Of a DNA stretch of 64,000 bases, positions 1 through 64,000 are shown in pieces. Under the pieces are notes generated by a model. It was given only the letters and a program-made list of their open reading frames with translations. It ran no database searches and was not told where the DNA came from. Origin of the DNA: Nitratireductor kimnyeongensis (GTDB taxonomy: Bacteria > Pseudomonadota > Alphaproteobacteria > Rhizobiales > Rhizobiaceae); the NCBI RefSeq assembly GCF_019891395.1, contig NZ_CP078143.1, forward strand, positions 3,051,001 through 3,115,000. Direction: 5' to 3'. Position 1 is the stretch's first letter, and every line of letters begins with the position of its first letter. Position numbers and translations under genes: made by a program.

Positions 1-109
1 TCTCCGTGAGCACCAGTTGGTCTCCCGACTTCAAGCCTTTCCGATCAAGCACCTCCTTCGGAAGGATGACACCTTCCGAATTGCCGATCTTGCGAATGGT
101 CACCTTCAT
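1..109 (-). CDS. AbrB/MazE/SpoVT-type antitoxin, N-terminal part (cut by window edge)
   Basis: The minus strand encodes 36 residues beginning MKVTIRKIGNSEGVILPKEV, the swapped-hairpin AbrB/MazE DNA-binding fold with the family's IGNS..VILPK pattern. The reading frame runs off the left edge, so the C-terminus and any toxin gene lie outside the window. A GGAG Shine-Dalgarno lies about 9 bases before the ATG, and a near-perfect palindrome sits just upstream. Antitoxins of this family bind their own promoter and neutralise a toxin encoded directly downstream, often a Doc/Fic or PIN type. The toxin partner is inferred, not seen. An isolated AbrB-like regulator is the alternative. Confidence 0.8.
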   Translation of the reverse strand, partial: MKVTIRKIGNSEGVILPKEVLDRKGLKSGDQLVLTE

Positions 110-125
110 GGCTTTGGCTCCGTCT

Positions 126-145
126 GTTATACCTTAAGTTATAAC
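126..145. promoter_or_regulatory. Near-perfect palindrome upstream of the antitoxin gene (probable autoregulatory operator)
   Basis: GTTATACCTTAAGTTATAAC matches its own reverse complement at 18 of 20 positions and is centred on CTTAAG. It ends 16 bases before the antitoxin start. It stands out as AT-rich in GC-rich sequence. AbrB/MazE antitoxins usually bind palindromes overlapping their own promoter, so this is the likely operator. The TATAAC half could also serve as a -10 element. Confidence 0.6.
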
Positions 146-174
146 ATGGCGCCGTCCATTTCAAGATCAGGGCG

Positions 175-2301
175 TCAGCCTGCTTTCAGCAATCGGTCGA
201 GCAGTTTTTCGGCGGCTTCGGGAATGACCGTTCCGGGCGGGAAGATTTCGGCAGCACCGGCCTCGCGCACCGCCTCGAAATCATCGGGTGGAATGACGCC
301 GCCAGCGACAAGAAGAATGTCGCCATGGCCGCGCTTTTCCAGCGCTTCCTTCAGTTCGGGAATGAGGGTCAGGTGACCGGCTGCGAGCGAGGAGGCACCG
401 ACGATCTGGACGTCGTTGGCGATGGCAAGCTCTGCGACTTCCTCCGGTGTCTGGAACATTGCACCGACCGTGACCTCGAAACCGAGGTCGCCAAAGGCGG
501 TGGCAATGACCTTCTGGCCGCGATCATGCCCGTCCTGACCGATCTTGGCGATGAGGATGCGCGGGGCGGCTCCGGTCTTCTTGCGGAATTTTTCCACCTT
601 CTGCTGCGCCTGTTCAAAGGCGGTGAGGTCGCCCACCTCCTTGCGGTAGACGCCCGAAATGGTGCGGATTTCGGCCACATGACGGCCAAAGGCCTTTTCA
701 AGCGCCGAGGAGATTTCACCCACCGTCGCGTTGGCGCGAGCAGCGCGCACGGCGAATTCGAGCAGGTTTTCGTTTCCGGCGGCGGCGTTTGTCAGAGCTT
801 CCAGCGCGCTTTCTGTCTCGGCCACGTCGCGTGTGCCCTTGAGCTGTTGCAGCTTGGCAAGCTGGCGGGCGCGAACCTCGGCATTGTCGACCTTCAAAAC
901 GTCGACCTTGGTGTCGCGGTCGGGCTGGAAGCGGTTGACGCCGACCACTGTCTGCTCGCCGGAATCGATGCGCGCCTGGGTGCGGGCTGCGGCCTCCTCG
1001 ATACGCATTTTCGGCACGCCTTTTTCGATGGCTGCCGCCATGCCACCGAGGCTTTCCACCTCCTCGATGTGCTTGAGCGCACGATGGGCGAGATCGTGGG
1101 TGAGGCGTTCGACGAAATGGGAACCGCCCCATGGGTCGATCATGCGGGTCGTGCCGGATTCAAGTTGCAGGATGAGCTGCGTGTTGCGGGCAATGCGCGC
1201 GGAATGATCGGTCGGAAGCGCCAGCGCCTCATCGAACGCGTTGGTGTGCAAAGACTGGGTGTGGCCCTGGGTCGCGGCCATCGCCTCGACCATGGTGCGC
1301 ACGATGTTGTTGTAGGGATCCTGCGCCGTCAGCGACCAGCCGGAGGTCTGGCAATGGGTGCGCAGCGAGAGCGAGCGCTCGTTCTTCGGCGCGAAACTCT
1401 TTTGAAGAAGTGTCGCCCAGAGAAGGCGCGCGGCGCGCATCTTGGCCACTTCCATGAAGAAGTTCATGCCGATGGCCCAGAAGAAGGAAAGGCGCGGTGC
1501 GAAACGGTCGATGTCGAGCCCGGCGGCGATGCCGGCGCGGGCATATTCGATGCCGTCGGCAATGGTGTAGGCAAGCTCCAGATCCGCCGTCGCGCCGGCT
1601 TCCTGCATGTGGTAGCCGGAAATCGAGATGGAGTTGAATTTCGGCATGTTCTCCGCCGTATAGGAGAAAATGTCCGAAATGATCCGCATGGACGGCTTGG
1701 GCGGGTAGATATAGGTGTTTCGGACCATGAACTCCTTCAGAATGTCGTTCTGAATGGTGCCCGAAAGGTCTTTCTGAGCGACACCCTGTTCTTCCGCCGC
1801 GACGATGTAGAGCGCCATGATGGGCAGAACAGCGCCATTCATGGTCATCGACACGCTCATCTTGTCGAGCGGAATGCCATCAAAAAGCTGGCGCATGTCG
1901 AGAATGGAATCGATGGCCACACCGGCCATACCCACATCGCCGGCCACGCGCGGGTGGTCGCTGTCATAGCCGCGGTGGGTGGCGAGGTCGAAGGCGACCG
2001 AGAGGCCTTTTTGCCCGGCGGCCAGATTGCGCCGGTAGAAGGCGTTGGATTCCTCTGCCGTGGAGAACCCGGCATACTGCCGGATCGTCCAGGGCCGGCG
2101 CGCATACATGGTGGGGTAGGGGCCGCGAATGAAGGGCGCGGCGCCCGGATAGGTGTCGAGAAAGCGCAGTCCCTTCAGATCATTCTCTGCATAAAAGGAC
2201 TTGATCTCGATGCCCTCGGGCGTCGCCGTGGGCGGTGTCTCAGATGGGAGAGGCGACGTTTCCGGATTCGACCAGCCGATGCTGGCAAAATCCGGGATCA
2301 T
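175..2301 (-). CDS. scpA: Methylmalonyl-CoA mutase, large (catalytic) subunit
   Basis: Catalyses the adenosylcobalamin-dependent interconversion of (R)-methylmalonyl-CoA and succinyl-CoA, which feeds propionyl-CoA carbon into the TCA cycle. The 708-residue protein has the normal length: an N-terminal substrate-binding TIM barrel (about residues 50-540) and a C-terminal cobalamin-binding domain. The lower-axial-ligand motif DGHDRG (DxHxxG) is at residues 590-595, so the protein should be catalytically competent. The start overlaps the stop of the small-subunit gene by 4 bases (ATGA), indicating translational coupling in a two-gene operon. Neither the G-protein chaperone MeaB nor methylmalonyl-CoA epimerase lies next to it. 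Family assignment is firm. Confidence 0.96.
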
Positions 2302-3740
2302 GCGATGCCTCCTCCGGTTTCATCGAGACGCTGGGCCAGAAGCGGCTGACAGCGCACGGCTGCCGTTTCTCCCGAGAAGTCGGGCGATTGTGCATCCAGT
2401 GTCTTCACAGGACGCTCTTCGGCGGCTGGGTAGATCGTGGTGCCCACAATGGCTTTCTTGCCGTCATTGATGCGCTGTTCGCGGCGCTCGCGCATGTCCA
2501 GGACACGTTCCTGAATGTGACCGTTCATCAGGCTGCGCAACACACCGCCCTCGCTTTCGATGCGGCGGAACTCGTCCCAGGCCTTTTCGCAAAGAGCTGC
2601 TGTGAGTGTTTCCATCCCGCCGGCACCGGCCGCCGGGTCGATGATCAGGTCGAGATGGCTTTCGCCGGACAGGATGAGCTGCGTGTTGCGGGCAAGCCGT
2701 CTTGCATCTTCGTTCGGCAGACCGTGAACGATGGTGTGCGGCAGGACCGAAAGCGAATCGGCACCGCCAACAGCGGCGGCAAATGCGGCGATGGTGGTGC
2801 GCAGCGTGTTGGTTTCCGGATCCTTCGCCGTCATCATCCGGTAGGAGGTTTCGGCGTGGATCGTGGCGAGCGAAGGCTCGATGGAGCAGGTCTCCTGCAC
2901 GCGGGCCCAAAGGCGGCGCAAGGCCCTGATCTTGGCAATCGACAGGAACTGGTCCTGATCGACGCAGAGCGAAAAGCCGATATGCGGTGCGGCATAGACC
3001 AGCGGCTGTCGGGCCTGCTCGAACATGCGCATATGCGAGACGGCAGAGGCCAGCATGATGCCGAGTTCCTGCGCTTCGGAGGCGCCGGAATTGTGGAACA
3101 CGCGGCCATCGCCCTCAAGCAGAATGCCGGGCAGATCCATGGCAAAGAAACCTGCGAAGGATTGTGGCATGGACGCTTCCAGCGCCTCGATCGACATGCG
3201 CAGCTTTCCGGTGCCCGCAAAGGTGGCCGCCGGCGAAATGCCGAAGGACAGCGTCATGGCGGCGGGGTTGATGCGGCGCTCGGTAAAGATCTGCGTCAGC
3301 CAGTCGACGATGGCGCGGCTGCTGGGATTGGCATCCATGCGCAGGTAGAGCCCCTGAAGGTCGATGCCGTCGAGCGCCTTGGCAACTGCTTCGGGTGTGG
3401 CAGGGAGGCCGTAGCCATAAGCGTTGGGTGCACCCTCGAAAACGAGGGCAAGGCCGGAAGCGCCCTGAGCGATGTCTTCCTTTGCCTGACGGTTCGCGCG
3501 AACCGGGTCGGGATCATCCATACGCTGGACTGCTGCCCAGCCGGACTTGTCGCGGCCACGGGCAAGCGGCTTCGCGTCCTGCATGCGCTCGTAAAGCGCA
3601 CGCATGGAGATGTTGTCATCGGTCTGCCAGGAGAGCGCTTCAGGGCCAGCCTCCCCCTTCAGGGATTCGATCACGAGATCGCGCCAGCGCTCCTGGTCGA
3701 TCTGCGGAAACGTTACTTTTTTGAGGATCGCGCGATCCAT
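2298..3740 (-). CDS. mutA: Methylmalonyl-CoA mutase, small (beta) subunit
   Basis: About 480 residues homologous to the TIM-barrel half of methylmalonyl-CoA mutase. It pairs with the downstream catalytic subunit as a structural partner. There is no C-terminal cobalamin domain and no DxHxxG motif, so it cannot bind B12; many small subunits elsewhere are longer because they keep a degenerate cobalamin domain. Start choice: GGAGG at 3745-3749 leaves one base before the ATG at 3743 and four before the ATG at 3740, so 3740 is preferred. A TTG at 3752 would overlap the ribosome site and is unlikely. The 255 bases upstream separate it from a divergent ATPase gene and should carry both promoters. Confidence 0.93.
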
Positions 3741-3995
3741 CATGCCTCCCAATTCGCCGTCGGTCGGAACGCCCTGCCGATAGGGCAGAAATTCCAGGCA
3801 ACCACTGTGTCTTTCGGGACAAGTTTAGGACGCGATAGATGACGCCGCAATGCACAATAGGCCGAATAGCCGGCTAGCGTTGCAGGAAAGCCGCGCTTTA
3901 CTTCACGCACACAACGGCGTTGAGACTTTCTGCGAGGCTGACTATACCGGAGAACCACGAAATTCAGCGGGACCGGCGAGCGAGGCAGACTGCAA

Positions 3996-5555
3996 ATGGC
4001 GGAAGACAGCATTTTTCTGGGGGCCAGCCGGCATCCCGACGACAGCTACCAGAAGGCCGAAAGCCTACTGCTCAAATATGCCAACCGACATGGCCTTGTG
4101 ACCGGTGCGACCGGTACCGGTAAGACCGTCACTCTGCAGATCTTGACGGAAGGCTTCTCCAACGCGGGCGTTCCGGTCTTCTGCGCGGATGTGAAAGGCG
4201 ATCTGTCCGGTATCGCGATGATGGGTGAGGAAAAGGATTTTCTGACCAAGCGTGCCGATACGATCAAGCTGGATCCTTACGAGTTTCAGGAGTTTCCTGT
4301 AATTTTCTGGGATCTGTTCGGTCAGAAGGGGCACCCGATCCGCACAACCATTTCCGAAATGGGCCCGCTGCTTCTGTCGCGACTGATGAATCTCACCGAT
4401 GCGCAGGAAGGTGTGCTCAACATCGCTTTCCGCATTGCCGATGAGGAAGGTCTCCTGCTTCTGGACATGAAGGATCTGCAGGCGCTTCTCGTTCATGTCG
4501 CGGACCGTGCCGACGAGATCGGCACGCGCTATGGCAATGTTTCGAAACAGTCGGTGGGGGCGATCCAGCGGACATTGCTCGTGCTGGAGCAACAGGGTGC
4601 GAATTTCTTCTTTGGCGAGCCCGCGCTGAAGATCAGTGACATCATGCGTACCACGCCGGATGGCCGCGGTGCGATCAACGTGCTTGCGGCCGACAAGCTG
4701 ATGATGAACCCGCGCCTCTATGCCACTTTCCTTTTGTGGCTCTTGTCCGAACTGTTCGAGGAGCTGCCTGAAGTTGGAGATCCGGACCGGCCGCGGCTCG
4801 TTTTCTTTTTCGATGAGGCACATCTGCTTTTCGATGAAGCACCGAAGATCCTGGTCGACCGCGTGGAGCAGGTGGTGCGGCTTATTCGATCCAAGGGGGT
4901 TGGCGTTTATTTCGTGACGCAGAACCCTCTGGACGTGCCCGAAACCGTGTTGAGCCAGCTCGGCAACCGCATCCAGCATGCGCTGCGCGCCTATACACCG
5001 CGCGAACAGAAAGCCGTGAAGACCGCCGCCGACACGTTCAGACCCAATCCTGAATTCGACTGTTTCGAAGCAATCACCAAGCTCGGTGTGGGCGAAGCGC
5101 TGGTTTCCACGCTGGAATCAAAGGGCGTTCCGGCAATGGTGCAGCGGACGCTGATCCGGCCACCGGCATCCAGACTGGGGCCGATCACGGATGCCGAGCG
5201 TGACACGATTTTGAAGGCGAGCCCGGTCTACGGTCAGTACGATGAGAGCGTTGATCGCGAATCGGCCTTCGAAATTCTGCAGAAGAAGGCGGAAGACAAG
5301 GCCAAGGCCGAAGCCGAAGCGCTGAAGGCAGAAGAGGCCGGTGAGGCAGAGGAACGCTCGCGCTGGTCGTTGCCCGATTTCGGCAGCAGCGGATCCAAGA
5401 CCACCACGACGCGCAAGACGACCACGCGGCAGCGCACGTCGAACCGTCAGTCGGTCAGCGAAGCGGCTTTGAAATCCGTGGTGCGATCGGTGGGAACCTC
5501 GCTCGGCCGGGCATTGGTGCGCGGCATTCTGGGGAGTTTGAAAAAGGGGCGCTGA
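3996..5555 (+). CDS. HerA/FtsK-related ATPase, DUF853 family
   Basis: A 519-residue P-loop ATPase of the HerA-like DUF853 family. Walker A GATGTGKT lies at residues 37-44, and a hydrophobic Walker B strand ending in DEAH lies at about 268-275. The core ends near residue 430. A charged K/E/A-rich segment (about 420-450) and an S/T/R/K-rich tail with many TTT..R repeats follow, a typical low-complexity extension here. HerA relatives translocate DNA, but the cellular role of DUF853 is not established. No NurA-like nuclease lies beside it, so a HerA-NurA repair pair is not supported. The stop codon sits inside a hairpin (see 5546-5562). Confidence 0.88.
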
Positions 5556-5562
5556 GCGCCCC
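5546..5562 (-). terminator. GC hairpin over the DUF853 stop codon, oriented as a minus-strand terminator
   Basis: GGGGCGC / GCGCCCC form a perfect 7-bp stem whose 3-base loop is the TGA stop codon of the upstream gene. Five A residues precede it on the plus strand, so on the minus strand the stem is followed by TTTTT, the order of an intrinsic terminator for leftward transcripts. On the plus strand it has no U tract. It could be a backup for leftward transcripts from the L,D-transpeptidase gene. Confidence 0.5.
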
Positions 5563-5598
5563 CTCAACCGCCGCGGCAGATACAGTTCGGAGAGACCG

Positions 5599-5829
5599 TT
5601 GTTTCGATCATTTGTCGCGCTGGCCCTTCTTGGATTGGCCGGTTTGTTCGCCTGTCTTTACTATTCCCAATATTTCATATGGCGCGACTGTTTCAATGAA
5701 ATGGGCCGGTGCCACGATGCTGAAACAGGTGTCGTGTATCACGAGCAAGCCGGAGCCGCATGGCTCTTGCTCGTGATCCTCACATTGGGGGTGGCGCTGT
5801 TCCTCGCCTGGCGATCGATAAAGCGATGA
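5599..5829 (+). CDS. Small two-helix membrane protein of unknown function
   Basis: A 76-residue protein with two hydrophobic helices (about residues 5-22 and 53-70). They flank a polar loop with two cysteines (C31 and C38) that could form a disulfide if the loop is periplasmic. The start is TTG, preceded by GGAGAG at suitable spacing. It lies 43 bases after the DUF853 ATPase gene in the same direction, so co-transcription is possible. I recognise no family. The hydrophobicity pattern and ribosome site support a real gene. Confidence 0.6.
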   Translation: MFRSFVALALLGLAGLFACLYYSQYFIWRDCFNEMGRCHDAETGVVYHEQAGAAWLLLVILTLGVALFLAWRSIKR

Positions 5830-5857
5830 TTCTCCAGCTGCGAAGCAAACAGGCCTC

Positions 5858-5891
5858 AAAAAAACCGGGCAGCGTGTTGACGCCAGCCCGG
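5858..5891 (-). terminator. Rho-independent terminator of the L,D-transpeptidase gene
   Basis: CCGGGC (5865-5870) and GCCCGG (5886-5891) pair, with an inner GCGT/ACGC stem (5872-5883). Seven A residues at 5858-5864 on the plus strand become a U tract on the minus strand. It lies about 70 bases after the stop of the minus-strand L,D-transpeptidase gene, which it should terminate. Confidence 0.85.
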
Positions 5892-5961
5892 CTTTCCTAT
5901 GGCAGTCCGGGGCGGCGGTGGTCCGCCCCTTCTCATGCTTGAACCTGACGAAAGCCTCGCG

Positions 5962-6708
5962 TCAGACTGTGCGCAGGCCGGAGGTCACGAGGATCGGCGA
6001 ACCGTCCGGGACGCGGTTGTAGAGATCAATCACGTCCTGGTTGATCATGCGCACGCAACCGGAAGAGACCGATTTGCCGATGGTCCACCATTCCGGCGAG
6101 CCGTGAACGCGGTAGAGCGTGTCCTTGCCGTCCTCGAAGATGTAGAGCGCGCGTGCGCCAAGCGGATTGGAAACGCCAGGCTGCATGCCTCCGATCCACT
6201 TGTCGTTGGCCTTGTCGTATTCCGCGCGGTATTTTTCGAGCTCGGGTTGACGGTCGATCATTTCTGCCGGCGGGAACCAGCGCGGCCATTGCTGCTTGTA
6301 CTTGATTTCGGCGCGGCCTGCCCATTCGAACCCAGCGCGGCCAAGGCCAACACCGTAGCGCATGGCGCGTCCGCGCTCGCGCACGAGGTAGAGAAAGTGG
6401 TTCGAGGTGTCGACTATGATCGTACCGGGGCGCTCTCCAGTTGGGTCGGCGACTTCCTGGCGATAATAACGCGGGTTGATCTTTTCGATCGGCACAGCGG
6501 GAATGTCGTATCCGGCGTCCGTGACCGCCCCATACATGGAGCTGTACTGCATCGGACCGGGCTCAGGCTCGGGCCGAGGCGCCACGCTGGGCGTATCGCC
6601 GGAGCTGCTGACACATGCGGACAGGCCTAGCGACGCGGCACCAGCAGCGCTGATGGACAAAAAGCGGCGCCGGTTGAGAGATCGTGCGGCAATGGGAGAA
6701 TTGGACAT
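5962..6708 (-). CDS. L,D-transpeptidase (YkuD family) with Tat-type lipoprotein signal
   Basis: A 248-residue enzyme that cross-links peptidoglycan through 3-3 bridges or attaches proteins to it. The N-terminus carries a twin-arginine motif (RRRFLS, residues 13-18), a hydrophobic stretch and lipobox LSAC with C32. It is therefore predicted to be a lipoprotein exported in folded form. The YkuD active site is present: HG at 202 and SSGCVRM with nucleophile C218. The reading frame is open further upstream, but the Tat signal begins directly after the ATG at 6708, which makes this the natural start. The 240-base leader contains two short hairpins (6754-6768 and 6780-6795). It is a single gene with its own terminator. 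Confidence 0.92.
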   Translation of the reverse strand: MSNSPIAARSLNRRRFLSISAAGAASLGLSACVSSSGDTPSVAPRPEPEPGPMQYSSMYGAVTDAGYDIPAVPIEKINPRYYRQEVADPTGERPGTIIVDTSNHFLYLVRERGRAMRYGVGLGRAGFEWAGRAEIKYKQQWPRWFPPAEMIDRQPELEKYRAEYDKANDKWIGGMQPGVSNPLGARALYIFEDGKDTLYRVHGSPEWWTIGKSVSSGCVRMINQDVIDLYNRVPDGSPILVTSGLRTV

Positions 6709-6949
6709 GGTTTCTTCGTATACTCGCGTTTCGTCAGGAACGGTGAGTGCGAACATCCATTTTGGATGCTTGCCTCCCTTTGGGGGTAACCCCAAGCTTC
6801 CCTCCCTAGGTTCCGATAAATTACCGGAGTGTGCTTGATAGACCGAGTGAACTCGACTTGAAGGTGAAAAATGCCGCATGCACACAAGTTATCGGAGGAG
6901 TGTGTTATAGATGCATCATAATCACAAGGTCTCGGACGCGGCCCGCTTG

Positions 6950-7606
6950 TTACCCGACGAGACCGTCCAGTGAGGGAAGTATGAGATCGGGCGGGAAGTC
7001 TTCATATTCGTCTGGTTGCCCGGTTCGATTGAGCCAAACGGTGCGGAACCCGAAATTCCGGGCCCCGGCGATATCCCATCGATTCGATGATTGAAAAGAC
7101 ACGGTTTCCGGGTAGAGCCGCCAGGCGTTCGTCACCATCTCGTAAACGCTTTGATCCGTCTTGAAGCGACGGATGGACTCCACCGAGAACACTTCATCGA
7201 GAACGGAATCGAGGGCAGAGGAGCGGACGGCCGATTCTATCATGGCCGGGGACCCGTTCGACAGAATGGCGAGCCGTGCGCCACCGGCCTTGAGCGCCTT
7301 CAGCACCGCCGGCACTTCCTCATAGCAATCCAGCTGCCAGTAGGCATCGAGAAGATCCTGCCTCAGACGCCGATCGATCGAGGGGATCTTTGCGAACGCA
7401 TAATCGAGCGCCCGCTCTGTCATGGTCCAGAAATCCTGATATTGGCCCATGAGCGTGAAAACCCAGGAATATTCCAGCTGCTTTGCCCGCCACAATTCCG
7501 AAAAACGCTGTCCTTCGGGTCCGATTTCGCCGGCGTGACGGCGCACAGCGGCATGGACGTCGAACAGCGTGCCATATGCATCGAAGACGAAAGCTGCGTG
7601 CCGCAT
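6950..7606 (-). CDS. Haloacid dehalogenase, type II (HAD superfamily)
   Basis: A 218-residue HAD hydrolase similar to (S)-2-haloacid dehalogenases. The nucleophile motif DAYGTLFD starts at D9. LSNGS is motif II, and SSNRWDIAGA near the C-terminus matches the S-N-x-x-D motif typical of type II dehalogenases. They hydrolyse 2-haloalkanoic acids to 2-hydroxy acids, but many genome-annotated members act on unknown phosphoesters. The start at 7606 has AAGGAG five bases upstream; an upstream in-frame ATG at 7648 lacks one. It is divergent from the aminotransferase gene, with an inverted repeat between them. Confidence 0.88.
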   Translation of the reverse strand: MRHAAFVFDAYGTLFDVHAAVRRHAGEIGPEGQRFSELWRAKQLEYSWVFTLMGQYQDFWTMTERALDYAFAKIPSIDRRLRQDLLDAYWQLDCYEEVPAVLKALKAGGARLAILSNGSPAMIESAVRSSALDSVLDEVFSVESIRRFKTDQSVYEMVTNAWRLYPETVSFQSSNRWDIAGARNFGFRTVWLNRTGQPDEYEDFPPDLILPSLDGLVG

Positions 7607-7631
7607 GAAGACTCCTTGTTTGTGCTGTCCA

Positions 7632-7660
7632 CTTGACCGCACCTGCAAACGGCGGTCAAG
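7632..7660. promoter_or_regulatory. Inverted repeat in the dehalogenase/aminotransferase divergent region
   Basis: CTTGACCGC (7632-7640) and GCGGTCAAG (7652-7660) are perfect 9-base inverted repeats separated by 11 bases. The lack of a flanking T run and the position between divergent genes favour a dimeric regulator's operator over a terminator. The regulator is unknown. Confidence 0.45.
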
Positions 7661-7801
7661 AAACGTCTACTGGCCTTATCGATAGCGATGCAGGAACGAT
7701 TGACGAAATCCGATAAAGCCATTTCGATGCATGGTACATTGAGTTGAAGAATTCGCATCTCGACGCAGATGCGTCAGGAATCACATGAAGGGAAGTGCAG
7801 C

Positions 7802-8680
7802 ATGACCGTGGTGAGCGAAGTCCAATCGACGACCTGGACCTATGTTGACGGCGATTGGCACGAGGGAAACGTACCGCTCATCGGGCCGCGCAGTCATGCC
7901 ATGTGGCTGGGGTCCACCGTGTTCGATGGTGCACGCTGGTTTGAGAACGTCGCCCCCGATCTTGATCTTCATGCCAGTCGCGTCAACGCCTCGGCAGCCA
8001 ATCTTGGCCTCACACCCAAGGTTTCGGCCGATGAGATCATCGGATTGGCCAGGGATGGTCTGAAGAAGTTCGACGGCAGAACAGCCGTTTATATCCGGCC
8101 CATGTATTGGGGCGAACATGGCGGCTATATGGGTGTTCCCGCCGATCCGGAATCGAGCCGGTTCTGCCTCTGTCTTTATGAAGCGCCAATGCTGGAACCG
8201 ACCGGATTTTCCGTAACCGTTTCCCCATTCCGCCGGCCGACCTTCGAGACCGCACCGACAAACGCCAAGGCCGGCTGCCTCTATCCCAACAATGGCCGGG
8301 CAATCATGGAAGCGCGCAGCCGCGGTTATGACAACGCGCTGGTACTGGACATGCTCGGCAATGTGGCCGAAACCGGAAGCTCCAACATCTTCATGGTCAA
8401 GGATGGCGTGGTCTTCACTCCGGCACCGAACGGTACTTTCCTGTCGGGCATCACCCGTAGCCGCGTCATTGCGCTTCTCCGGGACGCCGGCGTCGAGGTG
8501 GTAGAAAAGACGCTTTCGGTGAAGGACTTCCTGGACGCGGATGAAGTGTTTTCGTCGGGCAATCATTCAAAGATCGTGCCCGTCAGCAAAGTCGAAAACC
8601 AGAATTATCAGGCCGGGCCTGTGGCCAAAAAGGCGCGTGAGCTCTATTGGGAGTGGGCCCATTCCGGGTTGCCCGTCTGA
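7802..8680 (+). CDS. ilvE: Branched-chain amino acid aminotransferase (PLP fold-type IV)
   Basis: A 292-residue class IV aminotransferase. The PLP-binding lysine is K156 in TNAKAGCLYPNN, and the conserved glutamate is E190 in VAETGSSN. Members transfer the amino group between glutamate and leucine, isoleucine or valine, the last step of their synthesis and the first of their breakdown. The family also contains D-amino acid aminotransferases and aminodeoxychorismate lyases, so the substrate is inferred. The ATG at 7802 has AAGGGA at good spacing and is preferred over the upstream ATG at 7769. It is followed about 100 bases later by the superoxide dismutase gene. Confidence 0.85.
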   Translation: MTVVSEVQSTTWTYVDGDWHEGNVPLIGPRSHAMWLGSTVFDGARWFENVAPDLDLHASRVNASAANLGLTPKVSADEIIGLARDGLKKFDGRTAVYIRPMYWGEHGGYMGVPADPESSRFCLCLYEAPMLEPTGFSVTVSPFRRPTFETAPTNAKAGCLYPNNGRAIMEARSRGYDNALVLDMLGNVAETGSSNIFMVKDGVVFTPAPNGTFLSGITRSRVIALLRDAGVEVVEKTLSVKDFLDADEVFSSGNHSKIVPVSKVENQNYQAGPVAKKARELYWEWAHSGLPV

Positions 8681-8782
8681 TACACCGGGAACAATCGGGA
8701 GCGATGGGTATTGTGTCACTAGAGACGCAACCCCATCTGCGTCCTGCAGAATTCAACCACCTGTACGAGGGAGTTTACCACC

Positions 8783-9382
8783 ATGGCTTTTGAACTGCCG
8801 GATCTGCCTTACGATTACGAGGCGCTGCAGCCCTTCATGTCGAAGGAGACGCTGGAATACCACCACGACAAGCACCACAAGGCCTATGTCGACAATGGTA
8901 ACAAGCTTGCTGCAGAAGCAGGCATGGACGGGCTTTCCCTTGAAGAGGTCGTCAAGCAGTCGCACGGCAAGAACGCCGGCCTGTTCAACAATGCTGCCCA
9001 ACACTACAACCACGTCCACTTCTGGAAGTGGATGAAGAAGGATGGTGGCGGCACAAGCCTGCCGGGCGCTCTCTCCAAGGCCATCGACAGCGACCTCGGC
9101 GGCTACGACAAGTTCCGCGCCGACTTCATCAATGCGGGTGCAACGCAGTTCGGCTCCGGCTGGGCCTGGCTCGCCGTCAAGAACGGCAAGCTTGAGATCA
9201 TGAAGACGCCGAACGGTGAGAACCCGCTCATTCATGATGCCAAGCCAATTCTGGGCGTGGATGTGTGGGAGCACTCCTATTACATCGATTACCGCAATGC
9301 GCGCCCGAAATATCTCGAGGCGTTCGTCGACAGCCTGATCAACTGGGATTACGTGCTGGAGCTGTACGAACAGGCTTCGTAG
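8783..9382 (+). CDS. sodB: Superoxide dismutase, Fe type
   Basis: A 199-residue Fe/Mn superoxide dismutase that converts superoxide to oxygen and hydrogen peroxide in the cytoplasm (no signal peptide). Metal ligands by alignment to E. coli FeSOD are H27, H77, D160 and H164 (DVWEH motif). Q73 in FNNAAQ is the active-site glutamine in the position typical of iron enzymes; Mn enzymes have Gly there and supply Gln from the C-terminal domain. This favours iron, though cambialistic use cannot be excluded. GAGGG precedes the ATG, and a strong terminator follows. Confidence 0.95.
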   Translation: MAFELPDLPYDYEALQPFMSKETLEYHHDKHHKAYVDNGNKLAAEAGMDGLSLEEVVKQSHGKNAGLFNNAAQHYNHVHFWKWMKKDGGGTSLPGALSKAIDSDLGGYDKFRADFINAGATQFGSGWAWLAVKNGKLEIMKTPNGENPLIHDAKPILGVDVWEHSYYIDYRNARPKYLEAFVDSLINWDYVLELYEQAS

Positions 9383-9426
9383 CAGCGTTTGGCGATTTCA
9401 CAATCAGGTCAGTTTCGGACTGTACC

Positions 9427-9455
9427 AAAGGCCCGGTAATCGCCGGGCCTTTTTT
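9427..9455 (+). terminator. Rho-independent terminator of sodB
   Basis: AAAGGCCCGG and CCGGGCCTTT form a 10-bp stem with a 6-base loop and continue into a run of Ts. It lies about 45 bases after the sodB stop. Confidence 0.92.
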
Positions 9456-9559
9456 GATTCTGATGAGCCTTCACGAAACCGTGAGCGCACATACTGGAAT
9501 AAATTCGGGTCACGAGCGTTGGTCGGGGTATTGTTCGAACAAATCATCGGAGGGTTCTC

Positions 9560-10009
9560 ATGAAGAAAATTGCGCTTGCTGTTTCCGCTCTTTGCTTATC
9601 GATCTCGGGTGTTGCCGCTGCTGACGATCCAATTGCCGTGCGCAAGGCGATCATGCAGGCAAATGCCGCTTCCGCGGGGCTCGCGGGCGCGATGATGAAA
9701 GGGGAACTGGATTACAATCCCGCGATTGCCAAGGCCGCTATCCTGACCTTGAGCGCGAGCGCGAAATCCTTCGGCGAGTTCTTCCCCGAGGGATCGGGAG
9801 ATGGTGATACAACAGCGGCTCCGGCAATCTGGGATGACGCTGACGGCTTTCAGGCCGCACTCGACAAGTACATGACCGACACGGCTGCCGCTGTTGAAGC
9901 ATCCGGGAAGGATGGTCCTGCCGACCTTGCTGCATTTCAGGCAGCGATCGGTCCCGTTTTCGGAAACTGCAAGAGCTGCCACGAAAACTTTCGCGTGCAG
10001 AACAACTGA
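9560..10009 (+). CDS. Cytochrome c' (cytochrome c-556 type)
   Basis: A 149-residue periplasmic monoheme cytochrome. A cleavable signal peptide ends near VAAAD (about residue 21). A four-helix-bundle region follows, with the heme-attachment motif CKSCH at C137-H141 close to the C-terminus, the hallmark of class II cytochromes c. Functions in the family include NO binding and tolerance and electron transfer. GGAGG lies 6 bases before the ATG. The next gene, a diheme cytochrome c, starts 21 bases later, so the two form an operon and probably work as electron-transfer partners. Confidence 0.92.
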   Translation: MKKIALAVSALCLSISGVAAADDPIAVRKAIMQANAASAGLAGAMMKGELDYNPAIAKAAILTLSASAKSFGEFFPEGSGDGDTTAAPAIWDDADGFQAALDKYMTDTAAAVEASGKDGPADLAAFQAAIGPVFGNCKSCHENFRVQNN

Positions 10010-10030
10010 TCCGGGATCTTCGGGATTGTC

Positions 10031-10963
10031 ATGAGAAAGACGTTGCTTGCTTCGGCCCTCGTGATCATCGCGGGCGGTGGAGCGGCGTTCTGGTTGCTCA
10101 GTGCTCCGACCTCGCTTGAGGCCGGGGCGCTGGGTGCTCTGGAAACGCCAAATGCAGAACGTGGCGAACAGGTGTTTTGGGCCGGCGGTTGCGCTTCCTG
10201 CCATGCGCGCCCCGGGGCTGACGGCGATGCGCGGCTGGAACTTGCGGGAGGCGTCGAGCTGAAATCCGATTTCGGCACCTTCGTCGCACCCAATATCTCC
10301 CCTCATCCGCAGGACGGCATCGGCAGCTGGAGTGAGATAGATTTCGCAAATGCCATGCTGTACGGCGTTTCTCCGGGAGGGAAGCACTATTATCCCGCGT
10401 TTCCCTATCCTTCCTATGCGCGGATGACGGCACAGGATGTGAGCGATCTTTTTGCCTTCCTGAAAACGCTGCCGGAGGTGGAGGGGCAGGCGGGAGAACA
10501 CCAGCTTTCGTTCCCGTTCACGATGCGCCGTGGTGTCGGCCTCTGGAAGCTGGCGTTCATGCGTGACGAGCCGGTCATCCCGCTGGCCCCGGACGCGTCC
10601 GAGGCGGAAAAACGGGGACGGTATCTCGTGGAGGGCGCTGGCCATTGCGGCGAATGCCACACGCCTCGGAATTTCGCCGGCGGGCAACTTTACGATCAAT
10701 GGCTTTCAGGAGCCGTGTCGGCGGAAGGCGAGGGGATCGTACCCAACATCACCTCCGGGGAAGGCGGCATCGGTTCCTGGTCGACGGGCGATATCGCCTA
10801 CTATCTGGAGAGTGGCTTCACGCCGGAGTTCGATTCGGTTGGCGGAGCCATGGTCTCTGTGCAGAAGAACATGGCTCACCTTTCCAAGGAGGACCGAGAA
10901 GCGATTGCCGCCTATCTCAACTCGGTGCCTGCCAGAGCGAACGGCTATCCATCTTCCCGGTGA
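10031..10963 (+). CDS. Diheme cytochrome c, membrane-anchored or secreted
   Basis: A 310-residue cytochrome with an N-terminal hydrophobic signal or anchor (residues 5-24) and two class I heme domains: CASCH at 54-58 and CGECH at 206-210. M131 (YARMT) and later methionines are candidate distal ligands. The layout resembles the cytochrome subunits of periplasmic dehydrogenases (alcohol, gluconate or aldehyde type), but no dehydrogenase gene is adjacent. It is co-directional with and 21 bases behind the cytochrome c' gene. Its 3' end overlaps the convergent oligopeptidase gene by 47 bases. Confidence 0.9.
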   Translation: MRKTLLASALVIIAGGGAAFWLLSAPTSLEAGALGALETPNAERGEQVFWAGGCASCHARPGADGDARLELAGGVELKSDFGTFVAPNISPHPQDGIGSWSEIDFANAMLYGVSPGGKHYYPAFPYPSYARMTAQDVSDLFAFLKTLPEVEGQAGEHQLSFPFTMRRGVGLWKLAFMRDEPVIPLAPDASEAEKRGRYLVEGAGHCGECHTPRNFAGGQLYDQWLSGAVSAEGEGIVPNITSGEGGIGSWSTGDIAYYLESGFTPEFDSVGGAMVSVQKNMAHLSKEDREAIAAYLNSVPARANGYPSSR

Positions 10964-13046
10964 CTTTCAGGACGAAGGCATAGGTCAGCGCCTTTTCCTC
11001 GAGCCGTGAAAAACGGCCGGAGGCTCCTGCGTGACCGGCATCGAGATTGGTTTTCAGCAGCACCGGATTGTCGCCCGTTTTCCGGTCGCGCAGCCGGGCG
11101 ACCCATTTCGCCGGTTCCCAATAGGTAACGCGCGGGTCTGTGAGGCCGGCAAGGGCGAGGATGGGTGGGTAATCCTTCGCGCCCACATTGTCGTATGGCG
11201 AATAGGCAGCAATGGTGTCGTAATCCTCACGCGAGACGATGGGATTGCCCCATTCCGGCCATTCGGGCGGGGTGAGAGGCAATGTGTCGTCAAGCATCGT
11301 GTTGAGCACATCGACGAAAGGCACGGCGGCGACGATGCCACCAAAAGCTTCCGGCGCCATGTTGGCAACCGCGCCCATCAGCATCCCGCCGGCCGACCCG
11401 CCTTCCGCAACGATGCGGTCGTGGCTGGTGTAACCCTCGGCCACGAGATGACGGGCCGCGGCGATGAAATCGGTAAAGGTGTTGACCTTCTTTTCGCGTT
11501 TTCCCTCCTCGTACCAGGCGTAACCCTTTTCCTTGCCGCCACGGATATGGGCGATGGCAAAGACGAAACCACGGTCGACCAGCGACAGGCAGTTCGTATT
11601 GAAGGAGGCGGGCATCGCCATGCCATAAGCTCCATAGCCATAGAGCAGGCAGGGGGCGGAACCGTCGAGCGCGGTGCCCTTGCGATAGACCAGAGACACC
11701 GGCACCAGTTCGCCATCGGGTGCAGGCGCCATCAGACGGCGCGTCACATAGTCGTCCGGATTGTGCCCGGAGGGGACCTCCTGTGTTTTCAGCAGTGTGC
11801 GGGTGCGGGTACGCATGTCATAGTCGAACACCTGCTCCGGCGTGGTCATTGATGAATAGGAAAACCGCAGCGTGTCGGTGGCGTATTCGTAGGAGCCCTG
11901 AAGTCCGAGCGAATAGGCTTCCTCATCGAAGGCGATGGTGTGCTCGGACCCGTCATGGCGATCGCGAATAACCAGGCGCGGCAGCCCGTCCTTGCGTTCA
12001 AGACGGACGAGATAATCGGCAAAGGCCATGATCGCGAGAATCAGGCGGCCGGGCTCATGGGGGACGAGATCCTGCCAGTTTTCGCGCGCGGGGTTACTGG
12101 CCGGCGCGGTGACAATCTTGAAATCCTTGGCGCCATCCGCATTGGTCAGGATGAAGAAGATATCGCCGCCTTCCTCGAGGTCGTACTGAAGGCCGGTTTC
12201 GCGTGGCGCGACCAGGCGTGGCGCGGCATCCGGATCGTTGGCCGGCAGGATGTGACATTCCGACGTTTCGTGATCGTGTGCGGAAATGTAGATCCACTCC
12301 TGCGTGCGGCTCCCGGAAACGCCGACGAAGAAGCCGGCATCGGCCTCCTCATAGACGAGGCGGTCGGAAGCAGGGTCCGCGCCGACGCGATGGAAAAACA
12401 CTTTCGAAGGACGATGGTTCTCATCGAGGCGTGTGTAGAAAAAGCCATCGCTCGCTGCATCCCACACGCCACCGCCGCCGGTTTCCGCAACGATATCCGG
12501 CAGGTCCTCGCCGCTGGCGAGATCGCGCACGCTGATCGTGTAGAGTTCAGAACCCTTGTCGTCATGGCCCCACAGAAGACGTTTGTGATCGGGAGAGTGA
12601 TCGACACCGCCGACGCGGAAATAGCTCTTGCCCTCGGCTTCCCGGTCGCCGTCCAGCAGCGTCTCCTCCGCGCCGCCGGCGCTGGACAGGCGGAAAAAGC
12701 GGGGATACTCGCCACCGGTTCGGAAGCCGGCTGCATAGGCATACGGGCCATCTCTCGATGGTACAGACGTTTCATCTTCCTTGATGCGGCCGCGCATTTC
12801 GGCAACGAGTGCGGTTTGCAACGTGTCCGTATCGGCCATGAGCGCTGCCTGATAGGCATTCTCGGCTTCAAGATGGGCGCGAATGTCGTCCGCGAGAAGG
12901 CTCGGATCGCGCAGGACCTCCTGCCAGTTTTCAGCGCGCATCCATGCATATTCATCCATACGCTCGATGCCGTGGCGCGTGTCTTTTACAGAATATGCGT
13001 GCGGCGAGGGGGCTTTTGCGTCCATGGCGAACGGTTTGGAAGTCAT
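10917..13046 (-). CDS. ptrB: Oligopeptidase B (S9A prolyl-oligopeptidase family)
   Basis: A 709-residue cytoplasmic serine peptidase cleaving short peptides after basic residues. An N-terminal seven-bladed propeller (about 70-410) gates a C-terminal alpha/beta-hydrolase. The catalytic triad is S551 in GGSAGG, D637 in LTDPR and H672 in DAGHAG. Length and motifs match oligopeptidase B rather than prolyl endopeptidase, though substrate preference is inferred. It is a single minus-strand gene. Its last 47 bases overlap the 3' end of the convergent diheme cytochrome gene, so the two transcripts would be complementary at their ends. Confidence 0.93.
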   Translation of the reverse strand: MTSKPFAMDAKAPSPHAYSVKDTRHGIERMDEYAWMRAENWQEVLRDPSLLADDIRAHLEAENAYQAALMADTDTLQTALVAEMRGRIKEDETSVPSRDGPYAYAAGFRTGGEYPRFFRLSSAGGAEETLLDGDREAEGKSYFRVGGVDHSPDHKRLLWGHDDKGSELYTISVRDLASGEDLPDIVAETGGGGVWDAASDGFFYTRLDENHRPSKVFFHRVGADPASDRLVYEEADAGFFVGVSGSRTQEWIYISAHDHETSECHILPANDPDAAPRLVAPRETGLQYDLEEGGDIFFILTNADGAKDFKIVTAPASNPARENWQDLVPHEPGRLILAIMAFADYLVRLERKDGLPRLVIRDRHDGSEHTIAFDEEAYSLGLQGSYEYATDTLRFSYSSMTTPEQVFDYDMRTRTRTLLKTQEVPSGHNPDDYVTRRLMAPAPDGELVPVSLVYRKGTALDGSAPCLLYGYGAYGMAMPASFNTNCLSLVDRGFVFAIAHIRGGKEKGYAWYEEGKREKKVNTFTDFIAAARHLVAEGYTSHDRIVAEGGSAGGMLMGAVANMAPEAFGGIVAAVPFVDVLNTMLDDTLPLTPPEWPEWGNPIVSREDYDTIAAYSPYDNVGAKDYPPILALAGLTDPRVTYWEPAKWVARLRDRKTGDNPVLLKTNLDAGHAGASGRFSRLEEKALTYAFVLKVTGKMDSRSLWQAPS

Positions 13047-13361
13047 GAGGCTACCTTGTGAATGTCTGCGAGGGGCGGGTGCGGTGCGCCGCAGGAATTG
13101 CTTCCTTCATGTCCCGAGCGAATGGGGCATGGCAATGGCCTATTGTGTTTTTTCCGGCGCTTCCCGGACCCAAGTCTGCTCGACGAGCGGATTTTGCTTC
13201 TGACCAATCCCGTGGTTTAAGCTGGGAAAACTTCTGTGAATGGCGGCGTTTCATCGCGCTTTGCTGGTCGGTTTACGCCTTGTGGTGCATGAAGCGAGTG
13301 TTTATGTCACCGTAAGAATTAAAGATGTGGCCTGAAACACAATTTCAAGTGGGGAGAGTTC
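13047..13361. other. Divergent intergenic region between ptrB and the mrp operon
   Basis: 315 bases with no supported gene; the short reading frames here have no ribosome sites or recognisable products. It must hold the promoters of ptrB (leftward) and mrpA (rightward). The mrpA ribosome site GGGGAGA is at 13352-13358. I see no convincing riboswitch or operator. Confidence 0.6.
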
Positions 13362-15707
13362 ATGACGGCAGACGGCCAGTGGCTGACATTTCTCGCTCTG
13401 TTGCTGCCGTTTGCAGCCGCCGCCATCGCACCAGTGCTGACAAAAGCGCTGAAACACAACGCGGCCTGGGTTCTGGCCCTGGCCCCCGCTCTCATCTTTC
13501 TTCATTTCACGGGTTTTGTCGGAGCAATCTCTGACGGAGAAACGCTTTCGGCCGGATATGTCTGGATTCCGAGCCTTTCGGTCGATTTCTCCTGGCATCT
13601 CGACGGCCTGTCCGCCACCTTCGCACTTCTGATCACGGGCATTGGCACGCTGATCGTGCTCTATGCGGGCGGGTATCTAAAGGGACATGAGCATCAGGGG
13701 CGCTTTTTCTCCTTCATCCTGATGTTCATGGGCTCCATGCTGGGATTGGTGGTGGCCGATTCCTTCCTGACGCTCTTCGTTTTCTGGGAGTTGACCTCAA
13801 TCACCTCATTCCTGCTGATCGGTTTCGATCACACGCGTGAAGCCTCGCGCCGTGCTGCGCTGCAGGCGTTGGTGGTGACGGGGCTTGGCGGACTTTCACT
13901 GCTGGCTGGTCTTCTGGTGATCTGGGGTGCCACGGGCGTGACCTCCATGTCGGCGCTGCTTGCAAGCGAAAGCGCGCTGCGCGATGCGCCGCTCTATATG
14001 GCGGCGCTGCTTTTGATCCTCGGCGGTGCGTTCACGAAGTCGGCTCAATTTCCGTTCCATTTCTGGCTGCCGAACGCGATGGAAGCGCCCACCCCCGTGT
14101 CGGCATACCTGCACTCTGCAACGATGGTGAAGGCTGGCGTCTATCTGCTGATGCGGCTTAACCCCGTGCTGGGTGATACAGCGGCATGGGAGACGATCCT
14201 GCCTGTTTTCGGCGGTACCACCCTGCTCGTCGGAACGCTTCTGGCTGTGCGACAGACGGATCTCAAGCTGATGCTCGCCTATACGACGGTCGCCTCGCTC
14301 GGGCTGCTCGTCATGCTGACGGGCGTGGGGTCGGAGAAGGCCGTTGAGGCGGCAGTGCTTTATCTGGTGGCGCATTCGATGTTCAAGGGTGCGCTCTTCA
14401 TGGTGGCGGGCCTGGTGGATCATGAATCGGGCACCCGCGACGTCACGAAACTGGGTGGCCTGCGCAAGGCAATGCCGATCACCTTCACGGCGGCGGTTCT
14501 GGCTGCCGCGTCGATGGGCGGCGTCCCGCTGTTCTTCGGCTTTCTTGCCAAAGAAGAGATCTACGCCGGGCTGGGCTTCGTTGATGGCTGGACCACGCTG
14601 CTGACGCTGGTTGCGCTGACGGGCAACGGGCTGATGTTTGCAATCGGCTTTGCCGTGGCGCTGAAACCGTTTCTGGGCGCGAAGGTGGAAACCCCCAAAC
14701 ATGCCCATGAAGGGCCGATCCTGCTTTGGCTCGGGCCGCTCGTTCTTGGCGGTCTTGGGTTCGTATCTGCTCTACTCTCGAGCTTCAGTCACGAACTGGT
14801 CAGCAGTCCGATGTCGAGTGCTGTGCTCGGCGAGGCGGTAACGGTCACGATTTCCACGGTGCCACATATCGGTATGCCGCTTGTCCTCTCCGTGGTGACG
14901 GTCGCATTGGGCATTTTGGTGTTCGTCATGCTGGAGCGCGGGCGTGCTGCCATGACTGGCATACTGGGCGTTATCGGCTGGGGACCGGATCAAGGCTTCG
15001 ACCAGGTCATGCGCGGTCTGACACGGCTTTCATTCCGCGTGACCAATATCATTCAGAGTGGACGCCTTGATTACTACATGACGGCAACTTTCGTTGCAGT
15101 TGCGGCCGCCGTGTTGCTTCCAATGGGACTTTACGACGAATGGCCAGCCATGCCCGGTATTCCGCGTATGCCGTTCTATGAATGGACGGTTCTGCTCATT
15201 GCACTGATCGGGCTTGGTGCTGTGATCTATGCGCGCGATCGTCTGACGGCGATTGTCTCACTCGGTATTCAGGGCTTTGCCGTTGCGCTGATATTCATGC
15301 TGCTTGGGGCGCCGGATCTCTCTTTCACACAGTTCATGGTTGAGACGCTGTCTGTGGTGATCCTGGCCCTTGTCATGACACGGTTGCGGCTCTCGCCGAC
15401 GGATCACCGCCCGACTGGCGAAAAGGTGCTGGACGTTGCCGTGGCCGGGACCTGCGGTGCAGCACTCGGCCTGATGCTTTTGCGCGTGACACAGGTGCCG
15501 TTCAATACGGAACTCAGCGATTTCTTCTCGCAATATTCCCGCGTGATCGCCCATGGCCGGAACATCGTGAATGTAATCCTCGTCGATTTCCGTGGAACGG
15601 ATACGTTGGGTGAGATTGCTGTGGTGATGATCGCCGGCCTTGCCATTCTGGCATTGGTGCGTATCCGCAGCGTCAAACCGATGGCCGAGAACAAGGAGAA
15701 GGGGTGA
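13362..15707 (+). CDS. mrpA: Mrp-type cation/proton antiporter subunit A
   Basis: A 781-residue multi-spanning membrane protein, the largest subunit of the Mrp (Mnh/Pha) Na+(K+)/H+ antiporter. The N-terminal part resembles NuoL of complex I, with the proton-channel motifs FWELTS and HSATMVKAG. The C-terminal part has the extra helices typical of full-length MrpA (MbhD/MrpB-like region). The complex exports Na+ or K+ for protons and supports alkaline pH and salt tolerance; in rhizobia the Pha system also matters for K+ homeostasis. GGGGAGA precedes the ATG. It is first of seven tightly packed genes. Confidence 0.95.
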
Positions 15708-15708
15708 T

Positions 15709-16128
15709 ATGCGTACACTGATTTTCCGCACGGTCGCGCCCTACCTCACAAGCCTGATGATCCTGTTTTCGATCTTTGTGCTTCTGCGCGGCCATAATGA
15801 ACCGGGCGGTGGTTTCATCGGCGGGCTCATCGCCGCTTCGGCGTTCGCGATCTACGGCATAGCCTGTGGTGTTTCTCCGGTGCGCCGCGCTCTTTATTTT
15901 CATCCAATGGCGATTTCGGGGTTCGGGCTTCTGGTCTCGGCAATTTCGGGCTGGCTGTCAATTGCCTTCAATGTGCCGTTCATGACGGGCCTTTGGACCA
16001 AGGTCACCGTGCTCGGTGTGCCCGTGGATCTTTCCACTGTGCTGTTCTTTGATATCGGCGTTTATCTTGTTGTTTTGGGATCGATCACCTCGATTGCACT
16101 CGCGCTTGAAGAACGGGAGCACGGATAA
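15709..16128 (+). CDS. mrpB: Mrp antiporter subunit B (MnhB)
   Basis: A 139-residue membrane protein with about four helices and the MnhB motif [18 protein letters not shown]. The start ATG is one base after the mrpA stop and uses GGAGAAGGGG at the end of mrpA as ribosome site. The frame is open further upstream inside mrpA, but that part is not MrpB-like. It is part of the Mrp hetero-oligomer and ends overlapping mrpC by one base. mrpA and mrpB are separate here, not fused as in some PhaAB systems. Confidence 0.93.
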
Positions 16129-16505
16129 TGGAAGTCGCTCTCTCTTTTGTGGTTAGCGTGTTCTTCGCAGTAGCTATCTACCTGATGCTATCGAAGCACA
16201 TCATCCGCATTCTCCTCGGGGTCTCCATCTTCGGCAACGCGGTAAACCTCTCGATCTTTACGGCTGGAAGGCTGATGCGGGAAGTGCCGCCGTTCATTCC
16301 CGAGGCGCTACCGACGCCGGAGGTGGCGACGGCAAATCCGCTGCCACAGGCGCTTGTTCTGACGGCTATCGTGATCTCGTTCTCGCTTTTCGCTTTCCTT
16401 CTGGTGTTGGCATTCCGTGCCTATCAGGAATTGGGAACCGACGACACGGACGGAATGCGCGTCGCCGAACCCGAGGGCGAACCGATGCCCCCGCTTGGAT
16501 ACTGA
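16128..16505 (+). CDS. mrpC: Mrp antiporter subunit C (NuoK-like)
   Basis: A 125-residue membrane protein with three predicted helices, homologous to NuoK of complex I. The conserved GVSIFGNAVNLSIF segment forms the second helix, and the third helix ends with an acidic cytoplasmic tail (GTDDTDG). The start ATG shares its A with the mrpB stop (TAATG), so translation is coupled. It is a structural subunit of the Mrp complex beside MrpD. Confidence 0.94.
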   Translation: MEVALSFVVSVFFAVAIYLMLSKHIIRILLGVSIFGNAVNLSIFTAGRLMREVPPFIPEALPTPEVATANPLPQALVLTAIVISFSLFAFLLVLAFRAYQELGTDDTDGMRVAEPEGEPMPPLGY

Positions 16506-16512
16506 GGCACCG

Positions 16513-18069
16513 ATGGCCGCTGAAACAATTGACATTTCGACTGCAATGCTGACGGAGCCGACGGCGCTGGGAGACTGGCTTCTGGTAGCGCCGGTTGGGC
16601 TGCCGATCCTTTTTGGTGCCGTACTCGTGATGGTGCGTCATGAAACCCGGCTGCATGCCGGGCTGGCCATTGTGGGGCTGCTTCTCACGCTCGCTGCGAA
16701 CGCTGCGCTTCTTTTGCAGGTCCTGGCAGACGGTCCCCAGGTGATGACGATGGGGCGCTGGCTGCCGCCCTTCGGCATATCCTTCACCGCAGACGCTCTC
16801 GGTGCATCGCTTGCCTTTGTGGCGACGCTGGTTGCCAGTGTTTGTGCGCTCTATGCGATGAAAGACATTGGTGCGACGGGGCGCCGCTACGGCTTTTATC
16901 CGTTTTTGATGCTGTTGATGGCTGGCGTGGGCGGCTCGTTTTTGACGGGTGACATCTTCAACCTGTATGTCTGGTTCGAAGTGTTCCTGATCTCCTCCTT
17001 CGGTCTCCTGATCCTCGGTTCGACCGATCGCCAGCTTGACGGTGCAACGAAGTACGCCATTCTGAACCTGGTGGGCACGACGCTGTTTCTCACCGCGACC
17101 GCCTATCTTTACGGTACGTTTGGAACGCTGAATATGGCCGATATTGCGCGCAAGGCGGACGCCATGCGTGGGACCGGTCCAATGATGACACTGGCCGTGC
17201 TTTACCTTCTGGCCTTCGGCATGAAAGCGGCTGCGTTTCCCGTCAATTTCTGGCTGCCCGCCTCGTATCACACGCCCCGCATCGTTACGGCGGCGCTTTT
17301 TGGCGGCGTTCTGACCAAGGTCGGCGTTTATGCACTGCTTCGGGTTCTGGTCATGCTGTTTCCGGTTGAGCGGGGGGAACTGTCAGGGGTCATTGCCTGG
17401 GTGGCCGCGGGCACCATGGTGCTTGGGATCATGGGCGCTATTGCCCAATCCGATATTCGCCGTGTGCTGGGTTTTGTGGTGATCTCTGGCGTCGGGGTCA
17501 TGCTTGCAGGGCTCGCGCTGGGCACCGAGACAGGACTGACGGGCACAATTCTCTATGCGTTCCATTCCGTTCTAGCGATGACCGCGCTCTACCTTTTGGC
17601 CGGTGTCATCAAGGAGCTTGGCGGAAGTTATTCCCTGCACGAGCTAGGCGGACTCTATCGGGCCTATCCGGCGATGGGGGCCTTTGCGCTGGTTCTGATG
17701 CTTGCCGTGGCGGGACTGCCGCCGGCATCCGGATTGTGGCCGAAAATTCTGCTTGTTCGCGCGTCGATCGAGGCTGGTTGGCCCTGGCTTTCCTTCGCCA
17801 TCTTGTTGACCGGACTTCTCACCACGATCGCGCTTGGGCGAGTTTATATCCTGGCGATCTGGCGCAACAGGCCTTCGGACGTCTCTGCCGATGCGGTCGC
17901 GGGCGCGCCGGGATATGGCTACGTCTCGATGGCGCTGCTGTGTGTCCCGATCATATTGCTCGGCGTTTATCCCGAACCGTTCATACGGGTGGCTGAAGCC
18001 GCTGCGAGCGGGCTCCTGGATGCGTCGGGCTATATCGGTGCGGTCTTTCCGGCGGAGGCAGCACAATGA
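16513..18069 (+). CDS. mrpD: Mrp antiporter subunit D (NuoN/NuoM-like)
   Basis: A 518-residue antiporter-like subunit with about 14 helices, homologous to NuoM/NuoN. Motifs include WFEVFLISSF (conserved glutamate of helix 5) and VNFWLPASYHTP, and lysines in the membrane domain are kept. The ATG at 16513 is 7 bases after the mrpC stop. The frame is open upstream, but that stretch lies within mrpC and is not conserved. It is essential for transport in characterised Mrp complexes and overlaps mrpE by four bases. Confidence 0.94.
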   Translation: MAAETIDISTAMLTEPTALGDWLLVAPVGLPILFGAVLVMVRHETRLHAGLAIVGLLLTLAANAALLLQVLADGPQVMTMGRWLPPFGISFTADALGASLAFVATLVASVCALYAMKDIGATGRRYGFYPFLMLLMAGVGGSFLTGDIFNLYVWFEVFLISSFGLLILGSTDRQLDGATKYAILNLVGTTLFLTATAYLYGTFGTLNMADIARKADAMRGTGPMMTLAVLYLLAFGMKAAAFPVNFWLPASYHTPRIVTAALFGGVLTKVGVYALLRVLVMLFPVERGELSGVIAWVAAGTMVLGIMGAIAQSDIRRVLGFVVISGVGVMLAGLALGTETGLTGTILYAFHSVLAMTALYLLAGVIKELGGSYSLHELGGLYRAYPAMGAFALVLMLAVAGLPPASGLWPKILLVRASIEAGWPWLSFAILLTGLLTTIALGRVYILAIWRNRPSDVSADAVAGAPGYGYVSMALLCVPIILLGVYPEPFIRVAEAAASGLLDASGYIGAVFPAEAAQ

Positions 18070-18539
18070 GACTGTCTCTTATCAATATTATCCTCGCACT
18101 AATCTGGACAGCCATCAGCGGCTCATTCACCCTGCCGAACTTCATTTTTGGTTTCCTTCTCGGAGCGGGGGCACTTTATCTGATCCGCGAGCAGGTCGGA
18201 TCCCTGGGATATTTCGCCCGCAGCATTCGGGTGATCTCGCTCGCGCTTCTGTTTTTCTACGAGCTGATGCTTTCTGCGTGGCGGGTGGCGCTTCTCGTAA
18301 TGTCGCCGAAGATGAACCTTCAGCCTGGTATTTTTGCTTATCCGCTCAAGGTGGATCGGGACTTCGAGATAACGCTCCTGGCAAATCTTATCACCCTGAC
18401 ACCGGGCACCCTTTCCGTGGATGTTTCGGAAGATCGCCGCTTTCTCTACGTTCATGCGATCGATTGCTCGGATCCGGATGAGTTGCGCCGCGACATCGCT
18501 GAAGGTTTTGAACGCAAGATCATGGAGGCGTTTCGATGA
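18066..18539 (+). CDS. mrpE: Mrp antiporter subunit E
   Basis: A 157-residue MrpE/MnhE protein with two to three N-terminal helices and a soluble C-terminal domain holding the family signature [19 protein letters not shown]. It overlaps mrpD (ATGA) and mrpF by four bases each, so expression is coupled. It is needed for assembly or stability of the complex in other bacteria. Confidence 0.93.
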
Positions 18540-18871
18540 ACGCCATCGAAGAATTTCTCGTGTTTGCCGAGGTCATAGCGCTCGCTCTGTTGAGTGTGTC
18601 TTTCCTACTTACTGTCGTGCGCGTCCTCGTTGGACCAAGCCTGCCCGACCGGGTTCTTGCGCTCGATATGTTGGTGACGATCGCAATCGGTTTCATCGCT
18701 GTCATCGGCATCCGCACAGGATTCACGCTTTATCTCGACATTGCCATTGCCCTGGGGCTTGTAGGCTTCCTGGCGACGGTTGCGTTCGCCCGCTTCGTGC
18801 TCAGTCGGCGTTATGAACAGGAGTTTGTGAAGCGCGACACACTCGGCATCTACGGCGACAAGGAGCAATGA
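18536..18871 (+). CDS. mrpF: Mrp antiporter subunit F
   Basis: A 111-residue, three-helix MrpF/MnhF protein with the conserved [16 protein letters not shown] segment between helices 1 and 2. It overlaps both neighbours by four bases. It is related to bile-acid transport proteins in older annotation but here belongs clearly to the Mrp complex. Confidence 0.93.
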
Positions 18872-19248
18872 TGGACGACGTGTTCAACATACTCACGGGC
18901 CTTCTCATTATCATAGGTGCGGCCTTCACCCTGATCGCGGCGATCGGCATTCTGCGACTTCCTGATCTCTATACGCGTATGCATGCGGCTTCGAAGGCCG
19001 GGACGCTCGGCTCGGGGCTTATGCTTGTCGCTTTGGCGATATTCGCACAGGATCAGGCTATCGTAACTCGAGCATTGGCGGCGGTGGTCTTCTTTCTCCT
19101 CACGGCGCCAATTTCCGCGCACCTCTTGGCCAAGGCTGCCTACGCCGCCGGCTACAAACTCTGGGGGCGTTCGGTGCATGACGAAATGGCTTCTCCCCAG
19201 CGTGGGACACCACAACCTGCTGATGGAAAAAACAGTCAAGAAGATTAG
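18868..19248 (+). CDS. mrpG: Mrp antiporter subunit G
   Basis: A 126-residue three-helix MrpG/MnhG protein with the diagnostic [19 protein letters not shown] motif after helix 1, followed by a polar tail. It is the last gene of the operon. Beyond it the sequence turns AT-rich with only a weak hairpin (AAGAT/ATCTT near 19240-19262) before the mucR leader. Confidence 0.93.
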
Positions 19249-19680
19249 GTAAAAAATATCTTCTTTACTTTGCATTTTTAACGCCCTGCGTGCGTTCTCT
19301 GCCGAGGCGAGACATCGCGAGAAATTCCTTATAGAAACGGCATCACTGACATGACGATGCATGCGTTGTTTTGGGGTATCTGTGTTGGTGTGGCTGAAAT
19401 TAATAAGGATGACTTAGATAATCTCTGAGTCTAAGTGGAATTTGACCTGATTTTTGGAATGAATTGCGATTTTTTGAGATGCGATAAACAAACAGTCTCA
19501 AATATGCGGTAGTATTAATTTGAAATTGTGAGTTGACCGGCCGAACGAAAAAAACGATATGATTGCGGCCTTCTCGGGAATCGTTAAACAACAGCCTGTA
19601 AAATAGGGATTCCTATAGACACCTCATCACTGGCGGCATGAGGTTGTGGTTTCGAATAGACGTTGGGGCAAGGTAAAGAA
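19249..19680 (+). promoter_or_regulatory. Long AT-rich leader upstream of mucR
   Basis: About 430 bases without a gene, markedly AT-rich against the surrounding GC-rich DNA. It has many TA steps and two inverted repeats: ACTTAGA/TCTAAGT (19412-19436) and TTTGAGA/TCTCAAA (19473-19502). MucR/Ros proteins bind AT-rich, degenerate sites containing TpA steps and repress their own genes. This is therefore the probable autoregulatory region; exact sites cannot be assigned by eye. Confidence 0.55.
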
Positions 19681-20100
19681 ATGAACGAAGATATTGTAAA
19701 ACACGACGATACTCTTATCGAACTGACTGCAGATGTTGTCGCTGCCTATGTCAGCAACAATCCTGTTCCTGCATCCGAACTTTCCAACTTGATTTCAGAT
19801 GTTCATGCAGCGCTCGGCCGTGTTTGCGGCACTCCAGAGACACCGCCTGCTGAAAAGCAGAAGCCGGCCGTGAACCCGAAGCGCTCTGTACATGATGACT
19901 ATATCATCTGTCTCGAGGACGGAAAGAAGTTCAAATCGCTGAAGCGTCACCTGATGACGCATTACGGCATGACGCCCGAACAGTATCGGGAAAAGTGGGG
20001 GCTTGACGCCAATTACCCGATGGTGGCTCCGAGCTATGCCGTGGCGCGTTCGAAACTGGCCAAGCAAATGGGTTTAGGACGCAAGCGCAAGGAAAAATAG
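19681..20100 (+). CDS. mucR: MucR/Ros family zinc-finger-type transcriptional regulator
   Basis: A 139-residue H-NS-like global regulator of exopolysaccharide, motility, virulence or symbiosis and cell-cycle genes in alphaproteobacteria. An N-terminal oligomerisation region (about 1-50) is followed by a linker and the Ros-type DNA-binding domain (about 68-130). The metal site reads C77-x2-D80-x9-H90-x3-H94: the second cysteine of Ros (CLEC) is replaced by aspartate (CLED), a known variant in Mesorhizobium homologues. FKSLKRHL and YPMVAPSYA are strictly family-like. The ATG at 19681 has AAGG upstream; a TTG at 19663 is less likely. A strong terminator follows. Confidence 0.95.
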
Positions 20101-20142
20101 CATTCGCAAGGCGCCAAGCGCCAGCGCGACTTTCGTGTGTTC

Positions 20143-20171
20143 AAGCGGCGCTTTCGGCGCCGCTTTTTTTT
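20143..20171 (+). terminator. Rho-independent terminator of mucR
   Basis: AAGCGGCGC and GCGCCGCTT form a perfect 9-bp stem around a TTTCG loop, followed by eight Ts in total. It lies about 40 bases after the mucR stop. Confidence 0.95.
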
Positions 20172-20218
20172 GTGGGCCTCCAGAACATCGCGCGAATGCG
20201 TGGCGTGTGGGTATCGGT

Positions 20219-20518
20219 TCACGGGCAGGACACTGGAGTGGACGGCGTTTTCGATGACAATTGCTTCAATGCCTGACTGAGGGCTATGTGTCGATTGAGA
20301 TCGTAGTTCCAATGGTTTCGAGACCCTTTTAGACGTTCCTTCTCAATCAACCGCCTGAGACGGCGAAGCACGTTGACGCGGTCAGGGCCGGAGCTTTTTC
20401 GCGCCTTCTCAAGATCCATACCCCCGACAAGGAAAAGCGCGGCTGTCTGCCGTGCATCCTCATACCGCCTCCGTTTGGCATTCAGGAAGGCGATGCTCTC
20501 CATCTTTACCGTAGTCAT
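20219..20518 (-). CDS. Small basic protein of unknown function
   Basis: A 99-residue soluble protein rich in Arg, Lys and Leu (NAKRRRYEDAR, VLRRLRRLIEKERLKG), predicted mostly helical, with no signal peptide. AAGGA lies seven bases before the ATG. It is convergent with mucR across the mucR terminator and divergent from the DnaA-like gene, with an AT-rich shared upstream region. The charge pattern would suit nucleic-acid or protein binding, but I recognise no family. Confidence 0.65.
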   Translation of the reverse strand: MTTVKMESIAFLNAKRRRYEDARQTAALFLVGGMDLEKARKSSGPDRVNVLRRLRRLIEKERLKGSRNHWNYDLNRHIALSQALKQLSSKTPSTPVSCP

Positions 20519-20728
20519 GCTCGATCCTTCATGTGGTGAGCGATCACTATGAGGCGCCTTGCTGCAGCGGGGATAAACCAGAAGGGAGATTTGCGGTGCG
20601 ATCTTATTTATATAATTTTTTCATATAGTTAAGTGATTTTTTCTCTTTGAATGTTCGTAATTTGTTCCCGCGTATGGTTGTGTAGGGTATAAGAATTTAT
20701 TCCTCTTTCCTGTGAAGGGATAAAGACT
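20519..20728. promoter_or_regulatory. AT-rich divergent promoter region
   Basis: 210 bases between the small basic protein gene and the DnaA-like gene. The central part (20600-20700) is strongly AT-rich with runs of T and TATATAA-like stretches. It should contain both promoters. The composition resembles the mucR leader, so MucR binding is possible but unproven. Confidence 0.4.
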
Positions 20729-21154
20729 GTGCTTTCAAACGCTACCAATTCGACGGAACAAGAAGACGGGCGAGTTAAAACGCCTGACAATCAGACATCG
20801 GTAACGCTGCACCGCCGTCTCAGTCCCATTCCCGAGGAGCGTGTCGGGGAGGTTTGTGAATGTGTTCTCGACATCGTCGCGGCACTGTTCAATGTGAGCG
20901 GGCGGGAGCTGCGCGAAACACGCCGTTCATCGACGAGCGTAACGCGTGTGCGGCAGATCGGTATGTATGCCGCACATGTGATCCTCGGACTTAACATGAG
21001 TGAAGTCGGACGCGGATTCGGCCGCGACCGAACAACGGTTCAATATGCGTGTCATGTCATAGAGGACATGCGTGACGATGAGGAATTTGACCGCATCGTT
21101 CTGATGACGGAGCGTATTACTGCGGCCGCATTCAGGAACACGGAGCTGCGCTGA
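20729..21154 (+). CDS. Stand-alone DnaA domain IV-like DNA-binding protein
   Basis: A 141-residue protein whose C-terminal half (about 40-130) matches the DnaA C-terminal helix-turn-helix domain. It has a basic RRSSTSVTRVRQIGMYAAHV helix, then a segment ending GRDRTTVQYAC, the counterpart of the DnaA-box-recognition signature RDHTTVLHA. There is no AAA+ ATPase domain, so it cannot act as an initiator by itself; it could bind DnaA boxes and modulate initiation or transcription. The GTG start has AGGGA upstream. The gene ends one base before a DUF6456 gene, so the two are co-translated. Confidence 0.83.
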   Translation: MLSNATNSTEQEDGRVKTPDNQTSVTLHRRLSPIPEERVGEVCECVLDIVAALFNVSGRELRETRRSSTSVTRVRQIGMYAAHVILGLNMSEVGRGFGRDRTTVQYACHVIEDMRDDEEFDRIVLMTERITAAAFRNTELR

Positions 21155-21155
21155 C

Positions 21156-21980
21156 ATGGCTGTCAAACGTGAAGAGTTGCGCCACGCGCGCGAAAGATGC
21201 CGTTGCTTGCGATTTCTGCAGAAGGGAGTGGCGTGGCTTCAACCTGGTGCCAAAGAGGCGAGCGTGCTTCTCGATGGCGGCGAGCGGGGAACGATCTCCA
21301 TATTGCTCGATGTGCTGAAGGCGCTGGAGAAGGACGATCTCGTCTCCGTTCGTGAGGACCAGGTGGCCTTGACGGCGGCCGGTATTGCCTGCGCGCGGCG
21401 ATTGGCTGCAAAACAGGAGCCTTTTGCAAGCCAGCATCGGGAGATCGAGCGCCGGGTTTTACATCAGGCTGCCCAGAAGAGGTTCATTACAGCATCGCTC
21501 AGCGAATCGCCGCTGGCGCAACTGGCGAACCGGCGTATGCGCAACGGCAAGCCGTTTCTCACGCGCGCGGAATTCGACGCCGGTGAGAGATTGCGCACCG
21601 ATTACACACGCGGGCAGATCATGCCGCGCTTGAGTGCCAGCTGGATGGCGTCGGTGTCGGGCAAGAAACATGGCTCCGGTGCCGGAGGTGGCGTGGAACT
21701 GACGCAGGCTGCTCTGGCTTCGCGTCAGCGTGTCGATCGGGCGCTCGTGGCCGTCGGGCCGGAGCTCGCCGGAGTTCTGGTCGATATATGTTGCTTTCTG
21801 AAGGGCTTCGAACAGGTGGAGATGGAGCGGGGATGGCCGGTCCGATCCGCCAAGGTCGTGCTCAAGACCGCGCTGGGAGTGCTCGCCCGCCATTATGAGC
21901 CTCCACCACGCAGGGAAAGCGGAACAGCGAGGTCGATCCTGCACTGGGGAGCGCAGGATTATCGCCCCAAGCTCGCATGA
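21156..21980 (+). CDS. DUF6456 domain protein
   Basis: A 274-residue protein with an N-terminal winged-helix-like part (about 15-90, including KALEKDDLVSV followed by LTAAG) and a C-terminal DUF6456-like region. The latter contains LANRRMRNGKPFLTRAEFDAG and FLKGFEQVEMERGWPVRSAKVVLKTAL-type sequence. The start is one base after the DnaA-like gene's stop, which suggests a functional pair. The Gly/Ser linker near residues 165-178 separates two folded parts. DNA binding is inferred; function is unknown. Confidence 0.78.
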   Translation: MAVKREELRHARERCRCLRFLQKGVAWLQPGAKEASVLLDGGERGTISILLDVLKALEKDDLVSVREDQVALTAAGIACARRLAAKQEPFASQHREIERRVLHQAAQKRFITASLSESPLAQLANRRMRNGKPFLTRAEFDAGERLRTDYTRGQIMPRLSASWMASVSGKKHGSGAGGGVELTQAALASRQRVDRALVAVGPELAGVLVDICCFLKGFEQVEMERGWPVRSAKVVLKTALGVLARHYEPPPRRESGTARSILHWGAQDYRPKLA

Positions 21981-21988
21981 ACGGTCAG

Positions 21989-22013
21989 CTGATTGCCCGG
22001 AACGGGCAGTCAG
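21989..22013. terminator. Hairpin between convergent DUF6456 and sufE genes
   Basis: CTGATTGCCCG and CGGGCAGTCAG form an 11-bp stem (one wobble pair) around GAA. It covers the short gap between the two convergent genes and the sufE stop codon. There is no T tract on either side, so it may act as a transcript-end stabiliser or a weak bidirectional terminator. Confidence 0.4.
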
Positions 22014-22438
22014 CCCGTGGCGGGCGCTGCCTCGGTGGCTTCTTTTTTTATGCGCTGCACCATCGATCGCAATCCGTTGGCGCGCTGGGGTGTGAGATGC
22101 TCGTCGAGACCGAGTCTGGTCATCACGTCTTCGGCATCGATTTTCAGGATTTCGCTGGCGCGCCTGCCTGAAAACAGGAGCAGCATGATGGCGACAAGTC
22201 CTCGCACTATGTGCGCGTCCGAATCGCCTTTGAAGGTGAGGACGGGGTCGCTGCCTTCTCCGCGATCCGTTTGAAGCCAGACCTGGCTTACACAGCCGCG
22301 TACCCGGTGGGCCTCGTCGCGCGCCGTTTCGGGGTAGGAAGGCAGATTGTTGCCAAGATCGATGATGTAGCGATAACGCTCTTCCCAATCGTCGAGGAAG
22401 GCGAAGTCGTCGTAGAGAGTGTCAATCGTCGTGCTCAT
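22010..22438 (-). CDS. sufE: SufE sulfur-acceptor protein for Fe-S cluster assembly
   Basis: A 142-residue SufE/CsdE protein. C49 in VRGCVSQVW is the cysteine that accepts persulfide from the SufS desulfurase and passes it to the SufBCD scaffold. The start is taken at the ATG at 22438 (MSTTIDTLYDDF), where family similarity begins; an upstream ATG at 22474 would add 12 unrelated residues. It is separated from the rest of the suf operon, as is common in rhizobia. Confidence 0.93.
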   Translation of the reverse strand: MSTTIDTLYDDFAFLDDWEERYRYIIDLGNNLPSYPETARDEAHRVRGCVSQVWLQTDRGEGSDPVLTFKGDSDAHIVRGLVAIMLLLFSGRRASEILKIDAEDVMTRLGLDEHLTPQRANGLRSMVQRIKKEATEAAPATG

Positions 22439-22510
22439 TGGGCCGGATATAGTGATTGACCGGCCGTTCGTCACGGAAAACCTTTGCTCGCTGCGAAATG
22501 CCGATAGGCT

Positions 22511-22864
22511 CTAATGATCTGCAGGATTCTCTGGAACACTGCCGGTGGTCAATGGCGCTTCCGTCGTGCCGGCGATTGTCTCGGCGGGAGTCTCCGTCGG
22601 CTCTTCAAGCATTTCGTAGGCAAACCGGGCGCTTTCGCGGGCGCGAGCCCCGATCGTCTGGAGTGCGGCGCGTCCGGTGGCGCATACTTCGGGCTTTCGC
22701 TCGCAGATGCCAACCATGTCGGTGATTGCTTCGCGCGCTGCCCCCAATGCCTGCAGGGCACCGACCTGTGGCGTCTCCGTGGTGTCCTGGCCGCCTGTGC
22801 CTCCGATAGGCAAGAGCAGCAGCACCAGCGAAAGCCAGAAGATCGAGCGAATTATAAAGCCCAT
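22511..22864 (-). CDS. Small secreted or membrane-anchored protein, DUF5330-like
   Basis: A 117-residue protein with one N-terminal hydrophobic helix (residues 3-20), a soluble part with two cysteines (ICERKPEVC) that may form a disulfide in the periplasm, and a Pro/Thr/Glu-rich C-terminal tail. The pattern fits the short DUF5330 proteins of Hyphomicrobiales; that match is from memory. The start at 22864 puts the hydrophobic helix directly after the initiator. It is on the same strand as sufE and 72 bases upstream of it. Confidence 0.65.
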   Translation of the reverse strand: MGFIIRSIFWLSLVLLLLPIGGTGGQDTTETPQVGALQALGAAREAITDMVGICERKPEVCATGRAALQTIGARARESARFAYEMLEEPTETPAETIAGTTEAPLTTGSVPENPADH

Positions 22865-23305
22865 GACGTCCAGTCCCGTTTTTGCCCCGAAGGGTGTCCC
22901 TGGCGAACACAATGCCATGCCCACGCCAAGAAGCTCTTGAGAATTCTCCTAAAATTGAAGGCAAACTTTTTAAAAGTTCGGAAATGCCCGCCTTTGACGC
23001 AAAGGCGTTTCAAACCCGTAGAAACATGGTTACGTTTCGTTCACTATCTAACGACCTGAGACAATTGTGTTTTTTCTTCCATATGTCCTGTTTTATGGGT
23101 TTTCTGAATGGTCGTTTTGGCGGCAACTTTGTTCAGCGGGCGTTAACCATGACGACATTCACAAGGGTTTGACCGGCCGATTTCTCGCATTTTTACCCTT
23201 GCCGCCGGTCGTTTGAGGGCTGCGCTTATCCTTTCCTTAAACGCTCGGTGCGAGTCTCGGCAGGAACAAGAACCCGCCGAACGGACAAAACAAGAGCGCG
23301 TCGAG
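22865..23305. other. Divergent non-coding region upstream of the DivJ-like kinase
   Basis: About 440 bases between the DUF5330-like gene (leftward) and the histidine kinase gene (rightward). It has an AT-rich centre (22940-23110) and a TTAACCATG half-site near 23145, but no full TTAA-N7-TTAA CtrA box by eye. If the kinase begins at the TTG at 23213 the region shrinks by 93 bases. I found no convincing gene in it. Confidence 0.5.
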
Positions 23306-25117
23306 TTGAGTTCACGAGTAGCATCATATCAAGAATGGCTGGCAGCCCTATCAGCCGCTTGCGGAAGGCTTATTCACCCCAGTGTCGAAGACGGGGTGGA
23401 ACGCTCCCGCCAATTGCGGTTGGCAGCGGTGCTTCTGACGGCGCCCTTCCTCTTCGCGGGAGCAGTAGCGTTGCTTCTGGCCGGCACTTTGGGCTTCGCC
23501 CCGACACTGGCGCTTGCCAGCGCCGGCTTTGCAGTGAGCTGGCTTGCTGCCGCCGGCCTGTTTGCAAGCGGGCGGGGGGTCGCCATTGAAACGCTCGCCC
23601 TGGTTCTTGGTATTGCCGCCGTCAGCGCATTGATCGTCCTTTCCGGCGGCTTTGTTTCTCCGTTGACAGCCCTGACCGGGGTTCTCGCAACGGAAAGTGT
23701 ATGGATAGCACGAACGCGCCGCGCTCTTTTGATTGGTGTTCTCGCTGGCGCGCTTTCTCTAGGGTTGGCCGCCTTTGGCGGAGTTTTGGATACTCACTTT
23801 GCTTCAACGCTGCCGCTCGCCGCGCATTGGCTGATCCCGCTTGCCTATGTAGCAACGCTGGCCCTGCGTTTCCGGGCGTTGCAGGCTGAGCAAGTGCGCG
23901 GTTCTGTTTCCGCGAAAGGGGGGGGCATCGAGGCTATGATGAGCGCCCTGGTGCTGCGCCTTGAAGGGACCGGCGACGTGGTGGATGCGTCCGCGCAGGC
24001 CGAGCAGATCCTGAACGTCCGGTCGGACATCCTGTTGGGGACTGGATTTTTCGAGCGCATTCATGTGGGCGATCGCGTGGCCTATCTGTGCGCGGTCTCC
24101 GATGTAAGCGGCGGTGCTGACAAGCGTACCATCAGCATCCGCCTGCGCATGCCTGCGGAAGAGCACGGGCTTCGTGCGTCCGGTTATCGCCAGTTTGGCG
24201 TTGAATTCCTCAAAGAGGAAGATGCAACGCAGGTGGTGGCAATCGTGCGTGACGAGAGCGACCTGGCCGATCTGGAGCACGACCTGATGCGTGCTCGCGA
24301 AGAGGCTCGGATCGCGAAGGTCGAAAGCAAACGCATGCTGGCGGCCGTCAGTCATGAACTCCGGACGCCGCTGAATGCCATTCTTGGCTTTTCCGACACG
24401 CTGCAGACGGAGATTTTTGGACGCTTCTCCAATGATCGGCAGCGGGAATATGTCCGGCTCATTCACGAGGCCGGCGAACATCTCCTCTCGGTGGTAAACT
24501 CCACGCTGGAAATCTCCAAGCTGGAGGCAGGTACCTACACGCTGCACCCGGAGGCGTTCAGCTTCTCGGACGCCGTGGATGCCAGTGTCGCGTTCGCCCG
24601 AGCGGATGCCACCTCACGTGCGGTGGATGTGGATGTGGCGATCGCGGAGAATGTCGGCGTCGTCTATTGCGACCGGCGCGCGGTGCAGCAGGTGTTGATA
24701 AACCTTCTCTCGAACGCCGTGAAATTTTCACACGCCAACGGCTGTGTGCGGGTGAAGGCAGAGCGAACGGGCAATCGCCTTGACTTCAGCGTCACCGATA
24801 ATGGTATCGGGATTTCGGCCGATGACCTTGAGCGAATCGGAGAGCCTTTTGCCCAGGTTCGGAGCGAAGCGACAAGGCACGTTGAGGGAACCGGCCTTGG
24901 CCTGGCGCTGGTGAAAGGACTGGTGAGCCTTCAGGGTGGTGGCATGACCATCGACAGTGCGCCGGGTGAGGGCACATGTGTGAGCATTTCGCTGCCAGTG
25001 GGCGTGGGCGCGGAAAAGGACGAGATCGGCCGGGGTGGAAAACCGGCAACCAACCCGGCAAATGACCCGGCAACTGAGAATGAGTGGGGTAATGAAGAAT
25101 ACCGCAAGACGGCCTGA
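23306..25117 (+). CDS. Membrane-bound PAS sensor histidine kinase, DivJ-like
   Basis: About 603 residues. Five to six transmembrane helices occupy roughly residues 38-190, followed by a degenerate PAS region (about 210-320). A HisKA domain with phospho-acceptor H350 (SHELRTPLNAILGF) and a HATPase domain (N box NLLSNAVKFS, G boxes DNGIG and GTGLGLALVKG) follow. The many-helix N-terminus plus PAS plus kinase resembles DivJ, the polar kinase that phosphorylates DivK in the CtrA pathway; this is inference from architecture. There is no good ATG: TTG at 23306 begins just before the conserved SYQEWLA region, and TTG at 23213 would add 31 residues. The end overlaps the next gene by 38 bases. Confidence 0.85.
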   Translation: MSSRVASYQEWLAALSAACGRLIHPSVEDGVERSRQLRLAAVLLTAPFLFAGAVALLLAGTLGFAPTLALASAGFAVSWLAAAGLFASGRGVAIETLALVLGIAAVSALIVLSGGFVSPLTALTGVLATESVWIARTRRALLIGVLAGALSLGLAAFGGVLDTHFASTLPLAAHWLIPLAYVATLALRFRALQAEQVRGSVSAKGGGIEAMMSALVLRLEGTGDVVDASAQAEQILNVRSDILLGTGFFERIHVGDRVAYLCAVSDVSGGADKRTISIRLRMPAEEHGLRASGYRQFGVEFLKEEDATQVVAIVRDESDLADLEHDLMRAREEARIAKVESKRMLAAVSHELRTPLNAILGFSDTLQTEIFGRFSNDRQREYVRLIHEAGEHLLSVVNSTLEISKLEAGTYTLHPEAFSFSDAVDASVAFARADATSRAVDVDVAIAENVGVVYCDRRAVQQVLINLLSNAVKFSHANGCVRVKAERTGNRLDFSVTDNGIGISADDLERIGEPFAQVRSEATRHVEGTGLGLALVKGLVSLQGGGMTIDSAPGEGTCVSISLPVGVGAEKDEIGRGGKPATNPANDPATENEWGNEEYRKTA

Positions 25118-26033
25118 ACCGGAGGTCACATTTGGAACTCTGCTTCGCGCCGGAGCAACCGGCGTCGGGATGGCAATCGTTCGCAATCCTTTGGCTGTCG
25201 GTGCCGTAACAGCCTTTGCTGTCGCATTTTCCTTCGTCTCGGCAAACGCTCTTTGGTATCAGCCGCATTTCCATTCCGGTGCGTTGATCTCGACCCGAAC
25301 GCCCGTTTTCACTGAACCACGGAGCATGTCCACGCCTTCGCAGCCCGCCCGCCTCGAGGAAACACCGCGTCAGGCTCCTCGGCAGGTGGCCCCCGATCGG
25401 GACACGACCGGGGCGATCCCAGTCGAGAATCCCCAGGACGTGGCTGGCGGAGACCCGACCATACGTCAGGTGCAATCGGTCCTTCGGGATCTGGGGTTGT
25501 ACCGCGGCACGATTGACGGTCTCGAGGGCCCCGAGACCCGCACGGCAATCGAAAACTATCGTCGTATCGTGGATCTGGATCCAACGCCGACGGTCGACGA
25601 AGCCCTGCTGCGCCAACTTGGGCTCTCGGCCACGCCGCAGCCGGCCGAGACCACGTCGAACCTGTCGGTGACGCCGACATCGGTACCGCCTGTCGCACCG
25701 ACCCCGACACCTCGTCCTGCCTATCAGCGCTCCGCTACAGCTCCCGTCAACGTCCAACCGGCCGCGGAGCGGGTACCGATACCGACGGCGGAAGTGCCGC
25801 AAGCACGTGTCCAGACGGCCGCTCTCGAAACCACCGAGGCGGACCCCACAATCATGCGTGTACAGGCCGGGCTGAAGGCGTTTGGCAATGACGGGATCGA
25901 GGTGGACGGTCTTCTGGGGGAAAATACCCAGGCCGCTATTCGTGAGTTTCAGAGCCTTTTCGGACTCCCTGTCACCGGGCAGCCGGACCAGACGCTCCTT
26001 GCAAAAATGCGTGAGGTTGGCCTGACCAACTGA
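25080..26033 (+). CDS. Peptidoglycan-binding domain protein with membrane anchor
   Basis: About 317 residues with one hydrophobic segment (roughly residues 30-55), then a Pro/Thr-rich periplasmic part bearing two peptidoglycan-binding-1 repeats. Repeat one is around VQSVLRDLGLYRGTIDGLEG; repeat two is near the C-terminus (VQAGLKAFGNDGIEVDGLLG and AIREFQSLFGLPVTG). These bind cell-wall glycan or peptide stems. The start overlaps the DivJ-like kinase gene; ATGs at 25035, 25080 and 25092 are possible, and 25092 has GAGTGGGG nearby. Overlap with the kinase suggests coupled expression and a link between kinase signalling and the cell wall. Confidence 0.8.
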   Translation: MSGVMKNTARRPEPEVTFGTLLRAGATGVGMAIVRNPLAVGAVTAFAVAFSFVSANALWYQPHFHSGALISTRTPVFTEPRSMSTPSQPARLEETPRQAPRQVAPDRDTTGAIPVENPQDVAGGDPTIRQVQSVLRDLGLYRGTIDGLEGPETRTAIENYRRIVDLDPTPTVDEALLRQLGLSATPQPAETTSNLSVTPTSVPPVAPTPTPRPAYQRSATAPVNVQPAAERVPIPTAEVPQARVQTAALETTEADPTIMRVQAGLKAFGNDGIEVDGLLGENTQAAIREFQSLFGLPVTGQPDQTLLAKMREVGLTN

Positions 26034-26091
26034 TGTGGGTGAGGCCCTCCCGGCAGCTTGATCGTCCACCGCCACCAAGGAGACGCTGCCC

Positions 26092-26439
26092 ATGCGCCTG
26101 ACCAGTGAGTTTTGGGTTTCAGCCTTGACCAAGCGGCTCTTTGCTGAGGGTGGGTTTGCCACGGTTCTGCAAAAAGGCGCACGCGAGGCCGGAACCATTT
26201 TTATTCTGTTGCGCAATCGTCTTGGCCAGCAGGCTCTTTATGGCCCTGCAGCGCAGGCCGTTTATGACGAGGCGCGGCCCAATGAGCGGCGCTTCGCACT
26301 GATTGCGAAAGATAGCGACCAGGCAATCGACAAACATCTCGAACGGGAACGCCGCTTCGATCCTGATTTCTGGCTGGTTGAAATCGAGGTGATGGACCTC
26401 GATGAGGCAGAACGCTATTTCGAGATTGCTGCCGGTTGA
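26092..26439 (+). CDS. DUF1491 family protein
   Basis: A 115-residue soluble protein conserved in alphaproteobacteria. It begins MRLTSEFWVSAL and ends with the typical FDPDFWLVEIEVMD segment. AAGGAG lies nine bases before the ATG. It is co-directional with the peptidoglycan-binding gene. Its last 25 bases overlap the 3' end of the convergent DUF2336 gene. Function is unknown. Confidence 0.85.
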   Translation: MRLTSEFWVSALTKRLFAEGGFATVLQKGAREAGTIFILLRNRLGQQALYGPAAQAVYDEARPNERRFALIAKDSDQAIDKHLERERRFDPDFWLVEIEVMDLDEAERYFEIAAG

Positions 26440-27329
26440 GGCGATTGCCCGGGGTTGCTTAGTCCGCCTTGCCAATCACGCAGCCTTTGCCTCGCGGCCT
26501 CAAGGGAAAGAGCCTCGTAGCGTTCCAGGAAGAAAGAGATCGAGCTGCGCTGCGTGAAGAGCCCCGGAAAAACTGTGGCGGAGAGAAGAAACGCCTCTGC
26601 TTCCCCGATCTGCAGCGCTTTCAACGCCACGATGAGTTCACCATAGGTAGGAAAACCGGTGATCTCGCAAGCCGCGTTTTTTGAAATGCCCAGAATCGAC
26701 GACAGCGCCTTTTCAAGGGCATCACGCTCTCCGGAAAAAGCCGCAGCGCGCAGCGTACGGGCCGCTTCATTCGCTGCGGGAAGACTGTGGTGGCTATCCT
26801 GCTGTGCGGGAGGGCTCTGCGAATTGGCCGCGCGCATTATGAGACGGAGACGGTGACGCACTTCCGCTTCCACGGCGCTGCCACCTGTTTGCGTTTCGCT
26901 GTCGGGTTCAGACCCTTGCGCCGAGAGCGCGCGCGTCAAGGCGACAATTGCCGAATTGAGGCCAGCTCGCCGCCCAATGACACGCGCATGCGCCCTGCCG
27001 TGACGGGCAAGAAGGCCGATCAGGTCCACGTCAGAGAGCGCCGGGGAGCGCATCAAAAGGGGAGCGGAAATCTCTGCAGGTTCGTCTGCCAGCTTCTTGA
27101 TCAGCCCCCTTGGCGGATTTTGGCACTCCGACAGCACTGCGGCTGCATAACGGCGTGTTTCCGTGGAGATCATCGGATAAAGGGGGAGGGCGAGATCATC
27201 CAGCTGCGCGATTTCGCGTCGAGTAGGACGCGTAAGGGACGAAAATGCCGAGACTGCCGCGCGAAACAGCCGCTCGGGTCGTTGCGCTTCCCCGCCTGAA
27301 GCCAGTTGCCTGAATACAGCGGAAGACAC
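26415..27329 (-). CDS. DUF2336 domain protein
   Basis: A 304-residue helical-repeat protein. DUF2336 proteins are built of HEAT-like helical pairs; here repeats such as EIAQLDDLALPLYPMI, RRYAAAVLSECQNPP and ISAPLLMRSPALSDVDLIGL are visible, and the C-terminal FLERYEALSLEAARQRLRDW is typical. The GTG start has GGAGG ten bases upstream. It overlaps the convergent DUF1491 gene by 25 bases. Family members sit near motility and signalling genes in some alphaproteobacteria; no role can be assigned here. Confidence 0.78.
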   Translation of the reverse strand: MSSAVFRQLASGGEAQRPERLFRAAVSAFSSLTRPTRREIAQLDDLALPLYPMISTETRRYAAAVLSECQNPPRGLIKKLADEPAEISAPLLMRSPALSDVDLIGLLARHGRAHARVIGRRAGLNSAIVALTRALSAQGSEPDSETQTGGSAVEAEVRHRLRLIMRAANSQSPPAQQDSHHSLPAANEAARTLRAAAFSGERDALEKALSSILGISKNAACEITGFPTYGELIVALKALQIGEAEAFLLSATVFPGLFTQRSSISFFLERYEALSLEAARQRLRDWQGGLSNPGQSPQPAAISK

Positions 27330-27425
27330 GCAGACCTATACCTCCGAAACGCGACTGAGAACAAAATGCGCTGCCGGCGACAGAAGTGACGAAGCCGACC
27401 ATTGATGAGATTTACACCAATTCCC

Positions 27426-27441
27426 TTAGCAAGCTGTTAAC
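27426..27441. promoter_or_regulatory. Candidate CtrA-binding box
   Basis: TTAG-N7-TTAAC differs by one base from the CtrA consensus TTAA-N7-TTAA(C). It lies in the divergent region between the DUF2336 gene and a small basic protein gene, with another TTAACC half-site near 27533. The match was made by eye; CtrA control is inference. Confidence 0.35.
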
Positions 27442-27511
27442 CGGTTTCTTTAGATTTGCGTTCAGACTTTCCGGTTTCCAGCCTTTCAGGGCGGGTTGGT
27501 GGTGCCCGCAG

Positions 27512-27529
27512 TTCGTTACCGGTAACGAA
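27512..27529. promoter_or_regulatory. 18-base perfect palindrome, probable operator
   Basis: TTCGTTACCGGTAACGAA is identical to its reverse complement over all 18 bases. It lies 75 bases upstream of the small gene at 27605 and 182 bases upstream of the DUF2336 gene. Its length, symmetry and lack of a T run point to a dimeric regulator's operator; the regulator is unknown. Confidence 0.5.
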
Positions 27530-27604
27530 ACGTTAACCATGTGCTGCCTTACTGGAGGAAGGAGGCGTTGCGTACCACTCCGTCACAGAAAGGGACGCGA
27601 TGTC

Positions 27605-27793
27605 ATGGCGACGATTTTGAGCTTGGCGACTGCTGCGAAACGAACGACAGCGGTTGCGTCGAAAAAGCGGTCTTCCAGCGCGTCGATCATCATTTTTCCC
27701 GGCGTGCGCTACGAAAGACGACCGGAGAGCGACCCCGACAACGGCGGAGATGATCGCCCGCAGGATGTCCGCCGCCGCTCCACCAAAGGGTGA
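27605..27793 (+). CDS. Small basic protein of unknown function
   Basis: A 62-residue protein: a positively charged N-terminal half (AKRTTAVASKKRSSS), a hydrophobic core IIIFPGVRYER, and a charged tail. A GGGA ribosome site lies before the ATG. The IIIFPGVRYE motif recurs in short proteins of related rhizobia as I remember them, which supports a real gene. The frame is open upstream, but no ribosome site or conserved sequence supports an earlier start. Function is unknown. Confidence 0.6.
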   Translation: MATILSLATAAKRTTAVASKKRSSSASIIIFPGVRYERRPESDPDNGGDDRPQDVRRRSTKG

Positions 27794-27833
27794 GAGTTCA
27801 GCGTCCGGCAGCCCAATTGCGTGATCCCGACTC

Positions 27834-28376
27834 TTAGAGCGCTTCGCAGCGCAGGCCATCAAAGAAGCGCTCGACAATGATCCGCCAACTCTCATCGGGA
27901 ACGAAGACGCGGATCACGATCATGCCTTCTCCTACATCCGTCTGAGCGACCAGAGAAGCCGCGAGCGATTCCGGGACGCCTTTCCGCAGTTCCAGCAATT
28001 GGGCCGCGTTTACAACGAGCGCATCCAATTCACGATTGGTCGCGCTCCGGTCATTCGTGTTGAAAACGTTGAACCCATCGCGGTCATAAACGGAAAACGA
28101 CCAGAACGGTACGCGTTCGGCAGAGGTCAACCGAACCATTCCGTTTTCGAGATCAAAACGGCATGCCGCCGTTTCGAAGAATGGGTTCTGTTCTTCGGCA
28201 AGCAGAGGGTCGGCATTGCCTTCGCCCAGTCTGACAAATGCATACGGGCCTGCTTCCTTTGCCATTGCAGCCCAAACATCACGCTCCGAATAAGTGGGCA
28301 GGAGAAACAGAATCGCAATATGGACGGCCGCAGCCCCGAAGAGACCCAGCAGGACTGCGTGAAGAAGCTTAAGCAT
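27834..28376 (-). CDS. DUF1254 domain protein, membrane-anchored
   Basis: A 180-residue protein with an N-terminal transmembrane helix (residues 5-26) and a periplasmic DUF1254-type domain. The conserved segments are RLGEGNADPLLAEEQNPFFETAACRFDL and PFWSFSVYDRDGFNVFN-like sequence. The start overlaps the end of the DUF1214 gene by eight bases. DUF1254 and DUF1214 normally occur fused in one larger protein; here they are split into two adjacent coupled genes, each with its own anchor. Molecular function is unknown. Confidence 0.85.
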   Translation of the reverse strand: MLKLLHAVLLGLFGAAAVHIAILFLLPTYSERDVWAAMAKEAGPYAFVRLGEGNADPLLAEEQNPFFETAACRFDLENGMVRLTSAERVPFWSFSVYDRDGFNVFNTNDRSATNRELDALVVNAAQLLELRKGVPESLAASLVAQTDVGEGMIVIRVFVPDESWRIIVERFFDGLRCEAL

Positions 28377-28953
28377 CGCAGCCCACCCTGGAGATCACTG
28401 GCAAACTGGTTTCTCCGACGCGCGCACCCGTCGAAATGGGTGTATCCACCAGGGTCAGCACCAGTTGCATCGATCCGGTTCCAGCGATTGCCATCCAATT
28501 GTCGGGCTGTGGGTGCGGCGAGACTATCATGCCCAGTGTTTGACCATCGCGCCAAAGCAGGTCCTGGGAGTGGAGCGCGGAAAGAAAACGGGCCGGAGCG
28601 GACAGGATTGTCCGATTATCATCAACGGCATGAAGGGTGAAGAAGCGTGTGGGGGGAAGCTCCCCCTGAATGCGATAGGTGCATTGGCGTAGCAGCGGAC
28701 GTCCGTCACTGTCTGCCGCTGCAACGAGAACCACACCTTCCGCCTGCCCGAGACTGAGTTGACCGAGCCTTCTGCTTCTCGCCCGGGAATAGGGATCGGC
28801 TTTGCGTGTCCCTTGATTGGGAAAGGTGACCCAGGGCCCGATTTCCACGGAACCGATGGAGCGTGTCGATTCCAGCGCCAGCCATGCGCTGCCTGCACCG
28901 CCTACCAGAGCGATGATCAGAACGAAGACAACGAAGATCACGGTTTTCAGCAT
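28369..28953 (-). CDS. DUF1214 domain protein, membrane-anchored
   Basis: A 194-residue protein with an N-terminal transmembrane helix (residues 4-26) followed by a DUF1214-type domain. Visible features are GPWVTFPNQGTRKADPYSRA and CTYRIQGELPPTRFFTLHAVD. It is upstream of and coupled to the DUF1254 gene on the minus strand. The two anchored domains together probably rebuild the two-domain protein seen elsewhere. Confidence 0.85.
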   Translation of the reverse strand: MLKTVIFVVFVLIIALVGGAGSAWLALESTRSIGSVEIGPWVTFPNQGTRKADPYSRARSRRLGQLSLGQAEGVVLVAAADSDGRPLLRQCTYRIQGELPPTRFFTLHAVDDNRTILSAPARFLSALHSQDLLWRDGQTLGMIVSPHPQPDNWMAIAGTGSMQLVLTLVDTPISTGARVGETSLPVISRVGCDA

Positions 28954-29038
28954 GCGCGACCCGGCAAGCTATGGACGCACCCGGATACTTCAACTTGAAC
29001 GGGTGGTTCAAGCGTTTTGAGGTTTGCCTTACGCTGCA

Positions 29039-31180
29039 TTACAGGGCGGACAGGGTTTCGTGAGAGGTGGGTTTGCGCAAGCGCGGGGCGGCCTCGAAAT
29101 TCTTTGCCAGCCCCTTGAGGAAGTGGGATGTTCGCGCAGATAGAGCGAGAGGAAGGTTGTCGGTCTCCGGGTTCTCTCCCGCGCCGTCTTCGCTGGCCGT
29201 TTCCACGGCATCTGTCTCGATGCGCATGGGACTTTCGATACCGGGCAGGGGTTTGATCTCAACATTTTGGTGCGCGTAGGACATCAGGCGCTGCCAGACC
29301 ATGGCGGGAAGGGAGCCGCCGGTCATGCGCCTCGTGGGGTGAAAGTCGTCATTGCCCAGCCAGACTGAGGCAACATAATTTCCAGTGTAACCGACATACC
29401 AGCCGTCCCTATAGGACTGGGTGGTACCGGTTTTGCCTGCTGAGCGGGTCATTGGCAGAGCGGCTCTGCGACCCGTGCCTTGCTCAGGCACAAGGATAAG
29501 CATCTGGTTCATGGAAGCTGCGGCATCATCCGACAGCACACGGCGCGGTGGCGGTGCATCGCGACCATGATCGTAGATGAGATTGCCCGAATGGGTCATC
29601 AACTGCACGATGGCAAAACGGGTATCGGCATAGCCGCCATTGGCAAAGACGGAATAGCCGGTCGCCTGATCGAGTGCGGTCATACCGGAGGTGCCCAGAA
29701 CCATGGTCTTGTGGCCGTTGATCGGGGATTCGATGCCAAAGGATTTGATGAGATCGATGATGGGATCGATGCCCAGATGATCGCGCGCGAGACGAACGGG
29801 AACGGTGTTGTAAGACTTTATCAATGCGTGGGTCAGGGTCACCCGACCGGCATAGCTGCGACCGTAATTGCGTGGGGACCAACTGCCCCAAGAAATCGGG
29901 CCATCGGAAATGACGGAGCCGGGTTCGAACCCGTTCTCCATCGCCACCGCGTAGACGTAGGGCTTGAAGGAGGAGCCGGTCTGCCGCTCCGCTTTGGTGG
30001 CGCGATTGAACTGGCTCGAACCGTAGTCACGGCCACCAACAACGGCACGGACCGCACCTTCGGTGTCCATCAGAACGATGGCGCCCTCGGAGACGTCATA
30101 GTCCTTTCCGTACTGGCGCAGGTGGAACTCGAGCGATTCTTCAGCAGCCTTCTGGAGGTTCGGATCGAGCGTGGTGCGCGCGACAAGCGAATGGGTGGCG
30201 CTGCGGGGAACGACGCGCTTTACCTCTTCGAAAGCCCAGTCCAGAAAATAATCCGGTGTGTCTGTACCTTCGCGATCAACGGCAGTCGCCGGGTGGAGGC
30301 GGGCGGAGAGTATTTGCCCCTCGCTCATGAAACCGGCCTGCACCATGTTGGTGAGAACCTCGTTGGCACGAGCACGCGCGGCGGGAAGATTCACATGCGG
30401 GGCGTAGCGCGCGGGCGCCTTGAAAAGCCCGGCGATCATCGCTGCTTCAGCGAGACTTAAATCCTTGACAGGTTTGTCGAAATAAAAGTCTGCCGCAGCA
30501 GAGATGCCGAATGTTCCACCGCCCAGATAGGAACGGTCGAGATAGTATTGGAGGATCTCTGTTTTCGAGAGGTTCATCTCGAGCCAGATCGACAGGAAGG
30601 CTTCCTTGACCTTGCGCTCGAGGGTTCGCTCGTTGGACAGAAACAGGTTCTTGGCGAGCTGCTGGGTGAGCGTGGAGCCCCCCTGGACGACGGAATTGGC
30701 GCGCACGTTTTCGGTCAGCGCGCGGGCGAGACCAAGAAAGTCGATGCCGAAATGGTCGAAGAAGCGCCGGTCCTCCGTGGCAAGGACGGCTTTGATCACG
30801 TGGTCGGGAAGCTCGTCGACGGGCACGGAATCGCGCTGAATGATGCCGCGTTGGCCAATTTCGTTCCCATAGCGGTCGAGAAATGTAACGGCGTAATCAT
30901 CCTGAGCACTCCAGTCTCCGGCCGTCTCTTCGAACGCAGGCATGGCCAGCGCCAGCATGACGACCGACCCAATTGCGCCCAGCGTGGCACCCTCGCTGAA
31001 CAATTCGACCACGGCGCGTTTGACGCCATAGACCCGGAAGCGGCGGAAGAAGATTGTTACGCTTTCCCAAAATTCGGCGAGCTTGAAACCCGCTTCGTAA
31101 AGCGTGGAATCGATCCAAGCATCGAGCGCCAGCAATCTGGTCGCCCGCGGCGCCTTGCTCTGCCGTTTCTCGCGCGGCAT
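29039..31180 (-). CDS. Class A penicillin-binding protein (PBP1A-type transglycosylase/transpeptidase)
   Basis: A 713-residue bifunctional peptidoglycan synthase. A cytoplasmic N-terminus of about 60 residues precedes one transmembrane helix (65-82). The glycosyltransferase domain has catalytic E136 in ATEDRRFFDH and the QGGSTLTQQLAKN motif. The transpeptidase domain has S403-xx-K406 (TGSSFKP), SYN and KTGTT. It polymerises glycan strands and cross-links peptides at the inner membrane. The frame is open to 31255, but GGGAG upstream favours the ATG at 31180. It is divergent from the GTA cluster. Confidence 0.92.
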   Translation of the reverse strand: MPREKRQSKAPRATRLLALDAWIDSTLYEAGFKLAEFWESVTIFFRRFRVYGVKRAVVELFSEGATLGAIGSVVMLALAMPAFEETAGDWSAQDDYAVTFLDRYGNEIGQRGIIQRDSVPVDELPDHVIKAVLATEDRRFFDHFGIDFLGLARALTENVRANSVVQGGSTLTQQLAKNLFLSNERTLERKVKEAFLSIWLEMNLSKTEILQYYLDRSYLGGGTFGISAAADFYFDKPVKDLSLAEAAMIAGLFKAPARYAPHVNLPAARARANEVLTNMVQAGFMSEGQILSARLHPATAVDREGTDTPDYFLDWAFEEVKRVVPRSATHSLVARTTLDPNLQKAAEESLEFHLRQYGKDYDVSEGAIVLMDTEGAVRAVVGGRDYGSSQFNRATKAERQTGSSFKPYVYAVAMENGFEPGSVISDGPISWGSWSPRNYGRSYAGRVTLTHALIKSYNTVPVRLARDHLGIDPIIDLIKSFGIESPINGHKTMVLGTSGMTALDQATGYSVFANGGYADTRFAIVQLMTHSGNLIYDHGRDAPPPRRVLSDDAAASMNQMLILVPEQGTGRRAALPMTRSAGKTGTTQSYRDGWYVGYTGNYVASVWLGNDDFHPTRRMTGGSLPAMVWQRLMSYAHQNVEIKPLPGIESPMRIETDAVETASEDGAGENPETDNLPLALSARTSHFLKGLAKNFEAAPRLRKPTSHETLSAL

Positions 31181-31399
31181 TTTCACCCAAACTCCCGTCC
31201 GGCCTACCATGGCCAACCCAAACAAATCCACTTTGCGAAATCGCCAGACGAACACGACCCCACATCGCTGTTCGTCATATAAAGGCTATTCTAGCGGATT
31301 GCTCTGTGAGTTTCTTCGCATTTCCGTCTCTTCCGCAAGGGAAAAACACCGAAATGGCTAACACACAGAGTGCCGGTGTATAAAATTAGGAAAAAATTC

Positions 31400-31428
31400 T
31401 TGACAACGTAACGGTCGTTTGGTAGGGT
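31400..31428 (+). promoter_or_regulatory. Sigma-70-like promoter of the GTA cluster
   Basis: A perfect -35 TTGACA (31400-31405), a 17-base spacer, then TAGGGT (31423-31428) as a weak -10. It is positioned about 90 bases before the first GTA gene. A strong -35 with a poor -10 is compatible with activator-dependent expression. Found by eye. Confidence 0.55.
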
Positions 31429-31459
31429 TCAGGCACAGTCGCACAGTTGCGGCGTTTCG

Positions 31460-31492
31460 AGGCGGGTCCTTTGACGGGGGCGCGCCTTTTTT
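31460..31492 (+). terminator. Possible leader attenuator before the GTA genes
   Basis: AGGCG and CGCCT (31460-31464, 31483-31487) enclose an inner GTC/GAC pairing and are followed by TTTTTT. It lies after the promoter and before the first coding region, so it would stop transcripts unless antitermination or another control acts. The stem is imperfect. Confidence 0.4.
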
Positions 31493-31516
31493 ATTTCCGG
31501 ACATGGGTGAGACGTT

Positions 31517-31996
31517 ATGGGCAAGATGGGTGCGGCCGATCTGATGGCCGTGCGTGCGCTTCGTGAGGGCGCGCCGCCTTCTTTTGAACTGCTGGCGCTG
31601 GCATGCGGCCGCTCGGAGCGGCTGTTGCGCAAGCGGGCGCAGGAAGAAAACTGGGGGTTGCCAGACGATCTGCCGCTGCCGCCATCGATTGAGCGGACGC
31701 GAAGCATGATCGGGATGCTCTTCAATCAACTCCAGCGGTTAATCGAGGATGCGGTTCATCGCGATCTTTTCGACAAGGGGCGGATCGAAGGCCTCAGTAC
31801 GCTGCTCAAGGTTTTGGAAAAGATGAACGAAATCGCGATCGAGCAGCAGCAGATGGATGGAAAGCACGCCCCCAGCGATGAAGAAATGGCCGCCGCACTC
31901 GACCGCATCGACGACCGGATCCGCTGCCTTGCTGCAGAGCTTGCAGAAAGGATGGGCAAGGCTGAACCTGGCACGGGAACTCGCATACGCCATTGA
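31517..31996 (+). CDS. GTA small terminase / DNA-packaging protein (gp1-like)
   Basis: A 159-residue, mostly helical protein at the first position of the cluster. An N-terminal helix-turn-helix-like part (SFELLALACGRSERLLRKRAQEENW) resembles small terminase DNA-binding domains. A coiled-coil-prone middle (VLEKMNEIAIEQQQMDG) could form the oligomeric ring. In Rhodobacter capsulatus GTA the same position holds the small terminase, which lacks sequence-specific pac recognition. Assignment rests on position and fold-like features. Its end overlaps the start of the large terminase gene. Confidence 0.75.
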   Translation: MGKMGAADLMAVRALREGAPPSFELLALACGRSERLLRKRAQEENWGLPDDLPLPPSIERTRSMIGMLFNQLQRLIEDAVHRDLFDKGRIEGLSTLLKVLEKMNEIAIEQQQMDGKHAPSDEEMAAALDRIDDRIRCLAAELAERMGKAEPGTGTRIRH

Positions 31997-33227
31997 GCGT
32001 GAATGGCTCGGGGTTGCGCGACTGGCGCAGTATCCGCTTGCGGCGATTTTTGACAGCTGGCTGGTGATGGGTGGTCGTGGCGCCGGCAAGACCAGGCTGG
32101 GCGCGGAATGGATTAATGCGCTGGTCCGGGGATTGCCCCCCTTCGCTGGCGGGATGCGCTATGGTCGGCTGGCCATGATCGGCGAAACGCTTTCCGACGC
32201 ACGTGAGGTGATGGTGGAGGGGCCTTCGGGAATACTGGCGGTCTCGCGGCGCGCTCGCCCACGTTTCGAGGCGAGCAGGCGGCGCATCGTGTGGGACAAT
32301 GGTGCGGTAGCGCAGCTTTTTTCTGCCGAGGATCCCGACAGTTTGCGCGGGCCGCAGTTCGATGCGGCCTGGTGCGACGAACTGGCCAAATGGAGGCAGG
32401 CCGACGCAACTTTCGACATGCTGCAGTTCGGCCTGCGGCTGGGAGAACGGCCAAGGCAGCTCTTGACCACGACACCGAGGCCGATCCCTCTGATCCGCAA
32501 GCTGATGGACGATCCGAATGTGACCGTGACCCATATGCGGACGGATGAAAACCGGGACAATCTGGCTCCAGGTTTCATAAGGGCCATCAGGCAACGCTAT
32601 GCGGGGACGCGGCTTGGCCGGCAGGAACTTGATGGCGAACTGATCGAGGACCGGCCCGATGCGCTTTGGACGCGCGCGATGCTGGAGAAAGCTGGTGCGA
32701 TTGGGCCGATGAGTGAACTCAAACGGATTGTCGTCGCAGTCGATCCCCCGGCGGCGTCCAGCCGCAGGTCGGATGCCTGCGGACTGGTGGCGGCGGGTGT
32801 CGATGCACAGGGCAACGGTGTGGTCCTGAGCGACGAGACGGTGAAGGGTGCGAAACCGCAGGAATGGGCGGCGCGCGCGGTGGGGCTTTATCATCGTCTG
32901 GAAGCCGATTGTCTTGTGGCGGAGGTAAACCAGGGTGGCGAGATGGTGGCGACCGTCATTGCCACGGTGGACGCCAGCGTGCCGGTGAAGGCGGTGCGGG
33001 CAACGCGCGGCAAGTGGCTGCGGGCGGAACCGGTAGCCGCTCTTTATGAGCAGGGACGGGTGCGTCATGCGCAACGCTTTCCCGAGCTTGAGGATGAAAT
33101 GTGCGATTTTGGCCTCGACGGTCTCTCGGGCGGACATTCGCCAGACCGGGTCGATGCGCTGGTCTGGGGCCTGAGCGAACTCATGCTTTCCAACCGGCGG
33201 GAGCCGCGCGTGCGCGCACTCGGTTGA
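31941..33227 (+). CDS. GTA large terminase (gp2-like ATPase/nuclease)
   Basis: About 428 residues forming the DNA-packaging motor. Walker A GGRGAGKT is at residues 44-51. A Walker B-like FDAAWCDELAKW follows, with the coupling-motif region LLTTTPRPIPLI. The C-terminal RNase H-like nuclease has acidic residues in VVAVDPPAAS, EVNQGGEM and PDRVDALVW. There is no well-placed ATG: TTG at 31941 lies inside the small terminase gene and is preferred, while the ATG at 31857 would add 28 residues that merely shadow the other gene. It cuts and packages DNA into capsids. Confidence 0.9.
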   Translation: MQKGWARLNLARELAYAIEREWLGVARLAQYPLAAIFDSWLVMGGRGAGKTRLGAEWINALVRGLPPFAGGMRYGRLAMIGETLSDAREVMVEGPSGILAVSRRARPRFEASRRRIVWDNGAVAQLFSAEDPDSLRGPQFDAAWCDELAKWRQADATFDMLQFGLRLGERPRQLLTTTPRPIPLIRKLMDDPNVTVTHMRTDENRDNLAPGFIRAIRQRYAGTRLGRQELDGELIEDRPDALWTRAMLEKAGAIGPMSELKRIVVAVDPPAASSRRSDACGLVAAGVDAQGNGVVLSDETVKGAKPQEWAARAVGLYHRLEADCLVAEVNQGGEMVATVIATVDASVPVKAVRATRGKWLRAEPVAALYEQGRVRHAQRFPELEDEMCDFGLDGLSGGHSPDRVDALVWGLSELMLSNRREPRVRALG

Positions 33228-33260
33228 CTCGGATAAAACAACGCAAATCGGGAAAATCAC

Positions 33261-34430
33261 ATGGCTTGGTATTGGCCCTGGGCGAAGCGTCCGGGAGGTG
33301 CTCGCGCACCGGTGGAAACCAAACAGATGCACGCGGGTGGTTTCGTGGCGCTGCACCGGGAGGGAGAAGCGCGCTTTACGCGCCGCGACTATGGCGCAAT
33401 GTCGCGCGAGGGGTTCATGTCCAACCCAATCGCTCATCGCGCCGTGCGGCTGGTAGCGGAGGCTGCGGCAGCGATCCCGTGGCTGCTTTATGAGGGCGCG
33501 CAGGAGCACGACGCGCATCCGATTCTGGACCTGATGGCACGGCCAAACCAGAGACAGGCTGGTAGCAGTTTCATGGAGACGCTTTACGGGCATCTGGTTC
33601 TGTCGGGCAATGCGTATCTTCGCATGCTGGAAACAGGCACGGGGACCCGCGAACTGCATCTCTTGCGGCCGGACCGGGTGTCGGTGGTGGCGGATGCGGG
33701 CGGCTGGCCTGTGGCGCTGGATTATCGCGAGGGCAAGGCGCGCGAGCACGTACCGCTGGAAGCGGGGGCGGCTCTGCAGCTTTCACTTTTTCACCCGCTC
33801 GACGATCATTATGGCTTTGCGCCGCTGGGCGCGGCGCTGATGGCGCTCGACACGCACAACCAGGCGGCGCGCTGGAACAAGGCGCTGCTCGACAATTCGG
33901 CGCGGCCCTCGGGCGCGCTGGTCTATGCGCCGAAGGAGGGTGGCAATCTTTCCGACGATCAGTTCGACCGGCTGAAGGTGGAGCTGGAACAGGGCTATGC
34001 GGGTGCCGCGCGCGCCGGGCGGCCCTTGCTTCTGGAAGGTGGGCTCGACTGGAAGGCGATGAGCCTTTCGCCGCGCGACATGGACTTCATGGCGGCGAAG
34101 AATGGCGCCGCCCGCGACATCGCGCTGGCGCTTGGCGTGCCTCCCATGCTGCTCGGCATCCCCGGTGACAACACCTATGCCAATTATCAGGAGGCGAACC
34201 GGGCCTTTTACCGACTGACCGTGCTGCCGCTTGTGGGGCGGGTGGCAAAGGAGTTTTCGGCCTGGCTCCATCCGGTCTTCGGGTCTGAGGTGAGACTTTG
34301 GTACGACGCTGACGGCATTGAGGGGCTGGCCGCCGAGCGTGAAGCGCTATGGAACCGGGTGGGAGCTGCCGACTTCCTGAGCGATGTGGAAAAACGTCAG
34401 GCGGTGGGTTATGGCCCCCGGGACGAATGA
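33261..34430 (+). CDS. GTA portal protein (gp3-like, HK97 family)
   Basis: A 389-residue HK97-family portal. Family features include SNPIAHRAVRLVAEAAAAIPW near residues 54-74, HLLRPDRVSVV, FAPLGAALMALDTHNQAARWNKALLDNSARPSG-type core sequence and LLGIPGDNTYANYQEANRAFYR. It forms the dodecameric ring at one capsid vertex through which DNA passes. It starts 33 bases after the terminase stop. Length matches RcGTA gp3. Confidence 0.95.
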   Translation: MAWYWPWAKRPGGARAPVETKQMHAGGFVALHREGEARFTRRDYGAMSREGFMSNPIAHRAVRLVAEAAAAIPWLLYEGAQEHDAHPILDLMARPNQRQAGSSFMETLYGHLVLSGNAYLRMLETGTGTRELHLLRPDRVSVVADAGGWPVALDYREGKAREHVPLEAGAALQLSLFHPLDDHYGFAPLGAALMALDTHNQAARWNKALLDNSARPSGALVYAPKEGGNLSDDQFDRLKVELEQGYAGAARAGRPLLLEGGLDWKAMSLSPRDMDFMAAKNGAARDIALALGVPPMLLGIPGDNTYANYQEANRAFYRLTVLPLVGRVAKEFSAWLHPVFGSEVRLWYDADGIEGLAAEREALWNRVGAADFLSDVEKRQAVGYGPRDE

Positions 34431-34483
34431 GAATGCCTCGACAGACTGACCATTGTCGCTGGAAACTCCAAGGAAACTGATCA

Positions 34484-34843
34484 ATGACCGACATCACCCA
34501 TGCGGGCTGGATATGGCTCGCAAAGGGGGCTGGCGCTGTGGCCGGCTCCGCCATCTCGCTTGCCTATATCCTGCCAAAGCATCGGCGCGACGCGGCGGTT
34601 CGCTTTGCGGTCGGTGTGGTGTGCGGCATGGTTTTCGGCGGGGCGACGGGGCTGAAACTCGCTGAAATTCTCGAACTTACCGGGCGGCTTGGGGCTGCGG
34701 AGACCATGCTCATGGGGGCGGCTGTGGCAAGCCTTTGCGCCTGGAGCGCCATCGGTCTGGCCCTGCGATATTTCCAGACGCGGCCGGTGGGGCCGTTGCC
34801 GCAAAGACGGTCCGAAAGGCTGGATGATCAGAAAGGACGCTAG
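34484..34843 (+). CDS. Small membrane protein within the GTA cluster (gp3.5 position, DUF6107-like)
   Basis: A 119-residue protein with three hydrophobic segments (about 9-29, 39-57, 72-95) and a basic C-terminal tail. AAGGA precedes the ATG, and it lies between the portal and protease genes. A small membrane protein in the same place is known from other GTA clusters; I recall DUF6107 as the label in rhizobia. Its role is unknown. Lysis control or membrane docking during assembly are guesses only. Confidence 0.75.
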   Translation: MTDITHAGWIWLAKGAGAVAGSAISLAYILPKHRRDAAVRFAVGVVCGMVFGGATGLKLAEILELTGRLGAAETMLMGAAVASLCAWSAIGLALRYFQTRPVGPLPQRRSERLDDQKGR

Positions 34844-34846
34844 ACC

Positions 34847-35530
34847 ATGCAGGCAAAGATCGCGCCGATACCCGATGAGCGCAAATATGCCGGGCTCGAC
34901 CTCGAGACCGTGAAGGCAGACGGGACGTTTTCTGGATATGCGAGCCTGTTCGGCAAAGTCGATCTCGGACGCGATGCGGTGGAGCGGGGCGCTTTTTCCC
35001 GCTCGCTCGAAAGGCGTGGCCCAGGCGGCGTACGCATGCTGTTCCAACACAATCCCAACCAGCCCATAGGAACCTGGGAGGAGCTGCGCGAGGACGCGCG
35101 CGGCCTCCTGGTGCGCGGGCGGCTGGCGCTTGGCGTCGCCAAGGCGCGGGAGGTCTGGGAGCTGATGCGCGATCGGGCGCTCGACGGGCTTTCCATCGGG
35201 TTTCGCACGGTTAAGGCCAAGACCGAAGCAAAGACCGGAGTGCGCCATATCGTGGAGGCGGATCTTTGGGAGATTTCCGTGGTCACCTTTCCCATGCTGC
35301 CGGAGGCGCGTGTGGATGAGGTGAAGACGGAGGGAAGGGACGCGCCGCTGCCCACGGCGCGCGAGTTCGAGCGTTGGCTGACGCGGGATGCCGGCCTGAC
35401 GCGGCGAGAGGCCCGACTGGTGATCGCCAAGGGGTTTTGCGCCTTGAGACGCGAGCGGGACGCCGTGCGGGGCATTGATGACGGGCTTGCTGCGCTGATC
35501 CGCAAAGCGGCCCGCATGTTCAACGATTGA
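34847..35530 (+). CDS. GTA prohead maturation protease (gp4-like, HK97 family)
   Basis: A 227-residue herpesvirus-fold serine protease that removes capsid scaffold regions. Family motifs are FSGYASLFGKVDLGRDAVERGAF, MLFQHNPNQPIGTW (catalytic His region, H68) and ALDGLSIGFRT (catalytic Ser region, S116). It begins three bases after the gene for the small membrane protein and 10 bases before the capsid gene, so it is made together with its substrate. Confidence 0.94.
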   Translation: MQAKIAPIPDERKYAGLDLETVKADGTFSGYASLFGKVDLGRDAVERGAFSRSLERRGPGGVRMLFQHNPNQPIGTWEELREDARGLLVRGRLALGVAKAREVWELMRDRALDGLSIGFRTVKAKTEAKTGVRHIVEADLWEISVVTFPMLPEARVDEVKTEGRDAPLPTAREFERWLTRDAGLTRREARLVIAKGFCALRRERDAVRGIDDGLAALIRKAARMFND

Positions 35531-35540
35531 GGATGAAGAC

Positions 35541-36797
35541 ATGACGGCAGGACTGGCAAAACGCGCGCCGGAGGTGAAATCGGCGCTTGATGAGGGTGAC
35601 GTGACGGGCGCGTTCCATGAATTCATGAATGCGTTCGAGAGTTTTAAGGAAGCCAATGACGAGAAGCTGAAACAGCTCGAGACGCGCAGTGCGGATGTGG
35701 TGACGTCGGAGAAGGTGGAGCGAATTTCAAAAGCGCTCGACGAGCACAAGCAGGCGCTTGATACGCTGGTGTTGAAGAAATCGCGGCCGGTTCTGGGCCG
35801 TGGCGGTGCTACAGCGCTGCAGGATCTTGAGCGAAAACAGGCTTTTGAAGCCTATATGCGGTCCGGAGACGAGCGCGGAATACGCTCTCTGGAAGAAAAG
35901 GCAATGTCTTATGGCTCTGCACCGGATGGCGGCTATCTGGTGCCCGACGAGACGGAAGCGGCAATCGGTGCGCGGTTGTCCGAGCTATCACCGATCCGCT
36001 CGATTGCGTCGGTGCGGCAGGTCTCCAGTGCGGTTTTGAAGAAGCCATTTGCCGTGACCGGTCCGGCGGTGGGCTGGGTCGCCGAAACGGCAGCACGTCC
36101 GGAGACGGCGGCAGGCACGTTGGAGGAACTGCAATTTCCCACCGCTGAACTCTATGCCATGCCGGCGGCAACCGCGATGCTGCTGGATGACGCCGTGGTC
36201 GATCTTGACCAATGGATTGCCAGCGAAGTGGAGAGCGCCTTTGCCGAGCAGGAGGGAGCGGCTTTCGTCAACGGTGACGGCATCAACAAGCCGAAAGGCT
36301 TCCTCAGCTACCCGCAGGCGGACGAAACCGGCTGGAGCTGGGGCAATGTGGGGTACAATGTGACAGGCGTCAGCGGCGACCTTCCTGCAAGTGACGCGTC
36401 CGATGTCCTTGTCGATCTGGTCTATGCGGTCAAGGCCGGCTACCGCCAGAATGCAAGCTGGGTGATGAACCGCAAGACGCAGGCGACGCTGCGCAAACTG
36501 AAGGACGCGGACGGCAACTATATGTGGCAGCCGCCCGCCACACCCGGAAGCCGTGCCATGCTGATGGGATTTCCGTTGGTTGAAGCAGAGGATATGCCTG
36601 ACATTGGCGCGGATGAGACCCCAATCGCTTTTGGCGATTTCCGCCGTTTCTACCTGGTGGTGGATCGGGCGGGCGTTCGTGTCCTTCGCGATCCGTATTC
36701 TGCCAAACCCTATGTGCTCTTCTACACCACGAAGCGCGTGGGCGGGGGTATCCAGGACTTCGATGCGGTGAAGCTGCTGAAATTCGGCACGGTGTAA
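35541..36797 (+). CDS. GTA major capsid protein (gp5-like, HK97 fold)
   Basis: A 418-residue HK97-fold capsid protein. The N-terminal charged, coiled-coil delta domain (about 1-110) acts as internal scaffold and is expected to be cleaved before SYGSAPDGGYLVPDE. The capsid core follows (YLVPDETEAAIGARLSELSPIRSIA onwards). It ends with VGGGIQDFDAVKLLKFGTV, a usual HK97-family C-terminus. A 12-bp hairpin terminator lies 26 bases after the stop, which would raise capsid dosage relative to the downstream tail genes. Confidence 0.95.
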   Translation: MTAGLAKRAPEVKSALDEGDVTGAFHEFMNAFESFKEANDEKLKQLETRSADVVTSEKVERISKALDEHKQALDTLVLKKSRPVLGRGGATALQDLERKQAFEAYMRSGDERGIRSLEEKAMSYGSAPDGGYLVPDETEAAIGARLSELSPIRSIASVRQVSSAVLKKPFAVTGPAVGWVAETAARPETAAGTLEELQFPTAELYAMPAATAMLLDDAVVDLDQWIASEVESAFAEQEGAAFVNGDGINKPKGFLSYPQADETGWSWGNVGYNVTGVSGDLPASDASDVLVDLVYAVKAGYRQNASWVMNRKTQATLRKLKDADGNYMWQPPATPGSRAMLMGFPLVEAEDMPDIGADETPIAFGDFRRFYLVVDRAGVRVLRDPYSAKPYVLFYTTKRVGGGIQDFDAVKLLKFGTV

Positions 36798-36822
36798 TCC
36801 TCCCTGTACGTCCATGCCGAGT

Positions 36823-36857
36823 ACGGCCCCGGAAGCATTTCCGGGGCCGTTTTCTTT
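36823..36857 (+). terminator. Strong intra-operon terminator after the GTA capsid gene
   Basis: ACGGCCCCGGAA and TTCCGGGGCCGT form a perfect 12-bp stem with a GCAT loop, followed by TTTTCTTT. It sits in the 75-base gap between capsid and connector genes. Partial read-through would give more head than tail mRNA. Confidence 0.85.
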
Positions 36858-36872
36858 GAACGGAGTTTCCGC

Positions 36873-37442
36873 ATGACGCTATTTCGCACGGTCGGCCCAT
36901 TGGTCGAACCGGTAACCCTTGCCGAGGCGAAGGCGCATCTTCGGCTTGAGCAGGTGCGTGAAGACGCGCTGATTGAAGGGCTGATCCGCGCCGCGCGCGA
37001 GGAGGTGGAGAAGATCACCGGACAGGCACTGATCGAACAGTCCTGGCGTCTGACGCTGGACGACTGGCCAACAACCAACGTGCTTCTTTTGAACCGGACC
37101 CCGGTGCGCGAAGTGCTATCGGTGACGGTGTTCGACGCTGATGGAGCCGCCTCGATCGTCGATCCATCCACCTATCGGCTGGATGCACATTCCCAGCCGG
37201 CTCGACTTCTGTTGGAATCGAGGCCGCTTCCGGGCCAAAAGCTGAACGGCATCGAGATCGATTTCAGGGCCGGGTACGGAGAAGCGGGGACGGATGTACC
37301 GGACCTTCTGCGGCGCGCCATTCTTATACTTGTGGGCCATTGGTTCGAGTTCCGGGCCGCGTTTGAGGCCAATGATCAGCCCGTATCGATCCCGGCCGGG
37401 TTTCTGCGTCTTGTCAACAGCTATCGGAAGCCGAGGCTGTAA
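36873..37442 (+). CDS. GTA head-tail connector (gp6-like adaptor)
   Basis: A 189-residue helical protein of the phage gp6-like head-tail connector family (PVTLAEAKAHLRLE at the N-terminus, LLRRAILILVGHWFEFRAA near the end). It attaches below the portal ring. GGAG precedes the ATG. The stop overlaps the next start by one base. Confidence 0.92.
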   Translation: MTLFRTVGPLVEPVTLAEAKAHLRLEQVREDALIEGLIRAAREEVEKITGQALIEQSWRLTLDDWPTTNVLLLNRTPVREVLSVTVFDADGAASIVDPSTYRLDAHSQPARLLLESRPLPGQKLNGIEIDFRAGYGEAGTDVPDLLRRAILILVGHWFEFRAAFEANDQPVSIPAGFLRLVNSYRKPRL

Positions 37443-37777
37443 TGCGTATCCAGTTCATCGACCCTGGCGCATTCCGCGCGGAACTCAGCCTGCAGAAAGC
37501 ATCGTTCGTTTCGGACGACGCGGGCGGGCACACCGAGACCTGGAGCGAGATCGCGACGATATTCGGTTTCATTGAGCCAGTGAGGGCCGCGGCGCCTTTC
37601 GGAGCGGGACAACGCCATGAACGGGTGACCCATCGCATCACGCTGCGGTTTCGTACCGGTGTGACCGGCGGGATGCGGATCGTGCGGGGAACGCGGAGTT
37701 TCTCGATCCTGACGGCCCATGATCCCGATGAGACAGGTCGCTACCTGGTCTGTCTCTGTGAGGAGGAACAGACATGA
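37442..37777 (+). CDS. GTA head-tail adaptor / stopper (gp7-like)
   Basis: A 111-residue beta-rich protein of the SPP1 gp16-type head-tail adaptor family, with RHERVTHRITLRFRTGV and FSILTAHDPDETGRYLVCLCEE typical of GTA gp7. It seals the connector before tail attachment. It overlaps the preceding gene by one base (TAATG) and the following small gene by four (ATGA). Confidence 0.9.
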   Translation: MRIQFIDPGAFRAELSLQKASFVSDDAGGHTETWSEIATIFGFIEPVRAAAPFGAGQRHERVTHRITLRFRTGVTGGMRIVRGTRSFSILTAHDPDETGRYLVCLCEEEQT

Positions 37778-37938
37778 AGATGAGCCTGCGACTGACCGGC
37801 GACGGGCTGACCCGGGCATTGCGACGGCTATCACACAAGGTGGCCGAGGTGGGAGAGGCCGCAAGGCGAGCAGAACGCAAAGCGCCGAAATCGGACGTGT
37901 TAAAGCAGGAGCGTGACGATGCTCGCCGCCGCGTTTGA
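37774..37938 (+). CDS. Small GTA protein of 54 residues between gp7 and gp8
   Basis: A short coding region: MKMSLRLTGDGLTRALRRLS, then SHKVAEVGEAARRAERKAPK and a basic end. It starts with an ATGA overlap on gp7, has AGGAGG just upstream, and runs 20 bases past the ATG of the next gene. The N-terminus recalls the first helix of HK97 gp10-type tail-completion proteins, but the rest of that fold is missing. It could be a degraded or minimal tail-joining protein. Tight coupling argues that it is translated. Confidence 0.6.
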   Translation: MKMSLRLTGDGLTRALRRLSHKVAEVGEAARRAERKAPKSDVLKQERDDARRRV

Positions 37939-38326
37939 ACTGCAGAAGGCTGTGTTCGGGACGCTGGCGGCAGATACAGGGCTGACTGGCGCTCTGGGCG
38001 GTGAAAAATTCTACGATCTGGCACCTGCCCGCACGGCCTACCCCTATGCCACATTTGGACCGGCCAGCACGCATGACTGGAGCACGGACACCGAGCAAGG
38101 CAGCGAGCACTTCTTCACGATCAATGTCTGGGCCAACGGCAAGGGGCGACGCGAAGCGCTGCAACTGATGGATCGCATCGATCAGGCGCTGATGACCACT
38201 CCGCTTTCAGTCGCCGGACATCACCTGGTCAACCTGCGCCGTGAGGGCAGCGAAATCCACTTCGACGAAGACCTCAACGCCTATCACGGTTTGATGCGCT
38301 TTCGCGCAATGATCGAGCCCGTTTGA
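37919..38326 (+). CDS. GTA tail terminator (gp8-like, DUF3168)
   Basis: A 135-residue DUF3168 protein (LAAAFELQKAVFGTLAADTGL at the start; YPYATFGPAST and FFTINVWANGKGRREALQLMDRI within). It caps the tail tube and joins it to the head connector. AGGAG is seven bases before the ATG at 37919, so this start is preferred to the GTG at 37913. It overlaps the 54-residue small gene by 20 bases. Confidence 0.9.
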   Translation: MLAAAFELQKAVFGTLAADTGLTGALGGEKFYDLAPARTAYPYATFGPASTHDWSTDTEQGSEHFFTINVWANGKGRREALQLMDRIDQALMTTPLSVAGHHLVNLRREGSEIHFDEDLNAYHGLMRFRAMIEPV

Positions 38327-38354
38327 GACATCAACATTTTCCTGGAGGACAAGC

Positions 38355-38771
38355 ATGGTTGCCAAGAAGGGCAAGGACCTGCTCCTGAAGCTCGACACGA
38401 GCGGGGCGGGAACATTCACCACCGTTGCAGGGCTGCGTGCCAAGCGCCTTGCCTTCAACAGTGAGACGGTGGACGTGACGAATGCGGATTCGGCGGGCCG
38501 ATGGCGGGAACTGCTTGCCGGCAGCGGCGTGCAGCGGGCCGCGATCAGCGGTTCCGGAATTTTCAAGGATAGCGCATCGGACGCCGCAATTCGCAGCCGG
38601 TTCTTTTCCAGCGAGATAGCCGACTGGCAGTTAACGATACCGGATTTCGGCATCGTGTCAGGACCGTTTCAGATCACCGCGCTGGAGTATGGCGGCAATC
38701 ACGATGGTGAGGTGACCTTTGAGATCGCCCTGGAGTCTGCCGGGGCCGTGAATTTTGCGGAGGTCCCATGA
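38355..38771 (+). CDS. GTA major tail tube protein (gp9-like, TP901-1 family)
   Basis: A 138-residue tail tube protein with the TP901-1 family signature: KGKDLLLKLDTSGAGTFTTVAGLRAKRLAFN, then VDVTNADSAGRWRELLAGSGVQRAAISGSGIFKDSASD-like sequence. Hexamers stack to form the tail. GGAGG precedes the ATG, and the end overlaps the gp10-like gene by four bases. Confidence 0.93.
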   Translation: MVAKKGKDLLLKLDTSGAGTFTTVAGLRAKRLAFNSETVDVTNADSAGRWRELLAGSGVQRAAISGSGIFKDSASDAAIRSRFFSSEIADWQLTIPDFGIVSGPFQITALEYGGNHDGEVTFEIALESAGAVNFAEVP

Positions 38772-39106
38772 TCAGTGTCAACTGCAGGCGCGGCGAGGTG
38801 GCTGCGCGGATCGACGGCAAAGACTACACGCTTTGCCTGACATTGGGTGCCTTGGCCGAACTCGAAGACGCATTCGCTGCAGAGGATCTGGGCGAACTTG
38901 CGAAGCGGTTTTCCAGCGGGCGCCTTTCTGCCCGCGACATGCAGCGCGTGATCGGGGCTGGTCTTCGCGGCGGCGGCCACGCCGTCAGCCAGGAGGATGT
39001 GCAGGCCATGCGCTGCGAAGAGGGCTTGGCCGGGCTCGCGCGGGTTGTGAGTGCACTTTTGGTGGCGACGTTCGGCGGAGCGGAGGAACCGGCTCCAAAC
39101 CCTTGA
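38768..39106 (+). CDS. GTA gp10-like protein (gene transfer agent family, tail assembly)
   Basis: A 112-residue protein of the GTA-gp10/DUF3356 type (GEVAARIDGKDYTLCLTLGALAELEDAF, then VIGAGLRGGGHAVSQEDVQAM). By position it is the first of the two tail-assembly chaperone-type proteins that precede the tape measure. It is coupled by a four-base overlap to the tail tube gene and by a TTGA overlap to the next gene. Confidence 0.9.
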   Translation: MISVNCRRGEVAARIDGKDYTLCLTLGALAELEDAFAAEDLGELAKRFSSGRLSARDMQRVIGAGLRGGGHAVSQEDVQAMRCEEGLAGLARVVSALLVATFGGAEEPAPNP

Positions 39107-39351
39107 ATGCCGCATCAGCCCAAGCGCGGCCTTTCCCCTGGAATGAGGTGATGGGCGTTGCGTTTGGGGTGCTGCGGCTTCCACCGGGTGCGTTCTGGGG
39201 CATGACACCGCGCGAGCTGAATTGTGCGCTGGAAGCGCTGCATGGCGCCGCTCCGGGTGTCCCGGCGCGCAGCGATTTCGATCAGCTCATGCAACGCTTT
39301 CCAGACTTGGACGTCGGACAACAGGTGGAGGCAATTCCTTGGAAGACGTGA
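39103..39351 (+). CDS. GTA tail assembly chaperone (gp10.1-like, rcc01693 family)
   Basis: An 82-residue protein beginning with a TTG overlapping the gp10 stop (TTGA). Its sequence FPWNEVMGVAFGVLRLPPGAFW followed by MTPRELNCALEAL is diagnostic for the small rcc01693-like protein of GTA clusters. With gp10 it should chaperone the tape measure protein. No separate strong ribosome site is seen, so translation relies on coupling. Confidence 0.87.
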   Translation: MNAASAQARPFPWNEVMGVAFGVLRLPPGAFWGMTPRELNCALEALHGAAPGVPARSDFDQLMQRFPDLDVGQQVEAIPWKT

Positions 39352-39890
39352 CCTTTGAAATTCGCGCGGACACAAAGCCGTTTGCCGAAGCGCTGAGCGA
39401 ACTGGAGACACTGGCGGACGGCTTTGGCCGGCAGATGACCGGGGCGCTGAAAAGTGCGGTGGTAAGTGGCAAATCGTTCGAGGATGTGCTGCGCAATATC
39501 GGCATGAACCTGGCGAGTATGGCGCTTTCGCAGGCGCTGCAGCCTTTGGCGGCGCTGGGATCGTCGCTTTTTTCGAGTGTTGTCGGGGGGATCCTGCCCT
39601 TCGCCAAGGGGGGCGTGGTCCCGTTTGCCGATGGCGGCGTCGTTTCCTCGCCCACCTATTTCCCGATGGGGGGCAGGGTCGGCTTGATGGGCGAGGCCGG
39701 CGCAGAAGCGATCCTGCCTCTGCAGCGCGGTTCCGACGGTCGGCTGGGTGTTGCCGCAGGAAGCGGTTCGTCGGCTGCAAACATCGTTTTCAACATTTCG
39801 ACACCGGACGCGGCATCGTTCCGCAAGTCGCAGGCCCAGATCACAGGCATGCTGGCACGCGCTGTATCGCGTGGCGCCAGGACCTTTTGA
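39339..39890 (+). CDS. GTA tape measure protein (gp11-like)
   Basis: A 183-residue protein. The start is TTG at 39339 with GGAGG seven bases before it, inside the end of the preceding gene. It has a helical N-terminal part (EIRADTKPFAEALSELETLADGFG), a hydrophobic centre (LSQALQPLAALGSSLFSSVVGGILPFAKGG) and a C-terminal motif MGEAGAEAILPLQR found at the end of many phage tape measure proteins. It is very short for this function, implying a short tail; RcGTA gp11 is also short. Confidence 0.88.
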   Translation: MEDVTFEIRADTKPFAEALSELETLADGFGRQMTGALKSAVVSGKSFEDVLRNIGMNLASMALSQALQPLAALGSSLFSSVVGGILPFAKGGVVPFADGGVVSSPTYFPMGGRVGLMGEAGAEAILPLQRGSDGRLGVAAGSGSSAANIVFNISTPDAASFRKSQAQITGMLARAVSRGARTF

Positions 39891-39908
39891 GGAAGGACAA
39901 CAACCGGC

Positions 39909-40550
39909 ATGAACGCCTTTCACGATGTGCGGTTTCCCGTGGCCATCTCCTTTGGGGCCACTGGAGGGCCAGAAAGACGCAACGAAATCGTGGAGCTGAC
40001 ATCGGGTCGCGAGAAGCGCAATGCGAGACATGCGCTAGCGCGGCGGTATTACGACGTCGGCACGGGATTGCGCTCGCTCGACGATGTGCACGAAGTGATC
40101 GCATTTTTCGAGGCGCGACGCGGTTCGCTTCATGGGTTTCGGTTCCGCGACCCATTCGACATGAAATCCTGTGCACCTTCCGGGACGCCGACTGCAAGTG
40201 ACCAGGCGATTGGCGTGGGCGATGGCGTCGCCACGCGCTTTGCGTTGGCAAAGACATATGGGGAGGCGCCCGATGCGGTTCTGCGCCCGATCACCCGTCC
40301 TGTCGCGGACACGGTTCTGGTTGGCGTCGACGGTGTGCTTCAGCAGACTTCGCTCGACTTTGCCATCGACAGCGCCACGGGAGAGGTGGTTTTCGAACCT
40401 CAGGCGGTGCCCGCGGAAGGTGCTGTGGTCACGGCCGGATTCGAATTCGACGTGCCGGTCCGCTTCGACATCGAAAGACTGTCCGTGAGCCTCAGTGCTT
40501 TCAGGGCGGGGCAAATTCCCACGATCCCGCTGGTGGAGATACTTGCATGA
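39909..40550 (+). CDS. GTA distal tail protein (gp12-like, DUF2460)
   Basis: A 213-residue DUF2460 protein (FHDVRFPVAISFGATGGPERRNEIVEL at the start; FFEARRGSLHGFRFRDPFDMKS; PVRFDIERLSVSLSAFRAGQIP near the end). It forms the ring at the end of the tail tube. GGAAGG-type ribosome site; four-base overlap with the next gene. Confidence 0.94.
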   Translation: MNAFHDVRFPVAISFGATGGPERRNEIVELTSGREKRNARHALARRYYDVGTGLRSLDDVHEVIAFFEARRGSLHGFRFRDPFDMKSCAPSGTPTASDQAIGVGDGVATRFALAKTYGEAPDAVLRPITRPVADTVLVGVDGVLQQTSLDFAIDSATGEVVFEPQAVPAEGAVVTAGFEFDVPVRFDIERLSVSLSAFRAGQIPTIPLVEILA

Positions 40551-41437
40551 CGTCGACAGAAGAAACGCTGGAAGCCCACATTCAAGGGGAGGTCACAAGC
40601 CTTTGCCATTGTTGGCGGTTGAGCCGAGCCGACGGGGTCATCCTCGGTTTTACCGATCACGACAGGCAATTGAATTGCGACGGTGCGAGTTTTCATCCGT
40701 ACACGGGTTTTACCGCAAGTGAGGCCAGATCATCATTCGGACTATCGGTGGATACGGTCGACGTGGCTGGAGCGCTTTCCGCCTCGGAGATCCGAGAAGA
40801 AGACATTCTCTCAGGACTCTATGACGGTGCAAGGGTCGAGACGTTGCTCGTGAACTGGCGGGACCCATCGATGTTTCAAAGGCTGCGTGTGGCAGTGATC
40901 GGCAAGGTGACGCGGCAGGATGGACGTTTCGTCGCCGAACTGGAAAGCGAGGCATGGACACTTGATCAGCCGAGTGGACGAACCGTTGGACGAGGTTGCG
41001 ATGCCGAACTGGGTGACCAGCGGTGCGGAGTGGACCTGACCGATGACCGTTTTGCAGGCAGCGGAATTTTCCTTCGCGCTGAAGAAGCGAACGTTCTGGT
41101 GGTTGATGGCCTTGATGCGTTTGCGGCTGGCTGGTTTGACAATGGCGTTCTGACCTGGGTCAGCGGAGCGCAATCCGGTCGCAGGGAACGGGTCATTGCG
41201 CATGTGAACTCTGGAAGCGAGACCCGGCTCTCACTCTGGCGCGAAGCACCGCTGAGGGGAGAGGCGGGGGATGGGTTCATAGTCGTCGCAGGGTGTAACA
41301 AGCAATTTCCCACCTGCAAGGGGAAGTTCCAGAATGCCCCGAATTTTCGTGGATTCCCGCATCTGCCCGGCGATGACGCGGCCTATAGCTATGTACGGGG
41401 CGAGGGGGTCTTCGACGGCAAGGCTTTGGTGCAGTGA
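40547..41437 (+). CDS. GTA baseplate hub protein (gp13-like, DUF2163)
   Basis: A 296-residue DUF2163 protein. Two cysteine pairs, C-x8-C (CDAELGDQRC) and C-x6-C (CNKQFPTC), surround the C-terminal third. In the Rhodobacter GTA, the corresponding hub protein is reported to hold an iron-sulfur cluster through conserved cysteines, so the same is likely here. FLRAEEANVLVVDG, WFDNGVLTWVSGAQSGRR and FRGFPHLPGDDA are typical of the family. It is coupled to both neighbours by four-base overlaps. Confidence 0.93.
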   Translation: MTSTEETLEAHIQGEVTSLCHCWRLSRADGVILGFTDHDRQLNCDGASFHPYTGFTASEARSSFGLSVDTVDVAGALSASEIREEDILSGLYDGARVETLLVNWRDPSMFQRLRVAVIGKVTRQDGRFVAELESEAWTLDQPSGRTVGRGCDAELGDQRCGVDLTDDRFAGSGIFLRAEEANVLVVDGLDAFAAGWFDNGVLTWVSGAQSGRRERVIAHVNSGSETRLSLWREAPLRGEAGDGFIVVAGCNKQFPTCKGKFQNAPNFRGFPHLPGDDAAYSYVRGEGVFDGKALVQ

Positions 41438-41910
41438 CCCAGAGTGACCATCCAACCGAAGGGGCATTGCGGGAAGCCATTCTGTATGAAGCCCTGAGCT
41501 GGGTCGGTACCCCCTACCGGCATCAGGCGAGCCGCAAAGGCGTGGGTTGCGATTGCCTTGGACTGTTGCGCGGTGTGTGGCGAAGCGTGCTGGGCTGCGA
41601 GCCAGAAGAGCCGGGAGTCTATAGCGCTGATTGGGCGGAGTGTTGCGGCGAAGAGCGTCTTCTTTCCGCGGCCAGGCGTCATTGCATTGAACGGGCGCAT
41701 GCGGACCCGCAGCCAGCCGATATCGTTCTGTTTCGCTGGCGCACAAATCTGCCAGCCAAGCATGTGGGCATCATGACGGCGACGGATGCTTTCGTGCACG
41801 CCTATGAGGGGGCTGCAGTCGTGGTCTCACCGCTTGTACCGCAATGGCGCAGGCGGATTGCAGGTCTGTTCGCCTTTCCAATGCCCCTATCCTCGATATC
41901 CCGAAAGTAG
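41434..41910 (+). CDS. GTA NlpC/P60 cell-wall peptidase (gp14-like)
   Basis: A 158-residue cysteine peptidase that opens peptidoglycan for DNA entry. The catalytic C41 is in GCDCLGLLRGVW, and the catalytic His is H110 in PAKHVGIM. The GTG start overlaps the hub gene stop (GTGA). It is a tail-tip component in this family, not a free endolysin. It ends six bases before the baseplate gene. Confidence 0.94.
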   Translation: MTQSDHPTEGALREAILYEALSWVGTPYRHQASRKGVGCDCLGLLRGVWRSVLGCEPEEPGVYSADWAECCGEERLLSAARRHCIERAHADPQPADIVLFRWRTNLPAKHVGIMTATDAFVHAYEGAAVVVSPLVPQWRRRIAGLFAFPMPLSSISRK

Positions 41911-41916
41911 AAACAT

Positions 41917-44900
41917 ATGGCTACACTCGTCTTGCAGGCTGCCGGTGCGTTCCTCGGTGGCTTTCTCGGGCCTGTCGGCGTGACGCTGGGAACCGCTGCG
42001 GGCGCCCTGGCCGGCTATGTGGTCGATAGGGCTCTTTTCGGAGGGGCACAGCACTACGAAGGCCCCCGGCTTTCCGCAGCAAGACCATTTTCCGGGGAGG
42101 AAGGCTCTCCCTTGCCCAGACTTTATGGAACCGTGCGCACAGGCGGCACGCTGATCTGGGCAACGCGTTTCGAAGAAACCAGCACCACGGAGCGCCAGGG
42201 CGGCAAGGGTGGGCCGAAAGCAACCACGTACTCCTATTTCGCCAACGCCGCCTTTGCGATCTGCGATGGGGAGATTGCCGGCGTTCGTCGCATCTGGGCT
42301 GACGGCGAGGAAGTGGATCAAAGCAGGGTCAATATCCGGGTTTACCGCGGCACTGAGGACCAAATGCCCGATCCGCTGATCGAGGCAAAGCAAGGTGCCG
42401 GCAATGCGCCGGCCTATCGCGGAACTGCCTATGTGGTGATCGACCGCATGCCAATCGATGACTACGGACGACGAATCCCTCAGCTTCAGTTTGAAGTGCT
42501 CCGGCCGGTTGCCACGTTGAATGCGAAGGTTGGTTCCGTGGCGCTTATTCCGGGCTCCACCGAGTTTGGCCTTTCTCCGAAAGCGGTCGAAATTCGCAAC
42601 AGTCCGGGAAAACACACGGTCGTCAACCGCAATACGCGGGTCGCCGAAAGCGATTTCGAAGCCTCGCTGGATGAGTTGCAGGCACTGATGCCGAACCTCA
42701 AGAGCATATCGCTTGTCGTGTCCTGGTTCGGAACGGATCTAAGGGCAGGGCACTGCCAGATCAAACCTATGGTGAGTTCGCACGGGAGCAGCACGTTTCC
42801 ACTGGACTGGGAGGAAATCTGGGAGCAGATGGGGGTGCCGCCGGCATTTCTCGATCACTTCTCGGGCAGCGGGCGAAACGAGAAATGGAGCGTTTCGAGC
42901 CTGGAGCGCGAGGACGCCCAAGTCGTTTCCTACACCGAGCAGGGGGCTGCTTATGGAGGGACGCCGTCCGACCATACGGTGGTGGCTGCGATCAGGGCGA
43001 TCAGGGCGCGGGGGCTAAAGGTCTGGCTCTACCCGTTCATTATGATGGATGTGCCCGCCGGCAACGATCTTCCCAGTCCGGACGGTGGGATGCATCAGCC
43101 CGTTTACCCATGGCGGGGGCGGATTACATGTTACCCGGCACCGGGGCGTCCTGGGACTGCGGACAAAACCGCGGCGGCTGATGCGCAGGTCGCCGCTCTG
43201 CTGGGAGATGCCGACGCGGCAGCTTACATACTTGGAGAGGATACGGTGGATTTCATCGGTGATCCCGATGAATGGGGTTATCGACGTTTTTTGCTTCACT
43301 ATGCCCATCTGGCTGCCATGGCTGGCGGCGTGGACGGATTTCTCATCGGTTCGGAACTGCGCGGACTAACCCAGTTGCGTGATCAGAACGGCCAGTACCC
43401 TTTCGTTGAGGGGTTGAGGGGCCTGGCCAATGAAGTGCGCGCAATTGTGGGAGCGGGAGCCACGATTACCTATGGCGCCGACTGGACCGAATATTTTGGG
43501 CATCAGCCTGCCGACGGAAGCGGTGACGTGTTTTTTCACCTTGACCCTTTGTGGGCGGACGATGCCATCGATGCGGTGGGTATCGACAATTACATGCCGC
43601 TCTCGGACTGGCGCGATGAAGATCAAGCGGGCGGCAATCCGGATGGCTTCTATGGACCCTACGACCCGCTGGGGCTCAGGGAGAGCATTGCCGCGGGCGA
43701 GGGCTTTGACTGGTTTTATGCCAGCGAGGCAGATCGGCGTGCCCGGCTCCGTACGCCCATAACAGACGGCGCTTACGGAAAACCCTGGGTGTTCCGATAC
43801 AAAGATCTTGTTGCATGGTGGTCGAACCCGCATTTTGACCGGCTCGGCGGGGTTGAGCAGGCTCTTCCAACCGCCTGGATTCCAGCGTCAAAACCACTCA
43901 TCTTTACCGAGCTCGGTTGCCCTGCGGTCGACAAGGGTCCCAACCAGCCGAATGTGTTTCCGGATGCGAAATCCTCGGAGAATGCGTTGCCGCATTTCTC
44001 CAATGGCGGACGCTCGGATCTGGCCCAGCATCGGCTGCTCGAGGCGCATTATGACTATTGGGCCGAAACGGGCCCGCACAACCCCGTTTCACCGGTTTAC
44101 CAAGCCCCCATGGTCGATCCGCAAATGTTCAGCCTTTGGGCCTGGGATGCGCGTCCTTTCCCGGCGTTTCCGGTTCGAACGGGTGTTTGGGGAGACGGTG
44201 GCAATTGGGCGACCGGGCATTGGCTGAATGGTCGTGCAAGCAGCGCAACCGCCGGTGATCTGATTAACGCCATATTGGACGATCACGGACTGGAGAGAGG
44301 CGAAACAGCGAACGCAGACGGTTGGGTTTCCGGATATGTGATCGCCAATCCGACCACTGCTCGGGCGGCGCTGGAACCGATCCTCGATCTGTTTGGCATT
44401 GGTGCTCATGAGCAGGAAGGGAAACTCAGTTTCCGTTCGCTCGCTTCCGCTCTGGGCGATACGCGAGAGATCGCGGATTTGGCCATGCAAGATGACGGTG
44501 CGGCGGTGGAGCGGATGCGGGAGCCCGATCATGCCCTGCCTGCCGAATTGCATCTGGATTTCCGTGACGAGATGCGCGATCACCAGGCTGCCACGAAACG
44601 TGTGGCGCATATCGGTGCGAAGGGACGAAGAACCCATTTTCTCAGTTTCCCGGGCGTGTTGACTGCGCCCGAAGCTGAAATCCAGGCGAAGGAATGGCTT
44701 TTTCGCCATTGGGCTGCACGGGAGGAAGCCCAGTTCGTCCTGCCGCCTTCGGAGTATGGCATAGAGCCAGGCATGATCGTTCATCTCCCCGAGGTTCTGG
44801 GAGCGGGTCGATATCTCGTCACTGAGCTGGAAGACGGCCTGTTGCGTCGGATCAAGGCGCGGCGTGTGCTTGCGAACCCGTCGCCGGCGGTGGGCGCGGC

Positions 44901-45879
44901 GCCGTCACCACCAGCCGACAATTCCGAACAAGAGGAAAGTGCTGCATTTGCCTTGATGCTCGATCTGCCGTGGCAGCCCGGCACACGCGAAAGTCACGAG
45001 CAGTTCAGGCTCGCGGTTCATTCCGCCCCGTGGAACAGTCATGTCGCATTTGCCTCGCCTGAGGAAAGCGGCTTCGAAATGAGGAGCCGGATTGAAAAGC
45101 GTGCCACCATCGGGTTCCTCAAACAAGGACTCGGGAGCGGCGTCTTGGGGCGGCAGGATAGGAGCCGGACGATCACAGTGGAACTATTGTCCGGCGCATT
45201 GGAGAGTGTTTCGCCGGCTCAAATCCTCAATGGTGCAAACGCGGCTGCCGTATTTAGTGAGGCGGGTGTCTGGGAGGTCTTGCAGTTCACCACAGCTGAA
45301 GAGGTTGAACCGTCTGTGTGGCAACTCGGCGGCCTGTTGCGGGGGCAACTGGGAACCGATGACGCCATGAAAGCAGGCGCACCAGCCGGAGCCGGATTTG
45401 TCTTGCTTGACCAGGCTGTGCAGGCAGCGGGACTGCGGGCTGCTGAAATCGGTCTTGAACGCAATTGGCGTATCGGACCAGCAGGGGCAGCTCTCGGCAG
45501 CACGCGCTTCTTCCAGACACGGGTTGCGGGCGGGATGCGTGCGCTCGTGCCGTTGTCTCCGGTCCACCTCAGAGCGCGGAAAACCGCCACGGAGGCGGTG
45601 GTTCTGTCCTGGGTGAGACGAGGGCGTGTTGATGCTGATAACTGGCTGGGTGAGGACGTACCCCTGGGCGAGACGAATGAACGCTATCGCATCGACGTGG
45701 CAGGGAGCAGCGGGACTGTCGTGCGCAGCGCCACCTCCACGACGGCAAGCTGGACTTACACATCGGAAATGAAGGCCGAGGATTTTGCAGAGGCGTCGCC
45801 GAACCTCCGTTTCACGATCCGCCAGCTCAGCGAACGGGTCGGCCCAGGATTGCCCGCAACGATTATCTTCACCGGTTGA
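41917..45879 (+). CDS. GTA baseplate megaprotein (gp15-like, glycoside hydrolase/phage tail)
   Basis: A 1320-residue protein, the largest of the cluster. It has a hydrophobic, glycine-rich N-terminus (LQAAGAFLGGFLGPVGVTLG), a hub-like part up to about 300, and a TIM-barrel glycoside-hydrolase-like domain (about 330-760, with DGFLIGSELRGL and FTELGCPAVDKGPNQPN). Phage-tail_3-like and fibronectin-like domains follow to the end. RcGTA gp15 (the megatron) closes the tail tip and carries the same order. Whether the TIM barrel is enzymatically active cannot be judged by eye. It is the last structural gene here. Confidence 0.94.
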   Translation: MATLVLQAAGAFLGGFLGPVGVTLGTAAGALAGYVVDRALFGGAQHYEGPRLSAARPFSGEEGSPLPRLYGTVRTGGTLIWATRFEETSTTERQGGKGGPKATTYSYFANAAFAICDGEIAGVRRIWADGEEVDQSRVNIRVYRGTEDQMPDPLIEAKQGAGNAPAYRGTAYVVIDRMPIDDYGRRIPQLQFEVLRPVATLNAKVGSVALIPGSTEFGLSPKAVEIRNSPGKHTVVNRNTRVAESDFEASLDELQALMPNLKSISLVVSWFGTDLRAGHCQIKPMVSSHGSSTFPLDWEEIWEQMGVPPAFLDHFSGSGRNEKWSVSSLEREDAQVVSYTEQGAAYGGTPSDHTVVAAIRAIRARGLKVWLYPFIMMDVPAGNDLPSPDGGMHQPVYPWRGRITCYPAPGRPGTADKTAAADAQVAALLGDADAAAYILGEDTVDFIGDPDEWGYRRFLLHYAHLAAMAGGVDGFLIGSELRGLTQLRDQNGQYPFVEGLRGLANEVRAIVGAGATITYGADWTEYFGHQPADGSGDVFFHLDPLWADDAIDAVGIDNYMPLSDWRDEDQAGGNPDGFYGPYDPLGLRESIAAGEGFDWFYASEADRRARLRTPITDGAYGKPWVFRYKDLVAWWSNPHFDRLGGVEQALPTAWIPASKPLIFTELGCPAVDKGPNQPNVFPDAKSSENALPHFSNGGRSDLAQHRLLEAHYDYWAETGPHNPVSPVYQAPMVDPQMFSLWAWDARPFPAFPVRTGVWGDGGNWATGHWLNGRASSATAGDLINAILDDHGLERGETANADGWVSGYVIANPTTARAALEPILDLFGIGAHEQEGKLSFRSLASALGDTREIADLAMQDDGAAVERMREPDHALPAELHLDFRDEMRDHQAATKRVAHIGAKGRRTHFLSFPGVLTAPEAEIQAKEWLFRHWAAREEAQFVLPPSEYGIEPGMIVHLPEVLGAGRYLVTELEDGLLRRIKARRVLANPSPAVGAAPSPPADNSEQEESAAFALMLDLPWQPGTRESHEQFRLAVHSAPWNSHVAFASPEESGFEMRSRIEKRATIGFLKQGLGSGVLGRQDRSRTITVELLSGALESVSPAQILNGANAAAVFSEAGVWEVLQFTTAEEVEPSVWQLGGLLRGQLGTDDAMKAGAPAGAGFVLLDQAVQAAGLRAAEIGLERNWRIGPAGAALGSTRFFQTRVAGGMRALVPLSPVHLRARKTATEAVVLSWVRRGRVDADNWLGEDVPLGETNERYRIDVAGSSGTVVRSATSTTASWTYTSEMKAEDFAEASPNLRFTIRQLSERVGPGLPATIIFTG

Positions 45880-45905
45880 GTGTGCAATGAAAGAAAGGAA
45901 GAACG

Positions 45906-46112
45906 ATGAGTGACAGCAAGCCCTGGTACCTCTCCCGGACGATCTGGGCGTCCATGGTGACGATTGCAGCTGCGGCTGCGAGCATGCTTGGATATCCTTT
46001 GGGGGATATCGACAGTTCCGCCGTGTCGGACGAACTCTTGCGGGTAATCACCGCAATCTCAGGATTGATTGCCATCTTCGGCAGAGTTCAGGCCCGCAGC
46101 CTTATCCGCTGA
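45906..46112 (+). CDS. Small holin-like membrane protein after the GTA genes
   Basis: A 68-residue protein with two predicted transmembrane segments (about 12-30 and 46-63), a short charged N-terminus (SDSKPWYLSR) and an Arg-rich end (GRVQARSLIR). AAGGAAG lies eight bases before the ATG, 26 bases after the baseplate gene. The form fits small phage holins that release particles by opening the inner membrane, but no endolysin is adjacent. The holin role is inferred from topology and position. Confidence 0.65.
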   Translation: MSDSKPWYLSRTIWASMVTIAAAAASMLGYPLGDIDSSAVSDELLRVITAISGLIAIFGRVQARSLIR

Positions 46113-46250
46113 GCCGCTCTAGCAGTGGCGAAGTGAAGTGTCTGCGCCGCTGTTGTGACTAAAACCAACACGGAATCATACGGGGCTGGGTGGGGGTAAA
46201 ATGACATACCGTTCATTTCCTATTCAGCCTCGATAGGTTACATCAGAGAC

Positions 46251-46517
46251 ATGTTCTGGCACCGCACATATAAACTTGGCTTCTTCGTCGCACTGGCGCT
46301 TCTGCCGGCGATGATCTGGCCCACGCCATCTCCGGCCCAATCGGGTGTGGATTGTTACTCCGTTGGCTCCCGGGTCGCCTCCCAAAATGGCGGGACACTG
46401 GTTCAGGCGACGCCGGAAAACCGTGGAGGGCAGACGGTGTGCCGGGTCGTTGTGGTTATACCAGGGGGAAATGGCGAGCGCCCGAAACGGGCCGAATTCG
46501 TGGTGCCCGCAAACTGA
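46251..46517 (+). CDS. feuN: FeuN-like periplasmic inhibitor of FeuPQ signalling
   Basis: An 88-residue protein with a cleavable signal peptide (hydrophobic 11-24, likely cleaved after SPAQ) and a small mature domain with two cysteines (C35, C64) that could form a disulfide. It lies directly upstream of feuP and feuQ, as the small periplasmic FeuN does in Sinorhizobium meliloti, where it restrains the FeuQ kinase. The assignment rests on size, export and synteny. Confidence 0.75.
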   Translation: MFWHRTYKLGFFVALALLPAMIWPTPSPAQSGVDCYSVGSRVASQNGGTLVQATPENRGGQTVCRVVVVIPGGNGERPKRAEFVVPAN

Positions 46518-46574
46518 CGTCGCAGGGTGGAAGCGACAAAGCCGAATTTTTGAAACAAACATGTTGAGGGGTTC

Positions 46575-47246
46575 ATGCGCATTCTCGTTGTCGAAGACGA
46601 CAAGGACCTGAACCGGCAGATATGCGATGCGCTGACTGATGCCGGTTACGTGGTAGACAAGGCGTTTGACGGGGAAGAGGGGCATTTTCTCGGCGACACG
46701 GAGCCCTATGATGCGGTGGTTCTCGATATCGGTCTCCCGCAGATGGACGGGATCAGTGTGCTCGAACGCTGGCGTCAGGATGACCGCAAAATGCCCGTTT
46801 TGATTCTCACCGCCCGCGACCGCTGGAGCGACAAGGTGGCCGGAATCGACGCCGGGGCCGACGACTATGTGACGAAGCCGTTCCATATCGAGGAAGTGCT
46901 GGCGCGGCTGCGCGCGCTCATCAGGCGAGCAGCAGGTCATGCTTCAACGGAATTGCGCTGCGGACCGGTACGCCTCGACACCAGAGCCTCGAAGGCGGAT
47001 GTCGACGGGATTCCGCTGAAACTCACCTCGCACGAATACCGTCTGCTCGCCTATCTGATGCATCACCGCGATACGGTTGTTTCCCGAACGGAGCTCGTCG
47101 AGCATCTTTACGATCAGGATTTTGACAGGGATTCCAACACAATCGAGGTTTTTGTCGGTCGCCTGCGCAAGAAGCTCGGAGATGCCGACCTGATCGAAAC
47201 TGTGCGCGGTATGGGATATCGATTGCGCGAACCGGATGCCGGGTAG
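46575..47246 (+). CDS. feuP: OmpR-family response regulator FeuP
   Basis: A 223-residue regulator: receiver domain with phospho-acceptor D51, acidic pocket D8/D9 and conserved K101, and a winged-helix DNA-binding domain (about 125-220, ending VRGMGYRL). In S. meliloti FeuP controls cyclic beta-glucan export genes and osmoadaptation. GAGG lies a few bases before the ATG. The partner kinase gene begins 11 bases after its stop. Confidence 0.9.
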   Translation: MRILVVEDDKDLNRQICDALTDAGYVVDKAFDGEEGHFLGDTEPYDAVVLDIGLPQMDGISVLERWRQDDRKMPVLILTARDRWSDKVAGIDAGADDYVTKPFHIEEVLARLRALIRRAAGHASTELRCGPVRLDTRASKADVDGIPLKLTSHEYRLLAYLMHHRDTVVSRTELVEHLYDQDFDRDSNTIEVFVGRLRKKLGDADLIETVRGMGYRLREPDAG

Positions 47247-47257
47247 GCTCTCCCGGT

Positions 47258-48676
47258 ATGGCGGAACAGCAGAAGCAGTCTGGCCTCATGCGGATTGTGT
47301 CCCGCTCGCTGGCGGTCCGCGTTATCGCTTTTTCTTCCTTCTGGGCGATCATCGCACTGGTCGTCATCGCAACCATCATCTCCGCCTTGTTTCGTCAGGT
47401 TTCAGAACGCGGTTTCGATAGCGTCCTGTCTGCTTACCTCAACAATGTCATCGGCTCTGTGGGCGTCGCGGAAGACGGTACCTTGCAGGGCAGCCCCAAT
47501 CTCGATGATCTGCGTTTTCTGCAACCCCAATCCGGCTGGTACTGGGCGGTGGAACCGGTAACCAGCGACCTGGGCAGAGCATTGCGTTCGCCCTCTCTGG
47601 CCAAGCCTGTACCATCCCCGAGCATCAATGATGTGCCGTTCAACAGCGGCTTTCAACGCAGCTACATGGCCATGGGGCCGGGCGGCGAGACGATCGAGGT
47701 GGTGGAGGCCGAACTGGTAGTGGGCGACCAAGGGCAGGTGGCGCGTTTTCGTGTGATGGGCAACCGAAGCGAACTGGAGGACGAAGTCAGCCAATTTGTT
47801 CGCAGACTTTACGGCTATCTGGCAATTTTCGGCCTTGGGATGATTGCCATCAATGTTTTCGCCATTCTTTATGGCTTGCGCCCGCTCAACCGTGTCCAGC
47901 GGGCATTGTCGGACATACGGGCAGGCTCGGCTCAGCGACTGGAGGGTGCGTTCCCGACCGAAATTGAATCGCTGGCGGACGAGACGAATGCACTGATCGA
48001 TAACAATCGGCGCATCGTCGAGCGCTCACGCAAGCAGGTTGGCAATCTCGCGCACTCCCTGAAGACTCCTCTGGCTGTTCTCATGAACGAGGGGCACGCG
48101 GTTGGCGGTGAACGGGGAAAGCTGATCACTGCCCAGGCCACCGCGCTCCAACAACAGCTCGATCACTATCTTCAAAGGGCGCGGGCCGCGGCCCAGCGCG
48201 ACAGTCTTGTCTTCCGCACCCCGGTCAAGGCACCGCTCGAGCGCATGGCGCGGGTCATGGGCAAGCTCAATCCCACGATCGACCTCGATGTTCAATTTCC
48301 CGATGATCCTCTGGTCTTTGCCGGAGAACGGGAAGATCTCGAGGAAATCAGCGGCAACCTTATGGAAAATGCCATGAAATGGGCCCGAACACGCGTTTGC
48401 CTGTCTGCCAGGGACGGCGAATTACAGGGCGATGGCCGTGGGGTTCTCATCGTCATCGAAGATGACGGCCCGGGTATTCCCGAGGAGAGGGCGCGGGAAG
48501 CGTTGACGCGGGGTCGCCGGCTCGATGAAACCAAACCTGGAACCGGGCTCGGACTTGCGATTGTGGCGGATCTGGTGGAAGAGTATGGTGGTTCTCTCGC
48601 TTTGGAACGATCCTCGCTTGGTGGGCTCAAAGTTGTTGTTGCCCTGCCTCGTGCGGAAGCTCAGGGTGCCAGTTGA
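47258..48676 (+). CDS. feuQ: Sensor histidine kinase FeuQ
   Basis: A 472-residue kinase with two transmembrane helices (about 22-45 and 186-206) bracketing a 140-residue periplasmic sensor, then a HAMP-like linker. The phospho-acceptor is H266 in NLAHSLKTPLAVL, and an ATPase domain has N box NLMENAMKWA and GTGLGLAIV. It is PhoQ-like in layout. The periplasmic domain is the probable contact point for the FeuN-like protein. A second in-frame ATG at residue 11 is possible. Confidence 0.9.
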   Translation: MAEQQKQSGLMRIVSRSLAVRVIAFSSFWAIIALVVIATIISALFRQVSERGFDSVLSAYLNNVIGSVGVAEDGTLQGSPNLDDLRFLQPQSGWYWAVEPVTSDLGRALRSPSLAKPVPSPSINDVPFNSGFQRSYMAMGPGGETIEVVEAELVVGDQGQVARFRVMGNRSELEDEVSQFVRRLYGYLAIFGLGMIAINVFAILYGLRPLNRVQRALSDIRAGSAQRLEGAFPTEIESLADETNALIDNNRRIVERSRKQVGNLAHSLKTPLAVLMNEGHAVGGERGKLITAQATALQQQLDHYLQRARAAAQRDSLVFRTPVKAPLERMARVMGKLNPTIDLDVQFPDDPLVFAGEREDLEEISGNLMENAMKWARTRVCLSARDGELQGDGRGVLIVIEDDGPGIPEERAREALTRGRRLDETKPGTGLGLAIVADLVEEYGGSLALERSSLGGLKVVVALPRAEAQGAS

Positions 48677-48758
48677 GCAAAGTTGCCCAAATTGGGCCGC
48701 ACCGACGCTTTAAATACCTTGCAAACGACAAGTGTGTCTCAGGGGACCATTGGTATTA

Positions 48759-49196
48759 ATGAAACTCTCAGCAGTTTTTGCAGTAGCGCTATCCGCAATT
48801 TTGTCCGGCTGCCTGAGCAGCGGTATGTCGGGTGCACAACTCGAGCCCAATCAGTTTGCGGCATCCCAGGCGACGGCCGACAGTTCAGCCATACTGGGCA
48901 TGGAGGGAGGCGGCCTGATTGGTGGCGACTTTGGCACGGCGTTGTCACGCCGGCAAAAGCGCCTCGCGATAGAGGCAGAGTACAAGGCGCTTGAGAGTAC
49001 ACCTGCCGGACAGGACGTTTCGTGGCAGGATACCGGTTCAGGCCGGACTGGAACTGTGCGCGCGGCGCAGCCTTATCGCGTTGGCTCTCAGGACTGCCGG
49101 CAATATACCCACACCATCGAGATCAACGGGACACCGCGTGAAGCGCGGGGAACTGCTTGCCGCAACGAGGATGGAAGCTGGATGCTGCTGGGATAA
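48759..49196 (+). CDS. Outer-membrane lipoprotein, 17-kDa surface antigen type
   Basis: A 145-residue lipoprotein precursor with lipobox LSGC (C18). A glycine-rich segment (GMEGGGLIGGDFG, reminiscent of glycine-zipper lipoproteins) and a C-terminal domain (CRQYTHTIEINGTPREARGTAC) typical of RT0821/Lpp0805-like surface antigens follow. The two cysteines of that domain may form a disulfide. The start at 48759 places the signal peptide at the N-terminus; AGGGGA lies somewhat far upstream. It stands alone between feuQ and ccmI. Confidence 0.85.
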   Translation: MKLSAVFAVALSAILSGCLSSGMSGAQLEPNQFAASQATADSSAILGMEGGGLIGGDFGTALSRRQKRLAIEAEYKALESTPAGQDVSWQDTGSGRTGTVRAAQPYRVGSQDCRQYTHTIEINGTPREARGTACRNEDGSWMLLG

Positions 49197-49307
49197 GATC
49201 TTCCGCAACAATAATTTTCCAGTCGGGGAACGAAGCGCGGCCAGTTTGCCAAATGGCCGCAGGTGGGCCGAGTTGGCAGCGCGTTCCCCGCCAGCTATTT
49301 AGGATCC

Positions 49308-50429
49308 ATGTTGTTCTGGATCTTTGCAGCTTTTCTGACTTTGGTTGCCGCCTGCGCAGTGCTGCGACCCTTTACCGTGCGCCAGGATGCTGCTGAAGAT
49401 GCGCGCGCCCATGACATCGAGGTCTATCGCGATCAGCTTGGGGAGGTCGAACGTGACGCGAAGCGCGGTTTGATTGGCCAGCAGGAAGCCGAACAGGCCC
49501 GCGCCGAAATCAGCCGCCGCATTTTACAAGTCTCCTACACCGCTGGCGATCGCGTTGAGAACACCGCCAATCGGCGTGTCACCCGGCTGACGGCTGCCGC
49601 TGCGGTTCTTGCGATCCCCTTGGTGAGTTGGGGGCTTTACGTGCTCACCGGTTCGCCTGGCATGCCTGCGCAACCTTTGCATACACGAGCACCGGCAGGG
49701 CCCGCCGATGCGCCTATCGGCGATTTGGTCGCACGGGCAGAGACCCACTTGGCGGCCAACCCTGACGATGCGCGCGGATGGCAGGTGCTCGCTCCGGTTT
49801 ATATGCGACTGGGACGTTTCGCAGATGCCCAGACTGCCCTAAAGAACATCATGCGGCTCTCAAGCGAGACAGCTGACCTGAAGGCGACGCTCGGAGAGGC
49901 GATGGTCGGTGCTGCGCGTGGCATGGTGACCGCGGAGGCAGAAGGGATTTTCAAGCAGGCGCTTGCGCTTGATCCAAAGGAGCCGAAAGCGCGATTTTTC
50001 CTAGGGTTGGCGCGTGCACAGGAAGGCGCGACCGAGGACGCGCAGACAATTTGGCGGGGGATGCTGGACAATCTTCCGGAAGCCTCCCCGTGGCGAGAGG
50101 CAGCACAGCAGGCCTTGGCGCAATCTGGTGGCGGGGCTGCTTCTGCTCGCGGCCCCACGGAAGGCGAGGTGGCTGCTGCTTCCGACCTTTCCGAGACGGA
50201 TCGTCAGGCGATGATCGAGGGCATGGTGACAGGGTTGGACGAGAAACTGCGCGAAAATCCTTCCGATCTGGAAGGCTGGCGGCGTCTCATCCGTTCATAC
50301 ATTGTGCTGCAGCGCCCGGAGGCAGCGAAAAAAGCGCTTGAGCGGGCCGTGGCGGCCTTCGGCGATAAAGCGCCCGAAAGTGCAGAACTGAAGGGGTTCG
50401 CGGCCAATCTTGGCGTAACAATCGAATAG
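49308..50429 (+). CDS. ccmI: Cytochrome c maturation protein CcmI (CycH)
   Basis: A 373-residue membrane protein that holds apocytochrome c for heme attachment together with CcmF and CcmH. Two N-terminal helices (3-22 and about 98-117) enclose a cytoplasmic loop with a leucine-zipper-like helix (EVYRDQLGEVERDAKRGL), and the periplasmic part has tetratricopeptide repeats (about 150-370). The start is taken at ATG 49308, where the family's MLFWIF-type helix begins. It is the first gene of a four-gene ccm operon. The ccmABCD export genes are not in the window. Confidence 0.93.
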   Translation: MLFWIFAAFLTLVAACAVLRPFTVRQDAAEDARAHDIEVYRDQLGEVERDAKRGLIGQQEAEQARAEISRRILQVSYTAGDRVENTANRRVTRLTAAAAVLAIPLVSWGLYVLTGSPGMPAQPLHTRAPAGPADAPIGDLVARAETHLAANPDDARGWQVLAPVYMRLGRFADAQTALKNIMRLSSETADLKATLGEAMVGAARGMVTAEAEGIFKQALALDPKEPKARFFLGLARAQEGATEDAQTIWRGMLDNLPEASPWREAAQQALAQSGGGAASARGPTEGEVAAASDLSETDRQAMIEGMVTGLDEKLRENPSDLEGWRRLIRSYIVLQRPEAAKKALERAVAAFGDKAPESAELKGFAANLGVTIE

Positions 50430-50436
50430 GTTGGAT

Positions 50437-50871
50437 GTGACACGGAAACAAAAAAGGCTGGCGATAATTGCAGGCGCCATCGGCTTTCTTGGAGCTGCCA
50501 CCGGGCTTACGCTGTATGCTCTGGGCGAACAGACATCTTATTTTTACATGCCAGGAGATCTGGCGGAAAACCCGGTTGCTGCCGGCCAACGCATCCGTCT
50601 TGGCGGTCTCGTGGAAAAGGGATCGATCGAGCGTTCCGACGATACCCATGTGCGCTTCGCGGTGACCGACGGAAGCGACACGGTGAGGGTGCGTTACAAT
50701 GGCATCCTGCCCGACCTTTTTCGCGAGGAACAGGGAGTGGTGACCGAGGGCGTTTTCGACGAGAGCCAGATCTTTGTTGCCGATACCGTGCTTGCCAAGC
50801 ATGACGAGAATTACATGCCGCGCGAAGTGGCCGACAGTCTCAAGGAAAAGGGTGTCTGGCAGGAAGACTGA
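50437..50871 (+). CDS. ccmE: Heme chaperone CcmE (CycJ)
   Basis: A 144-residue periplasm-facing chaperone with one N-terminal helix (about 8-28) and an OB-fold. The covalent heme-binding H122 lies in the HxxxY motif HDENY (Y126). It receives heme from CcmC and hands it to CcmF/CcmH. GTG at 50437 is preferred because MTRKQKRL is the usual start and AGG lies six bases before it; a TTG at 50431 is possible. Confidence 0.95.
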   Translation: MTRKQKRLAIIAGAIGFLGAATGLTLYALGEQTSYFYMPGDLAENPVAAGQRIRLGGLVEKGSIERSDDTHVRFAVTDGSDTVRVRYNGILPDLFREEQGVVTEGVFDESQIFVADTVLAKHDENYMPREVADSLKEKGVWQED

Positions 50872-50927
50872 CGCCGTTGTGACGCGTCAGGACCAGCCAG
50901 AACGGGTCGATAGGAGTGGATGAGACA

Positions 50928-52913
50928 ATGAGCATTGAACTCGGTCATTTTGCCCTTGTCCTCGCCTTTGCGCTGGCGCTGGTTCAAATGACGGTGCCCA
51001 TCATCGGGACGCAGTTCAAAAACGACACGCTGATGCGCGTGGGTGAGCCCGCGGCCATGACCAACTTTCTGCTGGTGGCACTCTCCTTCATGGCGCTGAC
51101 ATCCGCCTATATCCAATCGGATTTTTCCGTATTGAACGTCTGGGAGAACTCGCACTCGGCCAAGCCGCTTCTCTACAAGATCACCGGCACATGGGGGAAC
51201 CATGAAGGATCGATGCTCCTGTGGGTTCTGATCCTTGTTTTTTTTGGTGCACTGGTGGCGGTTTTCGGGCGTAACCTTCCTCTGTCGCTGCGTGCCAATG
51301 TGCTCGGGGTGCAGGGCGCGATCAGCTGCGCCTTCATCATATTTATTCTGGCGACCTCCAACCCGTTCGCACGTCTCGATCCGGCGCCGATGGAAGGGCG
51401 TGACCTCAACCCCATCCTGCAGGATATCGGTCTCGCCGTTCATCCGCCTTTGCTTTATCTCGGCTATGTCGGCTTTTCCGTTGCGTTTTCGTTTGCCATC
51501 GCTGCTCTGATCGAGGGCCGACTGGATGCTGCCTGGGCCCGGTGGGTGCGGCCTTGGACACTCGCGGCCTGGACGTTCCTCACCGGCGGGATCGCGATGG
51601 GGTCCTACTGGGCCTATTATGAGCTCGGCTGGGGCGGCTTCTGGTTCTGGGATCCGGTCGAGAATGCCTCACTGCTGCCCTGGCTCGGAGGCACGGCGCT
51701 GCTTCACTCCGCTCTGGTGATGGAGAAACGGTCGGCGCTGAAGATCTGGACCGTCCTTCTTGCAATCCTGACATTCTCGCTGTCGCTTCTGGGAACGTTT
51801 TTGGTTCGTTCCGGAGTTCTGACTTCGGTTCACGCCTTTGCCACGGATCCGGCACGCGGCGTTTTCATTCTCGGGATTCTCGTGCTGTTCATTGGCGGAT
51901 CGTTGGCGCTTTTTGCCTGGAGGGCAGCAACGCTGACGCCGGGCGGCCTCTTTCAGCCGATCTCGCGCGAGGGGGCGTTGGTTCTCAACAATCTTGTTCT
52001 GACGACGGCGACCGCGACGGTGTTGATCGGCACGCTTTACCCACTTTTGGTCGAGGCCGTGACCGGCGACAAGATTTCCGTCGGAGCGCCGTTCTTCAAT
52101 CTCACCTTTGGCCCTCTTATCCTTCCTCTTTTGGTGATCGTGCCCTTCGGCCCGCTCCTTGCCTGGAAACGGGGGGATCTATGGGCAGTGTCCCAAAGAC
52201 TTTTCTGGGCTTTTGGTGCCGCGCTCGCGGTCGCGCTTCTTGCTTTCGTTCTGGTTGACCGGGCTTCGGTTCTGGCTGCACTTGGCATTGGACTGGGGGT
52301 CTGGCTCGTGTTGGGAGCTTTGACCGATCTCGTTGTCAAATCCGGCTTTGGCAAGGCTGCACCTTCTGTGGTTTTCAGCCGTTTCAAAGGTCTGCCACGC
52401 TCAGTGTTTGGAACGGCGCTGGCTCACGCGGGGATAGGTCTGACTACAATCGGCATCATCTCTGTGACAACATTGGAGACCGAGCGAATCGTCGCGATGC
52501 AGCCGGGCGAGACGGTGGAGATACAGGGGTACAGTCTGCGTTTCGGCAGCCTGCGTCCCTTCACGGGACCGAACTATACGGAAGATCAGGCAACCTTCGT
52601 TCTGTCACGGGTGACTGGAAAACCCCTTGGCGAGGTCGTCTCCTCCAAGCGTCTTTACACAGCTCGCCAGATGCCGACCACGGAAGCTGGCATCAGAACG
52701 CTGGGCCTGAGCCAGCTTTATGTTTCCCTTGGCGATCAGACTCCCAACGGCAAGATCGTCGTGCGCATTTGGTGGAAGCCGATGGTCACGCTGATATGGC
52801 TTGGCGCTCTCGTGATGATGGTGGGCGGGACGGTGTCGCTTCTCGATCGTCGGTTGCGTGTCGGCGCGCCGATGCCGCGCCGAAAGCCGGTGGCAGAGGG
52901 GAGGGCGACATGA
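50928..52913 (+). CDS. ccmF: Heme lyase subunit CcmF (CycK)
   Basis: A 661-residue integral membrane protein with about 14-15 helices and the WWD-type heme-handling motif [14 protein letters not shown] (about residues 230-243). External histidines coordinate heme during ligation to apocytochrome c. GGAG lies 11 bases before the chosen ATG. It overlaps ccmH by four bases. Confidence 0.96.
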
Positions 52914-53386
52914 GGCGGTTGTTCATTGGCGCGCTCACCGCCGCATTGGGGCTTCTCAATCTGGCACTTCAGCCTGTCTTGGCGGTCCAACCTGACGAGA
53001 TCCTCGATAATCCGGTGTTGGAAGCGCGTGCGCGTGCGCTGTCTGCAGAGCTGCGATGCATGGTTTGCCAGAACCAGTCCATCGACGATTCCGATGCGGA
53101 GCTTGCGCGCGATCTCCGGGTGCTCGTTCGCGAACGTCTGAAGACAGGTGACAGCAATGAGGAGGTGATCGCCTATGTGGTGGATCGCTACGGGGAGTTT
53201 GTTCTTTTGAAACCGCGCTTCAGCTATCGCAACGCGCTGCTTTGGGGCGCGCCCGTGATATTGCTGGCGATGGGGGGCGTGCTGATTGTCACCAGTGCGC
53301 GGCGCAGAAAGGCCGACGGCGTTGTTTCCAGCCTGAGTGCCGAGGAAAAGAAGCGGCTTGACCAAATCTTGAACGAGCGTGAATGA
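52910..53386 (+). CDS. ccmH: Cytochrome c maturation thiol reductase CcmH (CycL)
   Basis: A 158-residue protein with a signal peptide, the redox motif [14 protein letters not shown] (CxxC at about residues 46-49) and a C-terminal transmembrane helix (about 105-125). It keeps the CxxCH cysteines of apocytochrome c reduced before heme attachment. The ATG overlaps the ccmF stop (ATGA). The frame is open upstream inside ccmF, but that part is unrelated. Confidence 0.95.
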
Positions 53387-53483
53387 GTTTCCCCACCGCA
53401 ACCCTGTACGGGGGAACCTGACCCGCTTAGCCTGACAGCGATTTGCCAGATGGCAGGATCAGGATAGTTGCGAAAGGGACCCC

Positions 53484-54716
53484 ATGACGGCGATAACCCA
53501 GAAGCTCACGTTCAAAGGCCACTCCGGTGCGGATCTCGCCGCCCGGCTCGATCTGCCCAATGGGCCAATCAGGGCCTATGCGCTCTTCGCGCACTGCTTC
53601 ACATGCTCGAAGGATTTGCTCGCTGCCCGACGCATCGCTGCCGAGCTGGCACGGGCAGGGATAGCCGTACTGCGTTTCGATTTCACGGGCCTGGGGTCAA
53701 GCGAGGGTGAGTTCGCATCGACCAATTTCTCTACCAATCTCGAGGATCTGCTCAGCGCTACGGCCTTTCTTGAAGAGCATTACGAAGCGCCGTCCGTGCT
53801 GATCGGCCATTCTCTTGGAGGAGCGGCCGTCCTTGCCATTGCCGGAAGATTGCCCTCGGTGAAGGCCGTCGCGACCATTGGTGCACCCTCAGATACGGCG
53901 CATGTGCTCAAAAATCTCGGCACGTCGCTGGAAGATATCCAGCAGGACGGTGAAGCGGAGGTCTCATTGGGGGGGCGGGCGTTTCGCGTAAAGACCCAGT
54001 TTGTCGAGGATGTCCGGTCACACAGAGTTCTGGATGCTGTCGCCGGCATGCGTAAACCGCTTCTCATCCTCCATGCTCCGCTAGACGAGATCGTCGGGAT
54101 CGACAACGCGACCCAGATTTTCCTCGCGGCGAAACACCCCAAAAGCTATATTTCACTGGATCGAGGCGATCATCTGCTGACCGGAGCTGAGGACGCTGCC
54201 TTTGCAGCGAGTGCCATCGTTGGCTGGCTTTCACGCTATTTGCCGGGCGACGAGGCGCAGGGCGCAGTGTCGATTGAGCATGTGCGTGTGATGGAGACGG
54301 GTCAGGGCACTTTCCAGAATGCCGTACAAGCCGGTAGACATCGTCTCTTTGCCGATGAACCGGAGAGTTTTGGCGGTCTGGATACCGGGCCTTCGCCTTA
54401 TGATTTCCTGTCCATCGCCCTTGGTGCCTGCACGACGATGACCTTGCGTCTCTACGCCGATCGCAAGAAGCTGGACCTGGGACGCATCAGTGTGGATGTC
54501 TCTCATAAGAAAATCCACGCCAGGGATTGCGAAGATTGCTCCCAGGCAGCGAAGGCACAGGGGCGCATCGATAGATTTGAGCGGGTTATCGATGTAGAGA
54601 AGCCCACAACACCCGAAATACGCGATAAGCTGGTCGAGATTGCCGGCAAATGTCCGGTCCACAGAACGCTCGAAAGCCTCGTTCACGTCCACACCGCGGT
54701 GCGCAGCGACGCGTGA
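53484..54716 (+). CDS. Fused alpha/beta hydrolase and OsmC-type peroxidase
   Basis: A 410-residue two-domain protein. Residues 1-255 are an alpha/beta hydrolase with nucleophile elbow GHSLGG (S114), acid D198 region (APLDEIVG) and histidine in GDHLL. Residues 270-405 are an OsmC/Ohr domain with cysteines in GACTTMTLRLYA and GKCPVHRTL, the pair used to reduce organic hydroperoxides. The fusion is known from several proteobacteria. It suggests that a hydrolysed ester or peroxide is channelled to the peroxidase, which is inference. AAAGGGA precedes the ATG. Confidence 0.92.
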   Translation: MTAITQKLTFKGHSGADLAARLDLPNGPIRAYALFAHCFTCSKDLLAARRIAAELARAGIAVLRFDFTGLGSSEGEFASTNFSTNLEDLLSATAFLEEHYEAPSVLIGHSLGGAAVLAIAGRLPSVKAVATIGAPSDTAHVLKNLGTSLEDIQQDGEAEVSLGGRAFRVKTQFVEDVRSHRVLDAVAGMRKPLLILHAPLDEIVGIDNATQIFLAAKHPKSYISLDRGDHLLTGAEDAAFAASAIVGWLSRYLPGDEAQGAVSIEHVRVMETGQGTFQNAVQAGRHRLFADEPESFGGLDTGPSPYDFLSIALGACTTMTLRLYADRKKLDLGRISVDVSHKKIHARDCEDCSQAAKAQGRIDRFERVIDVEKPTTPEIRDKLVEIAGKCPVHRTLESLVHVHTAVRSDA

Positions 54717-54844
54717 AAAAACGATGCAAACATTACGAAAATTTCATCGCCTGGAAAGGGCGTTGTAATGTACGGATTGCTATGTCGTAAGCCCACACGC
54801 GTTTGCGCGCTGAAGTGAAATTTTTCCAAGAGGATAAGGTTGCC

Positions 54845-56383
54845 ATGCATCACGACGCGGGAAACAAGGCATCGGAAAAGGGCATTGTCGGTGGAACGAA
54901 AGGGCGCCTGATGGCGACCATCGCTTCCGTCGCCATTGCCGGCGCGATAGGGCTGGGCGCGGTGACGAGCGGAACGGCGCCCGTTATGGCGGAAGCGGTT
55001 CGGCTCGATCAGCCGGTTCAGGCGCCAAGCTTTGCCGACATCGTGGAAAAGGTCTCTCCTGCAGTTGTCAGCGTACGGGTGAAGGCCGATGTCGAGATGA
55101 CATCGAACCGCGGCAACCCGGGTCTGTTCGATATGCCAGGCTTTGAAGAGCTGCCTGACGGGCATCCGCTGAAGCGCTTTTTCCGGGAGTTCCGTGGTGA
55201 TCGCGGGTTCGAGCAGGAGCGCCGATCCGAGCGCCGGCGCCCCCGTCCTGTCTCGCAGGGGTCCGGATTCTTCATTTCCGAAGATGGCTATCTTGTCACC
55301 AATAACCATGTCGTCGATGGCGGTAGCAACTTTACCGTCGTCATGGATGATGGCACGGAGATCGACGCCAAGCTCATCGGAACCGACCCGCGAACCGACC
55401 TTGCCGTGCTGAAAGTCGAAGAGGAGCGCAAGTTCACCTATGTCGACTTTGCCGATGACGAGAAGGTCCGGGTGGGTGACTGGGTCGTCGCCGTCGGCAA
55501 TCCTTTTGGCCTCGGCGGTACCGTAACGGCGGGCATTGTCTCTGCCCGCGGCCGTGACATCGGCGCCGGGCCGTATGACGACTTCATCCAGATTGACGCG
55601 GCCGTGAACCGCGGCAACTCCGGTGGTCCAGCCTTCAATCTCAGTGGCGAAGTCGTCGGCATCAACACTGCAATCTTCTCGCCGTCGGGTGGCAATGTCG
55701 GCATCGCGTTCGCCATACCCGCCTCGGTGGCAAAACAGGTTGTGGGCGATCTGATCGAGGACGGTACGGTTGAGCGCGGTTGGCTCGGCGTGCAGATCCA
55801 GCCGGTCTCCAAGGATATCGCTGAATCTGTTGGCCTTGACGAGGAAAAAGGTGCGCTTGTCGCCGATGCACAGGAAGGTGAACCGGCAGCCAAAGCGGGC
55901 ATCCGCTCCGGCGACATCATCATCGCCGTGGACGAGAAGCCCGTCGCATCGCCAAAGGAACTCGCTCGTCTAATCGCCGGGTTTGCTCCGGGGAATGAGG
56001 TCGACGTGACGGTATGGCGCGACGGTGAAACGGAGAATGTCAAGGTGACGCTCTCCGAGATGCCGGGTGTGGAGACGATGGCTTCTGCGCGCGACAACAC
56101 CCCGTCGGCCACCGTGGATGCTCAATTTGGCCTGAAGGTCACACCGGCAGAGGATGGTGATGGCCTGGTGGTGACGGATGTCGAACCAGACAGCCCGGCC
56201 GATGATCGCGGTATCCGCCCGGGCGATATCATTCGCGCCGTCAATTCCCAGAAGGTGAAAACGGGCAAAGATGTCGAAAACGCGGTCGCTGCTGCCGTAA
56301 AAGCAGGGCGGAAAGCCGTTCTCGTGCAGATCGAGCGCGACGAGGCTAGCCGCTTTGTTGCCCTTCCGACCAGCGAAGGCTGA
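54845..56383 (+). CDS. degP: Periplasmic serine protease/chaperone DegP (Do family)
   Basis: A 512-residue HtrA-family protease. An N-terminal signal or anchor (about 22-48) is followed by a trypsin-like domain with triad H155 (TNNHVV), D185 (TDLAV) and S259 (GNSGG), then two PDZ domains (about 300-390 and 410-505). An acidic and basic loop (SERRRPRPVSQ) precedes the catalytic domain. It degrades or refolds damaged envelope proteins. The ATG at 54845 has AAGG five bases upstream; an ATG at 54803 would add 14 residues. A two-component pair follows, as in rhizobial genomes. Confidence 0.94.
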   Translation: MHHDAGNKASEKGIVGGTKGRLMATIASVAIAGAIGLGAVTSGTAPVMAEAVRLDQPVQAPSFADIVEKVSPAVVSVRVKADVEMTSNRGNPGLFDMPGFEELPDGHPLKRFFREFRGDRGFEQERRSERRRPRPVSQGSGFFISEDGYLVTNNHVVDGGSNFTVVMDDGTEIDAKLIGTDPRTDLAVLKVEEERKFTYVDFADDEKVRVGDWVVAVGNPFGLGGTVTAGIVSARGRDIGAGPYDDFIQIDAAVNRGNSGGPAFNLSGEVVGINTAIFSPSGGNVGIAFAIPASVAKQVVGDLIEDGTVERGWLGVQIQPVSKDIAESVGLDEEKGALVADAQEGEPAAKAGIRSGDIIIAVDEKPVASPKELARLIAGFAPGNEVDVTVWRDGETENVKVTLSEMPGVETMASARDNTPSATVDAQFGLKVTPAEDGDGLVVTDVEPDSPADDRGIRPGDIIRAVNSQKVKTGKDVENAVAAAVKAGRKAVLVQIERDEASRFVALPTSEG

Positions 56384-56396
56384 TCATCCTGACATT

Positions 56397-56428
56397 CCGG
56401 TTCCCCCCAGTTTCTTCGGGGGAGCCGG
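56397..56428 (+). terminator. Hairpin between degP and the downstream response regulator
   Basis: CCGGTTCCCCC and GGGGGAGCCGG form an 11-bp stem (one wobble) with a loop of about 10 bases. No T tract follows directly; TTTT occurs about 20 bases later. It may only reduce read-through from degP into the two-component genes. Confidence 0.45.
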
Positions 56429-56485
56429 AGTTCGGGCGGGGTTTTCGTGAAGACGTTTTATCGGTGAGCGGATTATATCGACCGT

Positions 56486-57157
56486 ATGAAGATTCTTGTC
56501 ATAGAAGACGATCGGGAAGCGGCGGACTATCTCAAGAACGCTCTCGCCGAAGCCGGTCATACCGCAGACATTGCTCGCGACGGTGACAGCGGCTTTTCCA
56601 TGGCCGAGACCGGTATCTATGACGTCTTCGTCGTTGACCGGATGCTGCCGCGGCGTGATGGCCTTTCCATTATCGCAGAATTGCGGGAGGGCGGCGACGA
56701 CACGCCCGCACTCATCCTCTCGGCGCTTGGGGAGGTCGATGATCGTGTGACAGGCCTGCGCGCGGGTGGCGACGACTATCTGACCAAGCCCTACGCCTTC
56801 TCCGAGCTGCTGGCTCGCATCGAAGTGCTGCGCCGGCGGGCGGGGACCAAGGATGTCGAAACCGTTTACAATGTGGGGGACCTCGAGCTCGATCGACTGT
56901 CGCACACGGTGCGCCGCGCCGGTCAGGAAATCATCCTCCAGCCGCGCGAGTTCCGCCTCCTCGAATACATGATGCGCCATGCCGGACAGGTGGTGACCCG
57001 GACCATGCTTCTGGAGAACGTCTGGGATTATCATTTTGATCCTCAGACCAATGTCATCGACGTTCATATCTCGCGTCTGCGCGGCAAGATCGAGAAAGGC
57101 TTTGACAAGCCATTGCTTCACACGGTGCGTGGCGCCGGCTACATGCTGAAGGACTGA
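56486..57157 (+). CDS. OmpR/CzcR-type response regulator
   Basis: A 223-residue regulator with receiver phospho-acceptor D51, acidic D8/D9 pocket and TKPY lysine, plus a winged-helix effector (about 125-222, HISRLRGKIEKGF and VRGAGYMLKD). It pairs with the kinase gene whose ATG overlaps its stop. The location behind degP suggests an envelope-stress or metal-response system. The actual stimulus is unknown. Confidence 0.9.
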   Translation: MKILVIEDDREAADYLKNALAEAGHTADIARDGDSGFSMAETGIYDVFVVDRMLPRRDGLSIIAELREGGDDTPALILSALGEVDDRVTGLRAGGDDYLTKPYAFSELLARIEVLRRRAGTKDVETVYNVGDLELDRLSHTVRRAGQEIILQPREFRLLEYMMRHAGQVVTRTMLLENVWDYHFDPQTNVIDVHISRLRGKIEKGFDKPLLHTVRGAGYMLKD

Positions 57158-58617
57158 TGGCGCGGCTTCTATCTATCCTCAACACGACTGCGGCGCGTCT
57201 CTCCGCGCTCTATCTGATCCTGTTTGCCGTCTGTGCCACGTTTCTGGTCATCTACATGACCTCGCTTTCGGCCCGCATGCTGGTCACGCAGACACGCGAA
57301 GCGATCAATGAGGAGGTGCGCGGTCTCGATCGCGCCTATCGCCGCGGCGGGTTGCCCTTACTCGTTCGGGTCATCGAATCGCGCGCGCGGCAGCCCGGCG
57401 CCAATCTCTATCTCCTCGCCGACGCCAATGGGCGGATTCTCTCCGGCAATGTGGAAAGCCTGCAACCGGGCGTGCTCGACGTGATGGGCTGGACCGAGAG
57501 CCCGTTCACCTATAACCGGTTTGGAGAGGGCGAGGCCCGTCTCGAACCACGGGCGAACAGTGGCGAGCACAGGGCGATGGCGGTCGTCTTTCGTCTGCCC
57601 AATCAGGTCATCGTCATGGTCGGACGGGATCTGGGCGAACCTGAGAAATTCCGTAGCGTGATGCAGCGCGCCCTTGTCGTCACGCTTGCCATCATGTGTG
57701 CGGGTGCGCTGCTGATCTGGTATTTTGTCGGGCGCCGTGCGTTGAAGCGCATCGACCGCGTGTCGGAAGCAAGCCGCAGCATCATGGGTGGTGATCTGAA
57801 CAGGCGATTGCCTGTTTCGGGAGCGGGTGACGAGTTTGATCGTCTTTCGGACAATCTGAACAAGATGCTGGATCGTATCGCAGCCTTGAACGAAGGGCTG
57901 CGGGAAGTTTCCGACAACATCGCTCATGACCTCAAGACACCTTTGACGCGTCTGCGCAACAGGGCGGAAGCCGCGCTTGCGGGCAAACCGGAAACAGCAG
58001 ACTATCGCGCTGCGCTGGAGCGCACGATCGCAGAGTCGGACCAGCTTATCCGCACCTTCAACGCCATTTTGATGATTTCCCGGCTTGAGGCGGGATATTC
58101 CGCCGAGGCCACCTCGACCATCGATCTGCATGCCATCCTGGCAGACGTGGTCGAACTCTACGAAGCACTTGCCGAAGAACAGGGCGTGGCGCTTGAAGCT
58201 GAGGCCAATGGGGCCGTGACAATGCAGGGCAATCGTGAACTCATCGGGCAGGCCCTGTCGAACATCGTCGACAATGCGATCAAGTATTCGGCGGGGTTTG
58301 ACAAAAATCCGGCGGTGCGGGTTTCTCTCCAAAGCGGTCCTTCCGAAATTCGGCTGACGGTGCGCGACAATGGTCCAGGTGTGCCCGACGCGGATCGCCG
58401 CCGCGTGACTGAACGTTTCGTGCGTCTTGAGGAAAGCCGCACTCAACCGGGTTCTGGCCTTGGTCTCAGCCTTGCCAAGGCTGTCATGACATTCCATGGT
58501 GGGCGTCTTGAACTCGCCGATAACGACCCCGGTCTCGTCGTGACAATGGTCTTTCCCGTTGAACTTTCAAAACGGAAAATTGACACGGTCTTCAGGAAGC
58601 GCGAAGCCTCCGATTGA
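57157..58617 (+). CDS. Sensor histidine kinase partner of the degP-linked regulator
   Basis: A 486-residue kinase with two transmembrane helices (about 14-35 and 172-192) around a periplasmic sensor of about 135 residues. A HAMP domain (about 193-245), H257 in NIAHDLKTPLTRL and an ATPase domain (NIVDNAIKYS, DNGPG, GSGLGLSLAK) follow. It overlaps the regulator gene by one base. The end of the gene is followed within 50 bases by glnE. Confidence 0.9.
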   Translation: MARLLSILNTTAARLSALYLILFAVCATFLVIYMTSLSARMLVTQTREAINEEVRGLDRAYRRGGLPLLVRVIESRARQPGANLYLLADANGRILSGNVESLQPGVLDVMGWTESPFTYNRFGEGEARLEPRANSGEHRAMAVVFRLPNQVIVMVGRDLGEPEKFRSVMQRALVVTLAIMCAGALLIWYFVGRRALKRIDRVSEASRSIMGGDLNRRLPVSGAGDEFDRLSDNLNKMLDRIAALNEGLREVSDNIAHDLKTPLTRLRNRAEAALAGKPETADYRAALERTIAESDQLIRTFNAILMISRLEAGYSAEATSTIDLHAILADVVELYEALAEEQGVALEAEANGAVTMQGNRELIGQALSNIVDNAIKYSAGFDKNPAVRVSLQSGPSEIRLTVRDNGPGVPDADRRRVTERFVRLEESRTQPGSGLGLSLAKAVMTFHGGRLELADNDPGLVVTMVFPVELSKRKIDTVFRKREASD

Positions 58618-58661
58618 CGTGGCCGGGCGAGCGGAAATGCTTGACCGAAGAGGGGGCCTTG

Positions 58662-61619
58662 ATGGGGCGTGATGCGGTTGCCGACGGAAGTCTTTGGTTT
58701 GGAGTGCCGGTCCTTGTTTTGAAGCCGGTGGATCAGGACGAGGCTGCCGAAGCGCTTGAGATGGTCCGCGAAGCGGCTGAAGATGCTCAATGCGAACGCC
58801 TCTGTGACCTGCTTGAAAGCAACACCGAATTAACGGGTTTTCTCTCGGCGGTGTTCGAGCTTTCACCGTTCCTGCGAGATTGTGCACGCCGCAATCCACA
58901 CGCTCTTGAATCCCTGTTCGAAGCGTCAGCGGACGATCGCCTCAACATGTTGTTTGAGCGCATCGATGCGAGTGCCTTTGCCGAGGAGCAGAGCGAAAGT
59001 GGGCAGATGAAGGCGCTGCGCGACCTCAAGGCGGAGGCGCATTTTCTCATCGCGCTATGCAGGCTCGCCGATGTCGCCAATACCGCCAGAACGACCGAGC
59101 GTCTGAGCGTACTTGCGGACAAATGCATCCGTGCCGCCGTTAATTTTTTGCTTCTCGACGCGGATCGGGCAGGAAAACTGAAACTTCCCGATCGAACCAA
59201 ACCGGCAGAAGGCAGCGGCTGGATCCTGCTTGGCATGGGCAAGCTTGGTGCCAATGAGCTGAACTTCTCGTCCGATATCGACCTGATTGTTCTGGTTGAC
59301 CCACACGCGCCGGCCATTGTCGAGGCCTATGAGGCCATCGACCTTTTTGTTCGCCTGACCCGTAGGTTGGTGCGCATCCTTCAGGACCGGACAGAGCATG
59401 GCTATGTTTTCCGCACCGACTTGCGGCTACGCCCCGATCCGGGGTCCACGCCGCTGGCGATACCTGTCGAGGCGGCGCTGCACTATTATGAAAGCCGCGG
59501 CCAAAACTGGGAACGGGCTGCGATGATCAAGGCCCGGCCGATTGCCGGCGACCTTTCGGCGGGCGAAAGCTTTTTGAAAGAGCTGCAACCCTATGTATGG
59601 CGAAAATATCTGGACTATGCGGCCATTGCCGATGTCCATTCCATCAAGCGCCAGATCCATGCGCACAAGGGTCATGGGGCCGTGGCGGTGCGTGGCCATA
59701 ATGTCAAGCTCGGGCGGGGCGGTATCCGCGAGATCGAGTTTTTTGTTCAAACCCAACAATTGATCGCCGGCGGCCGTTTCCCGGAGTTGCGGGGACGGCG
59801 CACTGTCTCCATGCTGGAAGAACTCGCCCGTTGCGGCTGGATTGACGAGGAAGCGAGGGAGGCGCTGACGCGCCAATACTGGTTCCTGCGTGATGTCGAG
59901 CACGCATTGCAAATGGTGGCGGACGAGCAGACGCATACGCTCCCCGAAGACGATGATGAACTGGAGCGGATCGCGCATCTGCTCGCCTTCGAGGATGCAG
60001 AAGCGTTTTCAGAAGCCTTCCGCGAAAGCCTCCGCCTGGTCGAACAGCATTATGCGGACCTGTTCGAGACAGCGCCTCAGCTTTCGCGCGGCGTTGGCAA
60101 TCTGGTCTTCACCGGCGATGTGGACGATCCGGGCACGCTGGAAACGTTGAGCGAACTCGGCTTCGAACGGCCAAGCGACATGTGCCGCGTGATCCGAGGG
60201 TGGCATTATGGTCGTTACCGCGCAACGCAATCGGCAGAGGCACGCGAGCGCCTGACGGAATTGACGCCCGCGCTTCTGGAGGCTTTTGGAAGCACCCGCC
60301 GCGCCGACGAGGCACTGTTGCGCTTTGATACGTTTCTGGCCGGACTGCCGGCCGGTATTCAGCTTTTCTCATTGCTGCAATCCAATCCAGCGTTGCTCAA
60401 CATGGTGGTCAGCATCATGGGCGCCGCGCCACGCCTCGCAGCCATCATCACGAAGCGACCACATGTCTTTGACGGGCTTCTGGACCCCGCACTTTTGTCC
60501 GAGCTTCCCGACCGGGCGTATCTTTCCGAGCGGCTTCAAGCCTTTCTGGCGAGCGCCCGGATTTACGAGGAGATCCTGGACCGGTTGCGCATTTTCGCAG
60601 CCGAGCAGAAGTTTCTGATCGGCATCCGGCTCCTTACCGGAGCCATCGATGCCGCGCGGGCCGGCAAGGCGTTTTCAGATCTTGCGGACCTCACGGTGGA
60701 GGCAGCCCTCGAAGCGGTGGTGGAAAACTTCGCCGAGCGTCATGGGCGGATAGTCGGCGGGCGTGTTGCCATCCTTGGCATGGGCAAACTCGGCAGCCGC
60801 GAACTGACGGCAGGGTCGGATATAGATCTGATCCTGCTCTATGATCACGACGAGGCAGCCGATTACTCGGACGGGCAAAAGCCGCTGGCCCCCTCCGAGT
60901 ACTACACGCGTCTAACCCAGAGGTTGATTGCCGCGGTTTCGGCGCCGACAGCGGAAGGGGTGCTCTACGAGCTGGACCTGCGGCTTCGTCCGTCAGGCAA
61001 CAAGGGGCCGGTCGCCACTCATATAGACGCCTTCGCGCGCTATCAGCGCAACGACGCCTGGACCTGGGAGCATATGGCGCTCACGCGTGCACGGGCCTTC
61101 GCTGGCGACCGGGCGTTGATCGAACGTGTGGAGACGGAGGTGCACGACATCCTTGCTCTGCCGCGCGACACACCGACAATTAGCAACGAGGCAGCGGAGA
61201 TGCGCCGGCTCCTGGAGGAGGAGAAGCCTGCTCGCGACGTCTGGGACCTGAAGCTTGTGCCGGGCGGCCTCATCGATCTGGAGTTTATCGCGCAGGTGGC
61301 CGTGCTGACCAGAAACACCCGGGTCAAGAGCGAGACGACCGCCACCGGTGAGGTGCTGTCTTCCCTGTCGGAGGCGTTTTGCGCACCTCAGGCGCGACAG
61401 GAACTCGTGGACGCGCATCAACTCTATATGACGCTCACGCAGACCACGCGGCTTTGCCTCGAAGGCGGCTTTGACCCGGATGAAGCGCCGCCCGGCTTTG
61501 CCGATCTCATGTTGCGACAGACCGATCTGCCGGAACTGGGCATTTTGGAGGCGCATGTGGAGGAGACGGCGGGGAGGGTGCGCCGGCTGTTTGCGGAACT
61601 GGTCGGATCAGTCGCTTAG
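58662..61619 (+). CDS. glnE: Glutamine synthetase adenylyltransferase/adenylyl-removing enzyme
   Basis: A 985-residue bifunctional enzyme that adenylylates glutamine synthetase when nitrogen is plentiful and deadenylylates it when scarce, under PII control. It has two nucleotidyltransferase domains with the motif G-x4-LG-x2-EL-x4-SDIDL: GMGKLGANELNFSSDIDL in the N-terminal (removing) half and GMGKLGSRELTAGSDIDL in the C-terminal (transferring) half, joined by helical regions. GGGGG precedes the ATG at 58662; a TTG at 58614 overlapping the kinase stop is less likely. Confidence 0.95.
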   Translation: MGRDAVADGSLWFGVPVLVLKPVDQDEAAEALEMVREAAEDAQCERLCDLLESNTELTGFLSAVFELSPFLRDCARRNPHALESLFEASADDRLNMLFERIDASAFAEEQSESGQMKALRDLKAEAHFLIALCRLADVANTARTTERLSVLADKCIRAAVNFLLLDADRAGKLKLPDRTKPAEGSGWILLGMGKLGANELNFSSDIDLIVLVDPHAPAIVEAYEAIDLFVRLTRRLVRILQDRTEHGYVFRTDLRLRPDPGSTPLAIPVEAALHYYESRGQNWERAAMIKARPIAGDLSAGESFLKELQPYVWRKYLDYAAIADVHSIKRQIHAHKGHGAVAVRGHNVKLGRGGIREIEFFVQTQQLIAGGRFPELRGRRTVSMLEELARCGWIDEEAREALTRQYWFLRDVEHALQMVADEQTHTLPEDDDELERIAHLLAFEDAEAFSEAFRESLRLVEQHYADLFETAPQLSRGVGNLVFTGDVDDPGTLETLSELGFERPSDMCRVIRGWHYGRYRATQSAEARERLTELTPALLEAFGSTRRADEALLRFDTFLAGLPAGIQLFSLLQSNPALLNMVVSIMGAAPRLAAIITKRPHVFDGLLDPALLSELPDRAYLSERLQAFLASARIYEEILDRLRIFAAEQKFLIGIRLLTGAIDAARAGKAFSDLADLTVEAALEAVVENFAERHGRIVGGRVAILGMGKLGSRELTAGSDIDLILLYDHDEAADYSDGQKPLAPSEYYTRLTQRLIAAVSAPTAEGVLYELDLRLRPSGNKGPVATHIDAFARYQRNDAWTWEHMALTRARAFAGDRALIERVETEVHDILALPRDTPTISNEAAEMRRLLEEEKPARDVWDLKLVPGGLIDLEFIAQVAVLTRNTRVKSETTATGEVLSSLSEAFCAPQARQELVDAHQLYMTLTQTTRLCLEGGFDPDEAPPGFADLMLRQTDLPELGILEAHVEETAGRVRRLFAELVGSVA

Positions 61620-61722
61620 ATCGCCGTGCATCCGTTCGAAGGCACAAAGGACGATGCAAACTATTGATGGAGCAACGGAATATTCCGAAAGCCGATGCCC
61701 TTTTTCGATCCGATGCTCCAAC

Positions 61723-63981
61723 TCAAGCAGCCACCGCCGGCTTCTTTCGCTCTTCTGCGGGAAGACGCACCGATACGATGGTGCCAACACCCTCGGTGGA
61801 GCGGATTTTGAGCACCCCGCCATGCAACTCTGCCAGCGAGCGGGAAATGGCAAGGCCAAGTCCCGAGCCCGTGTGGTTTTTGGAAAATTGATTTTGAACC
61901 TGTTCGAAGGGGCGGCCGAGCTTTTTCAAGGCATCCCGCGGGATGCCGCACCCTGAATCCTCTATGGTGAGCGTGACCGCCGGCCCGACCTTGCGCGCAC
62001 GTAAGGATATGTGCCCGCCTTCGCCCGTGAATTTGACGGCGTTGGACAGCAGATTGATGACGATCTGCTTGATTGCACGTCGGTCGGCGAAGACCTGCAT
62101 CCTTTCGGGGATGTCCATCTTCATGGCGATCGATTTCTCGGCCGCCTGCAATTCGACCACCCGCACCGTCTCCCGGATCAGCGGGCACAAATCGATCTCC
62201 TCGCAATCGACAGAGAACTGGCCGGCCTCGATCTTCGACATATCGAGAATGTCGTTGATGACGCCAAGCAGGTAGGAGCCGCTCGAACAAATGTCGCGCA
62301 CATATTCCTCGTAGCGTTCCGAGCCAAGCGGTCCGAACATGCCCGACTCCATCACTTCCGAGAAGCCGATAATCGCGTTGAGCGGCGTCCGCAGCTCATG
62401 TGACATGTTGGCCAGGAATTCGGATTTCGCCCGGTTTGCCGCTTCAGCGCGCTCGGTTTCACGCATGTATTTTCGGTTCAGCTCGCTGAGTTCACGCGTC
62501 CGTTCCTGCTCGGCGCGCCGCGCCAGGCTGAGATCGTGAATGGTCGCCATCAGCCGGCGCTCGCTGTCCACCAGTTTGCCCTGATGCTGCTTGAGTTGGG
62601 TGATGTCAGTGCCGACCGAAACCGTGCCGCCATCGCGCGTTTTCAGCTCCGTCACCTGCAACCAGCGTCCGTCCGCCAACTGCCGCTCATAGGTCGCGCC
62701 ATTGCCATTGCCGGAAGGAATGGCCAGCCGGCGCTCGGAGCGGAATGCGGGCGCCAGGGCTTCAATATCGCGACGCCGTGCGCCGGTGACGATCAGGCTA
62801 TCATCAACCCCCAGATCCTGTTTGTACTTCGTGTTGCACATGACAAGCCGCTCGGCGTAATCCCACAGCACGAAAGATTCGCCGATGCTCTCGATCGCCG
62901 TGCGCAGCCGCTGATCGGCAGCTTCCGTCTGCTGTACAAGCGTGCGCTGCTCAGTCACATCCACGGCGATGCCGATCAGGTGCAGTTCAGGCGCATTGGG
63001 GTCCACGACCTGCGCCCGTGCCCGCACCCAGACCCACTGCCCGTCGGCGCGTTTCATCCGGAAGACACGGTCTACGTGGTCAATTTCTCGCGCCATGATG
63101 CGGTTGGCCAGATCGAAGAGATCGCCATCGTCGGGATGAATGATCGCCGCTACCTCGCCGAATGAAAGCATCTCCTCGGTGGTCTCATAACCAAGCATTT
63201 CAAACATGGAGCGCGACCAGAACATCTTTCCGCGCACCATGTCCCAGTCCCAAAGACCGCATTTGCCGCGCACCATGGCCATATCGATCCGTTGATGGGC
63301 CTCCATATAGATGCGGTCGGCCGCCTGCGCGCGCGCTGCCTGGCTGAAATAAGCGTAAAGGATGACCATCAAGATGCCCGCCGTCAGGGCAAACAGTGAG
63401 ACATTCATCGACACGGAACGGCGCCAATCGGCAAAGAGGCTATCGCGCGAGGTGAGGGCGACCGCAGCGCCATCCTGACCGGCGACATGGACCAGCGAAG
63501 CGAGCCACGGCTCTCCCCCGATCTCCACATTCATCACTCCGGCCCGCGCGCCGAACAGAAAGAGCGGCTGGCCACCTGTCAAAACATCTTCCAGCGAACG
63601 GCCAACCAGATTTTGCCCGTTGGGCGAGCTCGCCAGGACCTCAAAATGTTCGTCGGTGAGGGCGAGCACACGCTTATCCTCCGATCCGGCGCGGCGCATT
63701 GCCTCTTCGATCAGCATGCGCGCTCTGGGACTGGACGCCATCTCGCTCGTGTCTATTGCCACACTTGCGGCCAGAGAGTCTGCGGCCAGCGCCAGCATGG
63801 TTCGGGCATCGCGTTCGATATCGTCGCGCCAGGTGAAGAGCGAGAGAAGCCGCGCTGCCGCCAAAACCAGAAGAAAGATGATGATCAGAACCGGGATCGA
63901 ACGGCGCAGATAGGGCTCGATGGCCAGAAGACGTTCATAGGCCGGAGCTGCAATAATCTTTGCGTTGCCTGCCAGTCCCAT
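61723..63981 (-). CDS. pleC: PAS-domain sensor histidine kinase, PleC-like
   Basis: A 752-residue hybrid-free kinase. Two transmembrane helices (about 29-50 and 192-212) enclose a periplasmic sensor. A PAS/PAC domain (about 230-345) with GLWDWDMVRG and a second PAS (about 360-465) follow, then a coiled coil, HisKA with H528 (NMSHELRTPLNAIIGFSEVM) and an ATPase domain (NLLSNAVKFTG, GSGLGLAIS). Architecture and position convergent to glnE match PleC of rhizobia, the DivK phosphatase/kinase controlling CtrA-dependent asymmetric division. Synteny is from memory, so the symbol is probable, not proven. Confidence 0.82.
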   Translation of the reverse strand: MGLAGNAKIIAAPAYERLLAIEPYLRRSIPVLIIIFLLVLAAARLLSLFTWRDDIERDARTMLALAADSLAASVAIDTSEMASSPRARMLIEEAMRRAGSEDKRVLALTDEHFEVLASSPNGQNLVGRSLEDVLTGGQPLFLFGARAGVMNVEIGGEPWLASLVHVAGQDGAAVALTSRDSLFADWRRSVSMNVSLFALTAGILMVILYAYFSQAARAQAADRIYMEAHQRIDMAMVRGKCGLWDWDMVRGKMFWSRSMFEMLGYETTEEMLSFGEVAAIIHPDDGDLFDLANRIMAREIDHVDRVFRMKRADGQWVWVRARAQVVDPNAPELHLIGIAVDVTEQRTLVQQTEAADQRLRTAIESIGESFVLWDYAERLVMCNTKYKQDLGVDDSLIVTGARRRDIEALAPAFRSERRLAIPSGNGNGATYERQLADGRWLQVTELKTRDGGTVSVGTDITQLKQHQGKLVDSERRLMATIHDLSLARRAEQERTRELSELNRKYMRETERAEAANRAKSEFLANMSHELRTPLNAIIGFSEVMESGMFGPLGSERYEEYVRDICSSGSYLLGVINDILDMSKIEAGQFSVDCEEIDLCPLIRETVRVVELQAAEKSIAMKMDIPERMQVFADRRAIKQIVINLLSNAVKFTGEGGHISLRARKVGPAVTLTIEDSGCGIPRDALKKLGRPFEQVQNQFSKNHTGSGLGLAISRSLAELHGGVLKIRSTEGVGTIVSVRLPAEERKKPAVAA

Positions 63982-64000
63982 GCGCCTAGCGCGTCGGGTT

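What the first reader, a model, noticed from the sequence alone, without database searches (positions are those of the whole stretch)
31517..46112. Complete Rhodobacter-type gene transfer agent head-tail cluster in a rhizobial-like chromosome
Nineteen co-directional genes run in canonical RcGTA order from small terminase to megaprotein gp15, with overlaps or short gaps. There is no integrase, repressor, replication gene or attachment site. All key active-site motifs (terminase P-loop, protease His/Ser, NlpC Cys/His) are intact, suggesting selection for function rather than decay. A live GTA would make this organism a donor of random chromosomal DNA.
Basis: partly seen in the sequence, partly recalled or inferred. 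Interest (0 to 1): 0.85.

Follow-up and report, generated by a model that had tools for sequence, protein, structure and literature searches.

The report
Intact rhizobial gene transfer agent cluster
A rhizobial bacterium carries a complete, selectively maintained set of genes for a gene transfer agent (a tamed virus that packages pieces of its host's DNA), which is a known kind of system, but some of its relatives show repeated in-frame deletions that start at one almost fixed point in the DNA-packaging gene, and that is unexpected.

Summary
Window 31517-46112 holds 19 co-directional genes in RcGTA order. Portal, capsid, gp8 and gp15 have RcGTA chains as best matches among solved structures. 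The 17 genes tested are under purifying selection within Nitratireductor. This is an intact member of a known kind; particle production is untested. Its gafZ-type half co-occurs with the GTA megatron domain in 64 of 80 genomes.

Two findings go beyond filing. (1) A terminator-like hairpin lies between capsid gene g5 and g6 (36823-36850); in 30 chosen loci all 10 pairs show compensatory changes. (2) In some relatives the cluster is deleted from one left end, within about 2 bases at the terL Walker B codons (window 32379), and joints nearly always keep the frame (16 of 17). The fused alleles arose several times. Two serine-integrase elements sit in the same codons, though their crossover seems 3-5 bases away. 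The cause of the fixed breakpoint is unknown.

The parts
20729..21154 (+). GafY-type activator candidate (DnaA C-terminal helix-turn-helix)
   Evidence: PF08299 E 1.9e-15; dN/dS 0.05 and 0.07 against two relatives
21156..21980 (+). GafZ-type activator / anti-terminator candidate (DUF6456)
   Evidence: PF20057 E 1.9e-45; the same family rings in the Caulobacter control
31517..31996 (+). g1, small terminase candidate
   Evidence: position, plus helical AlphaFold model with pLDDT 74, pTM 0.35; no family or relevant PDB match; fold search inconclusive
31857..33227 (+). g2, large terminase (terL); true start probably a few codons later
   Evidence: PF03237 E 3e-32, PF17289 E 2e-22
32376..32381 (+). 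terL Walker B codons Asp174-Glu175 (GAC GAA); in relatives the recurrent deletion starts at the first or second base of the Glu codon (window 32379-32380)
   Evidence: intact here
33261..34430 (+). g3, portal
   Evidence: RcGTA portal 6tba E 4e-111
34484..34843 (+). g3.5 (DUF6107)
   Evidence: PF19602 E 1.7e-31
34847..35530 (+). g4, prohead protease
   Evidence: TIGR01543 E 8e-33; PF04586
35541..36797 (+). g5, major capsid protein
   Evidence: TIGR01554 E 1.7e-121; RcGTA capsid 6tb9 E 6e-95
36823..36850 (+). terminator-like hairpin with U-tract between g5 and g6
36873..37442 (+). g6, head-tail connector
   Evidence: TIGR02215 E 1e-63
37442..37777 (+). g7, head closure
   Evidence: TIGR01563 E 2e-13; RcGTA stopper 6tba E 0.0013
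37774..37938 (+). small ORF between g7 and g8 (54 aa)
   Evidence: no family
37913..38326 (+). g8, tail terminator
   Evidence: PF11367; RcGTA Rcc01690 E 2e-6
38355..38771 (+). g9, major tail protein
   Evidence: TIGR02126 E 2e-35
38768..39106 (+). g10
   Evidence: PF11836 GTA-gp10 E 1.5e-32
39103..39351 (+). g10.1, tail assembly chaperone
   Evidence: PF09550 E 9e-19
39342..39890 (+). g11, short tape measure (conserved part; listed ORF starts at 39222)
   Evidence: NF058675 RcGTA_tape 168 bits, under its cut-off of 220; PHROG tape E 1e-15; start:
39909..40550 (+). g12, distal tail protein
   Evidence: TIGR02217 (Rcc01695 family) E 8e-85
40547..41437 (+). g13, baseplate hub
   Evidence: TIGR02218 E 1e-85
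41434..41910 (+). g14, NlpC/P60 cell wall peptidase
   Evidence: TIGR02219 E 1.4e-58
41917..45879 (+). g15, baseplate megatron
   Evidence: NF048004 1680 bits, cut-off 800; RcGTA 6tba E 3e-281
43909..43911 (+). gp15 Glu665 codon; the commonest right end of the deletions seen in relatives
   Evidence: intact here
45906..46112 (+). 68-aa protein with two hydrophobic stretches, holin candidate
   Evidence: PHROG holin 34682 E 4e-4, weak; hydropathy; dN/dS 0.04-0.18 in the three unsaturated comparisons

Best explanation
The cluster is an intact RcGTA-type (type I) gene transfer agent head-tail operon, kept by selection. Likely working: under stress the gafYZ-type pair 9.5 kb upstream is switched on. 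GafY-type protein helps RNA polymerase start in front of g1. GafZ-type protein rides with it and lets part of it pass the hairpin terminator after the capsid gene, so that capsid is made in excess over connector and tail. The head fills with a few kb of host DNA, the tail assembles, and cells lyse. Shown here: gene set, order, homology, purifying selection, a conserved terminator-like hairpin, co-occurrence of a gafZ-type gene with the cluster. Inferred from work on Caulobacter and Rhodobacter: activation, anti-termination, packaging, lysis. Not shown: expression, termination, particles, gene transfer.
For: Families and order. RcGTA chains are the best PDB match for portal, capsid, gp8 and gp15, and the nearest but weak one for gp7. 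Unsaturated dN/dS 0.02-0.45 in the 17 GTA genes tested. DUF6456 in 68 of 80 genomes and GTA_TIM in 67 of 80, the set being this genome and 79 relatives: both in 64, neither in 9, one alone in 3 and 4, Fisher p 6e-7. Both on one contig in 40 of the 64; of these 32 lie within 40 kb and 39 within 100 kb, median 25 kb. Terminator pattern between g5 and g6 in 35 of 78 loci, against 0-6 at each of the other 16 gene joints. 10 of 10 pairs with compensatory changes in 30 chosen loci and 0 of 500 shuffles as high. Model R1 hits the g5-g6 gap in 22 of 54 sources not used to build it, at E up to 0.05; elsewhere in 1.14 Mb it hits one place, besides the window's own copy and its reverse strand.
Against: g1 has no sequence or fold match to a small terminase worth trusting (small terminases appear in the fold list only at E 1.0 and above). 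g11 is under its family cut-off. GTA_holin_3TM was not found, but that search rang in no control either. Head-spike genes were not identified. Many of the other gene joints have little or no gap, so the fair comparisons are g8-g9 (6 of 62), g10-g11 (4 of 74), g7-g8 (0 of 70) and the end of the cluster (2 of 29). By energy alone the control fails: g10-g11 (64 of 74) and g7-g8 (44 of 58) also have strong hairpins, in partly coding sequence. 32 of 54 sources gave no model hit in the gap. Relatedness of genomes inflates the linkage and hairpin counts. GTA_TIM as a marker also counts deleted clusters such as G042 and possible phages. Low dS in g1-g11 against G001 (0.03-0.30; flanking genes 0.43-0.88) could be exchange or codon selection, which blurs dN/dS; four gene comparisons were saturated in dS.
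Confidence: 0.85

Rival explanations
1. Decaying prophage remnant: an old defective prophage still in one piece by chance.
For: Some relatives do show decay: deletions, frame changes in gp15, inserted elements.
Against: Genes open and unsaturated dN/dS 0.02-0.45 over dS up to more than 2; same chromosomal place between a penicillin-binding gene and a two-component pair in many genera; gafZ-type gene co-occurs.
Confidence: 0.07
2. Living prophage that packages its own genome.
For: The capsid has phage-labelled matches at 64-66% identity.
Against: No phage replication, repressor or integrase gene in the scanned flanks; the 103-kb 'phage' record behind the 64% match is, in the stretch opened, rhizobial chromosome with the same neighbours (the other, 18-kb record was not opened); conserved chromosomal site.
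Confidence: 0.03
3. On the recurrent deletions in relatives: they are driven by serine-integrase elements that use terL Walker B as attachment site; aberrant recombination from that site to look-alike sites removes the cluster.
For: Two elements with different integrases (50% identical) sit in terL at these codons. gp15 and the 68-aa gene have a TGG codon at the same offset from the joint in several, not all, joints (read by eye).
Against: In G274 the two ends of the element place the crossover at CT, 3-5 bases right of the deletion point (read by eye, with the empty site taken from other genomes); the two joints to the 68-aa gene share no dinucleotide with terL at the crossover, judged from congeners. 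Both insertions are in one genus.
Confidence: 0.25
4. On the recurrent deletions: the TerL-megatron chimera is itself useful and selection picks this in-frame joint.
For: 16 of 17 clean joints in frame (chance about 3e-7 if independent); dN/dS 0.14 in the gp15 part between two fused alleles; Walker A invariant in 32 aligned fusions (chosen for carrying the TerL domain).
Against: In the same pair the TerL part has dN/dS 0.46, and the pair may not share one event. AlphaFold gives pLDDT 25-39 for residues 171-200, just after the joint (32 rows); G487 carries the same joint with a later frame change; fused alleles sit at tips of the tree beside intact relatives; joints to the 68-aa gene share only the TerL half.
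Confidence: 0.2
5. On the recurrent deletions: one old deletion allele spread between species by recombination.
For: Mosaic similarity near the joint in genus g118.
Against: Genus-private residues right at the joint match intact congeners (G042 with G235, G180 with G088 and G243); tree forces 8 changes for 8 fused rows; different right ends share the same left end.
Confidence: 0.1

Closest known systems
RcGTA of Rhodobacter capsulatus (rcc01682-01698 head-tail cluster)
   Same: gene set and order, HK97-type head, short tape, TIM-barrel megatron, no phage replication genes in the scanned flanks
   Different: activator split into two genes and near the cluster; 68-aa downstream holin candidate; hairpin after g5; RcGTA lysis and head-spike genes not found by the few searches made. 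RcGTA features are partly recalled, partly from passages (PMC10883770; PMC11150451)
CcGTA of Caulobacter crescentus with GafY, GafZ, IHF and terGTA (PMC11150451, PMC9632790, passages)
   Same: separate GafY and GafZ type genes in tandem; a terminator inside the cluster
   Different: Caulobacter terminator lies after the first gene as three 150-bp repeats; here a simple hairpin after the capsid gene, and gafYZ near the cluster
Helper-embedded satellites (HE-PICIs) integrated in prophage terminase and capsid genes (PMC10111431, passages)
   Same: integrase elements in relatives that sit inside terminase and capsid genes
   Different: here serine integrases and a gene transfer agent as target; neither term occurs in that paper's main text

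Membership tests
RcGTA-type gene transfer agent | head-tail cluster genes in RcGTA order | tested here: met
   the order of RcGTA itself is recalled
RcGTA-type gene transfer agent | proteins closest to RcGTA among solved structures | tested here: met
   portal, capsid, gp8, gp15, gp7 weakly; g1 and g11 gave no RcGTA match; the other 12 were not run against the PDB
RcGTA-type gene transfer agent | no integrase, repressor or replication genes beside it | tested here: met
   for the ORFs scanned; 1-18 kb and 52.8-61.7 kb not scanned; a Ros/MucR-type host regulator at 19663-20100
RcGTA-type gene transfer agent | small terminase g1 | tested here: inconclusive
   conserved helical protein in the right place, no trustworthy match
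RcGTA-type gene transfer agent | GafA or GafYZ activator in the genome | tested here: met
   by domain only
RcGTA-type gene transfer agent | purifying selection on structural genes | tested here: met
   17 of 19 genes
RcGTA-type gene transfer agent | dispersed accessory genes (tail fibre, head spikes, lysis) | tested here: inconclusive
   one DUF2793 protein at G000:C1:3018255-3019466; GTA_holin_3TM not found and control silent; weak holin match of the 68-aa protein
RcGTA-type gene transfer agent | particles packaging random host DNA, less than the cluster length | not testable with these tools
   needs bench work
intrinsic transcription terminator | GC-rich hairpin followed by a U-tract, pairs kept by compensatory change | tested here: met
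   termination itself not tested

The most novel reading that the evidence does not exclude
Gene transfer agent clusters of alphaproteobacteria are removed again and again by deletions whose left end is fixed within about 2 bases at the terL Walker B codons (after TGG NNN GAY G). Right ends lie in gp15 or the downstream membrane gene and nearly always keep the reading frame. That would mean a specific breaking process aimed at the terminase gene plus selection on the reading frame of the remnant: a genomic record of repeated silencing of gene transfer agents. The same codons are the landing site of serine-integrase elements in one genus, so the terminase gene may be a target in a conflict between mobile elements and gene transfer agents.
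Probability: 0.5. Interest if true: 0.72.

Novelty: new member of a known kind. Interest (0 to 1): 0.48.

Why it matters
The window gives a clean, complete GTA with its likely activator pair nearby, in a group where, as far as I recall, no RcGTA-type particle has been demonstrated. The conserved hairpin after the capsid gene gives a simple, testable reason why a GafZ-type anti-terminator is kept and how head and tail dosage could be set. The recurrent deletions bear on a long-standing question: whether gene transfer agents are kept by selection and how they are lost. A nearly fixed, in-frame loss path seen in many genera lets one ask which cells gain from losing the agent, and what cuts there.

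Tried and rejected
Rfam found nothing in the window at gathering scores. GTA_holin_3TM found nothing in this genome, and nothing in the controls, so absence is not shown. The g1 fold search gave no useful match. The search for the terL integrase in viral contigs found no relative. Long direct repeats like those of the Caulobacter terGTA were not found between 31250 and 34500.

I first read the fused terL::gp15 ORFs as products of microhomology. Rejected as a full explanation: the shared run is 3-6 bases and some joints seem to share none. I then read them as direct products of a serine integrase. Weakened: the crossover in G274 seems to lie a few bases away. I then read them as a selected chimera. 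Weakened by the model and by G487. I also counted G322 as in frame by ORF length until one search showed that it is not, so the count is 16 of 17. The 17 joints are those I recognised by eye. G039 and G044 are rearranged rather than clean joints, and G037 is a frame change within gp15; these three were run but left out of the 17.

Selection effects: fused proteins were found with fused queries, and so were G355 and G487. The terL survey is free of that bias, but one search lists only its best matches, and I chose 26 weak-scoring genomes plus intact G007 from its table, seven of them already known as fused. Of those 27, 10 have the joint at Asp174/Glu175: G013, G017, G042, G126, G204, G180, G280, G250, G130, G277. 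Among the rest, G168, G179, G213, G270, G272 and G305 were not looked at further, and G255 and G258 have nearly full but distant genes.
Full report
What is there. The window is G000:C1:3051001-3115000 of a 4.05-Mb genome in 2 contigs. The nearest named records by capsid are Nitratireductor (99% and 96% identity). From 31517 to 46112 run 19 plus-strand genes. Curated families name portal, protease, capsid, connector, closure, tail, distal tail, hub, NlpC peptidase and the GTA 'megatron' gp15, terL, g3.5, g8 and g10, and the tail chaperone g10.1. The tape g11 is under its family cut-off but matches phage tape families. In sequence searches of solved structures the best hits for portal, capsid, gp8 and gp15 are chains of the RcGTA particle. 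gp7 hits RcGTA only weakly (E 0.0013). g1 hits nothing relevant, and g11 hits a phage tape protein. The other 12 genes were not run against the PDB.

Is it maintained? Seventeen of the 19 genes were compared with up to four Nitratireductor relatives (G001, G003, L004, L005; L004 lacks g1 and g2 and has only 33 residues of g3). Where dS is not saturated, dN/dS lies between 0.02 and 0.45, mostly below 0.25; four comparisons were saturated (g12 and the 68-aa gene against L005, g13 and g14 against G003) and are left out. The only in-frame stop is at residue 30 of the listed g11 ORF, in 2 of 4 relatives, so its true start is later. Synonymous distance to G001 is lower in g1-g11 (0.03-0.30) than in flanking genes (0.43-0.88), which may reflect exchange of the cluster or codon selection. 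I did not separate the two.

Regulators. At 20729-21154 and 21156-21980 lie a DnaA-C helix-turn-helix protein and a DUF6456 protein, adjacent and in the same direction. In Caulobacter GafY and GafZ are two adjacent genes similar to the two halves of GafA, and GafZ is an anti-terminator (PMC11150451 and PMC9632790, passages). DUF6456 rings in the Caulobacter control genome. In this genome and 79 relatives DUF6456 is found in 68 of 80 and GTA_TIM in 67 of 80: both in 64, neither in 9, one alone in 3 and 4, Fisher p 6e-7. On one contig in 40 of 64; of these 32 within 40 kb, 39 within 100 kb. Relatedness is not corrected for, the other 24 pairs lie on different contigs, and GafY was not searched for in these genomes.

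Terminator-like hairpin after the capsid gene. Between g5 and g6 the window holds a 12-pair hairpin followed by TTTCTTT (36823-36850). In the 80 capsid loci plus the window, the stem-plus-T pattern is found in 35 of 78 g5-g6 gaps, and in 0 to 6 of 25-81 at each of the other 16 joints. Many of those joints have little gap; the ones with real gaps give 6 of 62 (g8-g9), 4 of 74 (g10-g11), 0 of 70 (g7-g8) and 2 of 29 (after the 68-aa gene). An energy scan finds a hairpin of -15 kcal/mol or better in 75 of 77 g5-g6 gaps, but also in 64 of 74 g10-g11 and 44 of 58 g7-g8 gaps, which hold small genes, and in 12 of 56 g8-g9 gaps, so energy alone says little. On 30 of the 75 loci, picked by me partly for clear hairpins, all 10 pairs have compensatory changes and 95.3% of cells pair. 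None of 500 shuffles reaches the observed values, and slid structures pair at 38-55%. A covariance model from those 30 finds the g5-g6 gap in 22 of 54 sources not used to build it (some are close relatives of those used). In 1.14 Mb the only other hits up to E 0.05 are the window's own copy, its reverse strand, and one place in L079 at E 0.046. In the library searched I found no report of this hairpin (listing; PMC11150451 passages describe a terminator after the first gene).

What relatives show. In the first 80 genomes four had only the end of the TIM domain in an ORF of 756-845 aa (G005, G013, G017, G042), three of them with gafZ 10-13 kb away on the same contig. Their DNA shows deletions: in G042, G013 and G017 terL residues 1 to about 176 run in frame into gp15 from about residue 665; in G005 (the window's own genus) g1 residue 72 runs into gp15 residue 661. 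Two searches of 5.8 billion proteins, each listing the best 120, gave many more. Of 62 listed proteins with a P-loop printed, 54 have the joint W-x-D-E then x-G-[C/A/G]; 2 join at VFFDPKS, 2 at DFGY, 2 at A-x-IDF; P0034 joins two codons earlier (read by eye); P0158 was not examined. Some of these are the same genomes (P0121 is G013; others probably match G017, G204, G280). Names include Mesorhizobium sp. WSM2239, Aminobacter anthyllidis, Ruegeria, Hyphococcus and Hasllibacter. In a draw of 385 class genomes one more fusion of the common kind turned up (G487, with a later frame change), and one g3::gp15 joint (G355).

Independence. A tree of the gp15 C-terminal part with 98 rows needs 8 changes for 8 fused rows, and well-supported branches force 8 (quick method, one of the 8 is the g1 fusion of G005, and G180 is a long branch). 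Private residues at the joint match intact congeners: 'AIDLG' in G042 and intact G235; 'GAPA' and 'DGGA' in G180 and intact G088, G243. In genus g118 two fused and one intact allele are mosaic near the joint, so exchange also happens.

Left end. A terL survey not biased towards fusions (297 genomes; 27 re-searched) found partial genes. Ten have the joint at Asp174/Glu175: seven joined to gp15 as above, G250 joined to gp15 near residue 191, and G130 and G277 (two genera) joined to the 68-aa membrane gene. At DNA level the terL part ends after GACG or GACGA (GATG in G130). Other partial genes end elsewhere (G141 216, G292 225, G287 265, G145 about 310), and several were not examined. Of 17 clean joints 16 keep the frame and one (G322) does not (chance 2.7e-7 if independent).

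Cause. In G217 and G274 elements of 11.5 and 7 kb sit in terL at the same codons, each ending in a large serine recombinase (Resolvase, Recombinase and zinc ribbon domains). Both genomes belong to one genus; their integrases are 50% identical. In G274 the two ends leave CT as the likely crossover, read by eye with the empty site taken from other genomes, so the deletion point is 3-5 bases off. Of the 30 integrase loci given (68 of 297 genomes matched), 4 have GTA genes beside them: the two in terL, and G097 and G332 in or at the end of the capsid gene near codon 397, with elements of about 39 and 38 kb. Satellites that target terminase and capsid genes of prophages are in print (PMC10111431, passages). 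I found no paper on serine integrases in GTA genes or on the recurrent fusion in searches (listings) of an open-licence library. An AlphaFold model of the fused protein (32 rows) is well ordered in the gp15 end but has pLDDT 25-39 for residues 171-200, just after the joint, and G487 has a fused gene with a later frame change. Between fused G204 and G126 dN/dS is 0.14 in the gp15 part but 0.46 in the TerL part, and they may not share one event. So a useful chimera is not well supported. The fixed left end and the in-frame rule remain unexplained.

Verdict. The given finding is correct and its filing is ordinary: a new member of the RcGTA-type family. The activator pair, the conserved hairpin and the recurrent deletions in relatives are what a specialist would look at twice.

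Noticed in passing
GenBank MW462191.1 (L101, 43.7 kb of 103 kb): Filed as 'Bacteriophage sp.', but the opened stretch has the same chromosomal neighbours as the window (penicillin-binding protein, PhoP-type pair, ccm genes, glnE): a rhizobial chromosome contig with a GTA cluster. MW091529.1 looks similar by hits but was not opened.
   Followed up: partly
L047, record titled Bacillus subtilis SK6B4 contig00009: Carries a rhizobial GTA capsid and gp15 that groups with Pseudochrobactrum in the gp15 tree: contamination or mislabelled record.
   Followed up: no
L191 (G217) and L192 (G274): Serine-integrase elements in terL each carry a flagellin-like gene of 677 or 696 aa.
   Followed up: no
G097:C1 about 1985690-2024660; G332:C9 about 4374-42480: Elements of 38-39 kb with a serine integrase next to or inside the capsid gene near codon 397; in G332 the gene is almost whole on one side. 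Content not read.
   Followed up: partly
window g1-g11 against G001: Synonymous distance in the front of the cluster is lower than in flanking genes (0.03-0.30 against 0.43-0.88): exchange between species or codon selection.
   Followed up: no
L106, L149, L150, L151 (G037, G321, G118, G190): gp15 is split by frame changes or a stop around residues 495-705 in largely complete clusters: sequencing error, decay or a split gene.
   Followed up: no
window 19663-20100: A Ros/MucR-type regulator lies just upstream of the gafYZ-type pair.
   Followed up: no
G000:C1:3018255-3019466 (L100:10255-11466): DUF2793 protein about 63 kb upstream of the cluster, similar to a chain that the PDB entry with a megatron protein names 'Ribonuclease III' (8gtc_S), which looks like a label error.
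   Followed up: partly
G002, G036, G044: These genomes have two or three full GTA_TIM matches at different places, so more than one GTA-like or phage megatron.
   Followed up: no
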